Source of the DNA: Bedellia somnulentella
Lineage: Eukaryota; Arthropoda; Insecta; Lepidoptera; Bedelliidae
Reading direction: 5' to 3'
NCBI GenBank assembly: GCA_963576735.1
Contig: OY755197.1
Location: forward strand, 4,104,501-4,168,500
Length of the DNA stretch: 64,000 nucleotides
Of the stretch, positions 1 through 64,000 are shown in pieces (the first letter of the stretch is position 1; every line of letters starts with the position of its first letter). The notes under the pieces were generated by a model. It worked only from the letters and a program-made list of their open reading frames with translations, was not told the origin of the DNA and did no database searches. A program made the position numbers and the translations under genes.

Positions 1-601
<601 letters not shown>

Positions 602-1359
602 TTGGTTTGTTTGACCGCAACATTGTCCAGTTTTTGTATTAGTGAATTTTATAAATTCATTAGAGAGCTGAACATGTTGGGTTAAGAATGGTTTAAGTTT
701 AACAGTAGCGAGTTTGCTATCTGTTTTTGATATAAGAAGCTATTTTCAGTGGCTTCAGATTTATTTTTGAGTTAGTTTATGTATTATTTTTTGATAAATA
801 CATTTTTGTTTATAACTTGTTGTTTTTATGAGATATACCATCACAGCCAATACATTTCTCCACCTTACGAGGAGCTGAAGTGATTCAGATGGATGATTTG
901 GTTAAAGTTCAAACAAAGCTATTTCCTCATTCTCATGTTTAAATACATACCCTTTTGAGATGATAAATTTTATATTGGTCAAAATCTCAATGGCCATGGC
1001 CTACTCGTAAGTTTAATATGCACATGTATATAGACTTATATATCCCTATTAACACATATATCCATGGTATTTTATAACAATTTTTCGTTGTGTGGATGTA
1101 TATATTAATATGTAAGTTCCACAACAAAATAACACACGCATAAGACAGACGCTTAGAGGTTATTATTCAGACAATTTAAAATTCACCGTAAGGAGAGGTT
1201 GTTTATAACAACTGCTGAATGTTTTAACAGGTTGGGTTTTGTGCTGTTAGCTCGAGACTATGAGCGGTAGTAAAATTATTCGTGTAGTTAAGCTAATTTA
1301 CGTTTTTCTTTTAGATTAGTCATTTTAACCTCAAATTTGTACACAATTGTGTTTTGATT
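602..1359 (+). other. 3' UTR and flank of the tubulin gene
   Basis: Non-coding A+T-rich sequence after the tubulin stop. No perfect AATAAA is seen; GATAAATA at 793-800 followed by a T/G-rich stretch is the best poly(A)-site candidate. Beyond about 830 I see nothing identifiable. Confidence 0.5.
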
Positions 1360-1544
1360 GCTGTGTAGTGTCGGCTTAGAATAGCACAACCTTTTAAAGA
1401 AGTTGTTGGAGACCCACACCAATAACTTTTAGTTTATAATATTTTCCCCACTTAACTTTCAAAAATGGCTGAGGAGAGTATTATTCTGAAGCCCTGGTTA
1501 CCCCTTCTATGTATTTATAGCCGTGAGTATGTGTGTATGTTTGT
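1360..1544 (+). mobile_element. Alpha SINE-like repeat, internally deleted
   Basis: Starts GCTGTGTAGTGTCGGCTTAG and ends GCCGTGAGTATGTGTG. About 70 bp is missing between the 5' hairpin region and GTTGGAGACCC, compared with full copies such as 21286-21537. Confidence 0.8.
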
Positions 1545-1694
1545 AGTTCTGTTCTTGTAATACCTTCAAAAACATAATTAACAGAACCATTGATGATAGA
1601 GATAAAGATAAAAAATAGTGCAATATATTTTATTGTGATTGTCGAAAATTACAACCGAATGGAATTGGAATTTATTTATCATAGAAAACATAAT

Positions 1695-1745
1695 TACGCC
1701 TTTAGTTCCAAATGGGGTAGGCAGAGACTATCAGTCGTCACTTTC
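1695..1745 (-). mobile_element. Delta (RTE-like LINE) 3'-end fragment
   Basis: On the - strand it reads GACTATCAGTCG-like sequence reversed into CTCTGCCTACCCC, a short loop and GGCG, which is the last 50 bp of the Delta LINE. Only the end of the ORF is present and it is not coding. Confidence 0.65.
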
Positions 1746-1849
1746 GTTTCTGACAAATTTCATTGAGAGGTTTTCTTTTTGAGAAATAAAAAAACAACAT
1801 AGTTTCCTAGAGCTCTGTAGATGGCGTTGATGTTACTACGTTACTTATA

Positions 1850-2362
1850 AGCTACGTCCACACTGTGCCTTTTCATCTTCAACTTTCGTCTTCATCTTTC
1901 TATTCAACTTTCAATTGACGCTTACAATAAGTGAATGCGTTAATTGAAACCAACACCATACTTTATTCGTAGTTTGAGTTTCTGTTGGAAACATGTGCGA
2001 CGACAATATTTTACTTGGGGGAATATATGCAGCTTACTTGGTCATAAGAAATTCCAGAAAAAAAAACCATCGTTCCTCTTTACTTTATTCGTGTAAAGTT
2101 TATTGTTAGGATCCCAGAGTTGTGGAAAGCTTCTGTAATCTTCAAATAACTTAATGTTAAATCTTTTTCTTCGTCCACCATCTTGTTGTTGAACGCTATG
2201 ACGCACAGAAATCCACCCGACTCCGGATAACTTGCAACACAGCGCGCGCTCCGCTTTCAACTGTCATCGCGCATGCATTAAGGGCATGCCTCACGTGCGC
2301 TGTTGACTGCGCTATGACGCATGCCCTTATTGTACAAAAAAAGGCACAGTGTGGACGTAGCT
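1850..2362. mobile_element. Non-autonomous DNA transposon (MITE) with 24-bp terminal inverted repeats
   Basis: AGCTACGTCCACACTGTGCC followed by TTTT at 1850-1873 is matched by its exact reverse complement ending at 2362. The 513-bp element has no transposase. Near its right end it carries a second inverted pair around GCATGCCCTTA (about 2270-2290 and 2320-2333). I could not find a convincing target-site duplication, so the superfamily is open; a hAT-like or other cut-and-paste origin is possible. Confidence 0.85.
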
Positions 2363-3099
2363 ATTGTCTAAGACTTTAGACGTTACTTACTTAATTTTTT
2401 TCTTCGTGACCTCAATCGTGTTGCCACAATCATTTCGCCAATGTCAACTTTAAAAACATGTGTCACATCACCATAGAGTAACTTTTTGGCGAGTAAAAAC
2501 AACAAAAATAATGTTAAATATAAATACCGTCTTTGTTTATTTACTTTTAAGCTATCTTGGCTTAAACTGATATTTATTTAGACTTTCAAATCAGAACGTT
2601 TTTATGTACGTTCCGTTTTACGATATCATGACATCCAAGTGCGAAAAACGGTGTGACGTTCCGTTCCTACCAGTAACATAGCAAGTCTGGCGCCATCTAT
2701 CCTGAAAACAGGGAAGAAGAAAAAAAGAAAAAAAGGAAAACCCCTCATTACAGATCCACAATCTTATCTTGGCCGGTAAGGGCGTCGCTGTCATCGATAT
2801 TAGTATTGCCAGTAAATAAAAATTAACCATTATAAGGGAAATAATTTTACATCATACAGGCTTGTGGAAACAGCAAAGATATACTGGCCAGTACACCCTG
2901 CTGTGTAACAACTTATAATTTGTATCTATGCTTAACTCGAAAAACATTTACACTCCGCGATGTAGGAATATGAGTGAGACGCTGCTATGTGCGTTTGAGT
3001 CCGCAGTAGTGTGCGCTCTAACATGACTCCCACAGGCTAATTTATGTAGTACAGTATTGAAATGTCTTAATAAAACAAATTATATAATATTCATTTCAT
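2363..3099. other. No gene recognised
   Basis: About 740 bp with no open frame of quality and no match to the repeat families of this window. Short ORFs here lack protein-like composition. Confidence 0.4.
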
Positions 3100-3108
3100 T
3101 AATAACTA

Positions 3109-3360
3109 GCTGCATTGTAGTGTCGGCTTATATTAGCACTACCCCATTTCTGCCGGTGGGTGTACGTAAGAGGCGACTAACGGTATTGGGGCTTTTAAGA
3201 GATTTTTGGGCGATGCGGTTGGAGACCCATCACCAATAACCTTTATTTTACCATCTTTACCCCACTCAACTTTCCAAAAGTGGCTGAGGAGTTTCTAACT
3301 CCTTAGCTCTGGCTACCCCTTCTAGGGATTTACAGCCGTGAGTATATGTATTTATGTATG
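3109..3360 (+). mobile_element. Alpha SINE-like repeat, near full length
   Basis: Complete Alpha copy running from GTAGTGTCGGCTTA to a TATGTATTTATG tail. It is flanked by a 9-bp direct repeat TAATAACTA (3100-3108 and 3361-3369), the mark of target-primed insertion. Confidence 0.88.
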
Positions 3361-3409
3361 TAATAACTATTATTGTAAGTAAGCAAGTTCGTTTTAATGT
3401 AAGCTAATT

Positions 3410-3545
3410 ATATTTATTTATTTTTGCCCTTGTCTGGTATGTCTACCCGAATGACTGTGTTGCTTATCTTACCTCCCAAATGTTGTCTAGAAGAGATCGC
3501 TTTTAGCGATAACACTGCCAATGGTTCTTCTCTGCAAACTCATTA
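3410..3545 (+). mobile_element. LINE 3'-UTR fragment
   Basis: Contains GAGATCGCTTTTAGCGATAA, a small hairpin. The same hairpin core occurs in reverse at 31780-31795 and, degraded, at 42595-42610. It marks a LINE 3' UTR that is common in Lepidoptera (from general knowledge, not checked here). The ORF is absent. Confidence 0.6.
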
Positions 3546-3821
3546 TTTTATACTTTGGATATTGATTTGGATTGGATTTGTTACTTGTGACACTCAGAGT
3601 TAATAAGTGGGTAACTACATAAAATCATTTTTTTAATCCTGTAAATCAGAGGCTTACCTTGTCGTGTACTGTCTTTTACATTTCATATTCACACATAGAT
3701 CCCCCAAAAAGGTGGCACAGAAAAAATAATTCTAAACATCAGATATCGTTTGGGTTATTCATTTTGCGGGGTCAGTGAATTTATGGGCACTTTTTTATTG
3801 CTGTTAACAACCTTGTTACAT

Positions 3822-4187
3822 ATAACATAACATAAACGTTTACGCCGAATACCCCCGAAGGGGTTTGGCAGAGGTACTAATACTTCTGAACATCACGTGA
3901 CTTTGTCACCTGGTGTTCAGAGTACCCACGCTTTGCATGAACAGTATACTCACGTGATAGGGGGCAGGCCTATCGCCGTTTTCCACGAATACACTGTCAC
4001 ACGACTAAGTACAACTCAGCCATGTGGGTTTCCTCACGATTTTTCCCTCACCGTTAACAACCGCTACCAAATAAATTAACCACACATATGACTTTAGAAA
4101 AGACAAATTGGTGTAGGCCCGATTCGGGATTTGAACACTAGTCGCTTGCACGTTAACCGGTGTTCTACCCATTAAGCTATCACGTCG
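3822..4187 (-). mobile_element. Beta tRNA-derived SINE, full length
   Basis: On the - strand the element begins with a degraded tRNA-like head (box A region near 4175-4187, box B TGTTCAAATCCCG near 4128-4140). It continues through the conserved body with CACGTGA and ends GGCGTAAACG(TTATG)n near 3822. It is a fairly diverged copy. Its flanks may share CCTTGT as a short target duplication. Confidence 0.85.
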
Positions 4188-5109
4188 TATTTGCCTTGTA
4201 TTTTTATATGTCAGACAGTTATGACTTAAGAAATGACACATTGATACATCCCCGCATTAGGATTAGAACCCACGCATCAGTGTATACGAAGTGAAATCTT
4301 ATTCAGGAGCATTTCCCCACTTCCCGTAACCCGCACCGCATGACTATCGATGCGCGCACAACTTTTCGGACGGTGTTAGCCTACTTAGATAAAATTGAAC
4401 AATATAAATAATAATTTTCATGAATTTTTATATTGAATACTGGAAATAAAAGCGTTTATAAATAAGCAAAGATACATCATAAAAATAATTGTCTTTGAAA
4501 AAAAGTTTCCACTACAAAAAATATTAATGAAAGTGATAATTTATCATATATTGTACTTACTTTTTTGCATACAAACTCTTTGCATACAAGGTCTTCTCAC
4601 TTAGTGATAATGCTTTTTCAGGAATACTCTGTATTTATACAAATATATTTCAGATTGGAATTAGAAATATTATTGTATTTCAGAAAATGAGGGAAGATTG
4701 TTCAGGCTCTTACAAGTATACATTTTTAACTATCTCGTTGGAAATTTATGGCGTATATTAGTAAGAAAATAATAAATTTCAATCACACGGAGCCTAGTAT
4801 TACACCCACCTTAAAATGGGTATTCTGTGATGGGTAATGTTCTGACAGTTATCGGACCGAAATCCCCATTGTTTATCCAAAAAGTGTCTATAAATTAATC
4901 CCTCTTGACCTACTTTCGTAACTTTAGAATACAATTTATTTATTAGTTGAAATTGACTGACAATTACAAAATTTAGTCTCCTGAATTCTGGATCATCGAG
5001 TAAACAAATATTGGTTTACTTGGAAAGACGAATATAAAAAAACAGGTAAGTGTGTGTGAGCAGTGTCAGGTTCGAATAACATCTACCAATTATTGGCTGT
5101 GGGTGTTTG
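4188..5109. other. No gene recognised
   Basis: A+T-rich sequence without a supportable coding frame. No copy of the listed repeat families is visible, apart from a short stretch at the end that leads into the tandem duplication. Confidence 0.4.
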
Positions 5110-6140
5110 GTTGTGGCTAGAAACGCATTTCCAATGAAAATTAATTTTGTAATCTTTTTACCCTTTCAACTTCTAAAAGTTGGGGCGCAATTTTTAATTC
5201 CATACTCTGAAGCTATGGCTACCCCTTATTGGGAATTATGACCGGGAGTATATTGTATGTATGTATATTTATTGAATGATGTATTTATATATGCTCTTCA
5301 ATACAAATCTCAAAGTTTGGGAGAGCTAGACCATTCTGCAATTAAAACCAGATTGCTTGATAAAAATCATCACATTTAGATTTTCTTTTTAAAATCTCTC
5401 AAATCCAGTTGCTACCTCATTATTATGCTGCAAGGAGGTCGCATCGATCAGATCACTTTCAGATCAAGTAGCCGCGTTCCGTTCTTGATTTATGTGACGT
5501 CACAGCTGGCTTTGTTTGACATCTTATTAATGATGGGATTCGGAACGGTTCCGATGGCGCGGCGATGGAAATATTAGGCAATTTTGCGTGAGGAGAAAAA
5601 ATTTAAATTATGATACTGAAAGCGCGTTGTGGCTAGAAACGCATTTCCAATGAAAATTAATTTTGTAATCTTTTTACCCTTTCAACTTCTAAAAGTTGGG
5701 GCGCAATTTTTAATTCCATACTCTGAAGCTATGGCTACCCCTTATTGGGAATTATGACCGGGAGTATATTGTATGTATGTTTATTTATTGAATGATGTAT
5801 TTATGTATGCTCTTCAATACAAATCTCAAAGTTTGGGAGAGCTAGACCATTCTGCAATTAAAACCAGATTGCTTGATAAAATTCATCACACTTATATTTT
5901 CTTTTTAAAATTTCTCAAATCCAGTTGCCACCTCATTATTATGCTGCAAGGAGGTCGCATCGATCAGATCACTTTCAGATCAAGTAGCCGCGTTCCGTTC
6001 TTGATTTATGTGACGTCACAGCTGGCTTTGTTTGACATCTTATTAATGATAGGATTCGGAACGGTTCCGATGGCGCGGCGATGGAAATATTATGCAATTT
6101 TGCGTGAGGAGGAAAAATTTTAAATTATGATACTGAAAGC
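5110..6140 (+). repeat. Tandem duplication, two units of about 515 bp
   Basis: Unit 1 (5110-5625) and unit 2 (5626-6140) both start GTTGTGGCTAGAAACGC and differ at roughly ten positions, so they are about 98% identical. Each unit carries a 5'-truncated Alpha end (about 5155-5275 and 5671-5790) and then a G+C-richer segment with TGACGTCA and GATGGCGCGGCGATGG. Unit 2 has an open frame over 5773-6123, but unit 1 has stops at matching places, so I do not call it a gene. The high identity implies a recent duplication or assembly duplication. Confidence 0.93.
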
Positions 6141-6455
6141 TACGTTCAAGAGGAAGAAAAATGAAGTAACTAGAGACTAATGCCTTACTTTGTGATTAGA
6201 AAATATTATTGTAACGTGTGAAAGCAATGACGCAATAGGAGTTGAAGCGTCTGCCTTTTTAACACGCTTATATTATATACCTACATTAGCTTCACCTGTA
6301 TGTATGTACGTATGTAACCGACTACTTGAAACTCGATTTTGACCCACTTTAAACGGACTGATTTAATTCAAAATTTGTATACTTATCGAGAATCAGGGAG
6401 AATATAATAATTTCATAGGTTCACCCCAATATCCTAATAAGGGTACTAAAAAGTT

Positions 6456-6537
6456 AAAAATAAAATGAAGTTTAAATAAAAAAACTAAAAAACACGCTTT
6501 TTAGGCACATTTTTTATTTAAACTTTATTTTATTTTT
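6456..6537. repeat. Inverted repeat, two 28-bp arms
   Basis: AAAATGAAGTTTAAATAAAA (within 6456-6483) is mirrored by TTTTATTTAAACTTTATTTT (within 6510-6537), leaving a 26-bp loop. The arms differ by one unpaired base. This would fold as a strong hairpin in RNA or as a cruciform in DNA. It could be the remnant of a tiny MITE. Confidence 0.75.
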
Positions 6538-6945
6538 TGTTTATGATTAATATAACAACTAATCTTACGATCTTTATCCTAAGTTGTAACTTAGTATACT
6601 CCGATTATTATTTATTTATTAATATATATTTAAAATACTTTTTATACACCAAACCTATAGGACCAAGTAAAACGAGTATCTCTTGTTAGGTGTTGCCGAG
6701 GCAGTTTAAATAGACCAAATATAATCAAAACAATCAAACCAAGAATATCTTAAACAAGAAAATATATTTAAAAGGTGTTTTTTAAGATAATGGAAATGTG
6801 TGCGCTGATTTATTATACATACCTCATACACTTTGGTATTTGAGTTGGGAAAATAAAGAACTAATTTTGATGCGTTATACTTAAAAAGCTCTATAACAAC
6901 GCACAAGACTCGTAGAAATATTAAGGCCAAAAATATAATCACAAA

Positions 6946-7324
6946 TAATAATAAGCATAATAATAATAAACGTTCACGCCGCATATCCCCGAAGGGGTTG
7001 GCAGAGGTACTAATACTTCTGAACATCACGTGACTTTGTCATCTGGTGTTCAGAGTACCCACGTTTTGCATGGACAGTGTACTCACGTGATAGGGGGCAG
7101 GCCTATCGCCGTTTTGTACGAATACACTGTCACATGACTAAGTGCAACTCAGCCACGTGGGTGTCCTCACGATGTTTTCCCTCACCGTTAACAACCATGA
7201 TAAATTAACCACACATATGTCTTTAGAAAAGACAAATTGGTGTAGGCCCCGACTCGGGATTTGAACACTAGTCGCTTGCACGTTAACCGAGTGTTCTACC
7301 CACTGGGCTATCACGGCTGTTATC
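6946..7324 (-). mobile_element. Beta tRNA-derived SINE, full length
   Basis: Complete copy with the TAGCCCAGTGGGTAGAAC head on the - strand (about 7285-7318) and the CATAATAATAATAAACG tail region at the left. It is flanked by a 9-bp direct repeat AATCACAAA (6937-6945 and 7325-7333). Confidence 0.9.
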
Positions 7325-7705
7325 AATCACAAAGAAATAATGAAAATTTCATTTCTTTTACCCAGTTATGTGGTGAAGGCCCAACCTCTTTAATTTGATG
7401 ACGACTGTTGCCTCTACCTACATATAACACCTATCTTGGTACAATGATTTGATGGAGACGATACCCAAAGACCTTTATACAATCGTAATAAAAAGCAACA
7501 TCACAGTATGTTGACTTCTGTACAAGAAAATTATAAGGATTGTGGAAACTTTTTGTATATTTTTGATGTGATATTGTCTTATAAATATATGGATGACAAG
7601 CTACATGCACAACTAACTACACGTACTGAGAAAAAGAAGGCACGATACACCGATGAGCGACATAATTTATCAGCATTGTTTTTTGAAAAATACATCTAAA
7701 ATTTT

Positions 7706-7956
7706 GCCGTGTAGTGCCGGCTTAGAATGTCGCTACCCCTTTCTACCCACGGGTGTCGTAAGAGGCGACTAAGGGTATTGGGGCTTTTTATTGGACTTTT
7801 GGGCGATGCGGTTGGACACCCATCACCAAAAACCTTTATTTTTACCATCTTTTCCCCACTCAACTTCCAAAAGTGGCTGAGGAATTTATAATTCTTTAGC
7901 TCTGGCTACCCCTTCTAGGGAAATATAGCCGTGAGTATATGTATGTATATGTATGT
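7706..7956 (+). mobile_element. Alpha repeat, full length, CCCGTG subtype
   Basis: Starts GCCGTGTAGTGCCGGCTTAG. It carries the ACCCACGGGTGTCGTAAG variant rather than the CCGGTGGGTGTACGTAAG variant, so at least two subfamilies exist. The flanks share ATCTAAAA(T/C)TTT (from 7694 and from 7957), an 11-12 bp target duplication. Confidence 0.88.
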
Positions 7957-8080
7957 ATCTAAAACTTTATGTCAAACAACTCGAATCACACCAAATTTCG
8001 ATCACCCACAAGCTAAAAAAAATACTTATTTTAAAAAAAGTTATGATGAAATGAAAGTACCCATTATGAAAGAACACATT

Positions 8081-8192
8081 CATACATACATATGCTCACG
8101 GTCCTAAATCCCAAAAAGGGGTAGCCAGAGCTTAAGAGCTAGAAACTCCTCAACCACATTTGGAAGTTGATAGGGACAAAAGATGAAAGATT
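8081..8192 (-). mobile_element. Alpha repeat, 5'-truncated
   Basis: Only the 3' 110 bp is present, read on the - strand from CAACTTCCAAATGTGG to the GTATGTATG tail at the left. Confidence 0.8.
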
Positions 8193-9102
8193 CTATGTTA
8201 ATATACTGTTCTCCAAAACTGCGTTGAGGTCAGAGCGCCGGCGGCAATAAAATGAAATGGTACGTTATTTCTCGAGATAGAAAAAAATAAATCAATGTTC
8301 ATTCAAGGCACAATTTCTTTGCACTTTCTATAATAGGGAAGAAGTACTTCGTTAACTGGTACGATTGGTAGGATTGCTTTCATTATGTGATGGCCGGTGT
8401 TTGCAACACAATATTATTGGTAGCTTTGGTAGCAATTAGCCTTGGAAACTCAGTAGGAATAAGCTAATGAATAAAAAGTATGGGTTGCAATCCTGCATCA
8501 GACCGACACTTTCGTATATTTTTTTGTGTTTTAGATTCAATTAATTAATTAATTAGGTTTTAATTATTGGCAATAGTGAGGGAATATCAATACATCAGAA
8601 AAAATCCGCGCAACTGGGTTTATTTTATGAATTTTACTATGTCATGAGTAAGTTTAATAGTGATTTCGTACAAAGCGGTAGGAGGTCTTCGCCTCTCCTT
8701 CTGTCGCGTGAATTCGCTGAGAAGCAAAACGTAGGGCTCTGTGACCATCAGGTAATTAATTTTTTCCTTAACCTCAGAAAAAAATAAGGATCTCTGCTAA
8801 CTCTTTGGGCATATTTGGTGCATAAGATAAGTGGTTGATAAAATATAGTCATAACTAAAGGGCATCGCCGAGAAAAATAGCTACTATAGAGCTCATTCTC
8901 ATGTCAAATGCTGTGAAAGTCACACAGAGTGAATAATCTCGCGAGCAGTAACGTGAATCCACAAAATTATGAAATATTTGGCGACTATAACATTTCACAC
9001 GCAGATAAATACAATACAACATGTGTTTTTTTAACGTAATACCAGTTGAGTTTTTACGTTTTAGCACGTTTTAAGACATAGTTTTTCGTTATTTTAAACA
9101 AG
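8193..9102. other. No firm gene; one weak exon-like stretch
   Basis: ATG at 8644 opens a frame that reads through GACCATCAG|GTAATT at about 8748-8756, which could be an exon followed by a splice donor. No partner acceptor, homology or promoter supports it, so it is noted only as a weak possibility. The rest shows nothing. Confidence 0.2.
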
Positions 9103-9214
9103 CCCAACCTTTATATACAATCCTTTCCCCACTTAACCTCCAGAAGTGGCTGAGAGATTTTAATTCCAAAGCTGTGTCTACCTTTTTCTGGCATTCATAG
9201 CCGCAAATATATGT
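9103..9214 (+). mobile_element. Alpha repeat, diverged 3' half
   Basis: Recognisable from CCTTTCCCCACTTAACC, AAGTGGCTGAG and ATAGCCGCAAATATATG. It lacks the 5' half and is clearly old. Confidence 0.65.
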
Positions 9215-9284
9215 AAACTAAAATCACTAGTCTCATAATCATAAAAACAAACGATTGCCACAATCATGACATAAGAGTATACAC

Positions 9285-9440
9285 AAGAATAGCCTGCCCC
9301 CTATCACGTGAGTACACTGTCCATGCAAAACGTGGGTACTCTGAACACCAGGTTACAAAGTCACGTGATGTTCAGAAGTATTAGTACCTCTGCTAACCCC
9401 TTCGGGGATATTCGGCGTGAACGTTTATGTTATGTTATGT
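9285..9440 (+). mobile_element. Beta SINE, 5'-truncated
   Basis: Begins inside the body at GCCTGCCCCCTATCACGTG and keeps a perfect 3' module, CCCCTTCGGGGATATTCGGC, followed by (TTATG)n. Confidence 0.88.
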
Positions 9441-9913
9441 TTATTTACATGAATAGCATACGAGTACAGGAATAACAATATATCTATTTAACTTAATAAC
9501 ATTAGCTTCTCAATTAACCTAACGCACATTAATATCGTACATGATAAATTTTGATTTAATTATGTGAGCCGATGGATTAATACTCAGTTAAGTGGAAACC
9601 AGCCATCTATGCAATTAGGTGGGGGAAGGGTAGGGGGTGTATCGTGGAGCGAACTCGCGGTAGACACCCTCTTGGCTTCCGGTGGCTGCCTCTTTACCCA
9701 AAGATTAATAAATTATACAGAAAGTACACGTACTGTGACATTTCCGCTGATTCTTTAGCCAGAAAAGATGTTTATGATATATAGATTCTTTTAACAGTTA
9801 TTGTATGATAATAACAATGGTCAATGATGAACCGTCAAGAATACATAAAGAGTAAGTTTTTTTTAATATACATAAACATAACATAAACTTTCATTTTAGT
9901 TCGAATCCATCGT

Positions 9914-10050
9914 TGGAGACCCATCACCAACAATCTTCATTTCACCATCTTTTCCTCACGCAACTTGCAAAAGTGGCTGAGGAATTTCTAATTTCCTAGC
10001 TCTGGCTACCCCTTCAAGGGATTTATAGCTGTGAGTATGTATGTATCTAA
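9914..10050 (+). mobile_element. Alpha repeat, 5'-truncated, with target duplication
   Basis: Begins at GGAGACCCATCACC and ends at the GTATGTATC tail. An 11-bp direct repeat GAATCCATCGT flanks it (9903-9913 and 10051-10061). Truncation at the 5' side only, together with a target duplication, shows insertion by reverse transcription from the 3' end. Confidence 0.9.
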
Positions 10051-10621
10051 GAATCCATCGTCGACTTTGTTTATATGTATGTTTAGGTACCTCTATCAGG
10101 TTTTCTTTTCTCTACTTTCTGGTACTCAGTACTTCTACGAATGCACACACGCCAAGACATGTGTATATTTAAAAACAAGTACAGAGATATATGTGTTTAC
10201 AAACAGATTTACAACAACTTCGTGTGCAGAGTCTACAATTTCATTCATCATTAAGTTCAACGCATGACAATTTGCCATCACTTTAACAATGTCCATGAAG
10301 AATTTGTCCTAGATATCTCAACAATCATGTCGAATCTCATGTCTAACATTTTAAAGTTAAAGTCCAACTTAAAAAAAGTGTTCAGTGCAGTTTTCAGTTT
10401 ACAACATAGCAGAATGCCTTTCAAAACCATCTGACAAATAAAGTAACATTAGTAGATGTCATGCAAATACATCGTATTTAGTTGGAAACATTCCCAACTC
10501 ATACTATTCTGCTCATACATGACAGCCAGTGCGACCGACAGTGCATCTGCTACTGTTCACAATAGTTTGTTTGTTAGCTTTACAAATACAGTAAATGTAA
10601 TGGAAATTCTAGTATTTCATA

Positions 10622-10869
10622 GATACATACATATACTCACGGCTATAAATCCCTTAACGGGGTGGCCAGAGCTTTGGAATGAGAAATTCCTATGCCACTT
10701 TTGGAAGTTGATTGGGGAAAAGATGGTAATAATAAATGTTTTTGGTGACGGGTCTCCAACCGCATCGCCCAAAAACCACTTAAAAAGCCCCTATACCCTT
10801 AGTCGCCTCTTACGATCACCCACGGGTAGAAAGGGGTAGTGTTATTCTAAGCCGACACTACACGGCAAA
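10622..10869 (-). mobile_element. Alpha repeat, full length, with 23-bp target duplication
   Basis: Complete copy on the - strand (5' end near 10865, GCCGTGTAGTGTCGG). Flanking direct repeats at 10599-10621 and 10870-10892 match at 22 of 23 positions (core TAGTATTTCATA). An open frame over 10456-10839 is only read-through of the repeat and is not a gene. Confidence 0.92.
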
Positions 10870-11231
10870 AATGGAAATTTTAGTATTTCATAAAAGTGTT
10901 AATATAAGGAAACGGTGACATCTATAAAGTCAAGTTTGACCCGGCAGTACTTTGACGACAACTATAGTTTTATAATGTAATACATTTATATTTAATTTAG
11001 TTTAAAAAAAAAAAAAAAGTTCTCTGCAGTATAATCATATTGATTATTACAAAGTAAACATAACCTGTTTTTTCCTTAGGCTAGCAAGATAATTATAATT
11101 ATATGTGAAGATTTGTAAATGGCTAAAAGATAATTTATTAAGTTTGTATCAAAAAGTTTTAATGCTGTAAATCTTCCAAATAAAATAAAATAAAAAAAAT
11201 AAAATAAACCTGGAAAATACCTAATGAAATT

Positions 11232-11420
11232 CCATACGTACGTGTGTTCATGGCTATGAATCCCAATAAGGGGCAGCCAGAGCTTTAGAGCTGGAAACTG
11301 CTCAGCCACATATGAAAGTTGATAGGGGCAAGATGGTAGTAATAAAGTATCGTTGGTGATGAGTTTCGAAACGCATTGCCCTAAAACCACTTGAAAAAAC
11401 CCCATACCTTAATTCGCTGT
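11232..11420 (-). mobile_element. Alpha repeat, 5'-truncated
   Basis: Reads on the - strand from the AAGGTATGGGGTTTTTTC region to the CACGTACGTATGG tail. The A/T-rich TAAAATAAAAT run at about 11176-11205 to its left belongs to the flank. Confidence 0.75.
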
Positions 11421-11572
11421 GAGGCCGTGAGGATATGATAGTCCAATGGGTAGAACACCCACCCGAAAACAGAAGGGCGTGAGTTCCAATCCTGGGTCGA
11501 GCCTACGTCAATTTGTCTTTTCTAAAGTCATATGTGTGGTTAATTTGTCATGGTTGTTATCGGTGCACATAG
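11421..11572 (+). mobile_element. Beta SINE, 3'-truncated, tRNA-like head
   Basis: Keeps the head (ATAGTCCAATGGGTAGAAC box A region, GAGTTCCAATCCTGGG box B region) and the linker CAATTTGTCTTTTCTAAAG, then stops after GGTTGTTATCGGTG. Loss of the 3' end is unusual for a SINE and points to later deletion. Confidence 0.75.
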
Positions 11573-11836
11573 GGACAACACCCTCATTTACGACGACAAA
11601 AATCAATTTATTTCATGAGCTTAAATCAATAAATTATTACATATTTAGTTAGACCGATGAACGAAGCATCGCTTGGCAAACAAAAGAAATTCCAGGTAGC
11701 ATCCCAATTTTTTTTGTGACTTACCGAACCAAGCGTTTGTCTCACGCTCAAACAATAGCCCAGTTGCCCTCGGAAATTCAACGAAGTAACTAGTCCCGTC
11801 TTGTGTTTTGTGCTCAACAATTGTGAAGGTTTTACC

Positions 11837-12169
11837 ATGGAAAGTGAAGCTACAGGTATGGCGTTTATTTCGTATATTTCTAATCTAAGTTTTAATGGGT
11901 TTTAGACGTAAGTTTCATCGATTTACCAGAACTCTTAATTTTACTTTAAAAAATCCATAACCTTACATTTTTATAGAGCTTTAAAAAAAGTTAGGCATAG
12001 TTAAGCCTAGTCTATTAATTTATTGGCTTTAACAACTTTTTGTTATTGTAATGTTATAGAAATTTGCGTCCCTTTTTTTCCCCTTGGTTAAATATTGCCT
12101 TTTTTCGCAGGTAGTCGTAAAGTGACGAGAAATGAACTGTTTGGTGTATTAAGAAGTGAAAATTTTTGA
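11837..12169 (+). CDS. Candidate two-exon micro-gene (about 25 residues)
   Basis: Exon 1 starts with ACCATGG, a strong start context (ATG 11837-11839), and ends at 11855 before GTATGG. A 255-bp gap follows, ending with the pyrimidine-rich acceptor TTGCCTTTTTTCGCAG at 12095-12110. Joining 11855 to 12111 keeps frame (phase 1) and gives a short peptide, MESEATGSRKV to SENF, with TGA at 12167-12169. AATAAA lies at 12373-12378. Each signal is seen; the gene is inferred. No family is recognised. A competing reading is a - strand open frame of about 80 codons over 11643-11883 with no start codon. It could also be the 5' end of a longer transcript or a non-coding RNA. Confidence 0.3.
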
Positions 12170-12451
12170 TTGAAGAATGAAAATACGTGATTCTGTGTAT
12201 AAAGGAATCCGATGTATATTTGTTTAAGCGTAGTTAACCATTATAGGGGTAATACAAAGATTGAAGAAGAAATTCGATCGTTTACCTGAGCCATAAAGAT
12301 ATACAAATTGATGTGCTAAGCATTAGTTATAAAAACAAAGTAAAAACACTTGAATTTTTGTTTAAACAGTGAAATAAAGACCTTAACAGTAAAAATATAA
12401 AATTAAAAAAAAATCTAGATTTTTGTCGCCCTAAGTAAGTAATCTGTCCCT

Positions 12452-12690
12452 GTGTGCGGTGAGGGAAAACATCGTGAGAAAACCCACATAGCTAAGTTGT
12501 ACTTAGTCATGTGACAGTGTATTCGTACAAAACGGCGATAGGCCTGCCCCCTATCACGTGAGTACACTGTCCATGGAAAACGTGGGTACTCTGACCACCA
12601 GATGACAAAGTCACGTGATGTTCAGAAGTATTGGTACCTCTGCCAACCCCTTCGGGGATAAACGGCGTGATGATATGTATGTATGTATGT
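12452..12690 (+). mobile_element. Beta SINE with an Alpha-type TATG tail
   Basis: 5'-truncated Beta starting near GTGCGGTGAGGGAAAACATC. Its 3' module CCCCTTCGGGGATAAACGGC is followed by GTGATGATATGTATGTATG instead of the usual (TTATG)n. The tail type of Alpha and Delta on a Beta body is direct evidence that the families share tail machinery. Confidence 0.87.
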
Positions 12691-12938
12691 TTGAATTAAA
12701 TGTTACGTTAATTAATATACTTTGTATGCCTTTTATTAACTCTAAGGTGAGTCTTTGTTACTTTAATAAACATATTAATTAATATTTTTTATTAAAATAA
12801 TTAAATTTATCCTAAGTATGTCGCTTGCAAGCGAGTTTATTGTCAACACAATTCAATGCCGCCACAATCAGCTATTTAGTGTACGAGCTGACGTTTCCAG
12901 AATGTGATTGTGACTATTTTGTACCCCATTTTATTAAT

Positions 12939-13104
12939 GCTGTGTAGTGCCGGTTTAGAATGTCACTACCCCTTTCTATTCACGGGTGTCGTAGGAGGCG
13001 ACTAAAGGAATATAGCTTTTTAAGTGGTTTTTGGGGCGACGCGGTTGGAGTCCCATCACCAAAGATGCTTAATTCCTACCATCTTTTCCATCAACTTCCA
13101 AATT
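12939..13104 (+). mobile_element. Alpha repeat, 3'-truncated
   Basis: Keeps the 5' end (GCTGTGTAGTGCCGGTTTAG) through ACTTCCAAATTG and then stops. It faces the inverted copy at 13138-13348 with 33 bp between them. Confidence 0.85.
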
Positions 13105-13137
13105 GATGAAATATAATGAATGATGAAAGAATAAATG

Positions 13138-13348
13138 AAGGGGTAGCCAGAGCCAGGGAAATTAAAATTCCTGAGCCAATATTGGAAGTTGCGTAAAGAA
13201 AAGATGGTGAAATAAAAATTGTTGGTGATGGGTCTCCAATCGCATCGCCCATAAATCCCTTAAAAACCCCAATACCGTTAGTCGCCTCTTACGCACACCA
13301 ACCGGAAGAAAAGGGGTAGTGCTATTCTAAGCCAACACTACACAGCAA
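13138..13348 (-). mobile_element. Alpha repeat, 3'-end missing, inverted to the previous copy
   Basis: Reads on the - strand from GCTGTGTAGTGTTGGC (13348) to GGCTACCCCTTC (13138), where the distal hairpin and tail are lost. Together with 12939-13104 it forms a tail-to-tail inverted pair. Confidence 0.85.
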
Positions 13349-13497
13349 AGCAGCACTTCTAAACCATATCTAACATCTGGTGTAACCATGTGATATAAAT
13401 TCGGTAATTTTAACACGAATAAGGTAAATGTATCATATCTGTATAATTGAATCTTTGCCATACATGACTTCCTTGGCATAAACTCACAGCAATAGCA

Positions 13498-13690
13498 TAT
13501 AAATATATAAGGACACATTATACACAGATCAAGATATCCCCAAAATAAGTCAAAAATGTATATAAATAACTTCCGAGACTAAGAGAAACAATCATTCATG
13601 ATCAACACATAAATGTGGCTCTCAGCGGGAATCGAACCTGCAACCTCCGGACCGAGAAGCTAGTCACCTATCCACTCGGCCACGGACGTC
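13498..13690 (-). mobile_element. Phi tRNA-derived SINE
   Basis: The - strand starts with a good tRNA-like head: GTGGCCGAGTGGATAGGTG (box A) and GGTTGCAGGTTCGATTCCCG (box B), 13615-13690. A body ending GATCTGTGTATAATGTGTCC follows, at 13512-13531. The same body occurs on the + strand at 17378-17581, so it is a dispersed SINE and not a functional tRNA gene. Confidence 0.85.
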
Positions 13691-14536
13691 ATCAATTATT
13701 AATACTAGTATTTGTGACCTCATGTTATTTTGCGCGTCATCGTGTACTGATAGCCCTTTGCTACATGAGGATACTCAAATGAATTGATTTCTATGCATAT
13801 TTTGTAATCTTGTAGTGTTTGACTGGTGGGAATGACAATACAATTCTTTTAACTTACTTAATTTCATCTGTATAAATTATCCATATTACAACTGATGTAT
13901 AATTGTTTTGTTTTCAATAGTTATTTTAATTTGCGTTTTTCTGTATCGTCTGTAAAACAATTGGTAGAACCTTTATAGGTCAAGAACTTCTCTTTTTTTT
14001 ATCTTATTTGAAATATTGTGTACCGTTTGTTTCTCAAATAAATAAATAAATAAATTATATATTTTCTACCCTTTCAAGGCGAGCCCTTTAAAAATTAATT
14101 TCCATACTGATATAATATAATTTCGTACTAAATTTCCATTAATATATTTCCGTGTATCTCAACTACTTAAAGTAAGTGTATATAGCTTTTATAAGTTCAA
14201 AAACAGTATGTGACATAAAATTAAATAAGAAAAAACTATCTCTACGAGCATGCATATGTCGTTTGTACATCGTAAATTCTCAAGTGCTTACATCCAGAAT
14301 AACTTGATCCTTCTCAAGAAACTTACTAAGTTTATGTTCACATAAATTCACATATAGTTGAGACGTGTGAGGGGTCAACTTAAGTGGTTTGCGACGGAGT
14401 CAAGCCTATCTATGTGACCGTCTCAAGTTTTGTGTGAATGTGAATTTACTTCTTGTTTGAAGTAGTGTGTTTATCAAATGTTATATTTTTTATGCCTCTG
14501 AATATTTTCGAGTTTTTCCTTTATATTTAGGGATTA
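13691..14536. other. No gene recognised; possible LINE tail
   Basis: (AAAT)n at 14036-14055 preceded by T-rich non-coding sequence may be a LINE 3' tail. I see no coding frame. Confidence 0.35.
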
Positions 14537-14542
14537 TAGATA

Positions 14543-14788
14543 TATAGAGCCAATGTGGAAGGTAATGTTAGTAGAGGACGACCTCGGAGGACACATTTGG
14601 ATCAAATAGAAAATGTGCTCAAAAAGGCAGGTGTCCGCAGTATGAAGAATAAAAGAGCATGTATGAAAAGATTGATGGATGTAAACGAAGCCAGAGAGGT
14701 TTGCCAGGACCGTGCAAAGTGGCGATCGATAGTCTCTGCCTACCCCAATGGGAACTAACGGCGTGAGAATATGTATGTATGTATGTAT
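14543..14788 (+). pseudogene. Delta RTE-like LINE, ORF 3' end with tail
   Basis: Encodes the last about 70 residues of the LINE polyprotein: RANVEGNVSRGRPRRTHLDQ, then NEAREVCQDRAKWRSIVSAY and PNGN, stop at 14756-14758. ATATGTATGTATGTATG follows within 30 bp. The very short 3' UTR and microsatellite tail fit RTE-clade LINEs (family knowledge). It is 5'-truncated and cannot act on its own. Confidence 0.85.
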
Positions 14789-14819
14789 TTTAGGGATTAC
14801 TAGCCGAGTAAATGTAAAT

Positions 14820-15239
14820 ATATTTGTTATGCTTATATATGGCAGAAGAATATTGGTTGAGCCAGAAAAAGCATGAGAGTATCGTGAATGCATGCATGTG
14901 GTCCCTCAGAAAAGTTTCTAATGTTAGGTTATTTGATCGTGTGGAGATGATATATGACGTGATTCGAAAAAAAATACGGTGTGTAAGATGATATTGTAAA
15001 AAAGATAGAAAAAGGAATGTATAGATGCTTTGATGACAGTAAGTTGGTGAAAGAGATCTATAGAGCCAATGTGGAAAGTAATGTGAGTAGAGGACGACCA
15101 CGAAGGTCACCTGGACCAAATAGAGAGTGTGCTCAAAAAGGCTGGCGCCCGAAGTATGAAGAATAAAAGAGCTGGTATGAAAAGATTTATGAATGTAAAC
15201 AAAGCTAGAGAGGTATACCAGGATCGTACAAAGTGATTA
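14820..15239 (+). pseudogene. Delta RTE-like LINE, longer fragment, interrupted
   Basis: Starts further upstream than other copies: translation with frame slips gives KKHESIVNA..., SLRKV and DDSKLVKEIYRANVESNV, which matches the region after the RT catalytic domain in RTE-type elements. The usual GHVERM stretch is deleted at about 15029. The copy stops abruptly after GTACAAAGTG at 15239, where another LINE is inserted. Confidence 0.75.
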
Positions 15240-15695
15240 TTTTTATTTTATTTATTTTATTTTATTTTTATAATTACGGAAAACTTACAGCTAGTTATAA
15301 TTAATTAGCAACTTAAAAGTATAACTAAAAGCCAATTATCAGTTTTCACTGTTACAAAACTTAATAATAATAAAAAAGCACAAGGTTGTACACTCATAGT
15401 TATGCTAACAATAGTTTATTTTTTATATAATTAATCATAACATATAATAGAATGTACCTTATATAAAAAAACACAAAAATCTAAAGGTATAACTATATAG
15501 AAAACATGATAAGACATACTCTATAGTTAACTGCTACTACCGCTGCGCTAAAGAAGATACAAAATTGCGTATAAAAGTTGATTTAACTATTTCAAAACTA
15601 CTGCCAAATATATCGACCTCGTTTGAGTTGCAAAGACTGTTAATTGTATTACTTGTGCGTATGGAAAAGAAGTTTTCCCGGAAGTTATCAATTGT
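15240..15695 (-). pseudogene. CR1/Jockey-type LINE, degenerate RT C-terminus, nested in Delta
   Basis: On the - strand, 15695-15550 translates as DNFRENFFSIRTSNTINSLC, then NSNEVDIFGSSFEIVKSTF and a stop, which is the characteristic end of non-LTR reverse transcriptases. A 300-bp 3' UTR follows, ending in an A-rich (AAAAT)n tail at 15240-15275. It sits inside the Delta copy. At the right junction, ATCAATTGTCTCTGCCTACC resembles the Delta continuation at 18 of 20 bases. Confidence 0.7.
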
Positions 15696-15699
15696 CTCT

Positions 15700-16310
15700 G
15701 CCTACCTGTCTGTAAGTCATATAAATACTGAAAAAGTATCGGTTTTAAAATATTCAAACAAAGAAGCACAAACACTATAGCTTTCATCATCATCATCAGA
15801 TTCATTTTCCAAAGAGTTGTTGAGTGAGAGAAAAGAGAGATAAGGGTCCGTAGGCTGTTATGGCTCGAATTTTCTTAAGTGGTGACTTCTTACCAAATGA
15901 CGGTGTGTAATTGGACTTTTTGCAAGGTGGGACAACTATTTGGCGAAAGTATAGAAGTCCAAAATATATGGGCAAAATAGGACTAGTCGTTATGAATATC
16001 TGTAAAATAAGACCATATCCAGCCAATAGAGACAACGTACACAAGGTGGGCTTGGATGCTTCGCGATGCCAAATTGTGCGAAGCGGCGAGTTTTGTTTAC
16101 AGTTGTATCCAATACATTTTCTTGGAAAACTTTAAATGGTGATTACTCATCAATGGTAACATCTATCTAAATGTTCTCGTTAAAACCTTGTCTTTGATGT
16201 CTTGAACCATCGTGCAAAATTTGGCTGTGATCGGATCAACCGTTTAGGAGGAGTTCTGTGACAAGCCTAATACAAAAATCGGGGGTAAATGGAGCTTCGC
16301 TCCAATAAAT
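15700..16310. other. Unassigned sequence with old repeat traces
   Basis: No reliable gene. GTGATCGGATCAACCGTTTA with GGAGGAGTTC at about 16218-16255 resembles a diffuse lepidopteran interspersed repeat also traceable at 25395-25450 and 37605-37650. Confidence 0.35.
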
Positions 16311-16560
16311 TTATAGAGTCAGTGTGGAGAGTAATGTTAGTAGAGGACGACCACGAAGGACACATCTAGATCAAATAGAAAGAGGGCTTAAAAAGCAGGC
16401 GTCCGAAGAATGAAATAAAAGAGCATGTCTGAATATATTAATGGATGTAAACGAAGCTAGAGAAGTTTGCAAGGATTGTACAAAGTGGTGATCGATAGTC
16501 TTTGCCTACCCTAACGGATAATAATGGCGTGAGTATCTATGTGTATGTGCCCAGAAGTGA
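16311..16560 (+). pseudogene. Delta RTE-like LINE 3' end, decayed
   Basis: Follows the Delta ORF from AGAGTCAGTGTGGAGAGTAATG to CTTTGCCTACCCTAACGG and a GTGAGTATCTATGTGTATG tail, with small deletions that break the frame (for example near 16390 and 16415). Confidence 0.8.
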
Positions 16561-16580
16561 AGGTTTATTGGCTGTGTAGC

Positions 16581-16940
16581 ACTACACCCGTGGGCTGAAA
16601 GGGGTAGTAACATTCTAAGCCAGCACTACGCAAATATATATGATATTTATAAGACTGTGTAGTGTCGGCTCTGCTGTGTAGTGTCGGCTCTGCTGTGTAG
16701 TGTCGGCTTAGAATAGCGCTACCCCATTTCTACCGGTGGGTGTACGTAAGAGGCGACTAACGGTATTGGGGCTTTTAAGGGAACATTGAGCGATGCGGTT
16801 GGAGACCTATCACCAACAACCTTTATTATGCAATTTTTTCCTTACTCAGCTTTCCAAAAGTGGCTGAGGAATTTCTAATTCCTTAGCTCTGGCTACCCCT
16901 CCTAGGGAATTATAGCCGTGAGTATATGTATGCATGTATG
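16581..16940 (+). mobile_element. Composite Alpha dimer (head-to-head), truncated
   Basis: An inverted Alpha 5' piece (16581-16632) and a 22-bp linker AAATATATATGATATTTATA lead into three tandem 19-bp copies of the Alpha 5' end (16655-16673, 16674-16692, 16693 on). A complete + strand Alpha runs from there to 16940. The first 130 bp are almost identical to 56365-56496, so the dimer moved or was copied as one unit. Confidence 0.88.
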
Positions 16941-17180
16941 AATGGCTTAGAATGTCACCACCCTTTTCTACTCACGGGTGTAATAAAAGGCGACTAAGGG
17001 AATGTGGTTTTATTTAGTGTTTTGTGGGTGATGCGGTTGGAGACCCATCACCAACGATACTTTATTTTGACCATCTTGTCCCCTATAAACCTCCAAATGT
17101 GGCTGAGTTGTTTCTATCTCTAAAGGTCTGGCTACCCTTTTATAGGATTAATAGCCGTTAGTATAAGAAGTAAGTATATA
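16941..17180 (+). mobile_element. Alpha repeat, older CTCACGGGTG subtype
   Basis: Directly follows the previous Alpha tail. It lacks the first 15-20 bp, has the GATGCGGTTGGAGACCCATC core, and ends AATAGCCGTTAGTATAAG. Confidence 0.8.
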
Positions 17181-17377
17181 CATGAAATATTTGTTAAGTT
17201 ATTGAAAGGAGAGAAATTTTGCTTTGCCGAAAAGTCGGTAATATCAAATACTGTCTAACTGTCAAAACTTCGTTAGAACAACTGTGTAGGTAAAAGTAGC
17301 AAGCAAAAGTTTACTTTAAAACTTAATTTCAGTCAAAATATATTAAGCATTTCTAAATATATTGGCTTAACTATGAC

Positions 17378-17860
17378 AGCCGTAGCCGAGTAGATAGTTG
17401 CCCAGCTTCTGGGTCCGTAGGTTGCGGGTTCGGTCTCCGCTGATCCATGTAACGATTGTTTCTTAGTCTTGGGTGTAATTTATATGTGTATTATATATCA
17501 TTAAATATATCGTTGAGTAAGTATTCCATAATGCAAGTTTTACTAAGTTTGGGGCTGAATTGATCTGCGTATAATATGTCCACATACATTTACTCACGGC
17601 TATAAAACCTTGAAAGGGTAGCCAGAGCTAAGGAATCAGAAATTCCTCAGCCACTGTTGGAAGTTGCGTGGGGAAGAGATGGTGGAATAAAGGTTGTTGG
17701 TGATGGGTCTCCAACCGCATCGCCCAAAAATCCCTTAAAAGCCCCAATACCGTTAGTCGCCTCTTGCGTACACCCACCGGAAGAAATGGGGTAGTGTTAT
17801 TCTAAGCCGACACTAAACAGCAATATAATATGTCCGTATATATTTATTTATACTGTTCCT
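17378..17860 (+). mobile_element. Phi tRNA-derived SINE, split by an Alpha insertion
   Basis: Head CCGTAGCCGAGTAGATAG and GGTTGCGGGTTCGGTCTCCG (17384-17445), then the Phi body to GATCTGCGTATAATATGTCC at 17562-17581. After the Alpha insertion it resumes at 17824 with TATAATATGTCCGTATATAT and a TTTATTTA tail. Confidence 0.87.
17582..17823 (-). mobile_element. Alpha repeat nested in Phi, with 12-bp target duplication
   Basis: Full-length - strand Alpha. TATAATATGTCC is duplicated on both sides (17570-17581 and 17824-17835). Because that sequence belongs to the Phi consensus end, the insertion point is exact. Confidence 0.93.
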
Positions 17861-17867
17861 TGCTCAA

Positions 17868-18096
17868 GCTGTATATTGTCGGCTTGGTATGGCGCTAATC
17901 AATTCCTGTGGGTGTAGTAAGAGTTGACTTAGGAATTTGGGGCATTTAAGTAATTGCTGGGCGATGTGGCTTTAGACTCACCTTCAACTACTGTTTATTT
18001 TACTATTTTTTCCCCACTTATCCGCCATAAGTGGCTTAGGAGTTTCTTATTCTGAGGCTTTGGCTACACATTATTGGTTGATTTGCTTGCAAATAT
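17868..18096 (+). mobile_element. Alpha repeat, strongly diverged
   Basis: Aligns along its length (GCTGTATATTGTCGGCTTGG; GGGCGATGTGG; AAGTGGCTTAGGAGTTTC) but has many substitutions. It is one of the oldest copies in the window. Confidence 0.7.
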
Positions 18097-18098
18097 AC

Positions 18099-18348
18099 AT
18101 ACATAGCCATAGGGTAACCAGAAATTTAGACCTAAAAACTTCTTAGCCACATTTGGAAGTTGATCGGGGACAAGATGGTAGAAATAAAGTATCGTTGGTG
18201 ATGGGTCTCCAATCACATCGCTCAAAAACCACGTAAAAAGCCCCACACCCTTAGTCGCCTCTTACGACACCCGTGGGTAGAAAGGAGTAGCGACATTCGA
18301 AGCCACGAAGGCACTACACGAAACTCTAAGCCGGTGCTACACGGCACT
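18099..18348 (-). mobile_element. Alpha repeat with duplicated 5' end
   Basis: Near full length on the - strand. Its 5' side (18285-18348) contains the CGTGTAGTG...CGGCTT motif twice, an imperfect 5'-end duplication like those at 16655 and 37981. It abuts the diverged + strand copy on its left. Confidence 0.82.
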
Positions 18349-18754
18349 ATAAAATTATCGTAGACAAAAATTCGTAGCAGCTTAAAGGCGGGGCGCCGCG
18401 TAGCATATAGGTACCAATGAATTATATGTTTATCTGCATTATTGATCTAAAACTAATTTCAAACTAAATGCATTTCATTATGCGACGTTCATCTTCAATT
18501 CAATTTGAAAAGTTTGATAGCGCGGCATCTTTTTCTATCACATAAGTGTGAGCGAATAAGACTAAGCCGCTTAAAGGTGAGTGCTGTGCACATATTTTTA
18601 ACTGTCCTTCTATGGCTCCGTGGAGAAATACATACATATACTAAGGTACAATTAGGAATAGTGTAGAAATATGTTTTAGATTTTGCATATTTGTAGTCCT
18701 TTTTAGAAATGGGCAATCTGGCTTTTGATGGTATGAACGTTAAGTTGAGTGTAA

Positions 18755-18913
18755 ATCCCAAAAAGAGGCATCAGAATTGGATATTCCTCAGCCAGTTTTG
18801 GAAGGTGATAAGCCTCCAGTGGCATTAACCACCACTGATTTCCACCAACCACTCTTGAAACACTCACGGGGAGAAATAGGTTGAAGCTACTCTAAACCTT
18901 CACTACACCGTCT
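18755..18913 (-). mobile_element. Alpha repeat, decayed and deleted
   Basis: Recognised from ATTCCTCAGCCAGTTTTGGA and CTACTCTAAACCTTCACTAC on the + strand text. About 90 bp of the middle is missing. Confidence 0.6.
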
Positions 18914-19351
18914 TAAATATGATTTCAATATGTATTACTTCTAATAAAGTTTGGATGTTATACTCATAAATTACATATCCTTTAATTCATAAGTTGCCAA
19001 AGAATAATTTATTGCCAAACCTAAGTTATTACAGAAGAGAATAATCTTTCAGAACACGCAAAAAGTCACTTTACTTCATGCGTTATGTTTTATTCGCCTA
19101 AAAACTTTAACATTGCGGGTTATTTGTATTCGCGTTCAAATTTCAACTTTAAGAGCATTAACATAAGGTTGTGAATAAAAATACTCTTAACAAACTTGCA
19201 TGATCGGATTGAACTTTATACAAAAAGATACAATGTTCGTTTTCGCTTGGCAACCGAATCGTTACAGCAATGCGCACAATAAGGAAATGCAAAGATATTT
19301 TTGTGATACAATTTCGAAGATTTAAATTGAATTTTTAAATTTCGAACTCAC

Positions 19352-19376
19352 CATCAGTCGTCGATGTAAAATTCAT
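19352..19376 (-). CDS. Candidate first coding exon (8 codons)
   Basis: On the - strand, CCGCCAAAATG gives a start codon at 19376-19374 followed by MNFTSTTD, and then the sequence reads G|GTGAGT with the donor at 19351-19346. The 700 bp upstream (19380-20070) carries no family from this window, which suits a promoter region. No further exon is identified to the left, and 25 coding bases are little evidence. A chance ATG plus donor is possible. Confidence 0.25.
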
Positions 19377-19961
19377 TTTGGCGGAAACTTCTTTTCCAAA
19401 TTCAAATCTAATGTTTTCTTAAACAAGTCAATTCTATCACAAAAGAGTTTTTATGCTCACACAAAGTTACTGAAGGTACACTGTCTAATTGTTATATCTT
19501 GTATTATTTCAAAAGCCACAAAACAATTGAGTATATTAACAATCCACTTATTGATACATCTCTATATTTGCACACAATAAATTAAGGTTTACCGTATTGC
19601 AGATATTCACAGTCAAGTTCAAAATAAATCACTCAAAGTAATATACACTGTCAAATAGTTTATAAACCCAATAATAGTCACACTATATCACCAACCACGT
19701 TTGCACGTCAAATAATTGGCGCCAAATTGACAGGTAAACGTTAAATTGATTGTTTTCACAAAAGCTCACATATTACGCCACAAACCACTTAACATTCGCG
19801 AATCTAGGAGTATATTGAAGCAGTTATAACCGGTAATAACTGGGTAAAGATAGGATTGTCACCTCAGTGAGCAATCCGAAGGTTTTTGATATTGTAACGA
19901 CAAAACAAATAGGCTGGAATGAGTTCCGCGCGAGCATGCGCAGTGGCGATTGCCGTATGCG

Positions 19962-19993
19962 TATAATATAAGGATGCGATTCCTGTTCAGTTT
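19962..19993 (+). promoter_or_regulatory. Candidate core promoter: TATA plus arthropod initiator
   Basis: TATAATATA at 19962-19970 is followed by TTCAGTT at 19987-19993. TCAGT is the arthropod initiator consensus, and a spacing of 27 bp from the TATA T to the initiator A is canonical. The surrounding 19905-19985 is G+C/CpG-richer than its neighbours (CGCGCGAGCATGCGCAGTGG). With the - strand exon candidate at 19376 it could be one half of a divergent promoter. No + strand gene is recognised downstream. Confidence 0.35.
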
Positions 19994-20216
19994 TGGGGAA
20001 AACTATTCGTGTTTTAATATTATGTTGATGGAATTCATTTGCATTGTAGTTGGTACTAAAAGGTGGAATTGTAGTGATTTATAAATGTGTTCTGGTTTTG
20101 TTTTGTCGTATTCATGTTTGAAGTAAAAGTTTAAGTAATAAGTTATGTTTGTGTTGTGTTTTTATTTCCTTTAATATTATTATTGTGTTGTTTAATTTAC
20201 TTTCATAGTTGTTATT

Positions 20217-20345
20217 AATTCAAATTCAAATTCTTTATTTGCATTCCACATGTTATGTGCTCTTACAAAGATAATTAAGTACCAATGTGGACCCTGTAGG
20301 GCACAGCAATATAAATCTAAATATAAATATAACTTAAAATATTAA
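20217..20345 (-). mobile_element. LINE 3'-end fragment
   Basis: On the + text AATTCAAATTCTTTATTTGC then ATTCCACATGTTATG is the reversed tail and poly(A)-signal region of a lepidopteran LINE 3' UTR (pattern from general knowledge). There is no ORF. Confidence 0.55.
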
Positions 20346-21285
20346 TTAAAATCTTGAACTAAACATATTGAATTAAAATTTAAACATAAAAACAAACATG
20401 AAAAATAATAATACTGAGAACATAATATAAATTAACATAATATAATTCAGATTAACATAATATCTCTACATTTCAGCCATGAAAGTAATTATTCCATTAA
20501 TTCAACAAAGCGCTTCTACTATATTATTTACTTATTATTTATTTATGTATTTATTAATATATTATTATTCTAGTTTAAATGTTTTGGTGCCACATATACG
20601 GCAAATAAACGTATTTTATTCTCTCTTCTTTCAAGTGTTTCATTTTTTTATGCTGTTCTTTAAATCTAAGTAAAGTTATATATGTTTTGTCTTATATGTA
20701 TTAGAATCATAGCCATTTACTCGAAATCGAAAGTTTTTTTCTTTCAAATTGTTTACTTACTACTTATACTTACATACATCTTAAAAGCTCCTGCAACGTT
20801 GGTAAAATTACCTGAAAACAAAAAACAATTATTTTATTTTAAATGCGTAGAATTGGTAAATATTGTAAAACATGATTAGTTCGATCACATATAAATTTAA
20901 GTTCCTTCAAACTTTCTTATATGTATATAAATAAAAAATGAACAAACATAAGTTTGTTTATGTGCTTTTAACAAAGCTAACTTCAAATAACAGTTGTATA
21001 CAGCTTTATCATACCAAAATCTATTAATTTTCTTCCCCAATCCTTCCCATGTGAACCAGGGTTAACATCTGCAAGAGAGCGCGTACCTTACGTCGCATGA
21101 TGCCCTCAAGATGCTAATCAGCTTCACATTATATCACGTATGACTTCTACTTGCAAGTAAGACTTTGGAATATGTCTTTTTTTGTAGAAAACAATATCAA
21201 GAAAAAAAAATATCGCTGAAACAAAATCAAATAAAAAAAACATGAGTTTTCACCAAACAATACATTTCAAGCGCATTTTATGTAT
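20346..21285. other. Very A+T-rich stretch without genes
   Basis: Short frames at 20479-20879 are low-complexity (Leu/Ile/Tyr/Phe-rich) and look like chance. Nothing else is supported. Confidence 0.45.
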
Positions 21286-21537
21286 GCTGTATAGTGTCGG
21301 CTTAGAATAGCACTACCCCATTTCTTCCGGTGGGTGTACGTAAGAGGCGACTAACGGTATTGGGGCTTTTAAGGGTTTTTGGGCGATGCGGTTGGAGACC
21401 CATCACCAACAACCCTTATTTTACCATCATTTCCCCACTCAACTTTCCAAAAGTGGCTGAGGAATTTTTAATTCCTTAGCTCTGGCTACCCCTTTTAGGG
21501 ATTTATAGCCGTGAGTATATGTATGTATGTATGTATG
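21286..21537 (+). mobile_element. Alpha repeat, full-length reference copy
   Basis: Best intact example: 5' GCTGTATAGTGTCGGCTTAG, CCGGTGGGTGTACGTAAG, GGGCGATGCGGTTGGAGACC, AAGTGGCTGAGGAATTT, then the 3' hairpin GGCTACCCC...GGG...TAGCC, GTGAGTATATG and (TATG)n. No ORF and no tRNA-like head are seen. GGTTGGAGACC differs from the Pol III box B consensus at one core base, but no matching box A is evident, so the promoter type is unknown. Confidence 0.92.
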
Positions 21538-22383
21538 TTTTATAATGTCAGAGATGCACGTTACACTGTTGATTTAATTTGTTAATATGTTTTAAATTAA
21601 GAATATTTATTGTTTTTGGGTTATCTTTGCTTATAGATAGATTGGTGCAATTGGATTACCCTGTAAAGAGTTATGTGTGATTAAAAACAAATACATACGT
21701 GCCGAATTGATAAATTCCTTCGATTTAAGTCGGTTAAAATATACAGCGATAGATCAAAAGCGGATGGAGTGATTAATTTAAACAAACTAAATTTATCTTC
21801 CCCCTTAATCTTGGTGGTATATAACTAGTATTATAATTTATTTGTTATGTTCTTTATACCGGTGTGTATGTATGTTATATATGTCCAAGTATCTTTTCCA
21901 CCATAACTTTTATAATCATCGTCAATATCAGACAAATGATGTGACATATAAATATATATAGTGGAACTGCTTTTGGTACAAAGTAATTATTTTAGTAGTA
22001 ATGAAGGTTCGGTCGGACGCTGCCCAACTTTAAATAACGTACCTATCCATTAACAAATTTGTATATCAATTGTTTTTATTTTTCGTGTTCATAAGCCCCA
22101 TTTTTTGTTGTTTTTTTTGTGACCACACTAGTTGTGTTGTTGACAAGACAATAGTAAACTATCAAAATTATGTAGTAAAAAGTTTCACGTAGGAAACATC
22201 TAAAAATCGTACCGAATCAATAACCTCCTAGATTTTGCGTCGTTTTTTCTTATGTTTATGAGTTATTATATATAATTTCATATATAGGTGTCTATAGATT
22301 TTGATTGACCTACTGTAAACAAAACTCTAAGGGTGCGAGTCCACCAGAGAAGTGTAAGAATAATGTAATTTTAAACAACCTTC
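21538..22383. other. No gene recognised
   Basis: A+T-rich sequence without a convincing frame or repeat family. Confidence 0.4.
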
Positions 22384-23040
22384 ATTAATCTATGCTTGAG
22401 GCAAGGTCAGGAAAATTAAGTAATTCTATTGTTTCTCAAAAATACATTATCCTCGCACTGATGGATTTACACTCTAACTCTGTATGGTCTTATCTCCATA
22501 TTGGTAAAGATAAAGATAAAAATATTTATTTCAAAATAAAAAGAATTGTTTTCTATTTTTTTAACGTCACAAACTTACGTATGGGTTAAATCTTACTCTA
22601 CTGACTCTACTTCGGATTCGGAAGGTGTATTGTTGCGAGAAGAACCCGTAAGAAACTCAGCAACACACATCTTCTTAGTCATATTACAATAATGGTGTAT
22701 GTCTGGAAATATCCTGAATAGAGCCCTGGTGACACCAAGCAGTTTCATCTATCATATAATCATTTAAACTGTAATAAGCTTTTAAATGAAGACTGCGTTT
22801 TATAATTACTTTGAATTTCTTTTCTGTTGGATTCAAAATGTCATCAGGTATTTTATTATAAAATTTTACACATAACCCCATAAAAGATGTATTTATTTTT
22901 GACAATCTGTACTTTTGAATTGAAATTTTATTATTATCTCTAAGATGGTCACGTGGTAGTGTTGTATTGTCACCGAAGAAGCGGGACGCCTCATGCATAT
23001 TGTAGGTCGCGACGTCCTCTATTACACTCCGCTCCTATTA
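22384..23040 (-). pseudogene. Jockey-superfamily LINE, 5'-truncated RT C-terminus
   Basis: The - strand frame from about 23034 to the stop at 22684 reads RSVIEDVATYNMHEASRFFG, then LSKINTSFMGLCVKFYNKIP and KAYYSLNDYMIDE, the typical end of Jockey/CR1-like reverse transcriptases (N-x-LP-like NKIP motif, YYS near the end). The 3' UTR (22683 to about 22505) contains TTCTTCTCGCAACAATACAC then CTTCCGAA, close to the 3' UTR of the LINE at 33640-33690. A stop lies just upstream at the truncation point. Confidence 0.8.
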
Positions 23041-23087
23041 CCTGGGTGTGCGAGTTAGTGTGTTTGATATAGAAATGATTCAATATA

Positions 23088-23265
23088 GAGTCGGTTTAGA
23101 ATAGTACTATCTCATTTTTTTTCGTAAGACGTGACAAGTACCCTTAACAGTATTGGAGCTTTTTTAGTTCCCATTCAACTTCCGAAAGTTGCTAACTAAT
23201 TTCGTATTTAACTAAGCTCTATCTACCCCTCCTATGGATTTATAGCCGTGAGCTTAGTATGCATA
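23088..23265 (+). mobile_element. Alpha repeat, diverged, between two LINE copies
   Basis: Weak 5' part (GAGTCGGTTTAGAATAGTAC) and a clear 3' end CTACCCCTCCTATGGATTTA followed by TAGCCGTGAG. It separates the LINE copy at 22384-23040 from the related fragment at 23306-23513. Confidence 0.65.
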
Positions 23266-23305
23266 TATATAAAAATGTCAAGAGAAACTCGTAACTCACA
23301 ATACA

Positions 23306-23513
23306 TCAACGAAGCGATTCTATTGCTTCTTTAAAAACAAATTAACCTCTCACACATCCGTCGAATTTGCACTGTAACTCTGTATGCACCCCGCCCTTAC
23401 AATAACTCCATTTATATTGGTCACGTGGTAGTGTTGGATTGTCACCGAAGAACCGGGACGTCTCATGCATATTGTAGGTCGCGACGTCCTCCATTACACT
23501 TCGCTCCTATTCC
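23306..23513 (-). pseudogene. Second copy of the LINE segment, internally deleted
   Basis: 23419-23513 matches 22947-23038 at all but about five positions and ends at the same base pattern CGCTCCTATT. 23310-23400 resembles 22420-22490 more loosely. About 430 bp of the RT and 3' UTR is missing between these parts. Confidence 0.75.
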
Positions 23514-23625
23514 CTCATTTGTAAACATGGAAGAACCGAGCGCCTATTTCTCTTAATGACGGGATAGAGTCAATATGCTTGGGGTAGGGTGGAACAGTAG
23601 GCTTACTTCAGCGGTGAGTTTCAAA

Positions 23626-23760
23626 TTCAAATTAATTTTATTTGCTATTTAGACACGGCACATATGATGACACAATTTAGTAATTTTAGATTCACATGTC
23701 TAACCTTTGCAGGCATGCAAATTCATAACGTAATTTAAAAATTTGCGGCGCGAAATATTT
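23626..23760 (-). mobile_element. LINE 3'-end fragment
   Basis: TTCAAATTCAAATTAATTTT and ATTTGCTATTTAGACACGGC are the reversed tail and 3' UTR of a LINE of the type seen at 20217. A Beta SINE begins directly to its right. Confidence 0.5.
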
Positions 23761-23767
23761 AGGTAAT

Positions 23768-24135
23768 AACATAACATAACATAAACGTTCACGCCGAATA
23801 TCCCCGAAGGGGTTGGCAGAGGTACTAATACTTCTGAACCTCACGTGACTTTGTCACCTGGTGTTCAGAGTACCCACGTTTTGCATGGACAGTGTACTCA
23901 CGTGATACGGGGCAGGCCTATCGCCGTTTTGTACGAATACACTGTCACATGACTAAGTACAACTCAGCCATGTGGGTTTCCTCACGATGTTTTCCCTCAC
24001 CGTTAACAACCATGATAAATTAACCACACGTATGTCTTTAGAAAAGACAAATTGGTGTAGGCCCGACCCAGGATTTGAACACTAGTCGTTTGCACGATAA
24101 GCGAGTGTGCTACCCACTGGGCTATCACGGTTGCT
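23768..24135 (-). mobile_element. Beta SINE, full length
   Basis: Intact copy with the (CATAA)n tail at the left and the tRNA-like head at 24060-24135 (on the - strand GATAGCCCAGTGGGTAGCAC and CAAATCCTGGGTCGGGCC). It is close to the family consensus, so relatively young. Confidence 0.93.
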
Positions 24136-24221
24136 AATATATAATAATAAATATTTGGGTGTATGGAGAAATGGGTCTATTATTACTTTAATTATCCGCT
24201 ATTCGAGGAAACCGAATTAGG

Positions 24222-24290
24222 AATTAAATAAATAAAGGAAAGAAAAATTTCGACACAGGCGAGAATTGAACCCGCGACCTCGGGTTAAAG
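24222..24290 (-). mobile_element. Gamma tRNA-like repeat, partial
   Basis: Keeps the T-arm half (on the - strand CGCGGGTTCAATTCTCGCC) and the GTGTCGAAATTTTTCTTTCC tail. The D-arm half is absent, so it is broken in the middle of the tRNA-like part. Confidence 0.75.
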
Positions 24291-24319
24291 GAATTAAAGT
24301 TAAAGGTTGAACGTTAAGT

Positions 24320-24425
24320 TGCATAAGAGATATAAAGAGCCAATGAGGATGGTGTTGTTAGTAGAGGACGGCCGCCTAAGATGTTTGAAGACGAAATCGA
24401 AAAAGTTATTACGAAGGCAAAAGTC
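24320..24425 (+). pseudogene. Delta-like LINE fragment, divergent subfamily
   Basis: Matches Delta around AGAGATATAAAGAGCCAATG and GTAGAGGACGGCCGCC but then diverges (GTTTGAAGACGAAATCG). It may be a distinct RTE lineage. Confidence 0.5.
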
Positions 24426-24856
24426 ATAAATTTAATTAAACCTCTGCTTTTTATTTTGTTGCAACTGCTACCATTACGCAACAGTTAAATATACTACAAG
24501 ACTTTCTGTTAGGTAAAACGTGAAATCGTCCATAGTCAGTATAGAATAAGTTTTCTTACTGTACTGAAAACTAATTTCATCAATACATTTTATAGGAGAG
24601 CGTTACTGAAACGTTGTTTGTACTTAATAGACCTTAAAGTGTAGAAATTAGGGTCGAATCTCGCTAAATACGTCACGTTCCTTGATTAAACTACAACCCT
24701 TGGTTTCGTTACGTGATTTCCTTTGTTTGAACAAACAGTTTGGTAATTAGACAAACACAGCATGTACAAGATCTGAACATAACTTAGAGTTGTAATGTTT
24801 TTTTTAAAAATACTTTATAGCTATTATTACACGACACAACTTGGTTACAACTTGGT

Positions 24857-25222
24857 TGACAACCGTGATAGCCCAGTGGGTAGAACACTCGGTTATCGTG
24901 CAAACGACTAGTGTTCAAACCCTGGGTCGGGCCTACACCAATTTGTCTTTTCTAAAGACATATGTGTGGTTAATTTATCATGGTTGTTAACGGTGAGGGA
25001 AAACATCGTGAGGAAACCCACATGGCTGAGTTGTACTTAGTCATGTGACAGTGTATTCGTACAAAACGGCGATAGGCCTGCCCCTTATCAAGTGAGTACA
25101 CTGTCCATGCAAAACGTGGGTACTCTGAACACCAGGTGACAAAGTCACGTGATGTTCAGAAGTATTAGTGCCTCTGCCAACCGCTTCGGGGATATTCGGC
25201 GTGAACGTTTATGTTATGTTAT
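24857..25222 (+). mobile_element. Beta SINE, reference copy with perfect 13-bp target duplication
   Basis: Head GATAGCCCAGTGGGTAGAAC (box A-like) and GTTCAAACCCTGGGTCGGGC (box B-like), body with GTGAGGGAAAACATCGTGAG and ATCAAGTGAGTACACTG, 3' module ending GGCGTGAACG(TTATG)n. GTTACAACTTGGT is present at 24844-24856 and again at 25223-25235. It is an SINE moved by an external LINE reverse transcriptase (family knowledge). Confidence 0.95.
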
Positions 25223-25235
25223 GTTACAACTTGGT

Positions 25236-25636
25236 ACAAATATACGTGGGGAGTGGACGTGTAGAGTGATTCGCCATGTAAGTCTAAGTTAGACTAGGAC
25301 TTTCATGCAAATTGCGATTTAACTGAATTGAGCTGAGCGAGTTAGGTAAGGGGTTTTCTGTGATTATTCTTCAATGGTAGGTTAGCAATGTCCATTTGAT
25401 CACTCTGCTAAATTTGGTTGAAATCGGTCGAGCCGTTCCAGAGGAGTTAATTCACAAAGAAGTGACCTACCCGCGTATAAGAGCATAACTATGGGTTAAC
25501 TTGTAACCGTACTCTTCGTACCATGTCGTGTAAAAAGTCGCTAAAAATATCATACTAGGTATTGCACGTTACCGTGACTATATTGACTATATTTCTGAAA
25601 AAGAGTAACCACTTTTTGTATCTTATAATGGACCAA
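25236..25636. other. No gene recognised
   Basis: Contains a trace of a diffuse repeat (GAAATCGGTCGAGCCGTTCC at about 25420-25439). I see nothing coding. Confidence 0.4.
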
Positions 25637-25875
25637 CCGTGTAGTACCGGCTTAGAATGTCACAACCCCTTTCAAGTAACGGGTGTTGTAAGAGGCGACT
25701 AAAGGTATGGGGCTTCTTTAAGTGGTTTTTGGGCAATACAGTTGGTAAACCATCACCAATGATACTTTATTTCTACCATCTTCTCCCCTATCAAATTCCA
25801 AACCAAAGTTTTTAGCTCTAAGGCTCTAGCTACCCCTTTTTGGGATTTATGGCCGTGAGTATATGTATATATGTA
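25637..25875 (+). mobile_element. Alpha repeat, ATACTTTATTTC subtype
   Basis: Full-length but diverged; ends CCCCTTTTTGGGATTTATGG then CCGTGAGTATATG. The hairpin loop and stem bases differ from the reference copy but still pair. Confidence 0.82.
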
Positions 25876-26461
25876 GTTTTTGTTCATTCTGATGGAACAA
25901 CAATGGTCTTCACGATGCAATAAGGCAATTGCCGATCAGTACAGAAATAATCCTTCAAAATTAATGGTTCATGGATCTGCGCTACAGAAAGATAGGTTGA
26001 AAGTCCATTTAAATTCGTCACCACATACATTTAGCAGTGCCACAGTATTTTCTTAATGCAGTGCAAGACGCAAAAGTAGTAATTATTTGTCATTTAAGTA
26101 TTGTTAGAAGCGTCATAATAGCTTTTTTTTCAAAAATTATGAACACACTAAAGAAAAGCCTTTATGTAATTAAATCACGATAATTTAGGGGCAAATAAAC
26201 ACTTAAAGTACTGGAGCGCGTGTTGAATACCTCAAATAACCAAATTAAAGGCAAAAGGGCCCTCGCTGTGTTGCGTGACGATGAAATTCAATAAATCGAG
26301 CGATTACACGCGACAAGAGCTGTTCACAGTATTAGTAGTTGGCGACACGACGGGCGATAAGCGACTTTAGTCGTAATTGTAATCGATATTGCACCAACTT
26401 ACACTAAATAAGATACTTAAAAAAATCTATGCTGTGATACCGCGATATAATGTTTGTAAAA
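25876..26461. other. No gene recognised
   Basis: A short + strand open frame at about 25910-26055 has no start support or recognisable motif. 26200-26390 is slightly G+C-richer (GCGCGTGTTG, GCGACACGACGGGCG), but no feature can be assigned. Confidence 0.35.
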
Positions 26462-26592
26462 GATGACCTCGGAGGAAACATTTGAACCAAATAGAGAGTT
26501 TGCTCAAAAAGGCAGGCGTCCGAAGTATGAAGAATAAAAGAGCATGTATGAAAAGATTGATGGATATGAACGAAACTAGAGAGATTTGCTAG
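26462..26592 (+). pseudogene. Delta RTE-like LINE, internal fragment
   Basis: Covers ORF codons for the PRRXHLNQIESLLKKAGVRS region to NETREIC. It lacks the terminal hairpin and tail, so the 3' end was lost after insertion. Confidence 0.78.
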
Positions 26593-26949
26593 TAAGGACC
26601 AATAGTTGTTACTACTAAGTTACCATGGAAGCAATTCTATATTTGTAACAATTGGAATTGCATCCACAGAATAACCAAAATAAGTGCAATATTTGATTAA
26701 ATTGGCCTTGAGGAAGAGGGCATCTATACTTGCACCCTCTCTCTCTCTCACTCTCTCTTTCGGCGACTGAAGCTTCTCCAAAGTTTATCTTCTCTCGGAT
26801 GGTATACACTTACACTCTTCTAATGCTATTAGTATATTTTGCTCATTTATACTTTTCACTAAAAGATGTAAATTAACTATTTAATAACCTTACCATATAA
26901 AGACTTTCAGAAGAGATAGTTTCAAATGATAAGCCCACCAATAGCAATA
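26593..26949. other. Non-coding stretch with CT-rich microsatellite
   Basis: (CT)n lies at 26737-26759. Otherwise featureless. Confidence 0.5.
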
Positions 26950-27373
26950 GGCTATTTGACTAAGTTTTGAAAACTATCTTACGGTGTTAATTTGTTTATA
27001 AGGAACCCTAAAAAAATTTTTCTGTCTCCATTTTAGCTATTTTATTAAAAAATCGAAAAAGAAAATGCAATATTCAAATGTGCCTTGAAGTAATATGGCG
27101 GATGTAGCACAAATGACGTCAATTCCGCATTATGCACCAATGAGCGAAGCGATACACAGTCTGTTTATGCGTGATCTACGTCATCATAGAAATAGCCAAT
27201 CACGGCCGTTTTTAGTCACGTGACAGTTACATCAAAAATACTTATTTTAGAAGACGGATTTTAGTGAAATAATGCAATATTTTTATCTCGCATTATTACA
27301 TATTGCTCCAAAAAAGAAATATTAAGACTAATGGAATAAAAGAAATGTATATTTTTATTACAGTCAAATAGCC
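26950..27373. mobile_element. MITE with 12-bp terminal inverted repeats and TA target site
   Basis: GGCTATTTGACT at 26950-26961 is mirrored by AGTCAAATAGCC at 27362-27373. TA flanks both ends (26948-26949 and 27374-27375). The 424-bp element has no transposase. A TA duplication is typical of Tc1/mariner-like elements (family knowledge), so a non-autonomous relative is likely. The interior has TGACGTCA-like and CACGTGAC motifs and an unusually CpG-containing centre. Confidence 0.82.
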
Positions 27374-27518
27374 TATTCAGTTTAAGATCATATTATCTGT
27401 AAAATGTTTTAACTGTGATGTACAATAAAATTTAGACTATTTCTACCGAGATACCTGGTTAATAATATAAATAACATTTCTCTGCTACAAAACCTATACT
27501 TACTCAATAATTACTAGG

Positions 27519-27609
27519 CTATCAACTTCCAAATGTGACTGAGGAGTTTCTAGCTCTGAAGCTCTGGCTACCTCTTTTTGGGATTTATGGCCGTAAGTAT
27601 ATGTATGTA
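27519..27609 (+). mobile_element. Alpha repeat, 5'-truncated
   Basis: Only the last 90 bp remain, from ATCAACTTCCAAATGTGAC to GGCCGTAAGTATATGTATG. Confidence 0.8.
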
Positions 27610-27982
27610 CTTGGCTAAGTAAAAGAACATCAGAAAAAGTACGTCAACAGCCTCTTCGGAAACATAAATCTGATTCAAGCCATATTTTGTAGCCAAAATT
27701 TCGCTCATCGCGCAGCATACCTCATTGATAAAGTTATGGCTTTCAAACGAGTATCCAAATTTGGGGACATAATTTATTTGATATGTGGCCTAATTAACAC
27801 CCTTGTTGGTGACCTCTATTCGGCAGGGGGATGTCAAAGTAATAATAATGTGCTAATAAATAAATAGTCTAATAAATAATAAGTAAAATGATAATGGATG
27901 TGCTAATAAATAAAAAGGAATCGTTTTAAACCACTTTTTACTCGTACAATACTGGCAAACGGTATTTGTCTTTATCGTTTGC
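27610..27982. other. No gene recognised
   Basis: Contains a repeated TAATAAATAAATAG-type segment at about 27845-27915. No coding support. Confidence 0.4.
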
Positions 27983-28062
27983 CAGGATTGTTTAAAGTAG
28001 CGATCGATAGTTTCTGCCTACTACAATGGGAAGGAACGGCGTGAGTGTGTGTATGTATGTAT
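27983..28062 (+). mobile_element. Delta LINE, last 80 bp
   Basis: Starts TTGCCAGGATTGTTTAAAG, continues to CTGCCTACTACAATGGG, GGCGTGAGTGTGTG and (TATG)n. One CCCC base is substituted in the hairpin. Confidence 0.75.
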
Positions 28063-28523
28063 AGAAAGATACATACGTATAATAAAGGAGTGTTGGTGGT
28101 ATGACTTGAACGACATGCGAAAACAATCACTTATAAGCTTCGATCATATATACCAAAGATACACCAACAAAGCACGAACAACGGCTCGGCCAAACAGTGC
28201 TTTTTTATATGGTTATCACTCTTTCACTGACAGTCGCCTGCTAGATCTTGCAATGAATAGCAGATCTTTAGAAAATGCTGTAAGGTCGTAAATTGTAGAA
28301 AAATAAATATTTAATTGTCAAACAGTTATGTCATTCTTTGCGGTCCACTTTTGTGCGTTGAATTCCCATGAAGTGCATGAAGTGTGATTGAAGCTTATAA
28401 GCCCCAAAACTCTAAGCCTCCTCGAACAGCATCTGTAAATAGATTTGTGGTATTCTGAGCCGATAGTACACAGATGACAATGTGTAATAGTAAAATATGC
28501 AATTCGTTGCATATATTTATAAT

Positions 28524-28670
28524 GTAATGTTAGAAGAGGACGACCTCGCAAGACTCATTTGGACCAAATAGAGAATATGCCCAAAAAGACAGCAGGTTTC
28601 CGAAGTATGAAGAATAAAAGAGCATTTATGAAAAGATTGATGGATGTGAACGAAGCTTGAGAATTTGATT
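28524..28670 (+). pseudogene. Delta RTE-like LINE, internal fragment
   Basis: Runs from GTTAGAAGAGGACGACCTCG to GAACGAAGCTTGAGAATTTG. A stop replaces the NEAREVC codons and an insertion breaks the frame near 28596. Confidence 0.78.
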
Positions 28671-28704
28671 GTTTTTGTTCATGAAAATCTCATGTGGGAT
28701 TTTT

Positions 28705-28762
28705 ACTAATAAACAAAGGAAAGAAAAATTTCGACACAGGCGGGGATCGAACGATCGATCGA
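28705..28762 (-). mobile_element. Gamma tRNA-like repeat, partial, fused to Delta
   Basis: Tail GTGTCGAAATTTTTCTTTCC and part of the T-arm, ended by a GATC-repeat (28750-28766, CGATCGATCGATCGA). A Delta copy begins within 20 bp, so the boundary is a junction of two elements. Confidence 0.72.
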
Positions 28763-28774
28763 TCGAAGTTTGGG

Positions 28775-29062
28775 CACACAGAGAGGGTGGATGACAGTAA
28801 ATTGGTGAAAGATATAAATAGAGCCAATGTGGAAGGTAATATTAGTAGAGGACGACCTCGGAGGACACATTGGGAACAAATAGAAAATTTGCTCAAAAAA
28901 GCAGGTGTCCGAAGTATGAGAAATAAAAGAGCATGTACGAAAAGATTGATGGATGTGAACGAAGCCAGAGAGGTGTGCCAGGATCGTGCAAAATGGCGAT
29001 CGATAGACTCTGCCTACCCCAATGGAAACTAACGGTGTGAGAGTATGTATGTATGTATATGA
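28775..29062 (+). pseudogene. Delta RTE-like LINE, best-preserved ORF end
   Basis: Open from about 28694 to the stop at 29030-29032. Reads VDDSKLVKDINRANVEGNIS, RGRPRRTHWEQIENLLKKAG and EVCQDRAKWRSIDSAYPNGN, then (GTAT)n. This is the longest uninterrupted Delta coding sequence in the window. The catalytic RT and endonuclease domains are absent. Confidence 0.85.
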
Positions 29063-29064
29063 CT

Positions 29065-29330
29065 TTTTAAATGACAAATTGGTGTAGACCCGATCCGAGA
29101 TTTGAACCCTCATCGTCTGGAAAATAAGTGGTGTTCTACCCACCAAGCTATCACGGTTATGAATAAAAAAGGGTAGTTACTCCTATTATCTCGTGACGAA
29201 ACTTCGTGAAAACACCCACTTGGCTGACCTTTGTGCTTGACCACGTGTAGAAACATGGTTGTTCATATAACTTAATTTCGTATAACTGTGTCATATCAGT
29301 TTCCGCTCACCGTTGACAACCTTCACAATT
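29065..29330 (-). repeat. Left arm of a dispersed inverted repeat, including a Beta-like tRNA head
   Basis: 29065-29157 is a Beta-type head on the - strand (box B region GGTTCAAATCTCGGATCGGG). 29161-29330 carries CACGTGTAGAAACATGGTTG and CACCGTTGACAACCTTCACA. The same series recurs inverted at 30916-31160. This may be a distinct SINE variety. Confidence 0.65.
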
Positions 29331-29336
29331 ATTAAC

Positions 29337-29466
29337 ATACATACAAACATATACTCACGCTTTTAATTCCCATTGAAGCGGGCAGACCGGACTGTTTTCA
29401 AACATGCCATGCCAATTCCAAATTCGGATGCCCGCCTTTTTGAGAACATCCCTAATTTGATCTAAA
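29337..29466 (-). mobile_element. Delta-type LINE end, deleted subtype
   Basis: - strand text contains the start TAGATCAAATTAGGGATGTT, then CTCAAAAAGGCGGGCATCCG. After a deletion comes CCATTGGG-like hairpin sequence and GCGTGAGTATATG. It matches the copy at 30318-30420. Confidence 0.65.
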
Positions 29467-29735
29467 TAAAAACAATGATAAGAAAAGATATTTATTTGTC
29501 AGCAAATACAAAACAACATATAAAAACAATACAAATTAAATACAGATGGCGACAAAAAGGCAAAGTTCCTCAGCTAGGATCCCAATATTGTCCGCAGGAC
29601 ACTGCTGTGGAGCCGGTTTTCTTGTCCCGCCTGTTACTTACGTACGAAGTCCGACATTATCAGTTTTATGTTTAAGTACCATATACTATCCATTATAACT
29701 GTGCTACTGGATTCTCTGTATGTCGTCTTATTATG

Positions 29736-29937
29736 TATACGCCCCCGTCGCTCTGCCAATTGAGCTACCGTGTCAATGGCTGCTAGTGCGAAATTCTTCT
29801 ATCCTTTGTTTCTTATACACTTCCAAGTAGTGTTTGCGTTCCCGGGCGTTGCGGGGCGTATACCCGAGGTCGCGGGTTCGATCCCCGCCTGGGTCGAAAT
29901 TTTTCTTTCCTTTATTTATTCTTTATTTATTAGAAGC
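29736..29937. mobile_element. Gamma tRNA-like repeat split by an internal inversion
   Basis: The D-arm half lies on the - strand (29738-29850: GAGCTACCGTGTCAATGGC on the + text). The T-arm half plus tail lies on the + strand (29860-29937: GCGGGTTCGATCCCCGCC, then GTCGAAATTTTTCTTTCC). In the intact copy at 46683-46850 both halves lie on one strand. Confidence 0.78.
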
Positions 29938-30030
29938 TAGAGAAGTTTTTCAGGATAGTACAAAGTGGTGAACGATAGTCTCTGCCTACCCCAATGGACA
30001 CAACGAGCGTGAGTATAAGTAAGTAAGTAT
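29938..30030 (+). mobile_element. Delta LINE, last 90 bp
   Basis: Directly abuts the Gamma tail. Contains AGAAGCTAGAGAAGTTTTTC, then CTCTGCCTACCCCAATGG and GCGTGAGTATAAGTAAG. Confidence 0.75.
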
Positions 30031-30317
30031 ATTCGTAATATGTAGCATTTGTAATATGTAGTATTTGTAATATGTCTGTGAAATATTGTACGTCATATAT
30101 TTCACAATCCAATGAACTGCAATGCATAATATAAATGTGTTTCGGTACACCACATACCATGTTTTCAATGCGGTAAAACTCGTATAGCAATATTCAATGT
30201 TTTCATTGAAATAAATTCTCCTGCTCTCGTTACATACCGATTACACATAATTAGTCTAATTGTGTTTCAATGAGGCGGTGATGCATTTTATATATGGTTT
30301 CAAGGTTAAAGGTTAAT

Positions 30318-30420
30318 TTACTTAGATCAAATTAGGGATGTTCTCAAAAAGGCGGGCATCGAATTTTGAAACGTCTTTGCCCATTCCAATGGGAATTAAA
30401 AGCGTGAGTATATATTTGTA
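30318..30420 (+). mobile_element. Delta-type LINE end, deleted subtype
   Basis: GATCAAATTAGGGATGTTCT and AAAAAGGCGGGCATCG join directly to CTTTGCCCATTCCAATGGGA and AGCGTGAGTATATATTTG. Shares its internal deletion with the - strand copy at 29337-29466. Confidence 0.65.
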
Positions 30421-30915
30421 CCTATGTAAATAATACGGCAAAATTTTTTTTTTGGTATTTATTAAATATTTTAATTCGATAGCAAACACGAAAATAAAAG
30501 ACTGATTTGAATATTTTTCATCTAAAATGAGTAATTGCAAAGTTATGTTTTTTTTAAAGATTGTTCATCTTTTGTACTTAATGACGTCATCGATCGAAAA
30601 TATCACGTATGGACATGCAAAAAAGCGAAATGATTAATAAAAATGTTGCTGATTGCAAAACATTTCACGAATTTGTGATCTTAAATGAAATTATTACGAT
30701 ATTATACTAAACAAACTTTTCATTTTTGATATTTTATTTATAAACTGCAAAAAGATTGTCTTTGAAATAACGCTGAAGGTCAAATACTGTTACAGTATTT
30801 TGTTTGAATAACGGTCATCTTAACTTTGTTTGATTTCATTTCAAGAAAATATGTTTTAAAAACATAATATCTCGAAATGGTTTCGTAATCAGCACCACTT
30901 TTGTAAAACTTTGCA
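30421..30915. other. No gene recognised
   Basis: A+T-rich; ATGACGTCATCGATCG at about 30581-30596 is the only palindromic CRE-like motif noted. Confidence 0.4.
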
Positions 30916-31160
30916 TACCGAATTGTGAAGGTTGTCAACGGTGAGGGAAACTGATAAGACGTAGTTATACGAAATAAAGTTATATGAACAACCACGTTTC
31001 TACACGTGGTCAAGCGTAAAGGCCAGCCACATGGGTGTTCTCACAAAGTTTAATTACGGGATAATACGAGTAACTACATTTTTGTATTGATAACCGTGGT
31101 AGCTCTGTGGGTAGAATACCGTTTATTGTACAGACGAACCAACTTGTGATTTTAAAAGTC
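30916..31160 (+). repeat. Right arm of the dispersed inverted repeat
   Basis: TGTGAAGGTTGTCAACGGTG, ACCACGTTTCTACACGTGG and GTGTTCTCACAAAG mirror 29160-29330. A Beta-like head GGTAGCTCTGTGGGTAGAAT follows at 31094-31160. ACCACGTTTCTACACGTGG is itself an inverted repeat. Confidence 0.65.
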
Positions 31161-31164
31161 ATAT

Positions 31165-31590
31165 ACATACATACACACATACATACTCTCACGCCGTTAG
31201 TTCCCGTTGGGGTAGGCAGAGATTATCGATCGCCACTTTGCATGATCCTGGCAAACCTCTCTGGCTCCGTTCACATCTATTAATCTTTTCACACATTCTC
31301 TTTTATTCTTCATATTTCGGACACCTGCCTTTTTGAGCAAATTTTCTATTTGAACCAAATGTGTCCTACGTGGTCGTCCTCTACTAACATTACCTTCCAC
31401 ATTGGCTCTATATATCTCTTTCACCAGTTTACTGTTATCCATTCTCTCTTAATGCCCAAACCATCTCAACATTCTTTTTTCTATCTTTCTTACAATATCA
31501 TCTTTTACACAACCCATTTATGCTGCATTCACTCTGCTTTCATGCATCTTCTTCCACACCCAACATTCACTGCCATACATGAGAAAAAGT
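31165..31590 (-). pseudogene. Delta RTE-like LINE, long 3' fragment
   Basis: The - strand frame 31442-31197 reads MDNSKLVKEIYRANVEGNVS, then RGRPRRTHLVQIENLLKKAG to AYPNGN. Further 5' (31450-31585), broken frames give MHESRVNA- and VKDDIVRKIEKG-like segments, as in RTE-type elements. The tail (CATACATA on the + text) is at 31165-31185. It runs into a Beta SINE on its 5' side. Confidence 0.82.
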
Positions 31591-31976
31591 CATATGTGTT
31601 AACTTATCATGGTTGTTACCGGTGAGGAAAACTATCGTGAGGAAAACCACATGGCTGAGTTGCACTTAGTCATATAGAATAGGATAGAATAGAATAACTC
31701 TTTATTGTACATCAAACACAAATTTACAAAATAAATTATCATACAGTTTACAGTGAGGCACAATCGGCGGTCTTATCGCTGAAAGCGATCTCTATATGCA
31801 GTGAAAGCATATGACAGTGTTTTCGTAGAAAACGGCAATAGTTCGCCCCCTACCAACTGAGTATACTGTCCATGCAAAACGTGGGTACTATAAACACCAG
31901 GTGACAATTTCACGTGATGTTCAGAAGTATTAGTACCTCTGCCAACTCCTTCGGGGAAATACGGCGTGGACGTTTC
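31591..31976 (+). mobile_element. Beta SINE, head missing, interrupted by a LINE end
   Basis: Body runs 31591-31675 and 31808-31976, with GGTGAGGAAAACTATCGTGA, CACGTGATGTTCAGAAGTAT and CTTCGGGGAAATACGGCG. The gap is filled by the LINE fragment at 31676-31807. Confidence 0.85.
31676..31807 (-). mobile_element. LINE 3' end inserted in Beta, CATAT duplicated
   Basis: Tail AATAGAATAGAATAACTCTT on the + text, then 3' UTR with GGCGGTCTTATCGCTGAAAG. CATAT occurs on both sides (31671-31675 and 31808-31812), where Beta has one copy. It is the same LINE family as 42492-42615. Confidence 0.83.
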
Positions 31977-32305
31977 AGTTTGAGTTGAAATATATAATTA
32001 TGTACTAATTTACACCTGTCAGAGCTCTCGGTCGTAAGACATTAAAAAGCAATTACCTAGACCTAGAATCTTTTTACGTTTCCTCAATCGTAATCCATTT
32101 TATTTGGTGCTTGAAAGATAACTAGAATTCACGTGAAAGATGTTTTTTGGACGTAGATTTCGATTACTGTTGTAAGAAATTTTTAGAGCTTTCTAAAAAT
32201 ATCTAAGCCTTAGGGCTTTATTCAGCAAGCGTGTATATTAGTCGGTTTTTATTTAAAGTCAGAGTGGCTACTCTTTCCTATACTCAACCTAACTCAACTT
32301 AAACT
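31977..32305. other. No gene recognised
   Basis: Non-repetitive A+T-rich sequence; nothing supported. Confidence 0.4.
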
Positions 32306-32437
32306 TACCGCCTATCGCCGTTTTATCCAAATAAACTGTCGCTCTACATTTGCATCCATGATAAATTACCCACACATATGACTTTAGAAATAACAAATTC
32401 TTCTTCTACGCACTGAGATATCACGATTGGTATTATT
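32306..32437 (-). mobile_element. Beta SINE fragment
   Basis: CCTATCGCCGTTTTATCC, then a deletion, then CATGATAAATTACCCACACA to CTGAGATATCACG on the + text. Its right part lies inside the long direct repeat listed next. Confidence 0.7.
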
Positions 32438-32779
32438 TATATACGTTCAATATGCTGTGTAGTGTCGGGTTAGAATAGCACTACCCCATTTCTTCCGGTG
32501 GGTGTACGTAACAGGCGACTAACGGTACTAGGGCTTTTAAGGGCTTTTTGGGCAATACGGTTGGAGACCCATCACCAACAACCTTAATTTTACCATCTTT
32601 TCCCCACTCATGTTTCCAAAAGTGGCTGAGGAATTTCCAATTCCTTAGCTCTGGCTACCCCTTCTAGGGATTTATAGCCGAGAGTATATGTATGTACGTA
32701 TGTATGTTATGACTTTAAAAAAAATCTTCTTCTACCCACTGAGATATCACGGTTGGTATTATTTATACGCGTTTAATAT
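32378..32779. repeat. Long direct repeats (about 75 bp) flanking an Alpha insertion
   Basis: 32378-32453 and 32708-32779 both run from TATGACTTTA through ACTGAGATATCACG and TTGGTATTATTTAT to AATAT. They are about 88% identical and separated exactly by the Alpha copy. The simplest reading is an unusually long target-site duplication made when Alpha inserted into the Beta fragment. Confidence 0.85.
32454..32707 (+). mobile_element. Alpha repeat, full length
   Basis: Intact from GCTGTGTAGTGTCGGGTTAG to CCGAGAGTATATGTATGTAC. Lies exactly between the two long repeats. Confidence 0.92.
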
Positions 32780-32820
32780 TATCATTTAGTAGGAGTCATT
32801 TTAAAATCGTTGCCCTACTG

Positions 32821-33223
32821 TAAACTGAACGACAAAGATGTTAGATCAAATATTTGGGGTCACCTATGATCGTGTGTGAACGATTACTCTATTGAACTTT
32901 AACTACACATATACATATACTCACGGCTATAAATACCAAAAAGGGGTACCCAGAGCTTCAGAGCCAGACTCCTCCGTCACATTTGGAAGTTGAGGGTACA
33001 AAATGAGAAATAAAGTATCGTTGGTGATGGGTCCGCATCGCCCGAAAACCACTTAAAAAAGCCCCAAGCCCTTAGTTACCTCTTACGACACCCGTGGATA
33101 GAAAGGGGTAGTGCCATTCTAAGCCGGTACTACACGGCACACTAAACTACAAAGATGTTTGATGAAATATTTCGGGTCACTGATGATCGCGTGTGAACGA
33201 TTACTCTATTGATCCCTAACTAG
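32821..33223. repeat. Second pair of long direct repeats (about 85 bp) flanking an Alpha
   Basis: 32821-32906 and 33143-33223 share TAAACT, CAAAGATGTT, GTGTGAACGATTACTCTATT and TAACTA in order, with about 85% identity. Only the - strand Alpha lies between them. The same pattern as 32378-32779, just 40 bp away. Confidence 0.86.
32907..33142 (-). mobile_element. Alpha repeat, CCCGTGG subtype
   Basis: - strand copy, 5' end GTGTGCCGTGTAGTACCGGC, 3' hairpin and tail at 32907-32950. A few bases are missing around GGTCTCCAACC. Confidence 0.88.
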
Positions 33224-33384
33224 TGGCCCGTAATTGACTTTACTCGTCACAACTCACGAATTTCAGCTGGTAACCAATTCTAGTATTAGGCTGGTAAATT
33301 AATTAATGCATACAGAATCATATAGTTAGCCCTAGAGGAAAATTATTTTTAGTGGTATAGGATCATCATACGTCGTTATATCCC

Positions 33385-34972
33385 GAATCCGGCCTACACC
33401 AATTTGTTTTTTCTTTAGTCATATCTGTGGTTAATTTATCATGGCACATGGTGAAGTTGTACTAAGTTATAAGACACTGCATTTGTACAAAAACGCGTGT
33501 CCCCTATCACGTCAGTTCACTGTCCACCAGGTGACGTGATGTTCAAAAGTCAAAAAAAAAGTCAAAAAGTTTATTTTTCAAAATTAAGTTAAAAATTAAC
33601 ATTTTTTGAACGTCAAATTTTTTTAAATTTATCATTAGTCCGTTGCTTCGGAAGGTGTTCGTAAAGAGAAGAAGCAACAAAGAAACTCTTTACATTCACA
33701 TTTTTTCATTTTTTCAAAACATGGTTTGTACAATTTCAGTTTATTAACATGTTTTTACTTTATAAAAGATTTTCTATGCGACAAAACCAAACGCTAGTTT
33801 GACATATTTAAAATAAATTGTCCATCACAAAAACCAATCACATAACGTGAGAAGAAAAATCCTCACCAGACAATTATTCCTAGGAATAACGAGGGAAGAT
33901 TTATAGCTTTACGGACACGGTCATGTGCGAGTTGGGTCCTTGTCGTTTAAAAAATCTTGAACACTGTAGTAAGACTTCTTTAAAAGCATGGCTTTTATTG
34001 CCTTTTTAAAAGATGCCACAGGCAATTCCAATATGTCAGAAGGAAGTTTGTTGAACATTTTCAGGGATAGTCCCATAAAGGAGTTACTTACTTTATTAAG
34101 TCTCCACTTCGGTACGTGAAGTTTGTCCTTATTTCGAGTGTTAACAGTATGCCTATCACTAACTTTACTAAATTGGCCTATATTCTTTTTGGCATACATT
34201 AAATTCTCAAATATGTATTGGCAAGGGACAGTTAAAATGCCAATTTCTTTAAATTTTTCGCGCAACGAATACCTCGACCTCAACATGTAAATAGATCGGA
34301 TAGCTCGCTTTTGTAAGACGAAAACTTTATGAACATCAGCCGCTTTACCCCATAATAAAATACCGTACGACATAATACTATGAAAATAACTGAAATACAC
34401 AATGCGAGCTGTTTCTACGTCTGCTATTTCTCTAATCTTACGCACGGCATACGCTGCTGAGCTCAGCCTTTTAGAAAGTGTTAGTATATGGGGTCCCCAT
34501 TGCAACTTAGAATCGATTATTATCCCTAGGAATTTTGTTTCTTTCACTAATTCTACTTGTTCACTATCAATAACAATATTGTTATCAACTTGCCTAACAT
34601 TCGGTAAAGTAAATTTAATACATTTAGTTTTTTTGGCATTTAGAACCAGGTTATTTACAGTAAACCAATGCAATACCAGTGAGATAGCTTTATTTACGTC
34701 GTCAAGAGATGTAGAGGATCTCGCTACATTAAATATTAAAGATGTGTCATCTGCAAACATAACTATCTCAGAATACTTTTGTACCATAAATGGTAAATCA
34801 TTAATGTAAATCAGAAACAGTAATGGGCCAAGTATAGAACCTTGAGGAACGCCCATCTCTATTTCCGATCCTTCCGACGTGGTTCCATTAATATCAACCT
34901 TAACCAAGAGTATTAGTACCTCTACAAACCCCTTCGGAGATATGCGGCGTGAATGTTTGAATGTTTGAGTTT
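33385..34972 (+). mobile_element. Beta SINE split by a LINE
   Basis: Left part 33385-33550 (CGGCCTACACCAATTTG to GTGATGTTCAAAAGT). Right part 34912-34972 (ATTAGTACCTCTACAAACCC, CTTCGGAGATATGCGG, GTGAATG tail). Both parts are needed to rebuild the family consensus order. Confidence 0.85.
33551..34904 (-). pseudogene. Jockey-superfamily LINE, 5'-truncated RT, nested in Beta
   Basis: The - strand frame of 328 codons ends at 33921. It holds RT motif B (GVPQGSILGPLLFLIYIND) and motif C (VMFADDTSLIF), the thumb, and a C-terminus with MFNKLPSDILELP and KKSYYSVQDFL. Motif A and the endonuclease are missing, so it is dead. The 3' UTR (33920-33560) has TTCTTCTCTTTACGAACACC then TTCCGAAG, and the tail is A-rich (33551-33570). 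CAAAAGT (33544-33550) and CAAGAGT (34905-34911) look like the target duplication. The frame is intact over 328 codons, which suggests a fairly recent insertion. Confidence 0.9.
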
Positions 34973-35155
34973 GAGATCATAATAGGATGTAATCTAAACG
35001 ATGCATACAATCTGTATGACACAAAAGGCTTAAATAAACCTTCTTCCAGCGAGAGTCATAAGGGACAAATTCAAGATTTTTAAATTAATTGTTGGTGAAA
35101 GAACAATATTTAAAGCAAAATTTTTTTGATCCACGATATCTCAAGGGTGTGTGTA

Positions 35156-35198
<43 letters not shown>

Positions 35199-35320
35199 AA
35201 AATCTGTGACATACATAAAGGCACATAAGAATGTATGTGTTATTAATTATACTCATAAAATAATATGTATTTTATGAGTATAATTAATATAAGTATAATA
35301 TATATACATATATATTTCGC
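34973..35320. repeat. Microsatellite and perfect palindrome
   Basis: (TG)n at about 35161-35194. A near-perfect palindrome at 35242-35288 has 21-bp arms (ATTAATTATACTCATAAAAT and its complement) around ATATG. TA-rich repeats follow to the Beta insertion site. Confidence 0.85.
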
Positions 35321-35700
35321 CCGTGACAACCGTGATAGCCCAGTGGGTAGAACACTTGGTTATCGTGCAAGCGACTAGTGTTCGAATCCTGGGTCGGGCC
35401 TACACCAATTTGTCTTTTCTAAAGACATACGTGTGGTTAATTTATCATGGTTGTTAACGGTGAGGGAAAACATCGTGAGGAAACCCACATGGCTGAGTTG
35501 TACTTAGTCATGTGACAGTGTATTCGTACAAAACGGCGATAGGCCTGCCCCCTATCACGTGAGTACACTGTCCATGCAAAACGTGGGTACTCTGAATACC
35601 AGGTGACAAAGTCACGTGATGTTCAGAAGTATTTGTACCTCTGCCAACCCCTTCGGGGATATTCGGCGTGAACGTTTATGTTATGTTATGTTATGTTATG
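35321..35700 (+). mobile_element. Beta SINE, full length, 12-bp target duplication
   Basis: Intact copy with head at 35325-35400 and four TTATG units at the end. TATATATTTCGC is duplicated (35309-35320 and 35701-35712). Close to consensus, therefore young. Confidence 0.95.
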
Positions 35701-35736
35701 TATATATTTCGCAAACTTTTCCACATTCATCATATG

Positions 35737-35795
35737 AAACTGGCTAAAGAATTTTAAGCGCTGGCTACCCCCTTGTTAACAACCGTGAGTTATAG
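35737..35795 (+). mobile_element. Alpha-like 3' remnant
   Basis: CTGGCTAAAGAATTTTAAGC and GCTGGCTACCCCCTTGTTAA, then CCGTGAG. Very diverged. Confidence 0.45.
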
Positions 35796-35935
35796 TTATG
35801 TTTTTTATGCCATATATTCGCAATGGGATGGCAGAGCTTGCCATTCGATGTCCAGAGTACATATTCACTCTCTTTGCACACGCTTATTTTAGCTTTGCTT
35901 GTATATATGTAACTAATATTTCTTATTATTGCCAT

Positions 35936-36150
35936 GTAGTGTCGGCTTAGAATATCACTACCCCTTTCTACCTACAAGTGTCGTAAGAGGCGATTAACGG
36001 TATGGGGCTTTTAAACGTGGTTTTTGGGCGATGCGATTGGAGACCTTATTTCTCCCCTATTACCTTCCAAATGTGGCTGAAGAATTTCTAGCTTTAAAGC
36101 TCTGGCTACCCCTTTTTGGGATTTATAGTCGTGAGTATATGTATGTATGA
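35936..36150 (+). mobile_element. Alpha repeat, CTACAAGTG subtype with small deletion
   Basis: 5' CATGTAGTGTCGGCTTAG, 3' TTATAGTCGTGAGTATATG. About 25 bp is lost after GGAGACC. Confidence 0.85.
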
Positions 36151-36612
36151 AAATATCGATTCAACTTACGACGCTTTTCAGGTACGGGGAAGTACATGAA
36201 TTTAATTCTTAAAAAATTCTCCAAAAATCCAGATCGGAAGAGTTCAGTCACTCTAGCACAATAAAACCGGAAGTCTGTCACCGTATAACATTATTATCAT
36301 CAACTCAGCAGAATTGGGCCAGTAATTCCTTTCATTCTGATGTACATCGGGGACATTTTTGATGAATGTGATGTCAGATTATAATCGGGCATGATGGAAA
36401 AATAATTTACGACCTGATTAATTTATAGGAAATCATTATATTCCGTGTTCTCAAAACGTTGGCTGAGTAGTTAGAACTTATTTCGAGACCTCAATCAGAA
36501 CAATTTGGTTTAGAATCACGCTATTTTTTTATGATGTCAAGGTCAATATTGCTGACACTGGAATATATGCTGAGTTCGTATTGTTTAACTTTGTTTATTC
36601 AGTTTGTTAGTT
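36151..36612. other. No gene recognised
   Basis: AGATCGGAAGAG at 36231-36242 equals the start of common Illumina adapters (see findings). No coding or repeat feature is otherwise supported. Confidence 0.4.
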
Positions 36613-36763
36613 GCCGTGTAGTGTCGGCATAGAATAGCACTACCCCATGACATGGGTATCGTAATTTTTTGGCGTTAGGTTGAAGACATATAGCCACAAT
36701 ATTAATTTTACAATCTTTCTCCACTCAATTTACAAAGTGAGGAATGTATTATGTATGTATGCT
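36613..36763 (+). mobile_element. Alpha repeat, internally deleted
   Basis: 5' GCCGTGTAGTGTCGGCATAG is preserved, several internal blocks and the hairpin are missing, and it ends ATTATGTATGTATG. Confidence 0.7.
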
Positions 36764-37051
36764 CCTAGCAGGCAAAAAGTAATCTCTCTTCTTTTCACCA
36801 AACTACAAAAAAGACGGAAGGAAAATGCACTCAACTGAAAACCTTCTTTAACATAAGGAAAACTCACAAAATCAATTTGAAAATTAACAGCGACAAAAAC
36901 CGTCAGGTGAGATTTGGGATTATTATATTATTTGATAGCATTAGGTTATTGGTTCGCTAAGTCTATTGGCTCTCAGTTTGTTGGCTTATTCCTGTAATTA
37001 TCACAGCCCAAATATTTACACGTGGGGCTGGAGCTTATTTCTGTAAATAAT

Positions 37052-37290
37052 AACTGCTGTATAGTGTCGGCTTAGAATAACACTACCCCATTTCTACCCT
37101 TGGGTGATCGTAAGAGGCGACTCACGGAATTGAGGCTTGTAAAGGATTTTTGGGCGATGCGGTTGGAGACCATCACCAAAAACCTTCATTTTATCATCTT
37201 TTCCCCACTTAACTTTCTAAAAGTGGCTGAGGAATTTATGATTCCTTAGCTCTAGCTAGGGATTTATGGCCGCGATAATATGAATGTAAC
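37052..37290 (+). mobile_element. Alpha repeat, hairpin partly lost
   Basis: Full-length 5' part. The 3' module has lost CCCCTTC (reads CTAGCTAGGGATTTATGG), so the hairpin can no longer form as in other copies. Confidence 0.85.
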
Positions 37291-37309
37291 TATGTAATAA
37301 GTAGCTGCC

Positions 37310-37680
37310 CCGGCAAACATTGTTTTGCCATATAAATTATTTCTGGTGAATTTCTAGTAAATAAAATAAAATTTTGTAAGTTGGTATATAATTTTTAACA
37401 ATGGTTTGTTGCAATTATATTGCGCCGCAACATAACGGGCCAAAATGGCGATAATGATAGCCGACCTCCGATAGGAGATGGCACCCGAAGAAGAAGAAGA
37501 AGAAGAAAATAAAATGTTAGGGGCGGACAACCCTTATTACTAAGGAGCATAAGAAATAGTTATATTTCTGTATATTCTCAGACGAACCCCATGTATAAGC
37601 AAAACTTCATTAAAATTGGTTCAGCCGTTTCGGAGGAGTTTGGTGACAAACACGTGAATTTTATACATTAGATTAGTCCC
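37310..37680 (+). repeat. Old interspersed repeat carrying a GAA-tailed LINE end
   Basis: GCTGCCCCGGCAAACATTG (37312-37330) and GTTCAGCCGTTTCGGAGGAG (37620-37639) are pieces of a repeat widespread in Lepidoptera (general knowledge). Between them AGCCGACCTCCGATAGGAGA with (GAA)n at 37484-37507 resembles a LINE 3' end with a GAA tail. Confidence 0.5.
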
Positions 37681-37865
37681 AAGTTTGTTGGCAGACACTT
37701 CTGAAAGATTAACGTGACCTCCAAAGTACTGTTTTTTATCACCATCGAGATTTTTTTCACAAATCCTCGTCATAATTAATGAAATACAAAATTTTACTCA
37801 AGGAAAGAAATCATCTCTTGCTTTCTTTTTACCCATAACCCAAGGGTATAAACAAACTCATACAC

Positions 37866-38080
37866 AAATACATATACTCACGGATACAAATTCCAAAAAG
37901 GGGTAGTATTAAAATATCGCTGGCGATGGGTTGCCAACCGAATCGCCCAAAAACCACTTGGGTAGAAAGGGACAGTGACATTCTAAGCCGGCACTACACG
38001 GCGAATTCTAAGCCGGCACTACACGGCGAATTCTAAGCCGGCAATATATGGCGATCTAAGCCGACACTACACGGCGAAAC
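37866..38080 (-). mobile_element. Alpha repeat with a four-fold 25-bp 5' multimer
   Basis: - strand Alpha with internal deletions. Its 5' end is present four times in tandem (37981-38005, 38006-38030, 38031-38054, 38055-38078; unit TTCTAAGCCGGCACTACACG plus GCGAA). Units 1 and 2 are identical. Confidence 0.9.
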
Positions 38081-38300
38081 AAATTCACAATTAGAAAATT
38101 TAACAAACATTTGTTTAAGCATAGTTTTTTTATATTGTATATTTCATAGAGGTGTAATTAGCGATAATATCACTAAAACGCTAGTATAGTATTTTCTAAG
38201 ATTTTCAAGATTGCACATTATAATTAAAACAACTATTGATTTTCGGATATTTTAGTCGCGTGTAATTACATTATTATTTTATTATTTTTTTTAAAGCCCG
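38081..38300. other. No gene recognised
   Basis: A+T-rich flank between the Alpha multimer and the LINE tail. Confidence 0.4.
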
Positions 38301-38530
38301 ACGTTTTTATTTTATTTTTTATTTATTTTATTTTATTAGGGACATCAACAGCACATAAACATGTAAGTTACAATTAGATAAATACAATGAAAAAGCCAAT
38401 AACAGACATCCACAGAAGATACAAAAAACAGTAGTACATACAGATATGTAAGAAAAGTTGTAACATAAAATGTGTAAAATGACTGAATGATTGATTTGTG
38501 ATATATATGGTATATATATATATATATATT

Positions 38531-38569
<39 letters not shown>

Positions 38570-40290
38570 TTCACTTATTCCCTCTATTTATTATCTAACG
38601 TCTTAATAACGTCGAAACGGAATTTGGCCTTAGAAGAAGCAAAAGGATCAGTTTCACCAAAGAGGTTATTAAATTGATTGGCAAGGCGAACCATTGTAGA
38701 ATTCCTTGCATAATTAGTATGATTAGAGTCTATAGAAAAGAGCCTTTCAGAAGTGTGCCGAGTACGGCGATGTGGAGTACAAAATGACAGTTGGGACAAC
38801 AAAAATGGAGAATCAAGGCGACCAGAGAGAATGTCGTGTAACAGCATCATGTCCAGTAAAACTCTGCGATCCTTAAGACTAGTGAGCTGATGCCTGCGAC
38901 ACGAATCCTCATATGAGCAACCGAAAAAATGAGTCCTGTAGTTAAGATGTTTTAAAAATTTAGATTGTATACGTTCAATACGTTGAATGTACGTTATGTA
39001 GTTTGGGGACCAGACACTGGATGCGTATTCGAGAATACTCCTAACGTAAGCATAATAAATCTGTTTTATACACATCAGATCGTTAAAGGGCTTCGAAATG
39101 CGCATTACAAATCCAAGGTTGCGAAATGCACGCCCCGTAATATGCTCAATGTGCTTTTCAAAAGTAAGTTTACTGTCGAGGATGACACCCAGGTCACGGA
39201 TGGATTCAACGCGTACGAGAGGTTGGTCGTTGATGGAATAATTATAAACAACGGGGTTTAGACTTCTAGTGAATGATATTTGGACGCATTTACTAGCATT
39301 CACCGAGATCCTGTTCTGGTCATAATACTGAGCAAGACGATTGAGATCCGACTGTAGCTTATCGCAATCAGTATTATTTGCTACATCAAGGAAAACCTTT
39401 TTATCATCCGCATACAACAAGAACCTGCATTCATGAAATACTGTATAAATATCATACAGATAGGCATTGTAAAAAAGAGGGCCTAAATGTGAGCCCTGAG
39501 GTACACCCGAAGGGATATAATAGAAGTCCGAATTATACCCACCGACGACTACAGCCTGACATCTGTTAGAAACGTAAGATGTTATCCAGCGATGGAGGTC
39601 ACCATGTATTCCAAGATGGAATAGTTTGCGCAGCAGTATGATATGGTCAACGCGATCGAAAGCCTTCTCAAAATCGGTGTAGACTACATCAACCTGCTTA
39701 CGTTTATCCATATTAGGAAGAACAAAGTTCAGGAATTCAGTCAGATTACTTACAGCAGATCGGCCTTTGAGAAATCCGTGCTGCTGTGGCGGTATACCAC
39801 GAGAAATAAACGGATAAATGCAGTTATATATAGCCTTTTCGAATACCTTACCAAATACATTAAGGATAGATATCGGTCTGTAATTATCGATCTTATTTTT
39901 TGTACCTTTTTTGTGTATCGGAAGGATGTGCGCTTTCTTCCAAATCGTTGGAAAAAAGCCTTCTTTAAGGGATCTATTAAATAAGATACATAATGGGTGG
40001 CATAATTGTTTAGCACAGCGCACTACAAAATAAGGGGGTAAACAATCACTGCCACCACCACCATTAGTGTCGAGTGAGTTTAATAATTTTAGGATAGAGT
40101 CCGGAAGAAACTGACAAGAGCTAATAACATTACCATCATCACAGAATGGTGGAGCAAGCGGTGGAAAGGAATAGGATAATGCTGGTTTACTGAACACTGA
40201 GTGGAAGAAATCATTAAATCCTTTGCAAATGCTTGGTCCATCAGAGTTCGAAAACTTTTCAGTTATCATGGTCACGGGAAGACTGAGGTG
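38301..40290 (-). mobile_element. Jockey-superfamily LINE, 5'-truncated
   Basis: Extent inferred from the A-rich tail on the - strand ((AAAAT)n at 38310-38345) to the point upstream of the RT frame where a stop appears (about 40290). The 3' UTR contains (TG)n and (TA)n tracts at 38511-38570. The endonuclease half and any ORF1 are missing. Confidence 0.8.
38584..40266 (-). CDS. Reverse transcriptase of a non-LTR retrotransposon (intact RT domain)
   Basis: About 560 uninterrupted codons ending at 38584; the first ATG of the frame is at 40269-40267, next to the truncation. In order: fingers motif ILPIHKKGTKNKIDNYRPIS, motif A VVYTDFEKAFDRVDH, motif B SGVPQGSHLGPLFYNAYL, motif C LLYADDKKVF (the catalytic YADD), then thumb/C-terminal DLGVILDSKLTFEKHIEHI and VWSPNYITYIQRIERIQ. 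All three catalytic Asp are present. A complete ORF2 of this group is 900 or more residues with an N-terminal APE endonuclease, so this copy cannot insert itself by the usual route. Lack of frameshifts argues for recent arrival. The exact clade within the Jockey superfamily is not resolvable by eye. Confidence 0.88.
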   Translation of the reverse strand: MTEKFSNSDGPSICKGFNDFFHSVFSKPALSYSFPPLAPPFCDDGNVISSCQFLPDSILKLLNSLDTNGGGGSDCLPPYFVVRCAKQLCHPLCILFNRSLKEGFFPTIWKKAHILPIHKKGTKNKIDNYRPISILNVFGKVFEKAIYNCIYPFISRGIPPQQHGFLKGRSAVSNLTEFLNFVLPNMDKRKQVDVVYTDFEKAFDRVDHIILLRKLFHLGIHGDLHRWITSYVSNRCQAVVVGGYNSDFYYIPSGVPQGSHLGPLFYNAYLYDIYTVFHECRFLLYADDKKVFLDVANNTDCDKLQSDLNRLAQYYDQNRISVNASKCVQISFTRSLNPVVYNYSINDQPLVRVESIRDLGVILDSKLTFEKHIEHITGRAFRNLGFVMRISKPFNDLMCIKQIYYAYVRSILEYASSVWSPNYITYIQRIERIQSKFLKHLNYRTHFFGCSYEDSCRRHQLTSLKDRRVLLDMMLLHDILSGRLDSPFLLSQLSFCTPHRRTRHTSERLFSIDSNHTNYARNSTMVRLANQFNNLFGETDPFASSKAKFRFDVIKTLDNK

Positions 40291-40361
40291 TTATTTGTCA
40301 TTATACAGTACTATAAAATTATTAATACTAACTATCTTACGCTAATATTTATTTATTTTAA

Positions 40362-40893
40362 TTTATTTTTACTTTTGTATACATTCTCTACTAACAATAG
40401 CACCCTAAGATTAATGTATGTACTAACAAAATTATGGATTAGCATTGTCCGAAATAAAATGCATATAACAAAAATTGCTTGGTGATGCATGATGTGGTTG
40501 TCTTCTAACATAAACATAAACATACATAAACGTTCACGCCGAATATCCCTTCGGGGATATTCGGTCGTTGGCAGAGGTACTAATACTTTTGAACATCACG
40601 TGACTTTGTCATCTGCTGTTCAGAGTACCCACGTTTTGCATAAACAGTGTACTCATGTGATAGGGGGCAGGCCTATCGCCGTTTTGTACGAATACACTGT
40701 CACTAAATGAATACATTACATTAATGAATGAATACATTGTCTTCTAAATGAGTCTTTATTTATTTTTGTTATTTGTACATAATTTTTAATTTTTTTTTTA
40801 TTTTGTATACATTCTCAACTAACAATAGCACCATTAGCACCCTAAGATTAATGTATGTAATAACAAAATGGATTTGCATTGAACGAAATAAAT
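40362..40893. repeat. Two copies of a LINE-like 3' end flanking a Beta insertion
   Basis: 40371-40461 and 40795-40893 both contain TTTTGTATACATTCTC, ACTAACAATAGCACC, CCCTAAGATTAATGTATGT and GAAATAAA. The second copy has a small internal CACCATTAG duplication. The A-rich ends suggest LINE 3' UTRs; a long duplication around an inserted element is the alternative. Confidence 0.75.
40508..40736 (-). mobile_element. Beta SINE, head lost
   Basis: - strand copy from TGACAGTGTATTCGTACAAA to the CATAAACATACATAAACG tail at the left. The hairpin region is expanded to CCCTTCGGGGATATTCGGTC. TTGTCTTCTAA flanks it at 40498-40508 and 40737-40747. Confidence 0.85.
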
Positions 40894-41273
40894 GAGTTTT
40901 AATTTATTTTTTTTAAAGCTCAAAATACAATGACATAATGATTACAATTTACATATCAACTGTCCCTCCCAATAGGTTATTAAACTCTACTTTAAATTGT
41001 AAGTCATCTAAGTAGTATTTAACTTTGGTATAACCCAGATTGTTTATCAGATGGGGTAGAGCCTTGAAACTTTATTATGTAGAGCAGAAGTTACTTCTAC
41101 TTAACGTTTTGCCGTGGTTGTTCTTCGAAGTTAGACTTAACTTATAATTTAGCCGACTGTAGCAAAGCTTTTTAGTAGGGTTGTTTGTTTTTCTAATAAG
41201 TATAACTTGTTTCAAGGAGTTCACTTGCATTATAATAAGGTTTTTAATTACACATAGTTTCTGTTGTTGGTGT

Positions 41274-41335
41274 AAACCCACATGACTAAGTGCAACTTAG
41301 CCATGTGGGTTTCCTCACGGTGTTTTCCCAAAGTA
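41274..41335. repeat. Palindromic Beta SINE remnant
   Basis: CCCACATGACTAAGTGCAAC is followed directly by TTAGCCATGTGGGTTTCCTC, i.e. the same Beta segment in both orientations, forming a hairpin. Confidence 0.7.
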
Positions 41336-41519
41336 CTATAATTTATTCTCAGCTATTTACTCAATTATATGAGATTACTAACAATTCTAAGGATATACGA
41401 GTGGCTTATACACATGTTTGTGAAAGGAAATTCGCGTTTATTTGGCTGGAGTCGATACTGGTAAGATTTGTAACAAGTATAGGTATGAATATTATATAAC
41501 AGTCTCGGTACTTTATCAT

Positions 41520-41570
41520 TCCAAAGCTCTGGCTACCCCGTTAAGGGATTTTTAGCCGTGAGTATAAGTT
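41520..41570 (+). mobile_element. Alpha repeat, last 50 bp
   Basis: AAAGCTCTGGCTACCCCGTT, AAGGGATTTTTAGCCGTGAG. Severe 5' truncation. Confidence 0.75.
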
Positions 41571-41706
41571 TGAGTAAAAAGTCTCGGTACTCTCGCGGTC
41601 CACCTTTAGGCGTTCAATCTGTATGGAGTGCGGTATCTTTGGTATATATGATTGAAACTGGAATATTATAATTGTTTCTTTAACAAGCATCAATATATTT
41701 TACTTT

Positions 41707-41850
41707 ATATAGAATCTTGGTAGCTTAATTGGTAGATGGGTTTGGGTCATGGGCTATGTTTTTAATCTCTAATTCAAGGTCAACAATGATGAAAATCACA
41801 GTGAGAAAACCCACATGGCTCAGTTGCTGCCCTCTATAAGCTGACTGTAA
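41707..41850 (+). mobile_element. Beta SINE, decayed
   Basis: Head-like TAGCTTAATTGGTAGATGGG and body piece GTGAGAAAACCCACATGGCT. The 3' module is absent. Confidence 0.5.
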
Positions 41851-42013
41851 TATTGAGGGAAATTGAATAAGTCCCTCTGTCACACTTACGAGTACAAGAC
41901 GTAAAAATAGTATTTAAGAAGCTTTAAGCAAACAGAATAAACAAAAAACTTGAATTTAGTGACAAAAGTTACCTTGATTACAAACATTATAACACTCATA
42001 TTCAATATATAAT

Positions 42014-42268
42014 ATTAGTGTAGCTTTGTAGTGTCGGCTTAGAATAGCACTACCCCATGTCTTCCGGTGGGTGTACGTAAGAGGCGACTAACGGTATTGG
42101 GGCATTTTAAGGGATTTTTGGGCGATGTGGTTGGAGACCCATCACCAACAACGGTTATTTTTACCACCTTTTCCCCACGCAACTTCCAAAAGTGGCTGAG
42201 GGATTTCTAATTCCTTAGCTCTGGCTACCCCTTCTAGGGATTTATAGCCGTGAGTATATGTATGTAAT
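42014..42268 (+). mobile_element. Alpha repeat, full length
   Basis: GCTTTGTAGTGTCGGCTTAG to GTGAGTATATGTATGTAATG. Few differences from the 21286 copy. Confidence 0.92.
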
Positions 42269-42404
42269 GTATATTAATATCTTAAACCGACCAGAAGACA
42301 ATCCGTAAGCATGATAATATTATTTTTAATGGCAAACAGTTGCTACGTAAAAAAGTCTCTTTAGAAAACTTCCTTAATAGTTTCCAATTCTAATCTAAAG
42401 TTTT

Positions 42405-42448
42405 GATTATTCCTTTTTGGGATTCATAGCCGTGAATATACGTATGTA
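42405..42448 (+). mobile_element. Alpha repeat, last 45 bp
   Basis: TTATTCCTTTTTGGGATTCA then TAGCCGTGAATATACGTATG. Confidence 0.6.
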
Positions 42449-42491
42449 TTTCATAAAAGCTTACCGAATACCTATTTTATATTTAAACAAC

Positions 42492-42615
42492 TTTAGAATA
42501 GAATAGAATAGAATAACTCTTTATTGCACATCAAAGACAAATTTACAAAAGTAATAATATGATCAAACAGTTTACAGTGAGGTACAATTGGCGGTCTTAT
42601 CGCTAAAAGCTTGGA
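42492..42615 (-). mobile_element. LINE 3'-end fragment
   Basis: AATAGAATAGAATAACTCTT, TTTACAGTGAGGTACAATTG and GGCGGTCTTATCGCTAAAAG on the + text. It matches 31676-31807 closely, showing a dispersed LINE family with (TATTC)n tails. Confidence 0.75.
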
Positions 42616-44287
42616 AGGTGAGATCGATAAATTAATTATTTGGGTAGATGCACAAAACAAGGCCAAAAAAACATAATAAGATTTTAAGCTTACTTAAAAC
42701 TAACTTATTTAATTTAAATAACAATATAAATATTAAGCATACAAAGTAATATAGATATTTAACGAAAGTTTAAGTTATCATTTTGTAATTTGTTTAGTTA
42801 CCTTTTGAAACAAGCCTGTTTTAGGGATCAAAATTTTCCCGCTCACCTGAGTCCTAATTCAAACATATTATGTTGGGGCTTAACTTTTTGATTGCTGTCC
42901 TAAGTGGAGTGATTTGTCACAGAGCGATTTAGTATACCGGTAGCCATATTTTTAGTTTTGTACTTTGCTTTACATGGTATTTTAAGCAAATATATTATGT
43001 TATATAATAACAACCTTGATAGCTCACACATGGGGGAACGAGAAAGGAGGTTCTTCTGGCAATATAGCTAAAAAGAATACTTTACACGGAAACTCCCAGT
43101 TTAAATTTGTATGTCATATCATAACACACGGATTTTACAGTTAGAAGATTTAATATCAACATTACAAAATCTGCATACTTTCAGTTGCTTTAAATCATGT
43201 ATTAACAGAAAATGCCTGGAAAACTCTGTATCGAATAAAATAAAAATAAGCTAAGAAAGCACTAATAAAATCCAATCCCCTACTATAACATATTATAACA
43301 TATACGGCATAATGTGCCGGAAAGCCGCCCGTAAAAAAATCGTAGACATAAAGAGAGCCACGTGTGGCGCATACGAAATACTCGAACGAGAGTATGTATC
43401 GAGATTACATGGTACTTATTGTCGCCATAAACTAGTTTCTATGGTTTCTCGAACAATGCAATAGATGGCGTTATCGTTATGCTTTAGCTGTATCGTGAAA
43501 TTACAATTTTATGTGTTTTTGCAGGGTTGGTATTAAAAATGTTTACTGTATATAGTGGCGATACATTTTAAACAAAGTTTAGAAATTAATCTGAATACAA
43601 AATTTTGTTGGTTTAATCTATGTTTTTTTATAAGGTGGACGTTTTAAAATCAGATAAAAAACTTTTTAAACGTTGTTCAGGATCTTACAAAGCTGTGTGT
43701 GATCTATAGTCTCTTCCAACCTTTAGCGGATTTATTGGTTTGTGCATAAGTAAGTATGATTTGTATTTTAGGGTTTCTTAGCGGCAAAGTTATATGTTTT
43801 TTTGATATATCGCTTAGCTTACCTAGAAATTATGATACTACGAAACCCTTCACGGGCGAGTCAACTCGTACTTGGCCATTTTTTATAGTGTCCATTGTGT
43901 ACACAGACGCATGTTGAACTAATGCAATTTTGGATGTACAGACATTCGTTTCTTTATTGATTTTCTTTTGCGTAGATAAATAACTTAGTGCTATTATCAT
44001 AAATACATTTTTTAGAAATATAATGTTGAACAAATTACTATGTAGGATACTTAGAGCTAAACCAAAGAAACCTGCAATAAAAATCCAAACCTCTATAGAA
44101 ACTGAACCATTTCAAATAAAGCTTAATTAAATTTTAAGCAATAAAAGGCTAAATAAAGAAGGCCACAAATTATTCAGAGAATACATTAATTAACTGCAGA
44201 GAAAGCAGTCACGTGCTCTTGGTATTTGTACCAAAAGAGATAATGTTTAACCTCTGTTCATAAAACAGATTTTTTAAAGCTCTTATA
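42616..44287. other. No gene recognised
   Basis: About 1.7 kb with no supportable coding frame. 43690-43760 has a faint Delta 3' resemblance (ATAGTCTCTTCCAACC, AAGTAAGTATG). GCACATACGGCATAATG-type G+C-richer sequence occurs near 43300-43400 without identity. Confidence 0.4.
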
Positions 44288-44468
44288 AACATACACTCAC
44301 GACAATATTTCCCATTGGGGTAGGCAGAGACTATTGATCACCACTTTGTACGATCATGGCGAAACTTTCTAGCTTCGTTCACATCCATCAATCTTTTCTT
44401 ACATGCTCTTTTATTCTGAATACTTCGGACACCTGCCTTTTTGAGCACACTCTCTATTTGGTACCTAG
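44288..44468 (-). pseudogene. Delta RTE-like LINE 3' end
   Basis: - strand: GAGTGTGCTCAAAAAGGCAG, TGGATGTGAACGAAGC, CTCTGCCTACCCCAATGGGA and GTGAGTGTATG. The frame is damaged (TAG within VNEAREV). Confidence 0.8.
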
Positions 44469-45060
44469 TTCAGTATAAAAAATCCTAAAAACTCCGCTAA
44501 AAACGAATTGTCAAAAAAGGTAGGTCCCTACACCCTAATTGGTTGATTCAATGTTTTTACTTTTAGAAAGAAAAAGAAGAAAGAAAGAAAAATATTTATT
44601 CGCTGCTACACACGTACAAAGGAAGACACAGTACAAGGACAATATCATACACTCTAGTTCCAAGATATAAAAGAAAAAAAAAACTATAGCCGTATAACCT
44701 GCGTAGTAGCAACGAATATGGAAGCTGCCTCAGCATTATCGTTGTGAAGTAAATGAATACCTCACAACACTGATTTTGATGGTACATTTGCTTTGCTTTA
44801 GTCAGCTGAAATGAACTTAATCGTTTACGGATATTGACATTCTTCGTTTCTCCTCTATTAATTTAAGTCCTCTATGATCTCATGCCAAGCATTATAATCT
44901 TTTACAGAGTAACAAACGACAAATAAATAAATGAATACCCGGCTTCCTCCAACATAAGCTCGACCTATTCCCAAAACCACTTCAACATAAAAACATAACT
45001 AAATAATCCGTCACAAAAAATATCGCGTTACAAAATCATGAAGCTCACAGCTTTACGAAC
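44469..45060. other. No gene recognised
   Basis: Contains an A/G-rich AAAGAAGAAAGAAAG tract (44570-44590). The 44596-44787 - strand frame is low-complexity. Confidence 0.4.
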
Positions 45061-45706
45061 ACATAAAGACAATAGTACATTTTTAATTCAAGCCACGTCC
45101 ATCGTGACATAAGGCGACAATTCAGAAGCTCTGTTACATTAGCCGCCTCTCTTTTGTTTCGCTATCTACTCGCGCTTATTCTTGTTTTAAAAACGGCTTT
45201 AAATGTTTATTTTTTCTTATGGATACTGTTATATACTGAGTTCCGTACTTACATACATATACTCACAGCCATAAATCTAAAAAAGGGGCAGCCAGAGATT
45301 AGAGCTACAATCTCCACATTCGGAAATTGATAGGGGACAAGATGGTAGAAATAAAGTATCGTTGGTGATGGATCTCCAACCGTATAGTCCAAAAACCACT
45401 AAAAAAGCCCCATACCCTTAGTCGCCTCTTACGACACCCGTGGGTAGAAAGGGGTAGTGACATTCTCAGCCGGCATTACACGGCAAATTACATAAAGACA
45501 TACATTTTTAATTCAAGCCACGTCCATGGTGACATAATGTGACAATTCAGAATCTCTGTTACATTAGCCGCCTCTCTTTTGTTTCAGCGGGCTCACACTT
45601 ACTGTGTTTACGTTTATTTGCGTTTTACTATCTACTCGCGCTTTTTCTTGTTTTAAAAACAGCTTTAAAAGTTTTTTTTCTTATGTATATATACTCAGTT
45701 ACATAA
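45061..45706. repeat. Long direct repeats (about 190-215 bp) flanking an Alpha
   Basis: 45061-45251 and 45490-45706 share ACATAAAGAC, AATTCAAGCCACGTCCAT, TCTGTTACATTAGCCGCCTC, CTATCTACTCGCGCTT and ATATACT in order. The right copy holds about 40 bp (45587-45627) that the left lacks. Only the Alpha element lies between. It is the longest target-duplication-like repeat in the window. Confidence 0.9.
45252..45489 (-). mobile_element. Alpha repeat, CCCGTGG subtype
   Basis: - strand copy with 5' GCCGTGTAATGCCGGC and the tail GTATATGTATG at 45252-45262. Confidence 0.9.
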
Positions 45707-45790
45707 GTAAATGAATATAGTGTAGAAATAGGTTGTATTTAGATTGTGAGGAGGCCAATTATGTCATTTGAGCTACCTATCATGATAAAT

Positions 45791-46046
45791 ACATACATAT
45801 ACTAACGGCTATAAATCCCTAGAAGAGGTAGCCAGAGCCAAGGAATAAGAAATTTCTCAGCCACTTTTGGAAAATTGAGTGGGGAAAAGATGGTAAAATA
45901 AAGGTTGTTGGTGATGGGTCTCCAACCGCATCGCCCAAAAATCCCTTAAAAGCCCCAATAACGTTAGTCGCCTCTTACGTACACCCACTGGAAGAAATGG
46001 GGTTGTGCTATTCTAAGCCGGCACTACACAGCTACGTTACGTTACG
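45791..46046 (-). mobile_element. Alpha repeat with 14-bp target duplication
   Basis: Full-length. CTATCATGATAAAT occurs at 45777-45790 and 46047-46060. ACGTTACGTTACG at the 5' side (46034-46046) is a short untemplated-looking repeat between the element and the duplication. Confidence 0.93.
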
Positions 46047-46152
46047 CTATCATGATAAATGGCAAAAAATATATTGGTAATGAACTGAAAAAATAATAAT
46101 GAATCAAACCATTTTTTTCCTTTCCCAACTTCATTTGTTACATAAAATAAAG

Positions 46153-46518
46153 CGTGGTACGACGTGATAGCTCAATGGGTAGAACACCGGTTAACGTGCA
46201 AGCGACAAGTGTTCAAATCTCCAGTCGGGCCTACACCAATTTGTCTTTTCTAAAGATTTATGTGTGGTAAATTTATCATGGTTGTTAACGGTGAGGGAAA
46301 ACATCGTGAGGAAACCCACATGACTGAGTTGTACTTAGTCATGTGACAGTGTATTCGTAGAAAACGGCGATAGGCCTGCCCCCTATCACGTGAGTACACT
46401 GTCCATGCAAAACGTGGGTACTCTGAACACCAGGTGACAAAGTCACGTGATGTTCAGAAGTATTAGTACCTCTGCCAACCCCTTCGAGGATATTCGGCGT
46501 GAACGTTTATGTTATGTT
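46153..46518 (+). mobile_element. Beta SINE, full length, 11-bp target duplication
   Basis: Head GATAGCTCAATGGGTAGAAC and TCAAATCTCCAGTCGGGC, tail TTATGTTAT. ATAAAATAAAG is duplicated at 46142-46152 and 46519-46529. CGTGGTAC at the 5' edge is an extra piece. Confidence 0.93.
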
Positions 46519-46682
46519 ATAAAATAAAGATAATAACTATCTTATTTTCAATAGAAATATTTTCGACACCTTTTCTTTAAATGCTGAGATCTAATCATAT
46601 CGACATAAAGGTAGCTGGTATAACAGATAATACCATATTAAGGTATCAAGATTTGCAGTATGTTGTTTCAAATCTTATAAAT

Positions 46683-46850
46683 AAAGAACAAATAAAGGAA
46701 AGAAAAATTTCGACACAGGCGGGAATCGAACCTGCGACCTCGGGTATAAGCCCCCGTCGCTCTGCCAATTGAGCTACCGTGTTAATGGCTGCCAGCGCGA
46801 AATTCTTCTATCCTTTGTTTCTTTTAAACTTTTAAGTAGTGTTTGCGTTA
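46683..46850 (-). mobile_element. Gamma tRNA-like repeat, intact copy
   Basis: On the - strand: upstream body CACTACTTAAAAGTTTAAAA, D-arm GGTAGCTCAATTGGCAGAGC, T-arm GCAGGTTCGATTCCCGCC, then GTGTCGAAATTTTTCTTTCC and TTTATTTG. The tRNA-like part lies in the middle, not at the 5' end. Its anticodon region does not form a proper arm, so I call it a tRNA-derived repeat, not a tRNA gene. Confidence 0.8.
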
Positions 46851-47934
46851 CCTCTTTCCGCACATGAGGTTTCTATGAACAAAAACATTCAAACTAAGTT
46901 TCAAATCTTGTTGACATCCAATGATGCTTTGAGTAAAGTAAAGTGCATCGGCATCATAAAAATACTTTTGACTGATTTAATGATTACTTTTTGATTGCAT
47001 AACTGCATTTTTTGAAGATTTAACAAAAGTATGACTTCAAATCAATCACCAAAAAAGGCCGAACAAAATATCTTACAAGTTAACATCTTGAGATGACACT
47101 CACCGTGTTTGAAACATTTTTAAAATTCTCAAGTTACTTCTCAACACATTAACTTAAAAGATTCCAAGAAGAAAGACGAAAAGAAGTTAAAATATATACT
47201 TGTGTACACGACTGTACAGAGATCCAAATTGAAGTGATATCGCATAATGCACGAGCAACTCGACTGTACTTTAAACCGGTATCTACGACAGTCTCGGGCT
47301 TAGAAGCAAAAGTTTACAAACTACAAAAGTGATAAATTCAAGTTTGTCGATAAAAAACTTTATCGAACGCCAAACACTAGTGAACACAGTGCTTCGTTCT
47401 TTTTCGATAAAAAACGTGTTTCTTCGAGTTTTACTGTTTTGCAAACACTACTTGTATCGAGAATTTGCTGTAAGATCGCAACGATACTTATTTCTTTCCG
47501 TACTTGTCTTGGAGGGTGTTAATATTTATGATTTAAGTTCTTTGTTTTATTCGCATGTCATGTTATTCTTGACTTGTTTTACTATACATGGTACTTTTAG
47601 ATGGGACATATTCAAAGTATACCTAAGGGGTAAGCAGAGGATAGGAAATTCTGGTAATTTTGGTCACTTGCTATCTGCCATAGCTTTTTCGCTGGTTAGG
47701 ACCCTTTTCCTCTCCCCACCCAATAACATTAATGAAATATCCTTTACAACTAATATCAAGATATTGTGTAATGATATCATACATACCGCTCTCATATGCC
47801 TCATGCTAAGAAAACTGATGTAGAGAAATGAAATAAGGCAGATGAAATATATTATACTAAGGCTGACAACTGTGTGAAAGCAGCTAAGTAAGGTTTTTGA
47901 AAATTTTAAAAGTATTAAATTTAGTTTAGTAGTG
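46851..47934. other. No firm gene; unidentified open frame
   Basis: A 164-codon + strand frame (47329-47823) starts at GTG; its first ATG is more than 80 codons in. It shows no motif, and its Leu/Phe/Ser-rich composition is what random A+T-rich DNA gives. The sequence is not repetitive in this window, so a decayed or novel exon cannot be excluded. Confidence 0.25.
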
Positions 47935-48175
47935 TTGTGTAGTGCAGTGCTGGCTCAGAATGTCTACCCACGGGTGACGTAAGAGGTGACTAAGGACTTG
48001 GGGCTTTTTAAATGGCTTTAGGGCGATGCGGTTGGAGACCCATCACCAACGATACTTTATTTCTGACATCTTGCCCCTATCAATTTCCAAATGTTGCTGA
48101 GGAGTATCTAGCTCTTAAGCTCTGGCTACACCTTTTTGGGAATTATGGCCGTGAGTATATGCATGTATGTATATT
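47935..48175 (+). mobile_element. Alpha repeat, CCCACGGGTG subtype
   Basis: 5' GTGTAGTGCAGTGCTGGCTC has a small insertion. Body and 3' end (TATGGCCGTGAGTATATGCA) are intact. Confidence 0.87.
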
Positions 48176-48349
48176 GAATATTGTTAACCTATTAAGCAAT
48201 TATTATAATAAAACATCCTTGGTCACCATAAGCCCCTAGCGGGATGAGACACACTACCGGTAATGGATTAATTAATAATGAATTATTTATCATTAATATA
48301 TATTATTTAAAAAATAATGGCCCTAAAATTTTATATAGTGACTTTAAAA

Positions 48350-48584
48350 CATATAACACTCACGGCTATAGATCCCTAAAAGAGGTAGCCAGAGCTAAGG
48401 AATTAGAAATTCCTCAGCCACTTTTCGATGTTGAGAAGATGGTAAAATAAAGGTTGTTGCTTATAGGTCTCCAACCGCATCGCCCAAAAATCCCTTAAAA
48501 AGCCCCAATACCCTTAGTCGCCTCTTACGTACACCCACGCGAAGAAATGGGGTAGTGCTATTCTAAGCCGACACTACACAGCTA
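48350..48584 (-). mobile_element. Alpha repeat, full length
   Basis: - strand. The flanks share TGACTTT(T)AAAA (48339-48349 and 48585-48596). Confidence 0.9.
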
Positions 48585-48861
48585 TGACTTTTAAAAAAAC
48601 TAATTATACAGTATAATAACGACAAGAAACAATATAAAAATCTTTTCCTTTTCCGTATTTCATTCGATTCAATTTGGCCATTATAATTAATAGGTGCCTA
48701 TTCTATTTCAACTTCCGAGATATTACCAAATACGGTACAGAAAATATAACAATACAAAATAATTAATTTGGGTCTCGTTTGGACCTCGAGCCATTAATTG
48801 AACTGATATCATTTACTGAAAATATTGTAAAAAGAAAATCTTTTTTTCTTAATTGCAAGGT

Positions 48862-49104
48862 TTGTTAACGGTGAGGGAAGACATCGTGAGGAAACCCACA
48901 TGGCTGAGTTGTACTTAGTCATGTGATAGTGTATTCGTACAAAACGGCGATAGGCCTGCCCCCTATCACGTGAGTACACTGTCCATGCAAAACGTGGGTA
49001 CTCTGAACACCAGATGACATAGTCACGTGATGTTCAGAAGTATTAGTACCTCTGCCAACCCCTTCGGGGATATTCGGCGTGAACGTTTATGTTATGTTAT
49101 GTTA
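48862..49104 (+). mobile_element. Beta SINE, 5'-truncated, 8-bp target duplication
   Basis: Starts at GTTAACGGTGAGGGAAGAC and ends in (TTATG)n. TGCAAGGT is duplicated at 48854-48861 and 49105-49112. Confidence 0.92.
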
Positions 49105-49127
49105 TGCAAGGTATACCATAAGCATAG

Positions 49128-49345
49128 CAACCGTCATGGATCAGTGGGTAGAACACCGCTTATCGTGCAGAAGATGATGGTTCAAATCCCGGGACGGACC
49201 TACACCGATTTGTCTTTTCTAAAGTCACGTGTGGTTAATTTATCATAATTGTAAGAAAAAATCGCGAGGAAACCCACATGGCTGAGTTGTACTTAGTCAT
49301 GTGACAGTGTGTTCGAAAAAAATGCCGATAGCCCTGCAACGTATC
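49128..49345 (+). mobile_element. Beta SINE, 3'-truncated
   Basis: Head GTCATGGATCAGTGGGTAGA and GGTTCAAATCCCGGGACGG, body to CGAAAAAAATGCCGATAG, then decayed. Lies in the same orientation just after another Beta. Confidence 0.82.
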
Positions 49346-49939
49346 TCACGAGTATACGATAAAAAACAAGAAAAAGAGGTGATTTGTTACAAAAATTGTA
49401 GCAAAAGAACTTTACACATTAGATTGACTAACTTCAGACACAAAAAGATACATAAATCAAAACTACCCACAAATAAGTGTTACACAATTTCATTCTACCC
49501 TCTTGACCTCTGAAAAAGGACGAGATCACTTCTCAATGGACCTTTTGATGTAAGTGCACTCGTCTTGCTTCGTAACGATTGGTTGGAAAGAGAAACCAGC
49601 AGGCAGTTTCTTTGAATGTGAAAGAGATAGCCTATTATTATTATAGATATTATAGATATTATTAATTATGCTTTGATTGGATGTGTGATTAATTCAAGAA
49701 ATCGTTGTTTATGTTATATATGCTATGTTTGTGATAATAAATTATGTAGGTTTATTAAGAATTTGATTGCATATTAGTTTATAATCTGATATTCAGTTTC
49801 AAAGTTATAATTGTCCAGCTAAAATAATGTTACTCTGTGGTACTTACGACACATAAACACCCACCGCTTTGTACTTAAAAAGGTCAACTATAATAAATCC
49901 TTATTTTTATTTTATTTATATTCTTATTCTTATTATTCT
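49346..49939. other. No gene recognised
   Basis: A+T-rich; a TATTATAGATATTATAGA short repeat at 49638-49660 is the only pattern seen. Confidence 0.4.
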
Positions 49940-50178
49940 GCTGTGTAGTGTCGGCTTAGAATAGCACTACCCCATTTCTTCCGGTGGGTGTAAGTAAGAG
50001 ACGACTAATGGTATTGGGGCTTTTAAGGGATTTTTGGGCGATGTGGTTGGAGACCCATCACCAACAACCTTTATTTTACCATCTTTTTCCCACTCAACTT
50101 TCCAAACGTGGCTGAGGAATTTCGAATTCCTTAGTTCTGGCTACCCCTTCTAGGTATTTATATCCGAGAGTATATGTA
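49940..50178 (+). mobile_element. Alpha repeat, full length
   Basis: GCTGTGTAGTGTCGGCTTAG to GAGAGTATATGTATG. TTATATTCTTA follows the tail (50181-50191) and also occurs 13 bp before the 5' end (49916-49926), a probable target duplication. Confidence 0.9.
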
Positions 50179-50407
50179 TGTTATATTCTTACAATATTAA
50201 CACCTTGTTTACTTTATTATAATAACAATTGCGATTATAAATACGTCTGCAGCTCTGATTTTCACCAAATTTGTTCGAACTACAACTTCACCTTGGTTTG
50301 TTTGGGGCGTTATGGGATCCCGTGTTAGCTAGCACCAAAGATATTAAACATATTTAAATTTAAAGTCATTTTCTGGCTAGCACATTAATTATTCAGAAAG
50401 TGAACCT

Positions 50408-50547
50408 ACGCCCGATTTCTGAATTGAGTATTCCAGCTGAGAACAACTTAAGTATCGTTCTGTCGCATTGAAATCTTAACAACTGAATGAGACAAAACGA
50501 TACTTAAGTTGTTCTCAGCTTGAATAATCAATTCAGAAATCGGGCGT
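50408..50547. mobile_element. Fold-back MITE, about 55-bp inverted repeats
   Basis: ACGCCCGATTTCTGAATTGA, TATTC and GAGAACAACTTAAGTATCGT on the left are mirrored on the right (AACGATACTTAAGTTGTTCT to GAAATCGGGCGT), with about 30 bp between. Almost the whole 140 bp folds on itself. No coding capacity. Superfamily not determined. Confidence 0.9.
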
Positions 50548-50632
50548 TAAACTGTAGAAGAAAACTTAATACCAATTCATTATAAAAAAATCGTGAAATA
50601 CATAGATATATATTTAGCAAGTATATACATAC

Positions 50633-50998
50633 ATATAAACATAAAATAAACGTCCACGCCGAATATCCCCGAAGGGGTTGGCAGAGGTACTAATACTTCT
50701 GAACATCACGTGACTTTGTCACCCGGTTTTCATAGTACCCACGTTTTGCATGGACAGTGTACTCACGTGATAGGGGGCAGGCCTATCGCCGTTTTGTACG
50801 AATACACTGTCACATGACTAGGTACAACTCAGCCATGTGGGTGTCCTCACGATGTTTTCCCTCACCGTTAACAACCATGATAAATTAACCACACATATGT
50901 CTTTAGAAAAGACATATTGGTGTAGGCCTGACCCAGGATTTGAACACTAGTGGTTTGCACGATAACCGAGTGTTCTACCCACTGGGCTATCACGGTCG
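50633..50998 (-). mobile_element. Beta SINE, full length, inserted in a Delta tail
   Basis: Complete copy with head at 50925-50995. GTATA-CATA sequence lies on both sides (50618-50632 and 50999-51007), which is the microsatellite tail of the adjacent Delta end. Confidence 0.9.
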
Positions 50999-51035
50999 TA
51001 TACATATACTCACGCTATTAGTTCCCATTGGGGTA
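50999..51035 (-). mobile_element. Delta LINE, last 40 bp
   Basis: ATATACTCACGCTATTAGTT then CCCATTGGGGTA on the + text. Only the terminal hairpin and tail remain. Confidence 0.7.
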
Positions 51036-52892
51036 TTAGGTACATATATTAGATATAGATTTAAACCTATGCATCTTGGCTCTTAAACAAAGAAGAAATG
51101 CAATCTAATTATTTTCGTTGAAAGGTTATTTAAATATCTTCGAATATCTTGTAGAAATATTTTAAGATGCATTGCTTAGAAAACCATTGTCATCAGACGC
51201 TGAAAGTCATATCACAAAAAAGCGGGAAGACACCAATAGCCAGGGCCGCATTTGGACAGACTTATTAAATACCAGTAAAATAAAGGAAATTTCATCTCAA
51301 TGTAACATAATATGTTTTTCTTGTTAAAAAAGTTACAAATTTTAAAAGTACTATTTGAAGTCTCGGCAGTCTCTCATTCAGGGCGAACTTTTTCTTCCGA
51401 TGGCAAGTTGTTAGAAATCTTTCACACCAATTTTCTTAAAAAATAGCTGTATATGTGTTGATTTCAAAAGTCTGCCAATGCTTCATCAATTCACGGCTGT
51501 CAATAAAGAAAAATTTGATCGCTGTTTTTAAAAGAATGCGCTCGAATTTTGTACTTAAGACTTTCCAAAGAAGTAAGACAGTGGAAATCCTTACTGCGTC
51601 CCTGTTACCATCATAATGTTTTACTCGCGCGAAGAGAAATGATAGTACTAAAACTAGAATACTAAATAAGAGAGGTTCCGCAGGGTGTTTGCAAGACGAA
51701 CCGCTTTCATACGAGACCGGTCTGAACAGAAAAATTGGATTTTTATTGGATATATAACCCAATCTGGCATTTTATCTTTAATTTAGTTGATAAAAGCTAT
51801 TGTGGCCTGTGTGGTTTTAGGAATAGTTTAAATGATTTTCCTATTTTGTGTCTTAGTAACATTTTACTTTTATACATTTTCTTTCGCATAGACATGCCAA
51901 ACCAATTACATTTTACTGGGACTGACATTAATTCAAATCTAATATATCATCTATAAATTTAAAAGCCAAAACTGACTGTCTTACTTAAAATCAACGCACA
52001 GCCAAAACTGCTACACCTTTAGACTAAATTTATCTTAAGATTTTCTAAGTGGATGAAATAAGGGTGTAAAGTTTAAGTGTCACTTTTTTATTTGAAGATT
52101 TTGTACACAATTACGCCAAAATTATTAAAAAAAACTAGGTTTTATGCAGACAAGGTTGCACGGATAACATAGAACCAAATAATTTAAAAAAGTTTTATAT
52201 GCAATTTTGTCACTGTGAACAACGTTGATAGTTATGAATTCCAAATTTAATTTTAAACAATTAGAGACGTGTTCATGATCATATCCATGTTGGCACTTTG
52301 TATGGTACATATACCTAAGCTATTCAAATTGTCAATAGTCTTTAATTACCCAGATTTAAATTAGAAGCCTGAGTATTAAATATAATAATTTAATCATTTC
52401 TACAATATTTTTTTAACGAAAACCAAAAGCCAAAACGGCACAATTTATCAGACATAAATTAAATAACTACTTTTATATCAGACATTTTGAGGTCAAAAAA
52501 TTACTATTATTAACCAAAAAATTACCTTTCCAAAACGGTTATAACGAAGCTCAGTGTCTTTGAGCCAGTAACCGATTGCCTGCCAGTTTTCTACAGGGTG
52601 ATTTATCTCCTCATTACGCTTCGTACAACCGGCACGCGTACAAATCTGCGGAAACCTCGCGTTCTCGATTTATTTACCAAGATTTTTATGGAGCACCATT
52701 CATATAATCTTTTGTCATTAGGAAAGTAGAAAAATGTTATAATTACAGTTTTGTTCTAGTTAGCTAAGGAGATACTTATCCGGTTAATTTGGATTTGAGT
52801 AAAGCTGGTTGTTGCCGTAGATGGGAGATGAAGAGATTAAATAAATTCGCTTTAATATAATTAGCGCAAAAATAGTTTGTTGTTCTCAACTC
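51036..52892. other. Repeat-poor 1.9 kb, no firm gene
   Basis: A 108-codon - strand frame (51436-51762) reads ARVKHYDGNRDAVRIS and FFFIDSRELMKHWQ. It has no ATG near its start. I do not recognise it; a fragment of an unknown transposon ORF is my best guess. The rest is featureless. Confidence 0.3.
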
Positions 52893-53218
52893 AAACGTTT
52901 ACGCTGTATATCCTCGAAGGGGTTGGCAGAGGTAATAATACTTCTGAATATCACGTGACAATTGTCATCTGGTAATCAGAGTACCCACGTTTTACTTGCA
53001 CAGTGTACTGTCGTGATTGTACCAATACACTGTCACACGACTAAGTACAGCTCAGCCATGTGTGTTTCCTCAAGATGTTTTCCCTCACCGTTAACAACCC
53101 TGATAAATTAACCACACATGTCTTTAGAAAGGACAAATTGATGTAGGCCCAATTCGGGATTTGAACCCACACAGTCTGCACGATAAGCGGTGTTCTACCC
53201 ACTGGGCTATCACAGCGG
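52893..53218 (-). mobile_element. Beta SINE, diverged
   Basis: Nearly full-length with the block between GTCGTG and CCAATACAC deleted. Hairpin region CTCGAAGGGGTT on the + text is still pairable. Confidence 0.85.
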
Positions 53219-54009
53219 TTTGTTGTGCTATATTGTTAAGTATTATTTTATAACACTATATCATATTATAAATTTACGGCCTAATTTATATTCAATATAG
53301 TAGGAACTTCCATCGCCCTAGGCTGACCTAAGCGTTATTGTTTTTCCGCAAACATATCTTATTTTTAAATTGGCTTATTACCAAAACTCTCAGTAATCCG
53401 CTGTCAGGTTTGCACTCTTATCCGCACTACTTTATATGATTTACAGTGGGTAAGAAGATTGTTTTATACATTATACTTATTCTGATTCCATCAAGGGGTA
53501 ACCTTTTGTGGATGTGTAGAAGTATGTTTGCATGTTTTTTAAACCCAGTAAACTTTTCTCGCGACCTTTACTATATTATTATCGTGTATAAAGTTCAAGC
53601 GAACTTTCGACATTAGTCCCAAGAAAAGCTTTCCGAAAGCAAAGCTCAAATATGCACTCCGGCTTTTATTGCAAGTTGGCAACTAGTTTATTAAACTTGG
53701 TAAATGGCTTGGTTAAGATTAACTCGCGAGTTTTAACAGCGGTTTAACCCAGTAGGTGGTCACGCGAGCTAAAATTATTTGGGGCAAAAAATGTTGTAAA
53801 AATAATGCGCGCGGCACGAGAATCTTGAATCGATTCTTTTCACCGAGTACAGCAAATTGTTTAGTCGTTTATTCACTTTTTTATGTCGTGGTTAATGTGC
53901 TAACCGAGGGTGGTTGTTAAAATAAGCAGTATACATATTCATAATTTAATTACTAATATTAAATCGCATTTTTATACAAGGATGCCAAAAGGGGTTTTAA
54001 TAAAACTCA
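53219..54009. other. No gene recognised
   Basis: Unremarkable, apart from CpG-containing TGCGCGCGGCACGAG at about 53806-53820. Confidence 0.4.
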
Positions 54010-54122
54010 TACCTATATACATATACTTACGGCTATTAATCGCAAAACAAGGTAGGCATTGCTTTGGAATTAGAAATTCTTCTGCTGATTTTGGAAGTCG
54101 AAGGGGGAAGGGATGGTTGTAA
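54010..54122 (-). mobile_element. Alpha repeat, diverged 3' part
   Basis: ATATACTTACGGCTATTAAT, GGAATTAGAAATTCTTCTGC and GAAGGGGGAAGGGATGGT on the + text. Confidence 0.65.
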
Positions 54123-54611
54123 ATTAAAACAAAATAGTGTACTAGAATTTTCAATACATTGAGGTTTCGTTCATTTCAATAATATGTCTTACTTATTAAT
54201 GTGCTCGTGGCCTTCAATATCAGTAAAACCTAAGCAGCACAATGGACTAAGAAAAACATATTTAACTTTGCCATTTGAGATGGGAAAAGAATTAAAAATT
54301 TCCAATTAAATTTATTTATTTTAATTAGTTTTTATTTTAATTGATTTTGAATTTAATTGTTTTGAATTTTAATTAATTGTTTTGACTTTTATGTCATAAT
54401 ATGGATGTGACTTATCTGAACTAAACGTTTTATTATTATTATTATTAATGGATTCAACAAACAAGGGCTGAGAGAGAGAGAATCTTAAGTAATTTTTGTT
54501 ATCGTTTATGATTACAAAATAGCAGGAAGCCAAGCTACAAAGCAAAAAAAAAACGTGAGACCATAACAAAGAACATGAAAATATAGAATAGAATCTTGCC
54601 AGGCCGGGATA
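54123..54611. other. Non-coding stretch with TTA/ATTT repeats
   Basis: (TTA)n at 54430-54447 and several TTTTAATT repeats at 54300-54385. Nothing coding. Confidence 0.45.
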
Positions 54612-54860
54612 ACTAATTTATAATGGTTATTAACGGTGAGGGAAAACATCGTGAGGCAACCCTCATGGCTAATTTATAATTATTCATGTGACAGTATATT
54701 CGGACATAACGGCCATAGATCCGCCCCCCATCACGTGAGTACACTGTCCAAGACGTGGGTACTCTAAACACTAGTTAACAATGTCATGTGATGTTTAGAA
54801 GTATTAGTACCTCTGCCAACCCCTTCGGGGCTATAAGGTGTGAACGTTTGAGTTAATAAT
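54612..54860 (+). mobile_element. Beta SINE, 5'-truncated
   Basis: ATTAACGGTGAGGGAAAACA to CCCCTTCGGGGCTATAAGGT and GTGAACGTTTGAG. The hairpin is kept although the outer helix is altered. Confidence 0.85.
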
Positions 54861-54965
54861 GAAGACTCAAACCCTTATCAGATGGAGCTCTACCCTCCAA
54901 GGTAACAAGGTATTCTAGGTAAGCCAGTCCTCTACATATAACATGCACAAGATCTGGCACACATA

Positions 54966-55468
54966 CTTAATACTCACGGCTATAAATCCCTTAAAAAGGT
55001 AGATAGAGCTTACATAAAAAAAACCGCCACTTTAGGAAGTTAAGTTAGGTAGTGCTATTCTAAGCAGACTACCCAGCAATAATAAAGAACATACATACAT
55101 ACATACATATACTCACGGCTATAAATCCCTAGAAGGGGTAGCCAGAGCTAAGGAATTAGAAATTCCTCAGCCACATTTGGAAAATTGAGTTGGGAAAGGA
55201 TGGTAAAGTAAAGGTTGTTGGTGATGGGTCTCCAACCGCATCGCCCAAAAATCCCTTAAAAGCCCCAATACCGTTAGTCACCTCCTACGTACACCCATCG
55301 GTAGAAACGGGGTAGTGCTATTCTAAGCCGACACTACACGGCAAATACATAATACATAATACTCACGGCTATAAATCCCTTAAAAAGTAGCTTATATAAA
55401 AAAACAGCCACTTTAGGAAGTTAAGTTAGGTAGTGCTATTCTAAGCAGACTACACAACAATAATAAAA
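54966..55468. repeat. Long direct repeats (about 115-120 bp) flanking an Alpha
   Basis: 54966-55088 and 55355-55468 both read AATACTCACGGCTATAAATC, CGCCACTTTAGGAAG (CAGCC in the right copy), TTAAGTTAGGTAGTGCTATT and CAATAATAAA. Each is itself an Alpha deletion derivative on the - strand. An intact Alpha sits exactly between them, so the whole derivative appears to have been duplicated at insertion. Confidence 0.9.
55089..55354 (-). mobile_element. Alpha repeat, full length, nested
   Basis: - strand: 5' GCCGTGTAGTGTCGGCTTAG near 55343, tail (CATA)n on the + text at 55089-55110. Confidence 0.92.
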
Positions 55469-55956
55469 AAGCAAGTAAAATAGAAAATGTAGGTTGAAAT
55501 AACTGTGCCACGAACCAATTTCCAATATTTATTCTCGACAAAGAAAACACTGAACAAAGTCACCACAAAATTATTGATAACAATCTAATTGTAGCGTATA
55601 TTTGACAAAACTTACGCCATCTTGCCTCCGGGGATGTAACTTTTCTGCTTCTCCAAGACGATATGGCGAAGTTAGCGTACTGTTCTATAGCTTTTACTCA
55701 ATATTTACTTTGTTAAAATGTTATTGAGGAAGTGGTTGCTAATGGCGTGTTACGGGTATTTGGAATATTTATTAATTTATGGGAGATCTATTATATTTTC
55801 TTAATTTTTCCTATCGAACTGGAAAAGTGGTGAAAAAATGTATAGAACCATAATGAATGATGTGAGAAGAAAACGAATATGGAATATATAAACGTATTAA
55901 AAGAATTTTGAAACAATCGAAATCATGTCAACCAAACGAGATAAATAAATCCAAAA
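55469..55956. other. No gene recognised
   Basis: No repeat family or coding frame supported. Confidence 0.4.
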
Positions 55957-56090
55957 AAGGGGTAGCTAGAACTTCAGAGCTGGAAACTCCTCAGCTACAT
56001 TTGGAAGTTGACAGAGGAAAAGATGGTTATATGTTAATGATGGTGGATATAGAGTATCGTTGGTGATGTATCTCCAATCGCATCGCCCTA
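55957..56090 (-). mobile_element. Alpha repeat, both ends missing
   Basis: GGGGTAGCTAGAACTTCAGA, AGTTGACAGAGGAAAAGATG, ATCGCATCGCCC on the + text. Confidence 0.75.
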
Positions 56091-56097
56091 TTCGTAT

Positions 56098-56160
56098 TTT
56101 TGAGCAAACTCTCTATTTGGTCCTCAGAGGTCGTCCTCTACTTACATAACCATCCAAATT
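56098..56160 (-). mobile_element. Delta LINE internal fragment
   Basis: TTTTTGAGCAAACTCTCTAT then TTGGTCCTCAGAGGTCGTCC on the + text. Joined directly to the Alpha fragment at its left. Confidence 0.65.
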
Positions 56161-56165
56161 AATTA

Positions 56166-56715
56166 CATACATACATACATACATATACTCACGGCTATAT
56201 TTCCTTAGAAGGGGATAGCCAGAGCTAAGGAATTATAAATTCCTCAGCCACTTTTGGAAGTTGAGTGGGGAAAAGATGGTATAAATAAAGGTTTTTGGTG
56301 ATGGGTCTCCATCCGCATCGCCTAAAAATCCAATAAAAAGCCCTAATACCCTTAGTCGCCTCTTACTACACCCGTGGGCTGAAAGGGGTAGTAACATTCT
56401 AAGCCAGCACTACGCAAATATATATGATATTTATAAGACTGTGTAGTGTCGGCTCTGCTGTGTAGTTTCGGCTCTGCTGTGTAGTGTCGGCTTAGAATAG
56501 CACTACCCCATTTCTTCTGGTGGGTGTACGTAAGAGGCGCCTATCGGTAATGGGGCTATTAAGGGATTTTTGGGCGATGCGGTTGGAGATCCATCACCAA
56601 CAACCTTTATTTTACCATCTCTTCCCCATGCAACTTTCCAAAAGTGGCTGAGGAATTTCTAATTCCACAGCTCTGGCTACCCCTTTTAGGGATTTATAGC
56701 CGTGAGTAAATGTAT
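56166..56715. mobile_element. Head-to-head Alpha dimer, complete
   Basis: A complete - strand Alpha (56166-56413), the linker AAATATATATGATATTTATA, three 19-bp copies of the Alpha 5' end (56439-56457, 56458-56476, 56477 on), and a complete + strand Alpha to about 56715. Both outer ends are TATG-type tails. 56365-56496 is nearly identical to 16581-16712. Confidence 0.92.
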
Positions 56716-57821
56716 GTATGTTAGTAACAATGTGAATTGTTAGCTTCTAGTGCTATTTTATTCTATCAATTTTAATTTCATTAGTTTTCCCAGCAATTTT
56801 TGTTTTATTACTTCTATAGAATAAGAAAATAAGAATAAGAAGAATACTGTAGAATAAGACTGTAAGATACACATTCCATCTAGTTTCAAGACTAAGATAT
56901 ACGATCTAGTTTTCTCTTTCTAAAGCGAACCCTTTGACCTTGGCCAGCGAAATGCAATAAAATCGACACAAGGCGTCTCCCTGGCGCCGCCACAACCAGG
57001 TCATGGCCTGATGATTGCACCTGAACTATTCTAAGAATACCCATTACCTCAGAACTCTATAACTGACCACTATCTATAGAGGCTTTATTTATGCATGTGC
57101 GAAGATTGACTAATGGGGTTTCACGAATCTGATTGAGTTTGCGTGTGAGAGATAACAAATAGAAGTCGAAGGAAGAGTACGTAACAGTTCTCAATGTGGA
57201 TTTGTAATTAGAAATATTGCATATATTTTTTGAAATGACCGTTTAATTTATAATGCTTTTGCTAGTACTATCTTTGCTTTACAATGCCAGATGAATAATT
57301 AACTCTAAAAGTACTGATTCTTTAGAAAAAAAATATATCTTATAATAATTTTAAAAAAATATGACCGGGTAAACCACTCGACAATGTTATTTTAATTTAT
57401 TAGTTCTGGTCCCTTTTAAAAGCAGCTCAATTTAACAATTCAATAGCCACCATAACGCTTCCGAATATTTCCGACAGTTCACACAATACCTGTTAACCCG
57501 TAATTGCAACGTAGAAAATAACATCAACAAATACACGGCAGGCGTATAAAATACCCGCGCGTTGTAAATGAAAGAATTATACGGGAAACAGGCGAGCGCG
57601 TTCGAAATTTGAATCCATTGCAAACAAAGTTGATAGTGGCCTATCGGATCACGGGCAGGTTATGAATATAAATGGTCGTTGCGTTTGAAGGGTTAAAATG
57701 TCATTTTTGTATGGTGTTTGTTTTGTGTGTTATTGATTTGTTGCGAGGTCTGCTGGTGGCAATATTTTGCTATCTTTCAAGTCTTTAGATTTAGATACGA
57801 CCAGTTTATATCATTTTCGGT
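56716..57821. other. No firm gene; one exon-like block
   Basis: TTTTCTCTTTCTAAAG at 56911-56926 is acceptor-like. It is followed by a G+C-rich block (56927-57035) open in one + frame for about 36 codons (EPFDLGQRNAIKS...) to TAA. Identity unknown. The rest is A+T-rich and empty. Confidence 0.25.
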
Positions 57822-57993
57822 ACGATATTGGGGCTTTAAAGGGATTTTTTGGCGATGCAGTTGGAGACCCATAACCAACAACCTTTACTTAACCATCTTT
57901 TACCCACTCAATTTTCCAAAAGTGGCTAGGGAATTTCTTATTCCTTAGCTCTAGATACCCCTTCTAGAGATTTATAGTCCTGAGTATATGTAT
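57822..57993 (+). mobile_element. Alpha repeat, 5'-truncated
   Basis: Begins at ATTGGGGCTTTAAAGGGATT and runs to CCTGAGTATATGTATATG. Confidence 0.85.
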
Positions 57994-58316
57994 ATGAATG
58001 TATGAATGATTTTAATTTTTAATGTCTGCTAACCATTTTTGTGGAGTTTACAACCGTGTGATGTATTATGTACTTTAATGAAGATGAGCTCATATAAGTA
58101 ACATTTCTCGTTATTTTCAAGTAATATTCACAAAAAAACATGTTAAATAAAATAGTCTGATGAAAATAAACCAAAAAGTTGTCCTTTAAATCATGACCGT
58201 CTTAGTACAGCTCGTCCACAGATTAGATAGGTTCAGGTAGGAGCCTCGTAAGTTTATTAAACAGACCTTACCGGCATGGCCATGAGAATATCGCTTGTAA
58301 GCAATATATTTTTTAA
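57994..58316. other. No gene recognised
   Basis: Nothing supported. Confidence 0.4.
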
Positions 58317-58333
58317 AATTTTATTGAAATAGA

Positions 58334-58590
58334 CAAGCTGTGTAGTGTCGGCTTAGAATAGCACAACCCCATTTCTTCCGGTGAGTGTACGTAAGAGGCG
58401 ACTAACGGTATTGGGGCTTTAAAGGGATTTTTGGGCGATGCGGTTAGAGACCCATCACCAACAACCTTTACTTTACCATCCTTTCCCCACTCAATTTTCC
58501 AAATGTGGCTGAGGAATTTCTAATTCCTTAGCTCTGGCTACCCATTCTAGGGATTTATAGCCGTGAGTATATGTACGTATGTATGTATGT
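58334..58590 (+). mobile_element. Alpha repeat with perfect 17-bp target duplication
   Basis: Full-length copy. AATTTTATTGAAATAGA is present at 58317-58333 and 58591-58607, immediately after the (TATG)n tail. Confidence 0.95.
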
Positions 58591-58649
58591 AATTTTATTG
58601 AAATAGAAAAAAATAATTAAAACTTAACTAAAACTAATACTGTTAACAC

Positions 58650-58745
58650 CAGGAAATAATGTCACGTTATGTTCAGTAGTATTAGTACCTCTGCCAACCC
58701 CTTCGGGGATATACGGCTTGAACGTTTGAGTTGTGTTTGAGTTGA
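58650..58745 (+). mobile_element. Beta SINE, last 95 bp
   Basis: ATGTTCAGTAGTATTAGTAC, CCCCTTCGGGGATATACGG, then a GTTTGAGTTG-type tail. Confidence 0.85.
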
Positions 58746-58816
58746 GTAAAACTAAAATTATATTTTTTTATATCTGAATTTCTGAGTGAGACGAGGTAAA
58801 TTAAACCATTCTATTG

Positions 58817-59104
58817 CATATATACATACATATACTATATATATATAAGCTATAAACCCCGTTAAGGGATTTATAGCCGTGAGGCTATAAATCCCTTAAC
58901 GGGGTAGCCAGAGCTTTGGAATGAGAAATTCCTCAGCCCGTTTTGGAAGTTGATGGGGGAAAAGATGGTAATAATAAATGTTTTTGGTGACGGGTCTCCA
59001 ACCATATCGCCCAAAAATCACTTAAAAAGCCCCTATACCCTTAGTCGCCTCTTACGATCACCCACGGGTAGAAATGGGGTAGTGTTATTCTAAGCCGACA
59101 CTAC
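58817..59104 (-). mobile_element. Alpha repeat with snap-back 3' end and 12-bp target duplication
   Basis: ACCATTCTATTG flanks the insert (58805-58816 and 59105-59116). Inside, the normal - strand Alpha ends at about 58886. It is followed by an inverted second copy of its own last 40 bp (58850-58884), so the 3' end is palindromic. Confidence 0.9.
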
Positions 59105-59116
59105 ACCATTCTATTG

Positions 59117-59521
59117 ATTTATAAAAATTACTTTTTTTCATACACATTCCCACATTAGGATTCGCAACCTATAAAATAGGGTATTTTTATTCAAAATTGG
59201 GGATTAAAACGTCTCATTTGACAACAACGAGATGAGATATGAAAAGTGTTATTCTAAAACACTAAGAAAAGTTTAATACAAGTTTGAAATATGCTTGTAA
59301 TAAAAAGCGGTCCGTACTCCCAAACCCGTGGCTTCACCCCAATACATTTACCAGAAACCCCGATAGATAGCATCTACCACGGTCTAGACGTAGTAATTCA
59401 CACAAAATGTTTTATAACCTTAATAATGCAAGTAAACATGATTAAAATAATCAGATTTTATTTTATGTACATAAATTTGGTTTACATTGATTTATTTTTC
59501 AATATTTAATTTTATGTAGTC
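59117..59521. other. No gene recognised
   Basis: The short + frame 59291-59509 shows no motif. Confidence 0.35.
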
Positions 59522-59766
59522 TGCTGTGTAGTGTCGGCTTAGAATAACACCCCATTTCTGCCGGTGGGTGTACGTAGGAGGGAACTAACGGTGTTGGGGC
59601 TTTTAAGGGATTTTTGGGCAATAAGGTTGAAGACCCATCACCAACAATCTTTATTTTGCCATCTTTTCCCCACACAACTTTCCAAAAGTGGCTGAGGAAC
59701 TTCTAGTTCCTTAGCTCTGGCTACCCCTTCTTGGGATTTATAGCCGTGAGTATGAGTATATGTTAA
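59522..59766 (+). mobile_element. Alpha repeat, full length
   Basis: GCTGTGTAGTGTCGGCTTAG to GCCGTGAGTATGAGTATATG, with a small deletion (ATAACACCCC) near the 5' hairpin. Confidence 0.9.
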
Positions 59767-59888
59767 TGTACTCATGACTCTTAGAAGGTTCAAAATAATC
59801 CTACCTCCCCTGTTTTTAGGCCCATTAGGGTTTTCGCTACATAACGTATTTAATACAAATTGATGCACCGGGGGTTTTATTTAGGACC

Positions 59889-60282
59889 AAAATTTTTATT
59901 TATTTATTTATTCATAAATATAACCATTACAGATTTTTATAACCCAATTCGGCTATACTTCACATTAAGACAATATATTCATAAGCTTACAAACAAAGAA
60001 AGAAATTTACCACATTACACACAAATTAAATTTTACAAACCGTAACACAAAAAATATAAAGCTACGCTTGTAAAGTGAGCCTAGGAACAAAAAAAATAAA
60101 TCTGTTTGTTCGGCAATATGGTTTACCGCGACTATTGCGCGCGTAAGTGAGCTCTCACTCAGTAAGTTGGTACGCGATGCAGGAACTGCTAGATGACGAC
60201 CCAGCCGCCGTCTAAGCGCACCACTTGGTACGTTCAGTCGAAGTAGTTTATATTCAAGAATACATAGTTCAATGCAATACAT
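59889..60282 (-). pseudogene. LINE RT C-terminus, 5'-truncated, in the intron of the next gene
   Basis: The - strand frame ending at 60007 reads RLGRHLAVPASRTNLLSESS, then LTRAIVAVNHIAEQTDLFF. I recognise the R-T-x(3)-S-x-LTRA pattern as the end of R1/CR1-like reverse transcriptases. A 90-bp 3' UTR and an (AAATA)n tail at 59891-59915 follow. Confidence 0.6.
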
Positions 60283-60324
60283 AATTTAGTATTGACTATA
60301 TAAAAATGTTCAAAGAACACTTAC

Positions 60325-60496
60325 CTGGTTTACTAACGGGATGGGTGACCGGTGCAGTTGGTGTTGTCGCCGTGTTTGGGGGGTAGACAGGGTCACAGCA
60401 TTCTCGTTCTGGAAACTCACTTCCTTCCACCCTCATCACTATCACTAAAAATAACACTAAACCTCCGAAAAGCCTTTTAAACCCTCTTGGACACAT
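60325..60496 (-). CDS. First coding exon of an unidentified secreted or membrane protein
   Basis: On the - strand, ATG at 60496-60494 (context GAGCAATG) opens MCPRGFKRLFGGLVLFLVIV MRVEGS: a basic start, an about 14-residue hydrophobic core and a small-residue cleavage-like site, i.e. a signal peptide. The mature start EFPERECCDPVYPP has a Cys pair, followed by a Thr/Pro-rich stretch (NTATTPTAPVTHPVSKP). The frame ends in CAG|GTAAGT (donor 60324-60319), phase 1. An in-frame ATG lies further upstream (60655), giving an extended form with a Lys-rich leader. TCAGTG at 60718-60713 is initiator-like. The next exon must lie left of 60319, beyond the LINE at 59889-60282, and was not found. I do not recognise the family. 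Confidence 0.55.
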
Positions 60497-60889
60497 TGCT
60501 CTTATTAATTTTCGAGCCCCAATATAGAACTTTTTCTGCCCAAAAGTTGTAAAATTTGAGATCTTAAAAATGTCACATGACTTGCTTTCTTTCTTTTTCT
60601 GCCTTTCTTGAGTTTCTTTCTCATTTTTGTTTAAAACTTTTCCGAGTTTTTGCATGGACTTATTTAATTACATCACAAAATAAACTGTATTTTTTTTGGT
60701 TTTACCACTTTCACTGAGAAATTTTAAATGTCCTTACAGTTCTATGTTGTCCATTTTGAGATTAAAAAAATAATAAAAAATCTGTTAAATTATTGAAGCT
60801 GTTAAATTAATAAGATCATGATTGCTAAACTTGAAACACAAGAAGAAATTTGCAATATGATGAGTTTTGAAATAGTTATACAATAGGAT

Positions 60890-61133
60890 AGCTGTGTAGT
60901 GTCGGCTTAGAATAGCACTACCCCATTTCTTCCGGTGGGTGTACGTAAGAGGCGACTAACGGTATTGGGGCTTTTAAGGGATTTTTGGGCGATGCGGTTG
61001 GAGACCCATCACCAACAACCTTTATTTTTACCATCTTTTCCCCACTATCATTTCCAAAAGTGGCTGAGGAATTACTTATTCCTTAGCTCTGGCTACCCCT
61101 TCTAGGGATTTACAGCCGTGAGTATATGTATGT
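60890..61133 (+). mobile_element. Alpha repeat, full length, 8-bp target duplication
   Basis: AATAGGAT occurs at 60882-60889 and 61134-61141. Sequence is very close to the reference copy. Confidence 0.94.
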
Positions 61134-61141
61134 AATAGGAT

Positions 61142-61632
61142 TGACTTATTGTAAATCAGACTTAAAAATCCGAGGGAAATTTTATAAAAGCGACCACAAA
61201 TAGACAGATTTTTCTTTCAATGTCTCAATGTTTAATATTATTTGGATTTTCGTTATATTAATAGAGCCTTTTAAAAGAAAATAACCTCTAAAAGGTATTT
61301 ATTCAAAGTAGTCAGTGGGTTGGACCAACATAATTAAGAAATGCCATGACTCTCAAAAGTTTAACCATATTTGACAACTATAAAAGAAATATTAATTGAT
61401 TAATTGACTTCTACTGGTAAATGATGTTTTAATTTCAGTCATCGTATTGAAAAAATCTTCTATGTTATTAGTTTTATGCAGGGTAGAAGGTAAAAATGTA
61501 GAAAAGATTTTTGTTCATAATTTAAGTTCAGACATAATCACATATGAATCTTTTATTGCCACCATCACTGTTACTGAGAATCAAAAATATCTGCATATGG
61601 GTATCACTAATAGGATTTTCTAATAACTACAC
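61142..61632. other. No gene recognised
   Basis: Nothing supported. Confidence 0.4.
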
Positions 61633-61644
61633 CTTTACATTATT

Positions 61645-61896
61645 ACATACATACATACATATGGCTATAATTCCCTAGAAGGGGTAGCCAGAGATAAGGA
61701 ATTAGAAATTCCTCAGCCACTTTTGGAAAGTTGGGTGGGGAAAAGATGGTATAATGAAGGTTGTTGGTGATGGGTCTCCAACCGCATCGCCCAATGTTCC
61801 CAAAAAAAGCCCCAATACCGTATGTCGCCTCTTACGTACATCCACCGGTAGAAATGGGGTAGCGCTATTCTAAGCCGGCGCTACACAGCTATACAG
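61645..61896 (-). mobile_element. Alpha repeat, full length, 12-bp target duplication
   Basis: CTTTACATTATT occurs at 61633-61644 and 61897-61908. The GTGAGTA of the 3' module is lost (reads ATGGCTATAATTCCC on the + text next to the tail). Confidence 0.94.
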
Positions 61897-61908
61897 CTTT
61901 ACATTATT

Positions 61909-62842
61909 CTTTAACGATAGTATTATAATCGAATATGATGGCCAAATATCCCAACCACGGTAGGCTCAACCTCCTCAGAAGGGCAAGCACGAGCGCTATT
62001 TTATCGACACGATGACGGTTAGAATGAGATGGTAGCATAGGATACTAAGTACGTGCGTAAGAGATGGTTGCTTTATCCCACGCGATAACTAGTTTAAACA
62101 CCGCTCGTGCTTCCCCGGTTGTGTATGGATTGTGCTAGTAATATACTTGAAAATGATTTCATACATTTTCTACATACAATTAAATTGAAACAAAATTATG
62201 TGGTTCAATATGGAACACCCCCTTTACCTATACCCTACATAGTTTTCACCTTTTCATCGATGACTTCCATAATTCATCAATCAATGCCCATACCGCATTT
62301 CAGCCCATCCATACAATTAAATCGGAATTCATCTAAAAACGTTAAAAATAAGACGGCAAAATCGTATAAATTTAATTCCTAATTTGCTATCAAACTTTCT
62401 GTATGAAATTCTAACGAAATATTACTTTTCTCTGTCAAAAACTTTCTCTATTATGTAAAGAGATCCCATTAGATTAATAGCAATTAAACGACTTTCATTT
62501 TTTGTTAAGTTTTTCTCCTAAATGTAATTTTACGTTAATTTTCTTTAGATGCCAGAATCTTGTAGGGAATGAGGGAAAAATAATAGCTTTTATTATGTGA
62601 TTCGCGTTTCAGTCTGAAAGTTTAAATGAGTATTTTATCTACGAGTGTATAAAAATATAAGTTGACGTGACATTGGGAAAAATAAATGACTATTGTTAAA
62701 AAAACATAATTTTCAAAAAGAAAAATACTTTATTTTTTATATACCGATTTTTTAAGAAACAAATTGTAGTGCAGTCACATATTCTTTGCTACAGAAATGT
62801 GTTAAATTTTACAGATTTTTTCATAAAATTATAAATATACGT
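61909..62842. other. No gene recognised; short inverted repeat
   Basis: AAGCACGAGCG at 61985-61995 and CGCTCGTGCTT at 62103-62113 are inverted and 107 bp apart, a possible tiny MITE or regulatory hairpin. Frames here lack support. Confidence 0.35.
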
Positions 62843-63080
62843 CACTGCATTTATTCCCATTGGAGTAAGCAGAGACTATACTCTATTATAATAAGTTATT
62901 TAATTGGTTTCCCAAGATACAGGCTGTGTCTAGTTTGGGAACCCCTGTAAATGGACAAAGCTGTATTTTTTTTAATAAATGTATTTTTACTTTTTTTTAC
63001 TTTACTAACGATCGCCACTTTGTACCATCACGGCATACCTCTTGAGCTCAATTTACATCATGAATATTTTCTTGAATACT
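62843..63080 (-). pseudogene. Delta LINE 3' end, split by a LINE insertion
   Basis: Parts 62843-62882 (TTATTCCCATTGGAGTAAGC, AGAGACTATA) and 63007-63080 (ACGATCGCCACTTTGTACCA) are contiguous in other Delta copies. Confidence 0.75.
62883..63006 (+). mobile_element. LINE 3' end nested in Delta
   Basis: TTTCCCAAGATACAGGCTGT, GTTTGGGAACCCCTGTAAAT, then AATAAATGTATTTT at the 3' end. It interrupts Delta precisely; ACTA-type bases at both edges may be the target duplication. Confidence 0.7.
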
Positions 63081-63544
63081 CTTCTATCCTCATTTTTTTA
63101 TCTATTCACAAACCTATTAAATAAACCACACATATATATAAGGCAACGCCGATTTATTGAAAACTGATAACTTTTAAACACACGCAACAAATGCCGGCAC
63201 TTAGAACTATTAAAATAAAAACTGTAGCACGCTCGATTTTGAGTCACATTCCTATGTATTAAAGTCCAAAATCGAGTGGCTTTATGAAAATCGGGGTCAA
63301 ATAAAGGTTTTTCAAATAAAATGCGTAGTACTTCATTCGATCAAATAATACAGTACAAATAGTCATTAAGAATTGGTCGTGGGATTGTAGATAGAAATCG
63401 TTAATATAAAAACATGTTTTTGTAATGGGCCTATGTTTCCATGAAACTAATATCTATGTAAACATGCGTTGTTATCGTACTTGAAGTCTGTATTTTACAG
63501 TTTGTAGTAAGGGCAAACGTTTTATACTTTATGATACTTTTTTA
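63081..63544. other. No gene recognised
   Basis: AAATCGAG-type inverted pair at 63231-63240 and 63264-63280 (CTCGATTTTGAGTC / CAAAATCGAGTG). Otherwise nothing. Confidence 0.4.
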
Positions 63545-63655
63545 TACCATCTTCTTCCATACCTCTACCGCTATCAACTTCCAAATGTGGCTGAGGAGTT
63601 TCTGAAGCTCTGGCTATCCCTTTTAGGAAGTTATGGCTGTGTATGTATGTATTGT
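63545..63655 (+). mobile_element. Alpha repeat, 5'-truncated
   Basis: TACCATCTTCTTCCATACC to TTATGGCTGTGTATGTATG. Confidence 0.75.
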
Positions 63656-63802
63656 ATGTACGCAAGTGTAAAAGTGAAAGATAAGAAAAGTGAAAGCAGA
63701 AGAAAGTTTGAGAATCTTGATGATTGAAAGGGAATCGGGGTTTTCTGGGCATAAATGGAGCGGCAGTTTATAGTCACTACCTACCCTAGAATTATTGACG
63801 TA

Positions 63803-64000
63803 CATACATACATACTCACGGTTATATCCCTGAAAGGGTTAGCCAGAGCTTCGAAATAGGTAATTCCTTAGCCAATTTTGGAACTTGGATGGGGAAGAGA
63901 TTGTAAAATTAAGGATATTGATGATGAATCCCCAACCGGATCGTTCAAAAACACACACCTTACGTCGCCTCTTACGATAACGTGTAGGTAGAGATGGGGA
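63803..64000 (-). mobile_element. Alpha repeat, running off the window edge
   Basis: - strand tail (CATA)n on the + text at 63803-63815, hairpin region ATCCCTGAAAGGGTTAGCC, then the body to the window end, which cuts it before its 5' end. Confidence 0.85.

Follow-up and report, generated by a model that had tools for sequence, protein, structure and literature searches.

Three repeat families in the genome of Bedellia somnulentella, Alpha, Beta and Delta, end in the same ~35-base 3' module (CTCTGSCWACCCC..GGG..GSCGTGA) followed by a TATG or TTATG tail, and they probably form a single system in which the Delta LINE is the driver and Alpha and Beta are two kinds of non-autonomous dependents. 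That they make up a LINE/non-autonomous system is well supported, and the system is RTE-like by anatomy. The 64,000-nucleotide stretch of DNA analysed here (the window) contains 17 exact matches to the module, and none were found in 100 dinucleotide shuffles. The 3' cores of the families are also similar to one another; in 2000 dinucleotide shuffles the observed score was reached 0 times for Alpha-Beta, once for Alpha-Delta and 0 times for Beta-Delta. By both measures a SINE and a LINE have their 3' end in common here, which is the mark of a stringent-type LINE/SINE pair. A first-pass annotation of this DNA had claimed such a common 3' end with TATG or TTATG tails, and on these points it was right; its example copies of all three families lie where it had placed them, and the tail is TATG in Alpha and most Delta copies and TTATG in young Beta copies. 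One Delta tail type (GTGAGTATATGTATG) is the same as Alpha's tail. The module takes three forms:

21480..21514, plus strand: Alpha form of the shared 3' module, with GGC...GCC outer triplets (exact module match)
35639..35671, plus strand: Beta form, with GCC...GGC outer triplets and a CCCC-TTC-GGGG inner stem (exact module match)
14734..14766, plus strand: Delta form, whose 5' strand lies in the codons S-A-Y-P, with the stop codon in the spacer and the 3' strand in the 3' UTR

Together the three families cover ~15% of 200 kb drawn from 20 places in the genome (Alpha 6.9%, Beta 2.9%, Delta 4.9%); the sampled stretches are at round coordinates on large contigs and are not random. BLAST with a single reference for each family supplied the copies, and a copy was kept if it covered the start of the module, a rule that removed badly decayed or cut ones before counting; it left 109 Alpha, 34 Beta and 34 Delta copies. 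An exact search of viral contigs with the full module gave 0 matches, and the Delta protein has no relative there; 15 viral contigs that carry the first part of the module are, by eye, apparently unrelated.

Delta is a young RTE-like LINE that is probably still mobile. Its full-length copy L011 is a complete element of ~3.4 kb that encodes an endonuclease and a reverse transcriptase (Pfam RVT_1, 3e-35; Exo_endo_phos_2, 2e-8; PF03372 just below its cut-off) and ends in the Delta module; Pfam gave no RNase H match in L011 at E values up to 0.001. The element thus has the RTE plan of a single ORF with an AP-type endonuclease and reverse transcriptase, no RNase H and no ORF1, and since only ~200 bases separate its start from the open frame there is little room for an ORF1. 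The L011 frame ends RSIVSAYPNGN-stop and runs directly into the module and TATG repeat, so that, as the annotation had it, the module bridges the last codons and a short 3' UTR; only ~11 bases lie between the stop codon and the TATG repeat, and an extremely short, tandem-repeat 3' UTR is itself an RTE trait. L011 is flanked on both sides by the target-site duplication TTGCTACATG. At least 44 copies in the genome encode a protein 98-100% identical to the L011 frame, 32 of the 44 being stop-free; 43 align over all 1051 residues and one over residues 6-1051. This is a lower bound on copy number, as scoring covered 44 of 68,528 first-look candidates, chosen for being the best. The partner LINE with a matching 3' end that the annotation had predicted therefore exists, intact and very young, with its RTE membership judged by anatomy. 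Other Delta copies are truncated to variable extents at the 5' end, the outcome expected from target-primed reverse transcription. Those in the window include:

14538..14786, plus strand: 5'-truncated Delta copy, 99% identical to L011
28768..29058, plus strand: Delta fragment, 93%
31169..31519, minus strand: Delta fragment, 92%

Among the closest of the 120 proteins listed, those that carry an organism name belong to Phthorimaea, Plutella and Tuta and bear no clade label; a Plutella protein is 70% identical to the Delta protein. In the PDB the Delta protein matches L1 ORF2 (2.5e-34) better than R2 (5.9e-23). Neither the C-terminal peptides of the LINE protein nor the Alpha core letters were mentioned in the literature text searched.

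Beta has the features of a tRNA-derived SINE. The following two copies are referred to below:

24857..25226, plus strand: full-length Beta, with tRNA-like head (A box TAGCCCAGTGG, B box GTTCAAACC), body, module, TTATG tail and 13-base duplication
12457..12690, plus strand: Beta copy truncated at the 5' end, whose TATG tail resembles that of Alpha and Delta

In the Beta head TAGCCCAGTGG and GTTCAAACC agree with the A and B box patterns and lie 44 bases apart, start to start. The head was not called a tRNA by ARAGORN in the window or by Rfam in 24840-25240; Rfam at gathering scores reported one tRNA in the window, and it found nothing above chance in one Beta copy. Target-site duplications of at least 9 bases, as expected of such a SINE, flank five of the seven near-full-length copies (13, 12, 11, 9 and 9 bases), and those of the other two are 6 and 7 bases.

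The Beta tails bear on whether Delta is the partner. They are TTATG in young and TTGAG-like in old copies, and differ from the TATG and TAAG of Delta; the young Beta tail (GTGAACGTTTATG-TTATG) is absent from all 34 Delta copies compared, and the partner of Beta may therefore be a different LINE. Nor is the Alpha end matched by a LINE so far as inspected: of 33 genome matches to the GGC...GCC form, the nine inspected were eight Alpha copies and one decayed Delta copy with GGC/GCC, and none was a LINE with Alpha's exact 3' end. Beta, and perhaps Alpha, might each depend on a sister LINE that has its own variant of the module and tail, giving two or three parallel pairs, a serious possibility that we place somewhat short of even. 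It would imply another LINE ending in GTGAACGTTT-TTATG or GGC..GCC, and it would fit the usual GGC/GCC triplets of Alpha as against the GCC/GGC of Delta, the single Delta copy seen with GGC/GCC being decayed. Yet no other LINE was noticed upstream of any of 110 modules. The copy at 12457-12690, whose tail is GATATG-TATG, also suggests common machinery; the annotation had noted it, at 12452-12690, as a Beta copy with the Alpha/Delta tail type, which is confirmed, and it is the only one of that type among 34 Beta copies.

Alpha was described as a repeat unrelated to Delta, and this part of the annotation fails. Four Alpha features carry the argument:

21285..21545, plus strand: near-full-length Alpha, with ~85 LINE-like bases at the 5' end, a ~110-base body ending in hairpin H0, the module and a TATG tail
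21284..21370, plus strand: LINE-like 5' part of the same copy, which matches L011 reverse strand 4369-4453 at 85% identity
58337..58590, plus strand: Alpha copy with a 17-base target-site duplication
21461..21475, plus strand: hairpin H0 (GGAATT-N3-AATTCC), confined to Alpha, of which other copies have compensatory variants

The first ~85 bases of Alpha are the LINE's own 5' end, and Alpha is therefore a two-ended LINE derivative; the same finding rules out Alpha as an unrelated SINE. In the Alpha copies matched, these bases are 77-91% identical to the LINE 5' end, and the copy at 58337 aligns to it with a score of 97, where the best of 200 shuffles reached 26. All three full-length LINE copies inspected at the start (L011, L010 and the C2 copy through L059) have the Alpha-like 5' end. 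With the module and tail at its 3' end, Alpha is homologous to the LINE at both ends, as is expected of a LINE-derived non-autonomous element. The ~110-base body between them was not matched to the LINE, and upstream of the module the similarity to the LINE ORF (AAAGTGGC) does not reach significance, since 137 of 2000 shuffles scored as high. There is no A or B box match in the first ~125 bases of Alpha, and Rfam found nothing above chance in one Alpha copy. Six of 13 copies have target-site duplications of at least 9 bases (17, 12, 10, 10, 9 and 9), two of which are doubtful because the match sits at least 40 bases past the element end. Of the "two SINE families" that had been proposed, Beta, with its tRNA-like head, stands and Alpha, with both LINE ends, does not.

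The direction of the 5' transfer could in principle be reversed, Alpha being the older and template switching having given the LINE a new leader. Measured against one reference, Alpha stretches of at least 200 bases show 72-100% identity (median 88%), compared with 98-100% for the 44 scored LINE copies, which were picked as best, and tandem repeats of the first ~20 bases are present in both Alpha and the LINE. We consider this order of events unlikely, however, as the LINE leader is the simpler source for an element in which neither a recognisable tRNA head nor a notable Rfam match was seen.

The annotation called the shared hairpin "covarying", with Alpha GGC/GCC and Beta and Delta GCC/GGC in the outer stem. 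The swap itself is clear. Among 110 modules that fit a looser pattern (from the window, the genome sample and further loci, with six loci that repeat others excluded), 47 have GGC/GCC as their outer triplets and 35 have GCC/GGC, which makes 82 matched, and the mismatched swaps GGC/GGC and GCC/GCC are both 0; the remaining 28 have single-base and other departures. The covariation is much thinner. Of the nine pairs a single one has changed on both sides, in one event that lies between families, and strong covariation of the shared helix is accordingly rejected. The shuffle test proposed in the annotation is split: compensated cells are in excess (10 against a shuffle mean of 5.3; 0 of 500 shuffles as high) and compensated pairs are not (1 against 1.1 expected; 500 of 500 shuffles as high), because the signal is a single change by which Alpha differs from the other two families. 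Both alignments, of 27 and 32 rows, were hand-picked and are biased to intact copies, and the per-family pair counts use unpicked copies; the copies are related by descent, so the shuffle tests overstate significance.

Within families, covariation of the shared helix is weak or absent. No shared-helix pair has an excess of compensated cells among the 34 Beta and 34 Delta copies, nor does any of the six P2 pairs of Alpha. Of Alpha's 13 pairs, the outermost, P1d, has 3 compensated cells against 0.5 (p 0.005), P1a has 3 against 0.9 (p 0.05) and P3c has 2 against 0.4 (p 0.055), all nominal, uncorrected values from related copies. The better compensatory evidence is that of H0, just upstream of the module and in Alpha only, which is ungapped in 99 of 109 Alpha copies. 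In a longer Alpha alignment RNAalifold chose a local AGC/GCT hairpin over the outer helix.

The reverse transcriptase could instead recognise sequence and not structure, reading CTCTG, ACCCC, GGG, CGTGA and the tail, with the hairpin incidental and the C-G/G-C difference the product of two unrelated changes. We regard this as possible, on the doubtful side. Eight of the nine shared pairs are invariant or vary in at most two rows and so are uninformative on pairing, the paucity of covariation within families agrees with it, and shuffled sequences fold as well as the 3' ends of Beta (z +0.7) and of two Delta types (z +0.1 and -0.1). It fits less well with the 82 matched triplet states and 0 mismatched swaps, with the fall in pairing from 98% to 33-52% when the partner is slid by 1-3 columns, with the nominal excess at P1d, P1a and P3c, or with the Alpha fold, which has a z of -3.3 and was equalled by only 1 of 200 shuffles. 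We infer that the Delta protein may read the folded hairpin and not its letters alone.

With common 3' ends, a common Alpha and Delta 5' end, target-site duplications and intact LINE copies all present, mobilisation would most likely proceed as follows. The Delta RNA would supply the apurinic-type endonuclease and reverse transcriptase from its one ORF, set between a ~200-base 5' leader and the ~11 bases plus TATG repeat of the 3' UTR, and the reverse transcriptase would begin target-primed reverse transcription on RNAs whose 3' end consists of the CTCTG..CGTGA module plus a short tandem repeat. The Beta RNA, a SINE with tRNA-like head, module and TTATG tail, may exploit it, as may the Alpha RNA of ~240 bases, which begins like the LINE and finishes in a LINE-like 3' end; both would be mobilised by the Delta protein itself. 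In a bolder and rather unlikely extension, the hairpin that spans the stop codon (SAYP codons and 3' UTR) would be read by the RTE-like reverse transcriptase, the protein's ending and template recognition would constrain each other, and Alpha, freed from coding, would have flipped one pair, added an actively maintained H0 and outgrown the LINE to ~7% of the sampled genome.

The arrangement of a LINE with non-autonomous parasites is unusually abundant in Bedellia, and its ~15% cover of the sampled genome and dozens of near-identical intact LINE copies make it a good natural system for RTE 3'-end requirements. What RNA 3' end is needed has been answered experimentally for L2 (PMC4176376) and not for a lepidopteran RTE in the portions of the literature compared. 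The natural GGC/GCC versus GCC/GGC contrast is a ready-made stem-swap experiment.

Experiments on L2 elements of zebrafish have established that stringent-type LINEs read a 3' stem-loop (PMC4176376). Zebrafish ZfL2 and eel UnaL2 (PMC4176376) and the monocot L1/SINE pair (PMC3747384) are described, as found here, with a common LINE/SINE 3' end, a putative hairpin and compensatory change; the L2 stem-loop was tested by mutation, and the monocot hairpin has compensatory mutations numbered 1-5 whereas our shared helix has one. Alpha starts with the LINE 5' end, as do the RTE-derived short elements Bov-A2, MAR4, RTESINE1 and RTE1-N1, which are mammalian families (PMC3747384); the 3' end of Alpha is LINE-like too. 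The RTE/microsatellite families of Lepidoptera resemble Delta in having one ORF, a very short tandem-repeat 3' UTR and many 3'-terminal partial copies; "hairpin", "stem-loop" and "secondary structure" are absent there and SINEs are mentioned three times, not as partners (PMC2887409). The Metulj SINE of Heliconius is suspected of mobilisation by an RTE through its 3' end, with no common structured module in the passages compared and the word "hairpin" absent (PMC6685494). The one paper found in the literature searched on SINEs, Lepidoptera and stem-loops concerns other elements. Closer are HaSE1 and HaSE3 of Helicoverpa armigera, two SINE families of different origin with the 3' end of one RTE, HaRTE1, and a microsatellite tail; that tail is TGA, and "hairpin" and "stem" are absent from its text (PMC3272025). 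PxLINE1 is a lepidopteran LINE of 3,228 bases with endonuclease, reverse transcriptase and a short 3' UTR closed by ATGT tetranucleotide repeats. Over its 3' 43 bases it shows 84% identity to the 5S-derived PxSE5, and PxSE5 in turn shows 89.6% identity to the tRNA-derived SfSE1 over its own 3' 56 bases; related SINEs of other moths have (ATGTT)n tails, and the word "hairpin" is absent from the text (PMC8010984). Delta agrees with PxLINE1.1 in size, domains and ATGT tail, and membership of the PxLINE1 family is a strong lead, the two being compared by description. The Bedellia system is thus a known parasite-and-host arrangement, with HaSE1/HaSE3-HaRTE1 and PxSE5/SfSE1-PxLINE1 as close precedents.

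Positions 9000-20000 of the window were read directly, the window's repeats were catalogued, and relatives were sought across the genome (549 Mb in 486 contigs; the window is positions 4104501-4168500 of its contig). The 3' ends gathered from the window and from a sample of 20 stretches of 10 kb outside it number 109 for Alpha, 34 for Beta and 34 for the Delta LINE. All three families end in a common module of ~35 bases, as the first-pass annotation had claimed: the window contains 17 exact occurrences of CTCTGSCWACCCC-N2..6-GGG-N4..9-GSCGTGA, a pattern absent from all 100 shuffles, and alignments of the family-end cores beat dinucleotide shuffles, whose scores were as high in 0/2000 (Alpha-Beta), 1/2000 (Alpha-Delta) and 0/2000 (Beta-Delta) cases. 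Delta tails are of three types, GAGAATATG-(TATG)n, GAGTATATG-(TATG)n and GAGTATAAG-(TAAG)n, the Alpha tail is GAGTATATG-(TATG)n, and Beta ends in GTGAACGTTTATG-(TTATG)n in young copies and GTGAACGTTTGAG in older ones. The single Beta copy noticed earlier with a TATG-type tail, GATATG-(TATG)n at 12457-12690, is indeed the only one among the 34.

The LINE that was predicted to end in this module exists. Its full-length reference copy, L011, has an open frame that runs uninterrupted for 1051 codons and encodes an endonuclease domain and Pfam RVT_1 (608-848), starts ~200 bases upstream of that frame, ends in the module and a TATG repeat, and is flanked on either side by TTGCTACATG; Delta copies vary in their 5' truncation points. 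A genome protein search gave at least 44 full-length or nearly full-length matches to the frame at 98-100% amino-acid identity, a lower bound on LINE copies since only 44 of 68,528 first-look candidates were scored; 32 of these are stop-free and the other 12 have one or two stops. These near-identical copies are a recent burst, and the LINE is probably still capable of moving. The C-terminal part of the protein is presumably of RTE type. Among the matches listed, the closest relatives of the protein that carry an organism name come from three moths, Phthorimaea, Plutella and Tuta, which makes a lepidopteran host likely. The anatomy, which is the basis of comparison here rather than a labelled tree, agrees with the RTE description in the portions of Tay et al. 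(PMC2887409) consulted. A 1471-codon uninterrupted frame lies upstream of another Delta copy (locus L012, 2-4414). It presumably resembles a BEL/Pao-type LTR retrotransposon polyprotein.

The first ~85 bases of L011 match Alpha 5' ends at 77-91% (BLAST against the loci), which rules out Alpha as an element unrelated to the LINE, as it had been called; the first ~400 bases of the LINE align locally with an Alpha copy at a score of 97 (shuffle maximum 26, n=200). The alignment of L011 with a second full-length copy (L010) begins at the same base as the Alpha match, continues across the leader and enters the open frame, indicating that the Alpha-matching stretch is the LINE's own 5' end, and a third, found via L059, also has an Alpha-like 5' end, with its first ~22 bases tandemly repeated (L059 1-45). 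The first ~20 bases are likewise tandem in the Alpha copy near 16660-16720. By sequence, then, Alpha has both ends of the LINE, and no match was found for its ~110-base body. Having the LINE 5' end, it is like Bov-A2, MAR4, RTESINE1 and RTE1-N1 as tabulated in PMC3747384 (table only). The 5' end may have passed from Alpha to the LINE or from the LINE to Alpha.

The same LINE stretch scores 22 against Beta (shuffle maximum 25), so that no LINE 5' end is found there. Beta has an A box at base 13, a B box at base 57 and target-site duplications in 5/7 copies, features that identify it as a tRNA-type SINE, and its head is not called a tRNA by ARAGORN or Rfam. Of the two SINE families proposed, Beta thus stands but Alpha, with both LINE ends, does not. 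At 50999-51035 (minus strand) a Beta copy starts immediately after the 3' module and tail of a Delta element, suggesting that it inserted into an older copy's TATG tail; a similar-looking arrangement is seen near 55345-55384, where two Alpha matches abut. Other features of the window are as follows.

11420-11510, 13618-13690 and 17378-17440: tRNA-like heads belonging to other SINE-like sequences, recognized by eye
11483-11565: bases 57-139 of Beta, at 90%
33921-34976, minus strand: open frame with reverse transcriptase match (351 codons stop to stop, Pfam RVT_1)
38584-40290, minus strand: open frame with reverse transcriptase match (568 codons stop to stop, Pfam RVT_1)
46711-46783, minus strand: tRNA match (Rfam, 38.6 bits; not called by ARAGORN)

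The module can form a hairpin whose three-family consensus, drawn from 27 picked rows, has CUCUGSC..GSC-G-U-GA outside and CCC/GGG inside. Both sides change at one of its 9 pairs, and to this extent the "covarying" hairpin of the first-pass annotation holds, but covariation within families is weak. Compensated cells exceed shuffles (10 vs 5.3; 0/500 as high), whereas compensated pairs do not (1 vs 1.1). Pairing falls from 98% to 33-52% when the partner strand is slid along, and the matched outer triplets GGC/GCC and GCC/GGC account for 82/110 modules, with mismatched swaps in 0/110. The covariation signal all goes back to one difference, Alpha versus Beta and Delta: compensated cells in the shared helices show no excess within Beta, within Delta or in Alpha P2, and 3/13 Alpha pairs show a nominal excess (P1d, p 0.005; P1a, p 0.05; P3c, p 0.055; uncorrected, among related copies). 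Single-sequence fold z is -3.3 for Alpha, +0.7 for Beta and +0.1 and -0.1 for two Delta types, and in a longer Alpha alignment RNAalifold favours a local AGC/GCT hairpin over the outer helix. With one between-family change, a weak within-family signal and these folds, the helix is plausible, clearly conserved and weakly covarying.

Better supported than this shared hairpin is H0, GGAATT-N3-AATTCC, which lies just upstream of the module in Alpha only. All six of its pairs form in 43/99 copies (shuffle mean 30, maximum 40, n=5000), and fully paired variants (GGAGTT/AACTCC, n=1; GGAGTT/AGCTCT, n=4; GGAACT/AGTTCC, n=2; GAAATT/AATTTC, n=2) indicate compensatory change at no fewer than three pairs. 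One pair is A-T in 77/107 copies and G-C in 14/107. In a picked set of 32 rows double changes occur at 4/5 H0 pairs, and for the whole named structure 37/500 shuffles match the double-change pair count and 0/500 the cell count. Because the copies have common descent these figures flatter the hairpin, and palindrome correction through template switching could also have produced the double changes.

In the mechanism we propose, the LINE protein would nick the DNA and its reverse transcriptase would start on RNAs with the module and a short repeat at their 3' ends, the repeat being able to pair with the nick; Alpha RNA, with its LINE-like leader, and Beta RNA, presumably made by Pol III because of its tRNA-like head, would be copied by the same route. 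Parts of PMC4176376 describe binding of a 3' stem-loop by the protein in stringent LINEs, to which the P1-P2-P3 hairpin would by analogy correspond. Reading of the module sequence, not the hairpin, by the reverse transcriptase fits the data almost as well. Two copies are folded back at the module: an Alpha 3' end at 58857-58904, where inverted arms of 22 bases flank GTGA precisely at the module position, and a Beta copy at 40539-40564 (minus strand), in which the 5' and 3' strands of the module complement each other exactly across a CGAA loop (arms of 11 bases). Both could have arisen by snap-back synthesis at a hairpin, whether in RNA, cDNA or DNA.

A 3' hairpin was not found, by a search for selected terms, in the text seen of PMC3272025 or PMC8010984, and the titles and abstract openings of the matches listed for SINE or RTE with hairpin or stem-loop include none on such a lepidopteran structure. 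These two sources, as far as consulted, describe one RTE with two SINEs in Helicoverpa (PMC3272025) and a two-SINE case in Plutella and Spodoptera whose ATGT-tailed LINE is nearly the same size as Delta (PMC8010984). One LINE serving several SINEs is therefore already published; what is unusual here is the abundance, and the natural stem swap between GGC/GCC and GCC/GGC makes the Alpha, Beta and Delta system a helpful one.
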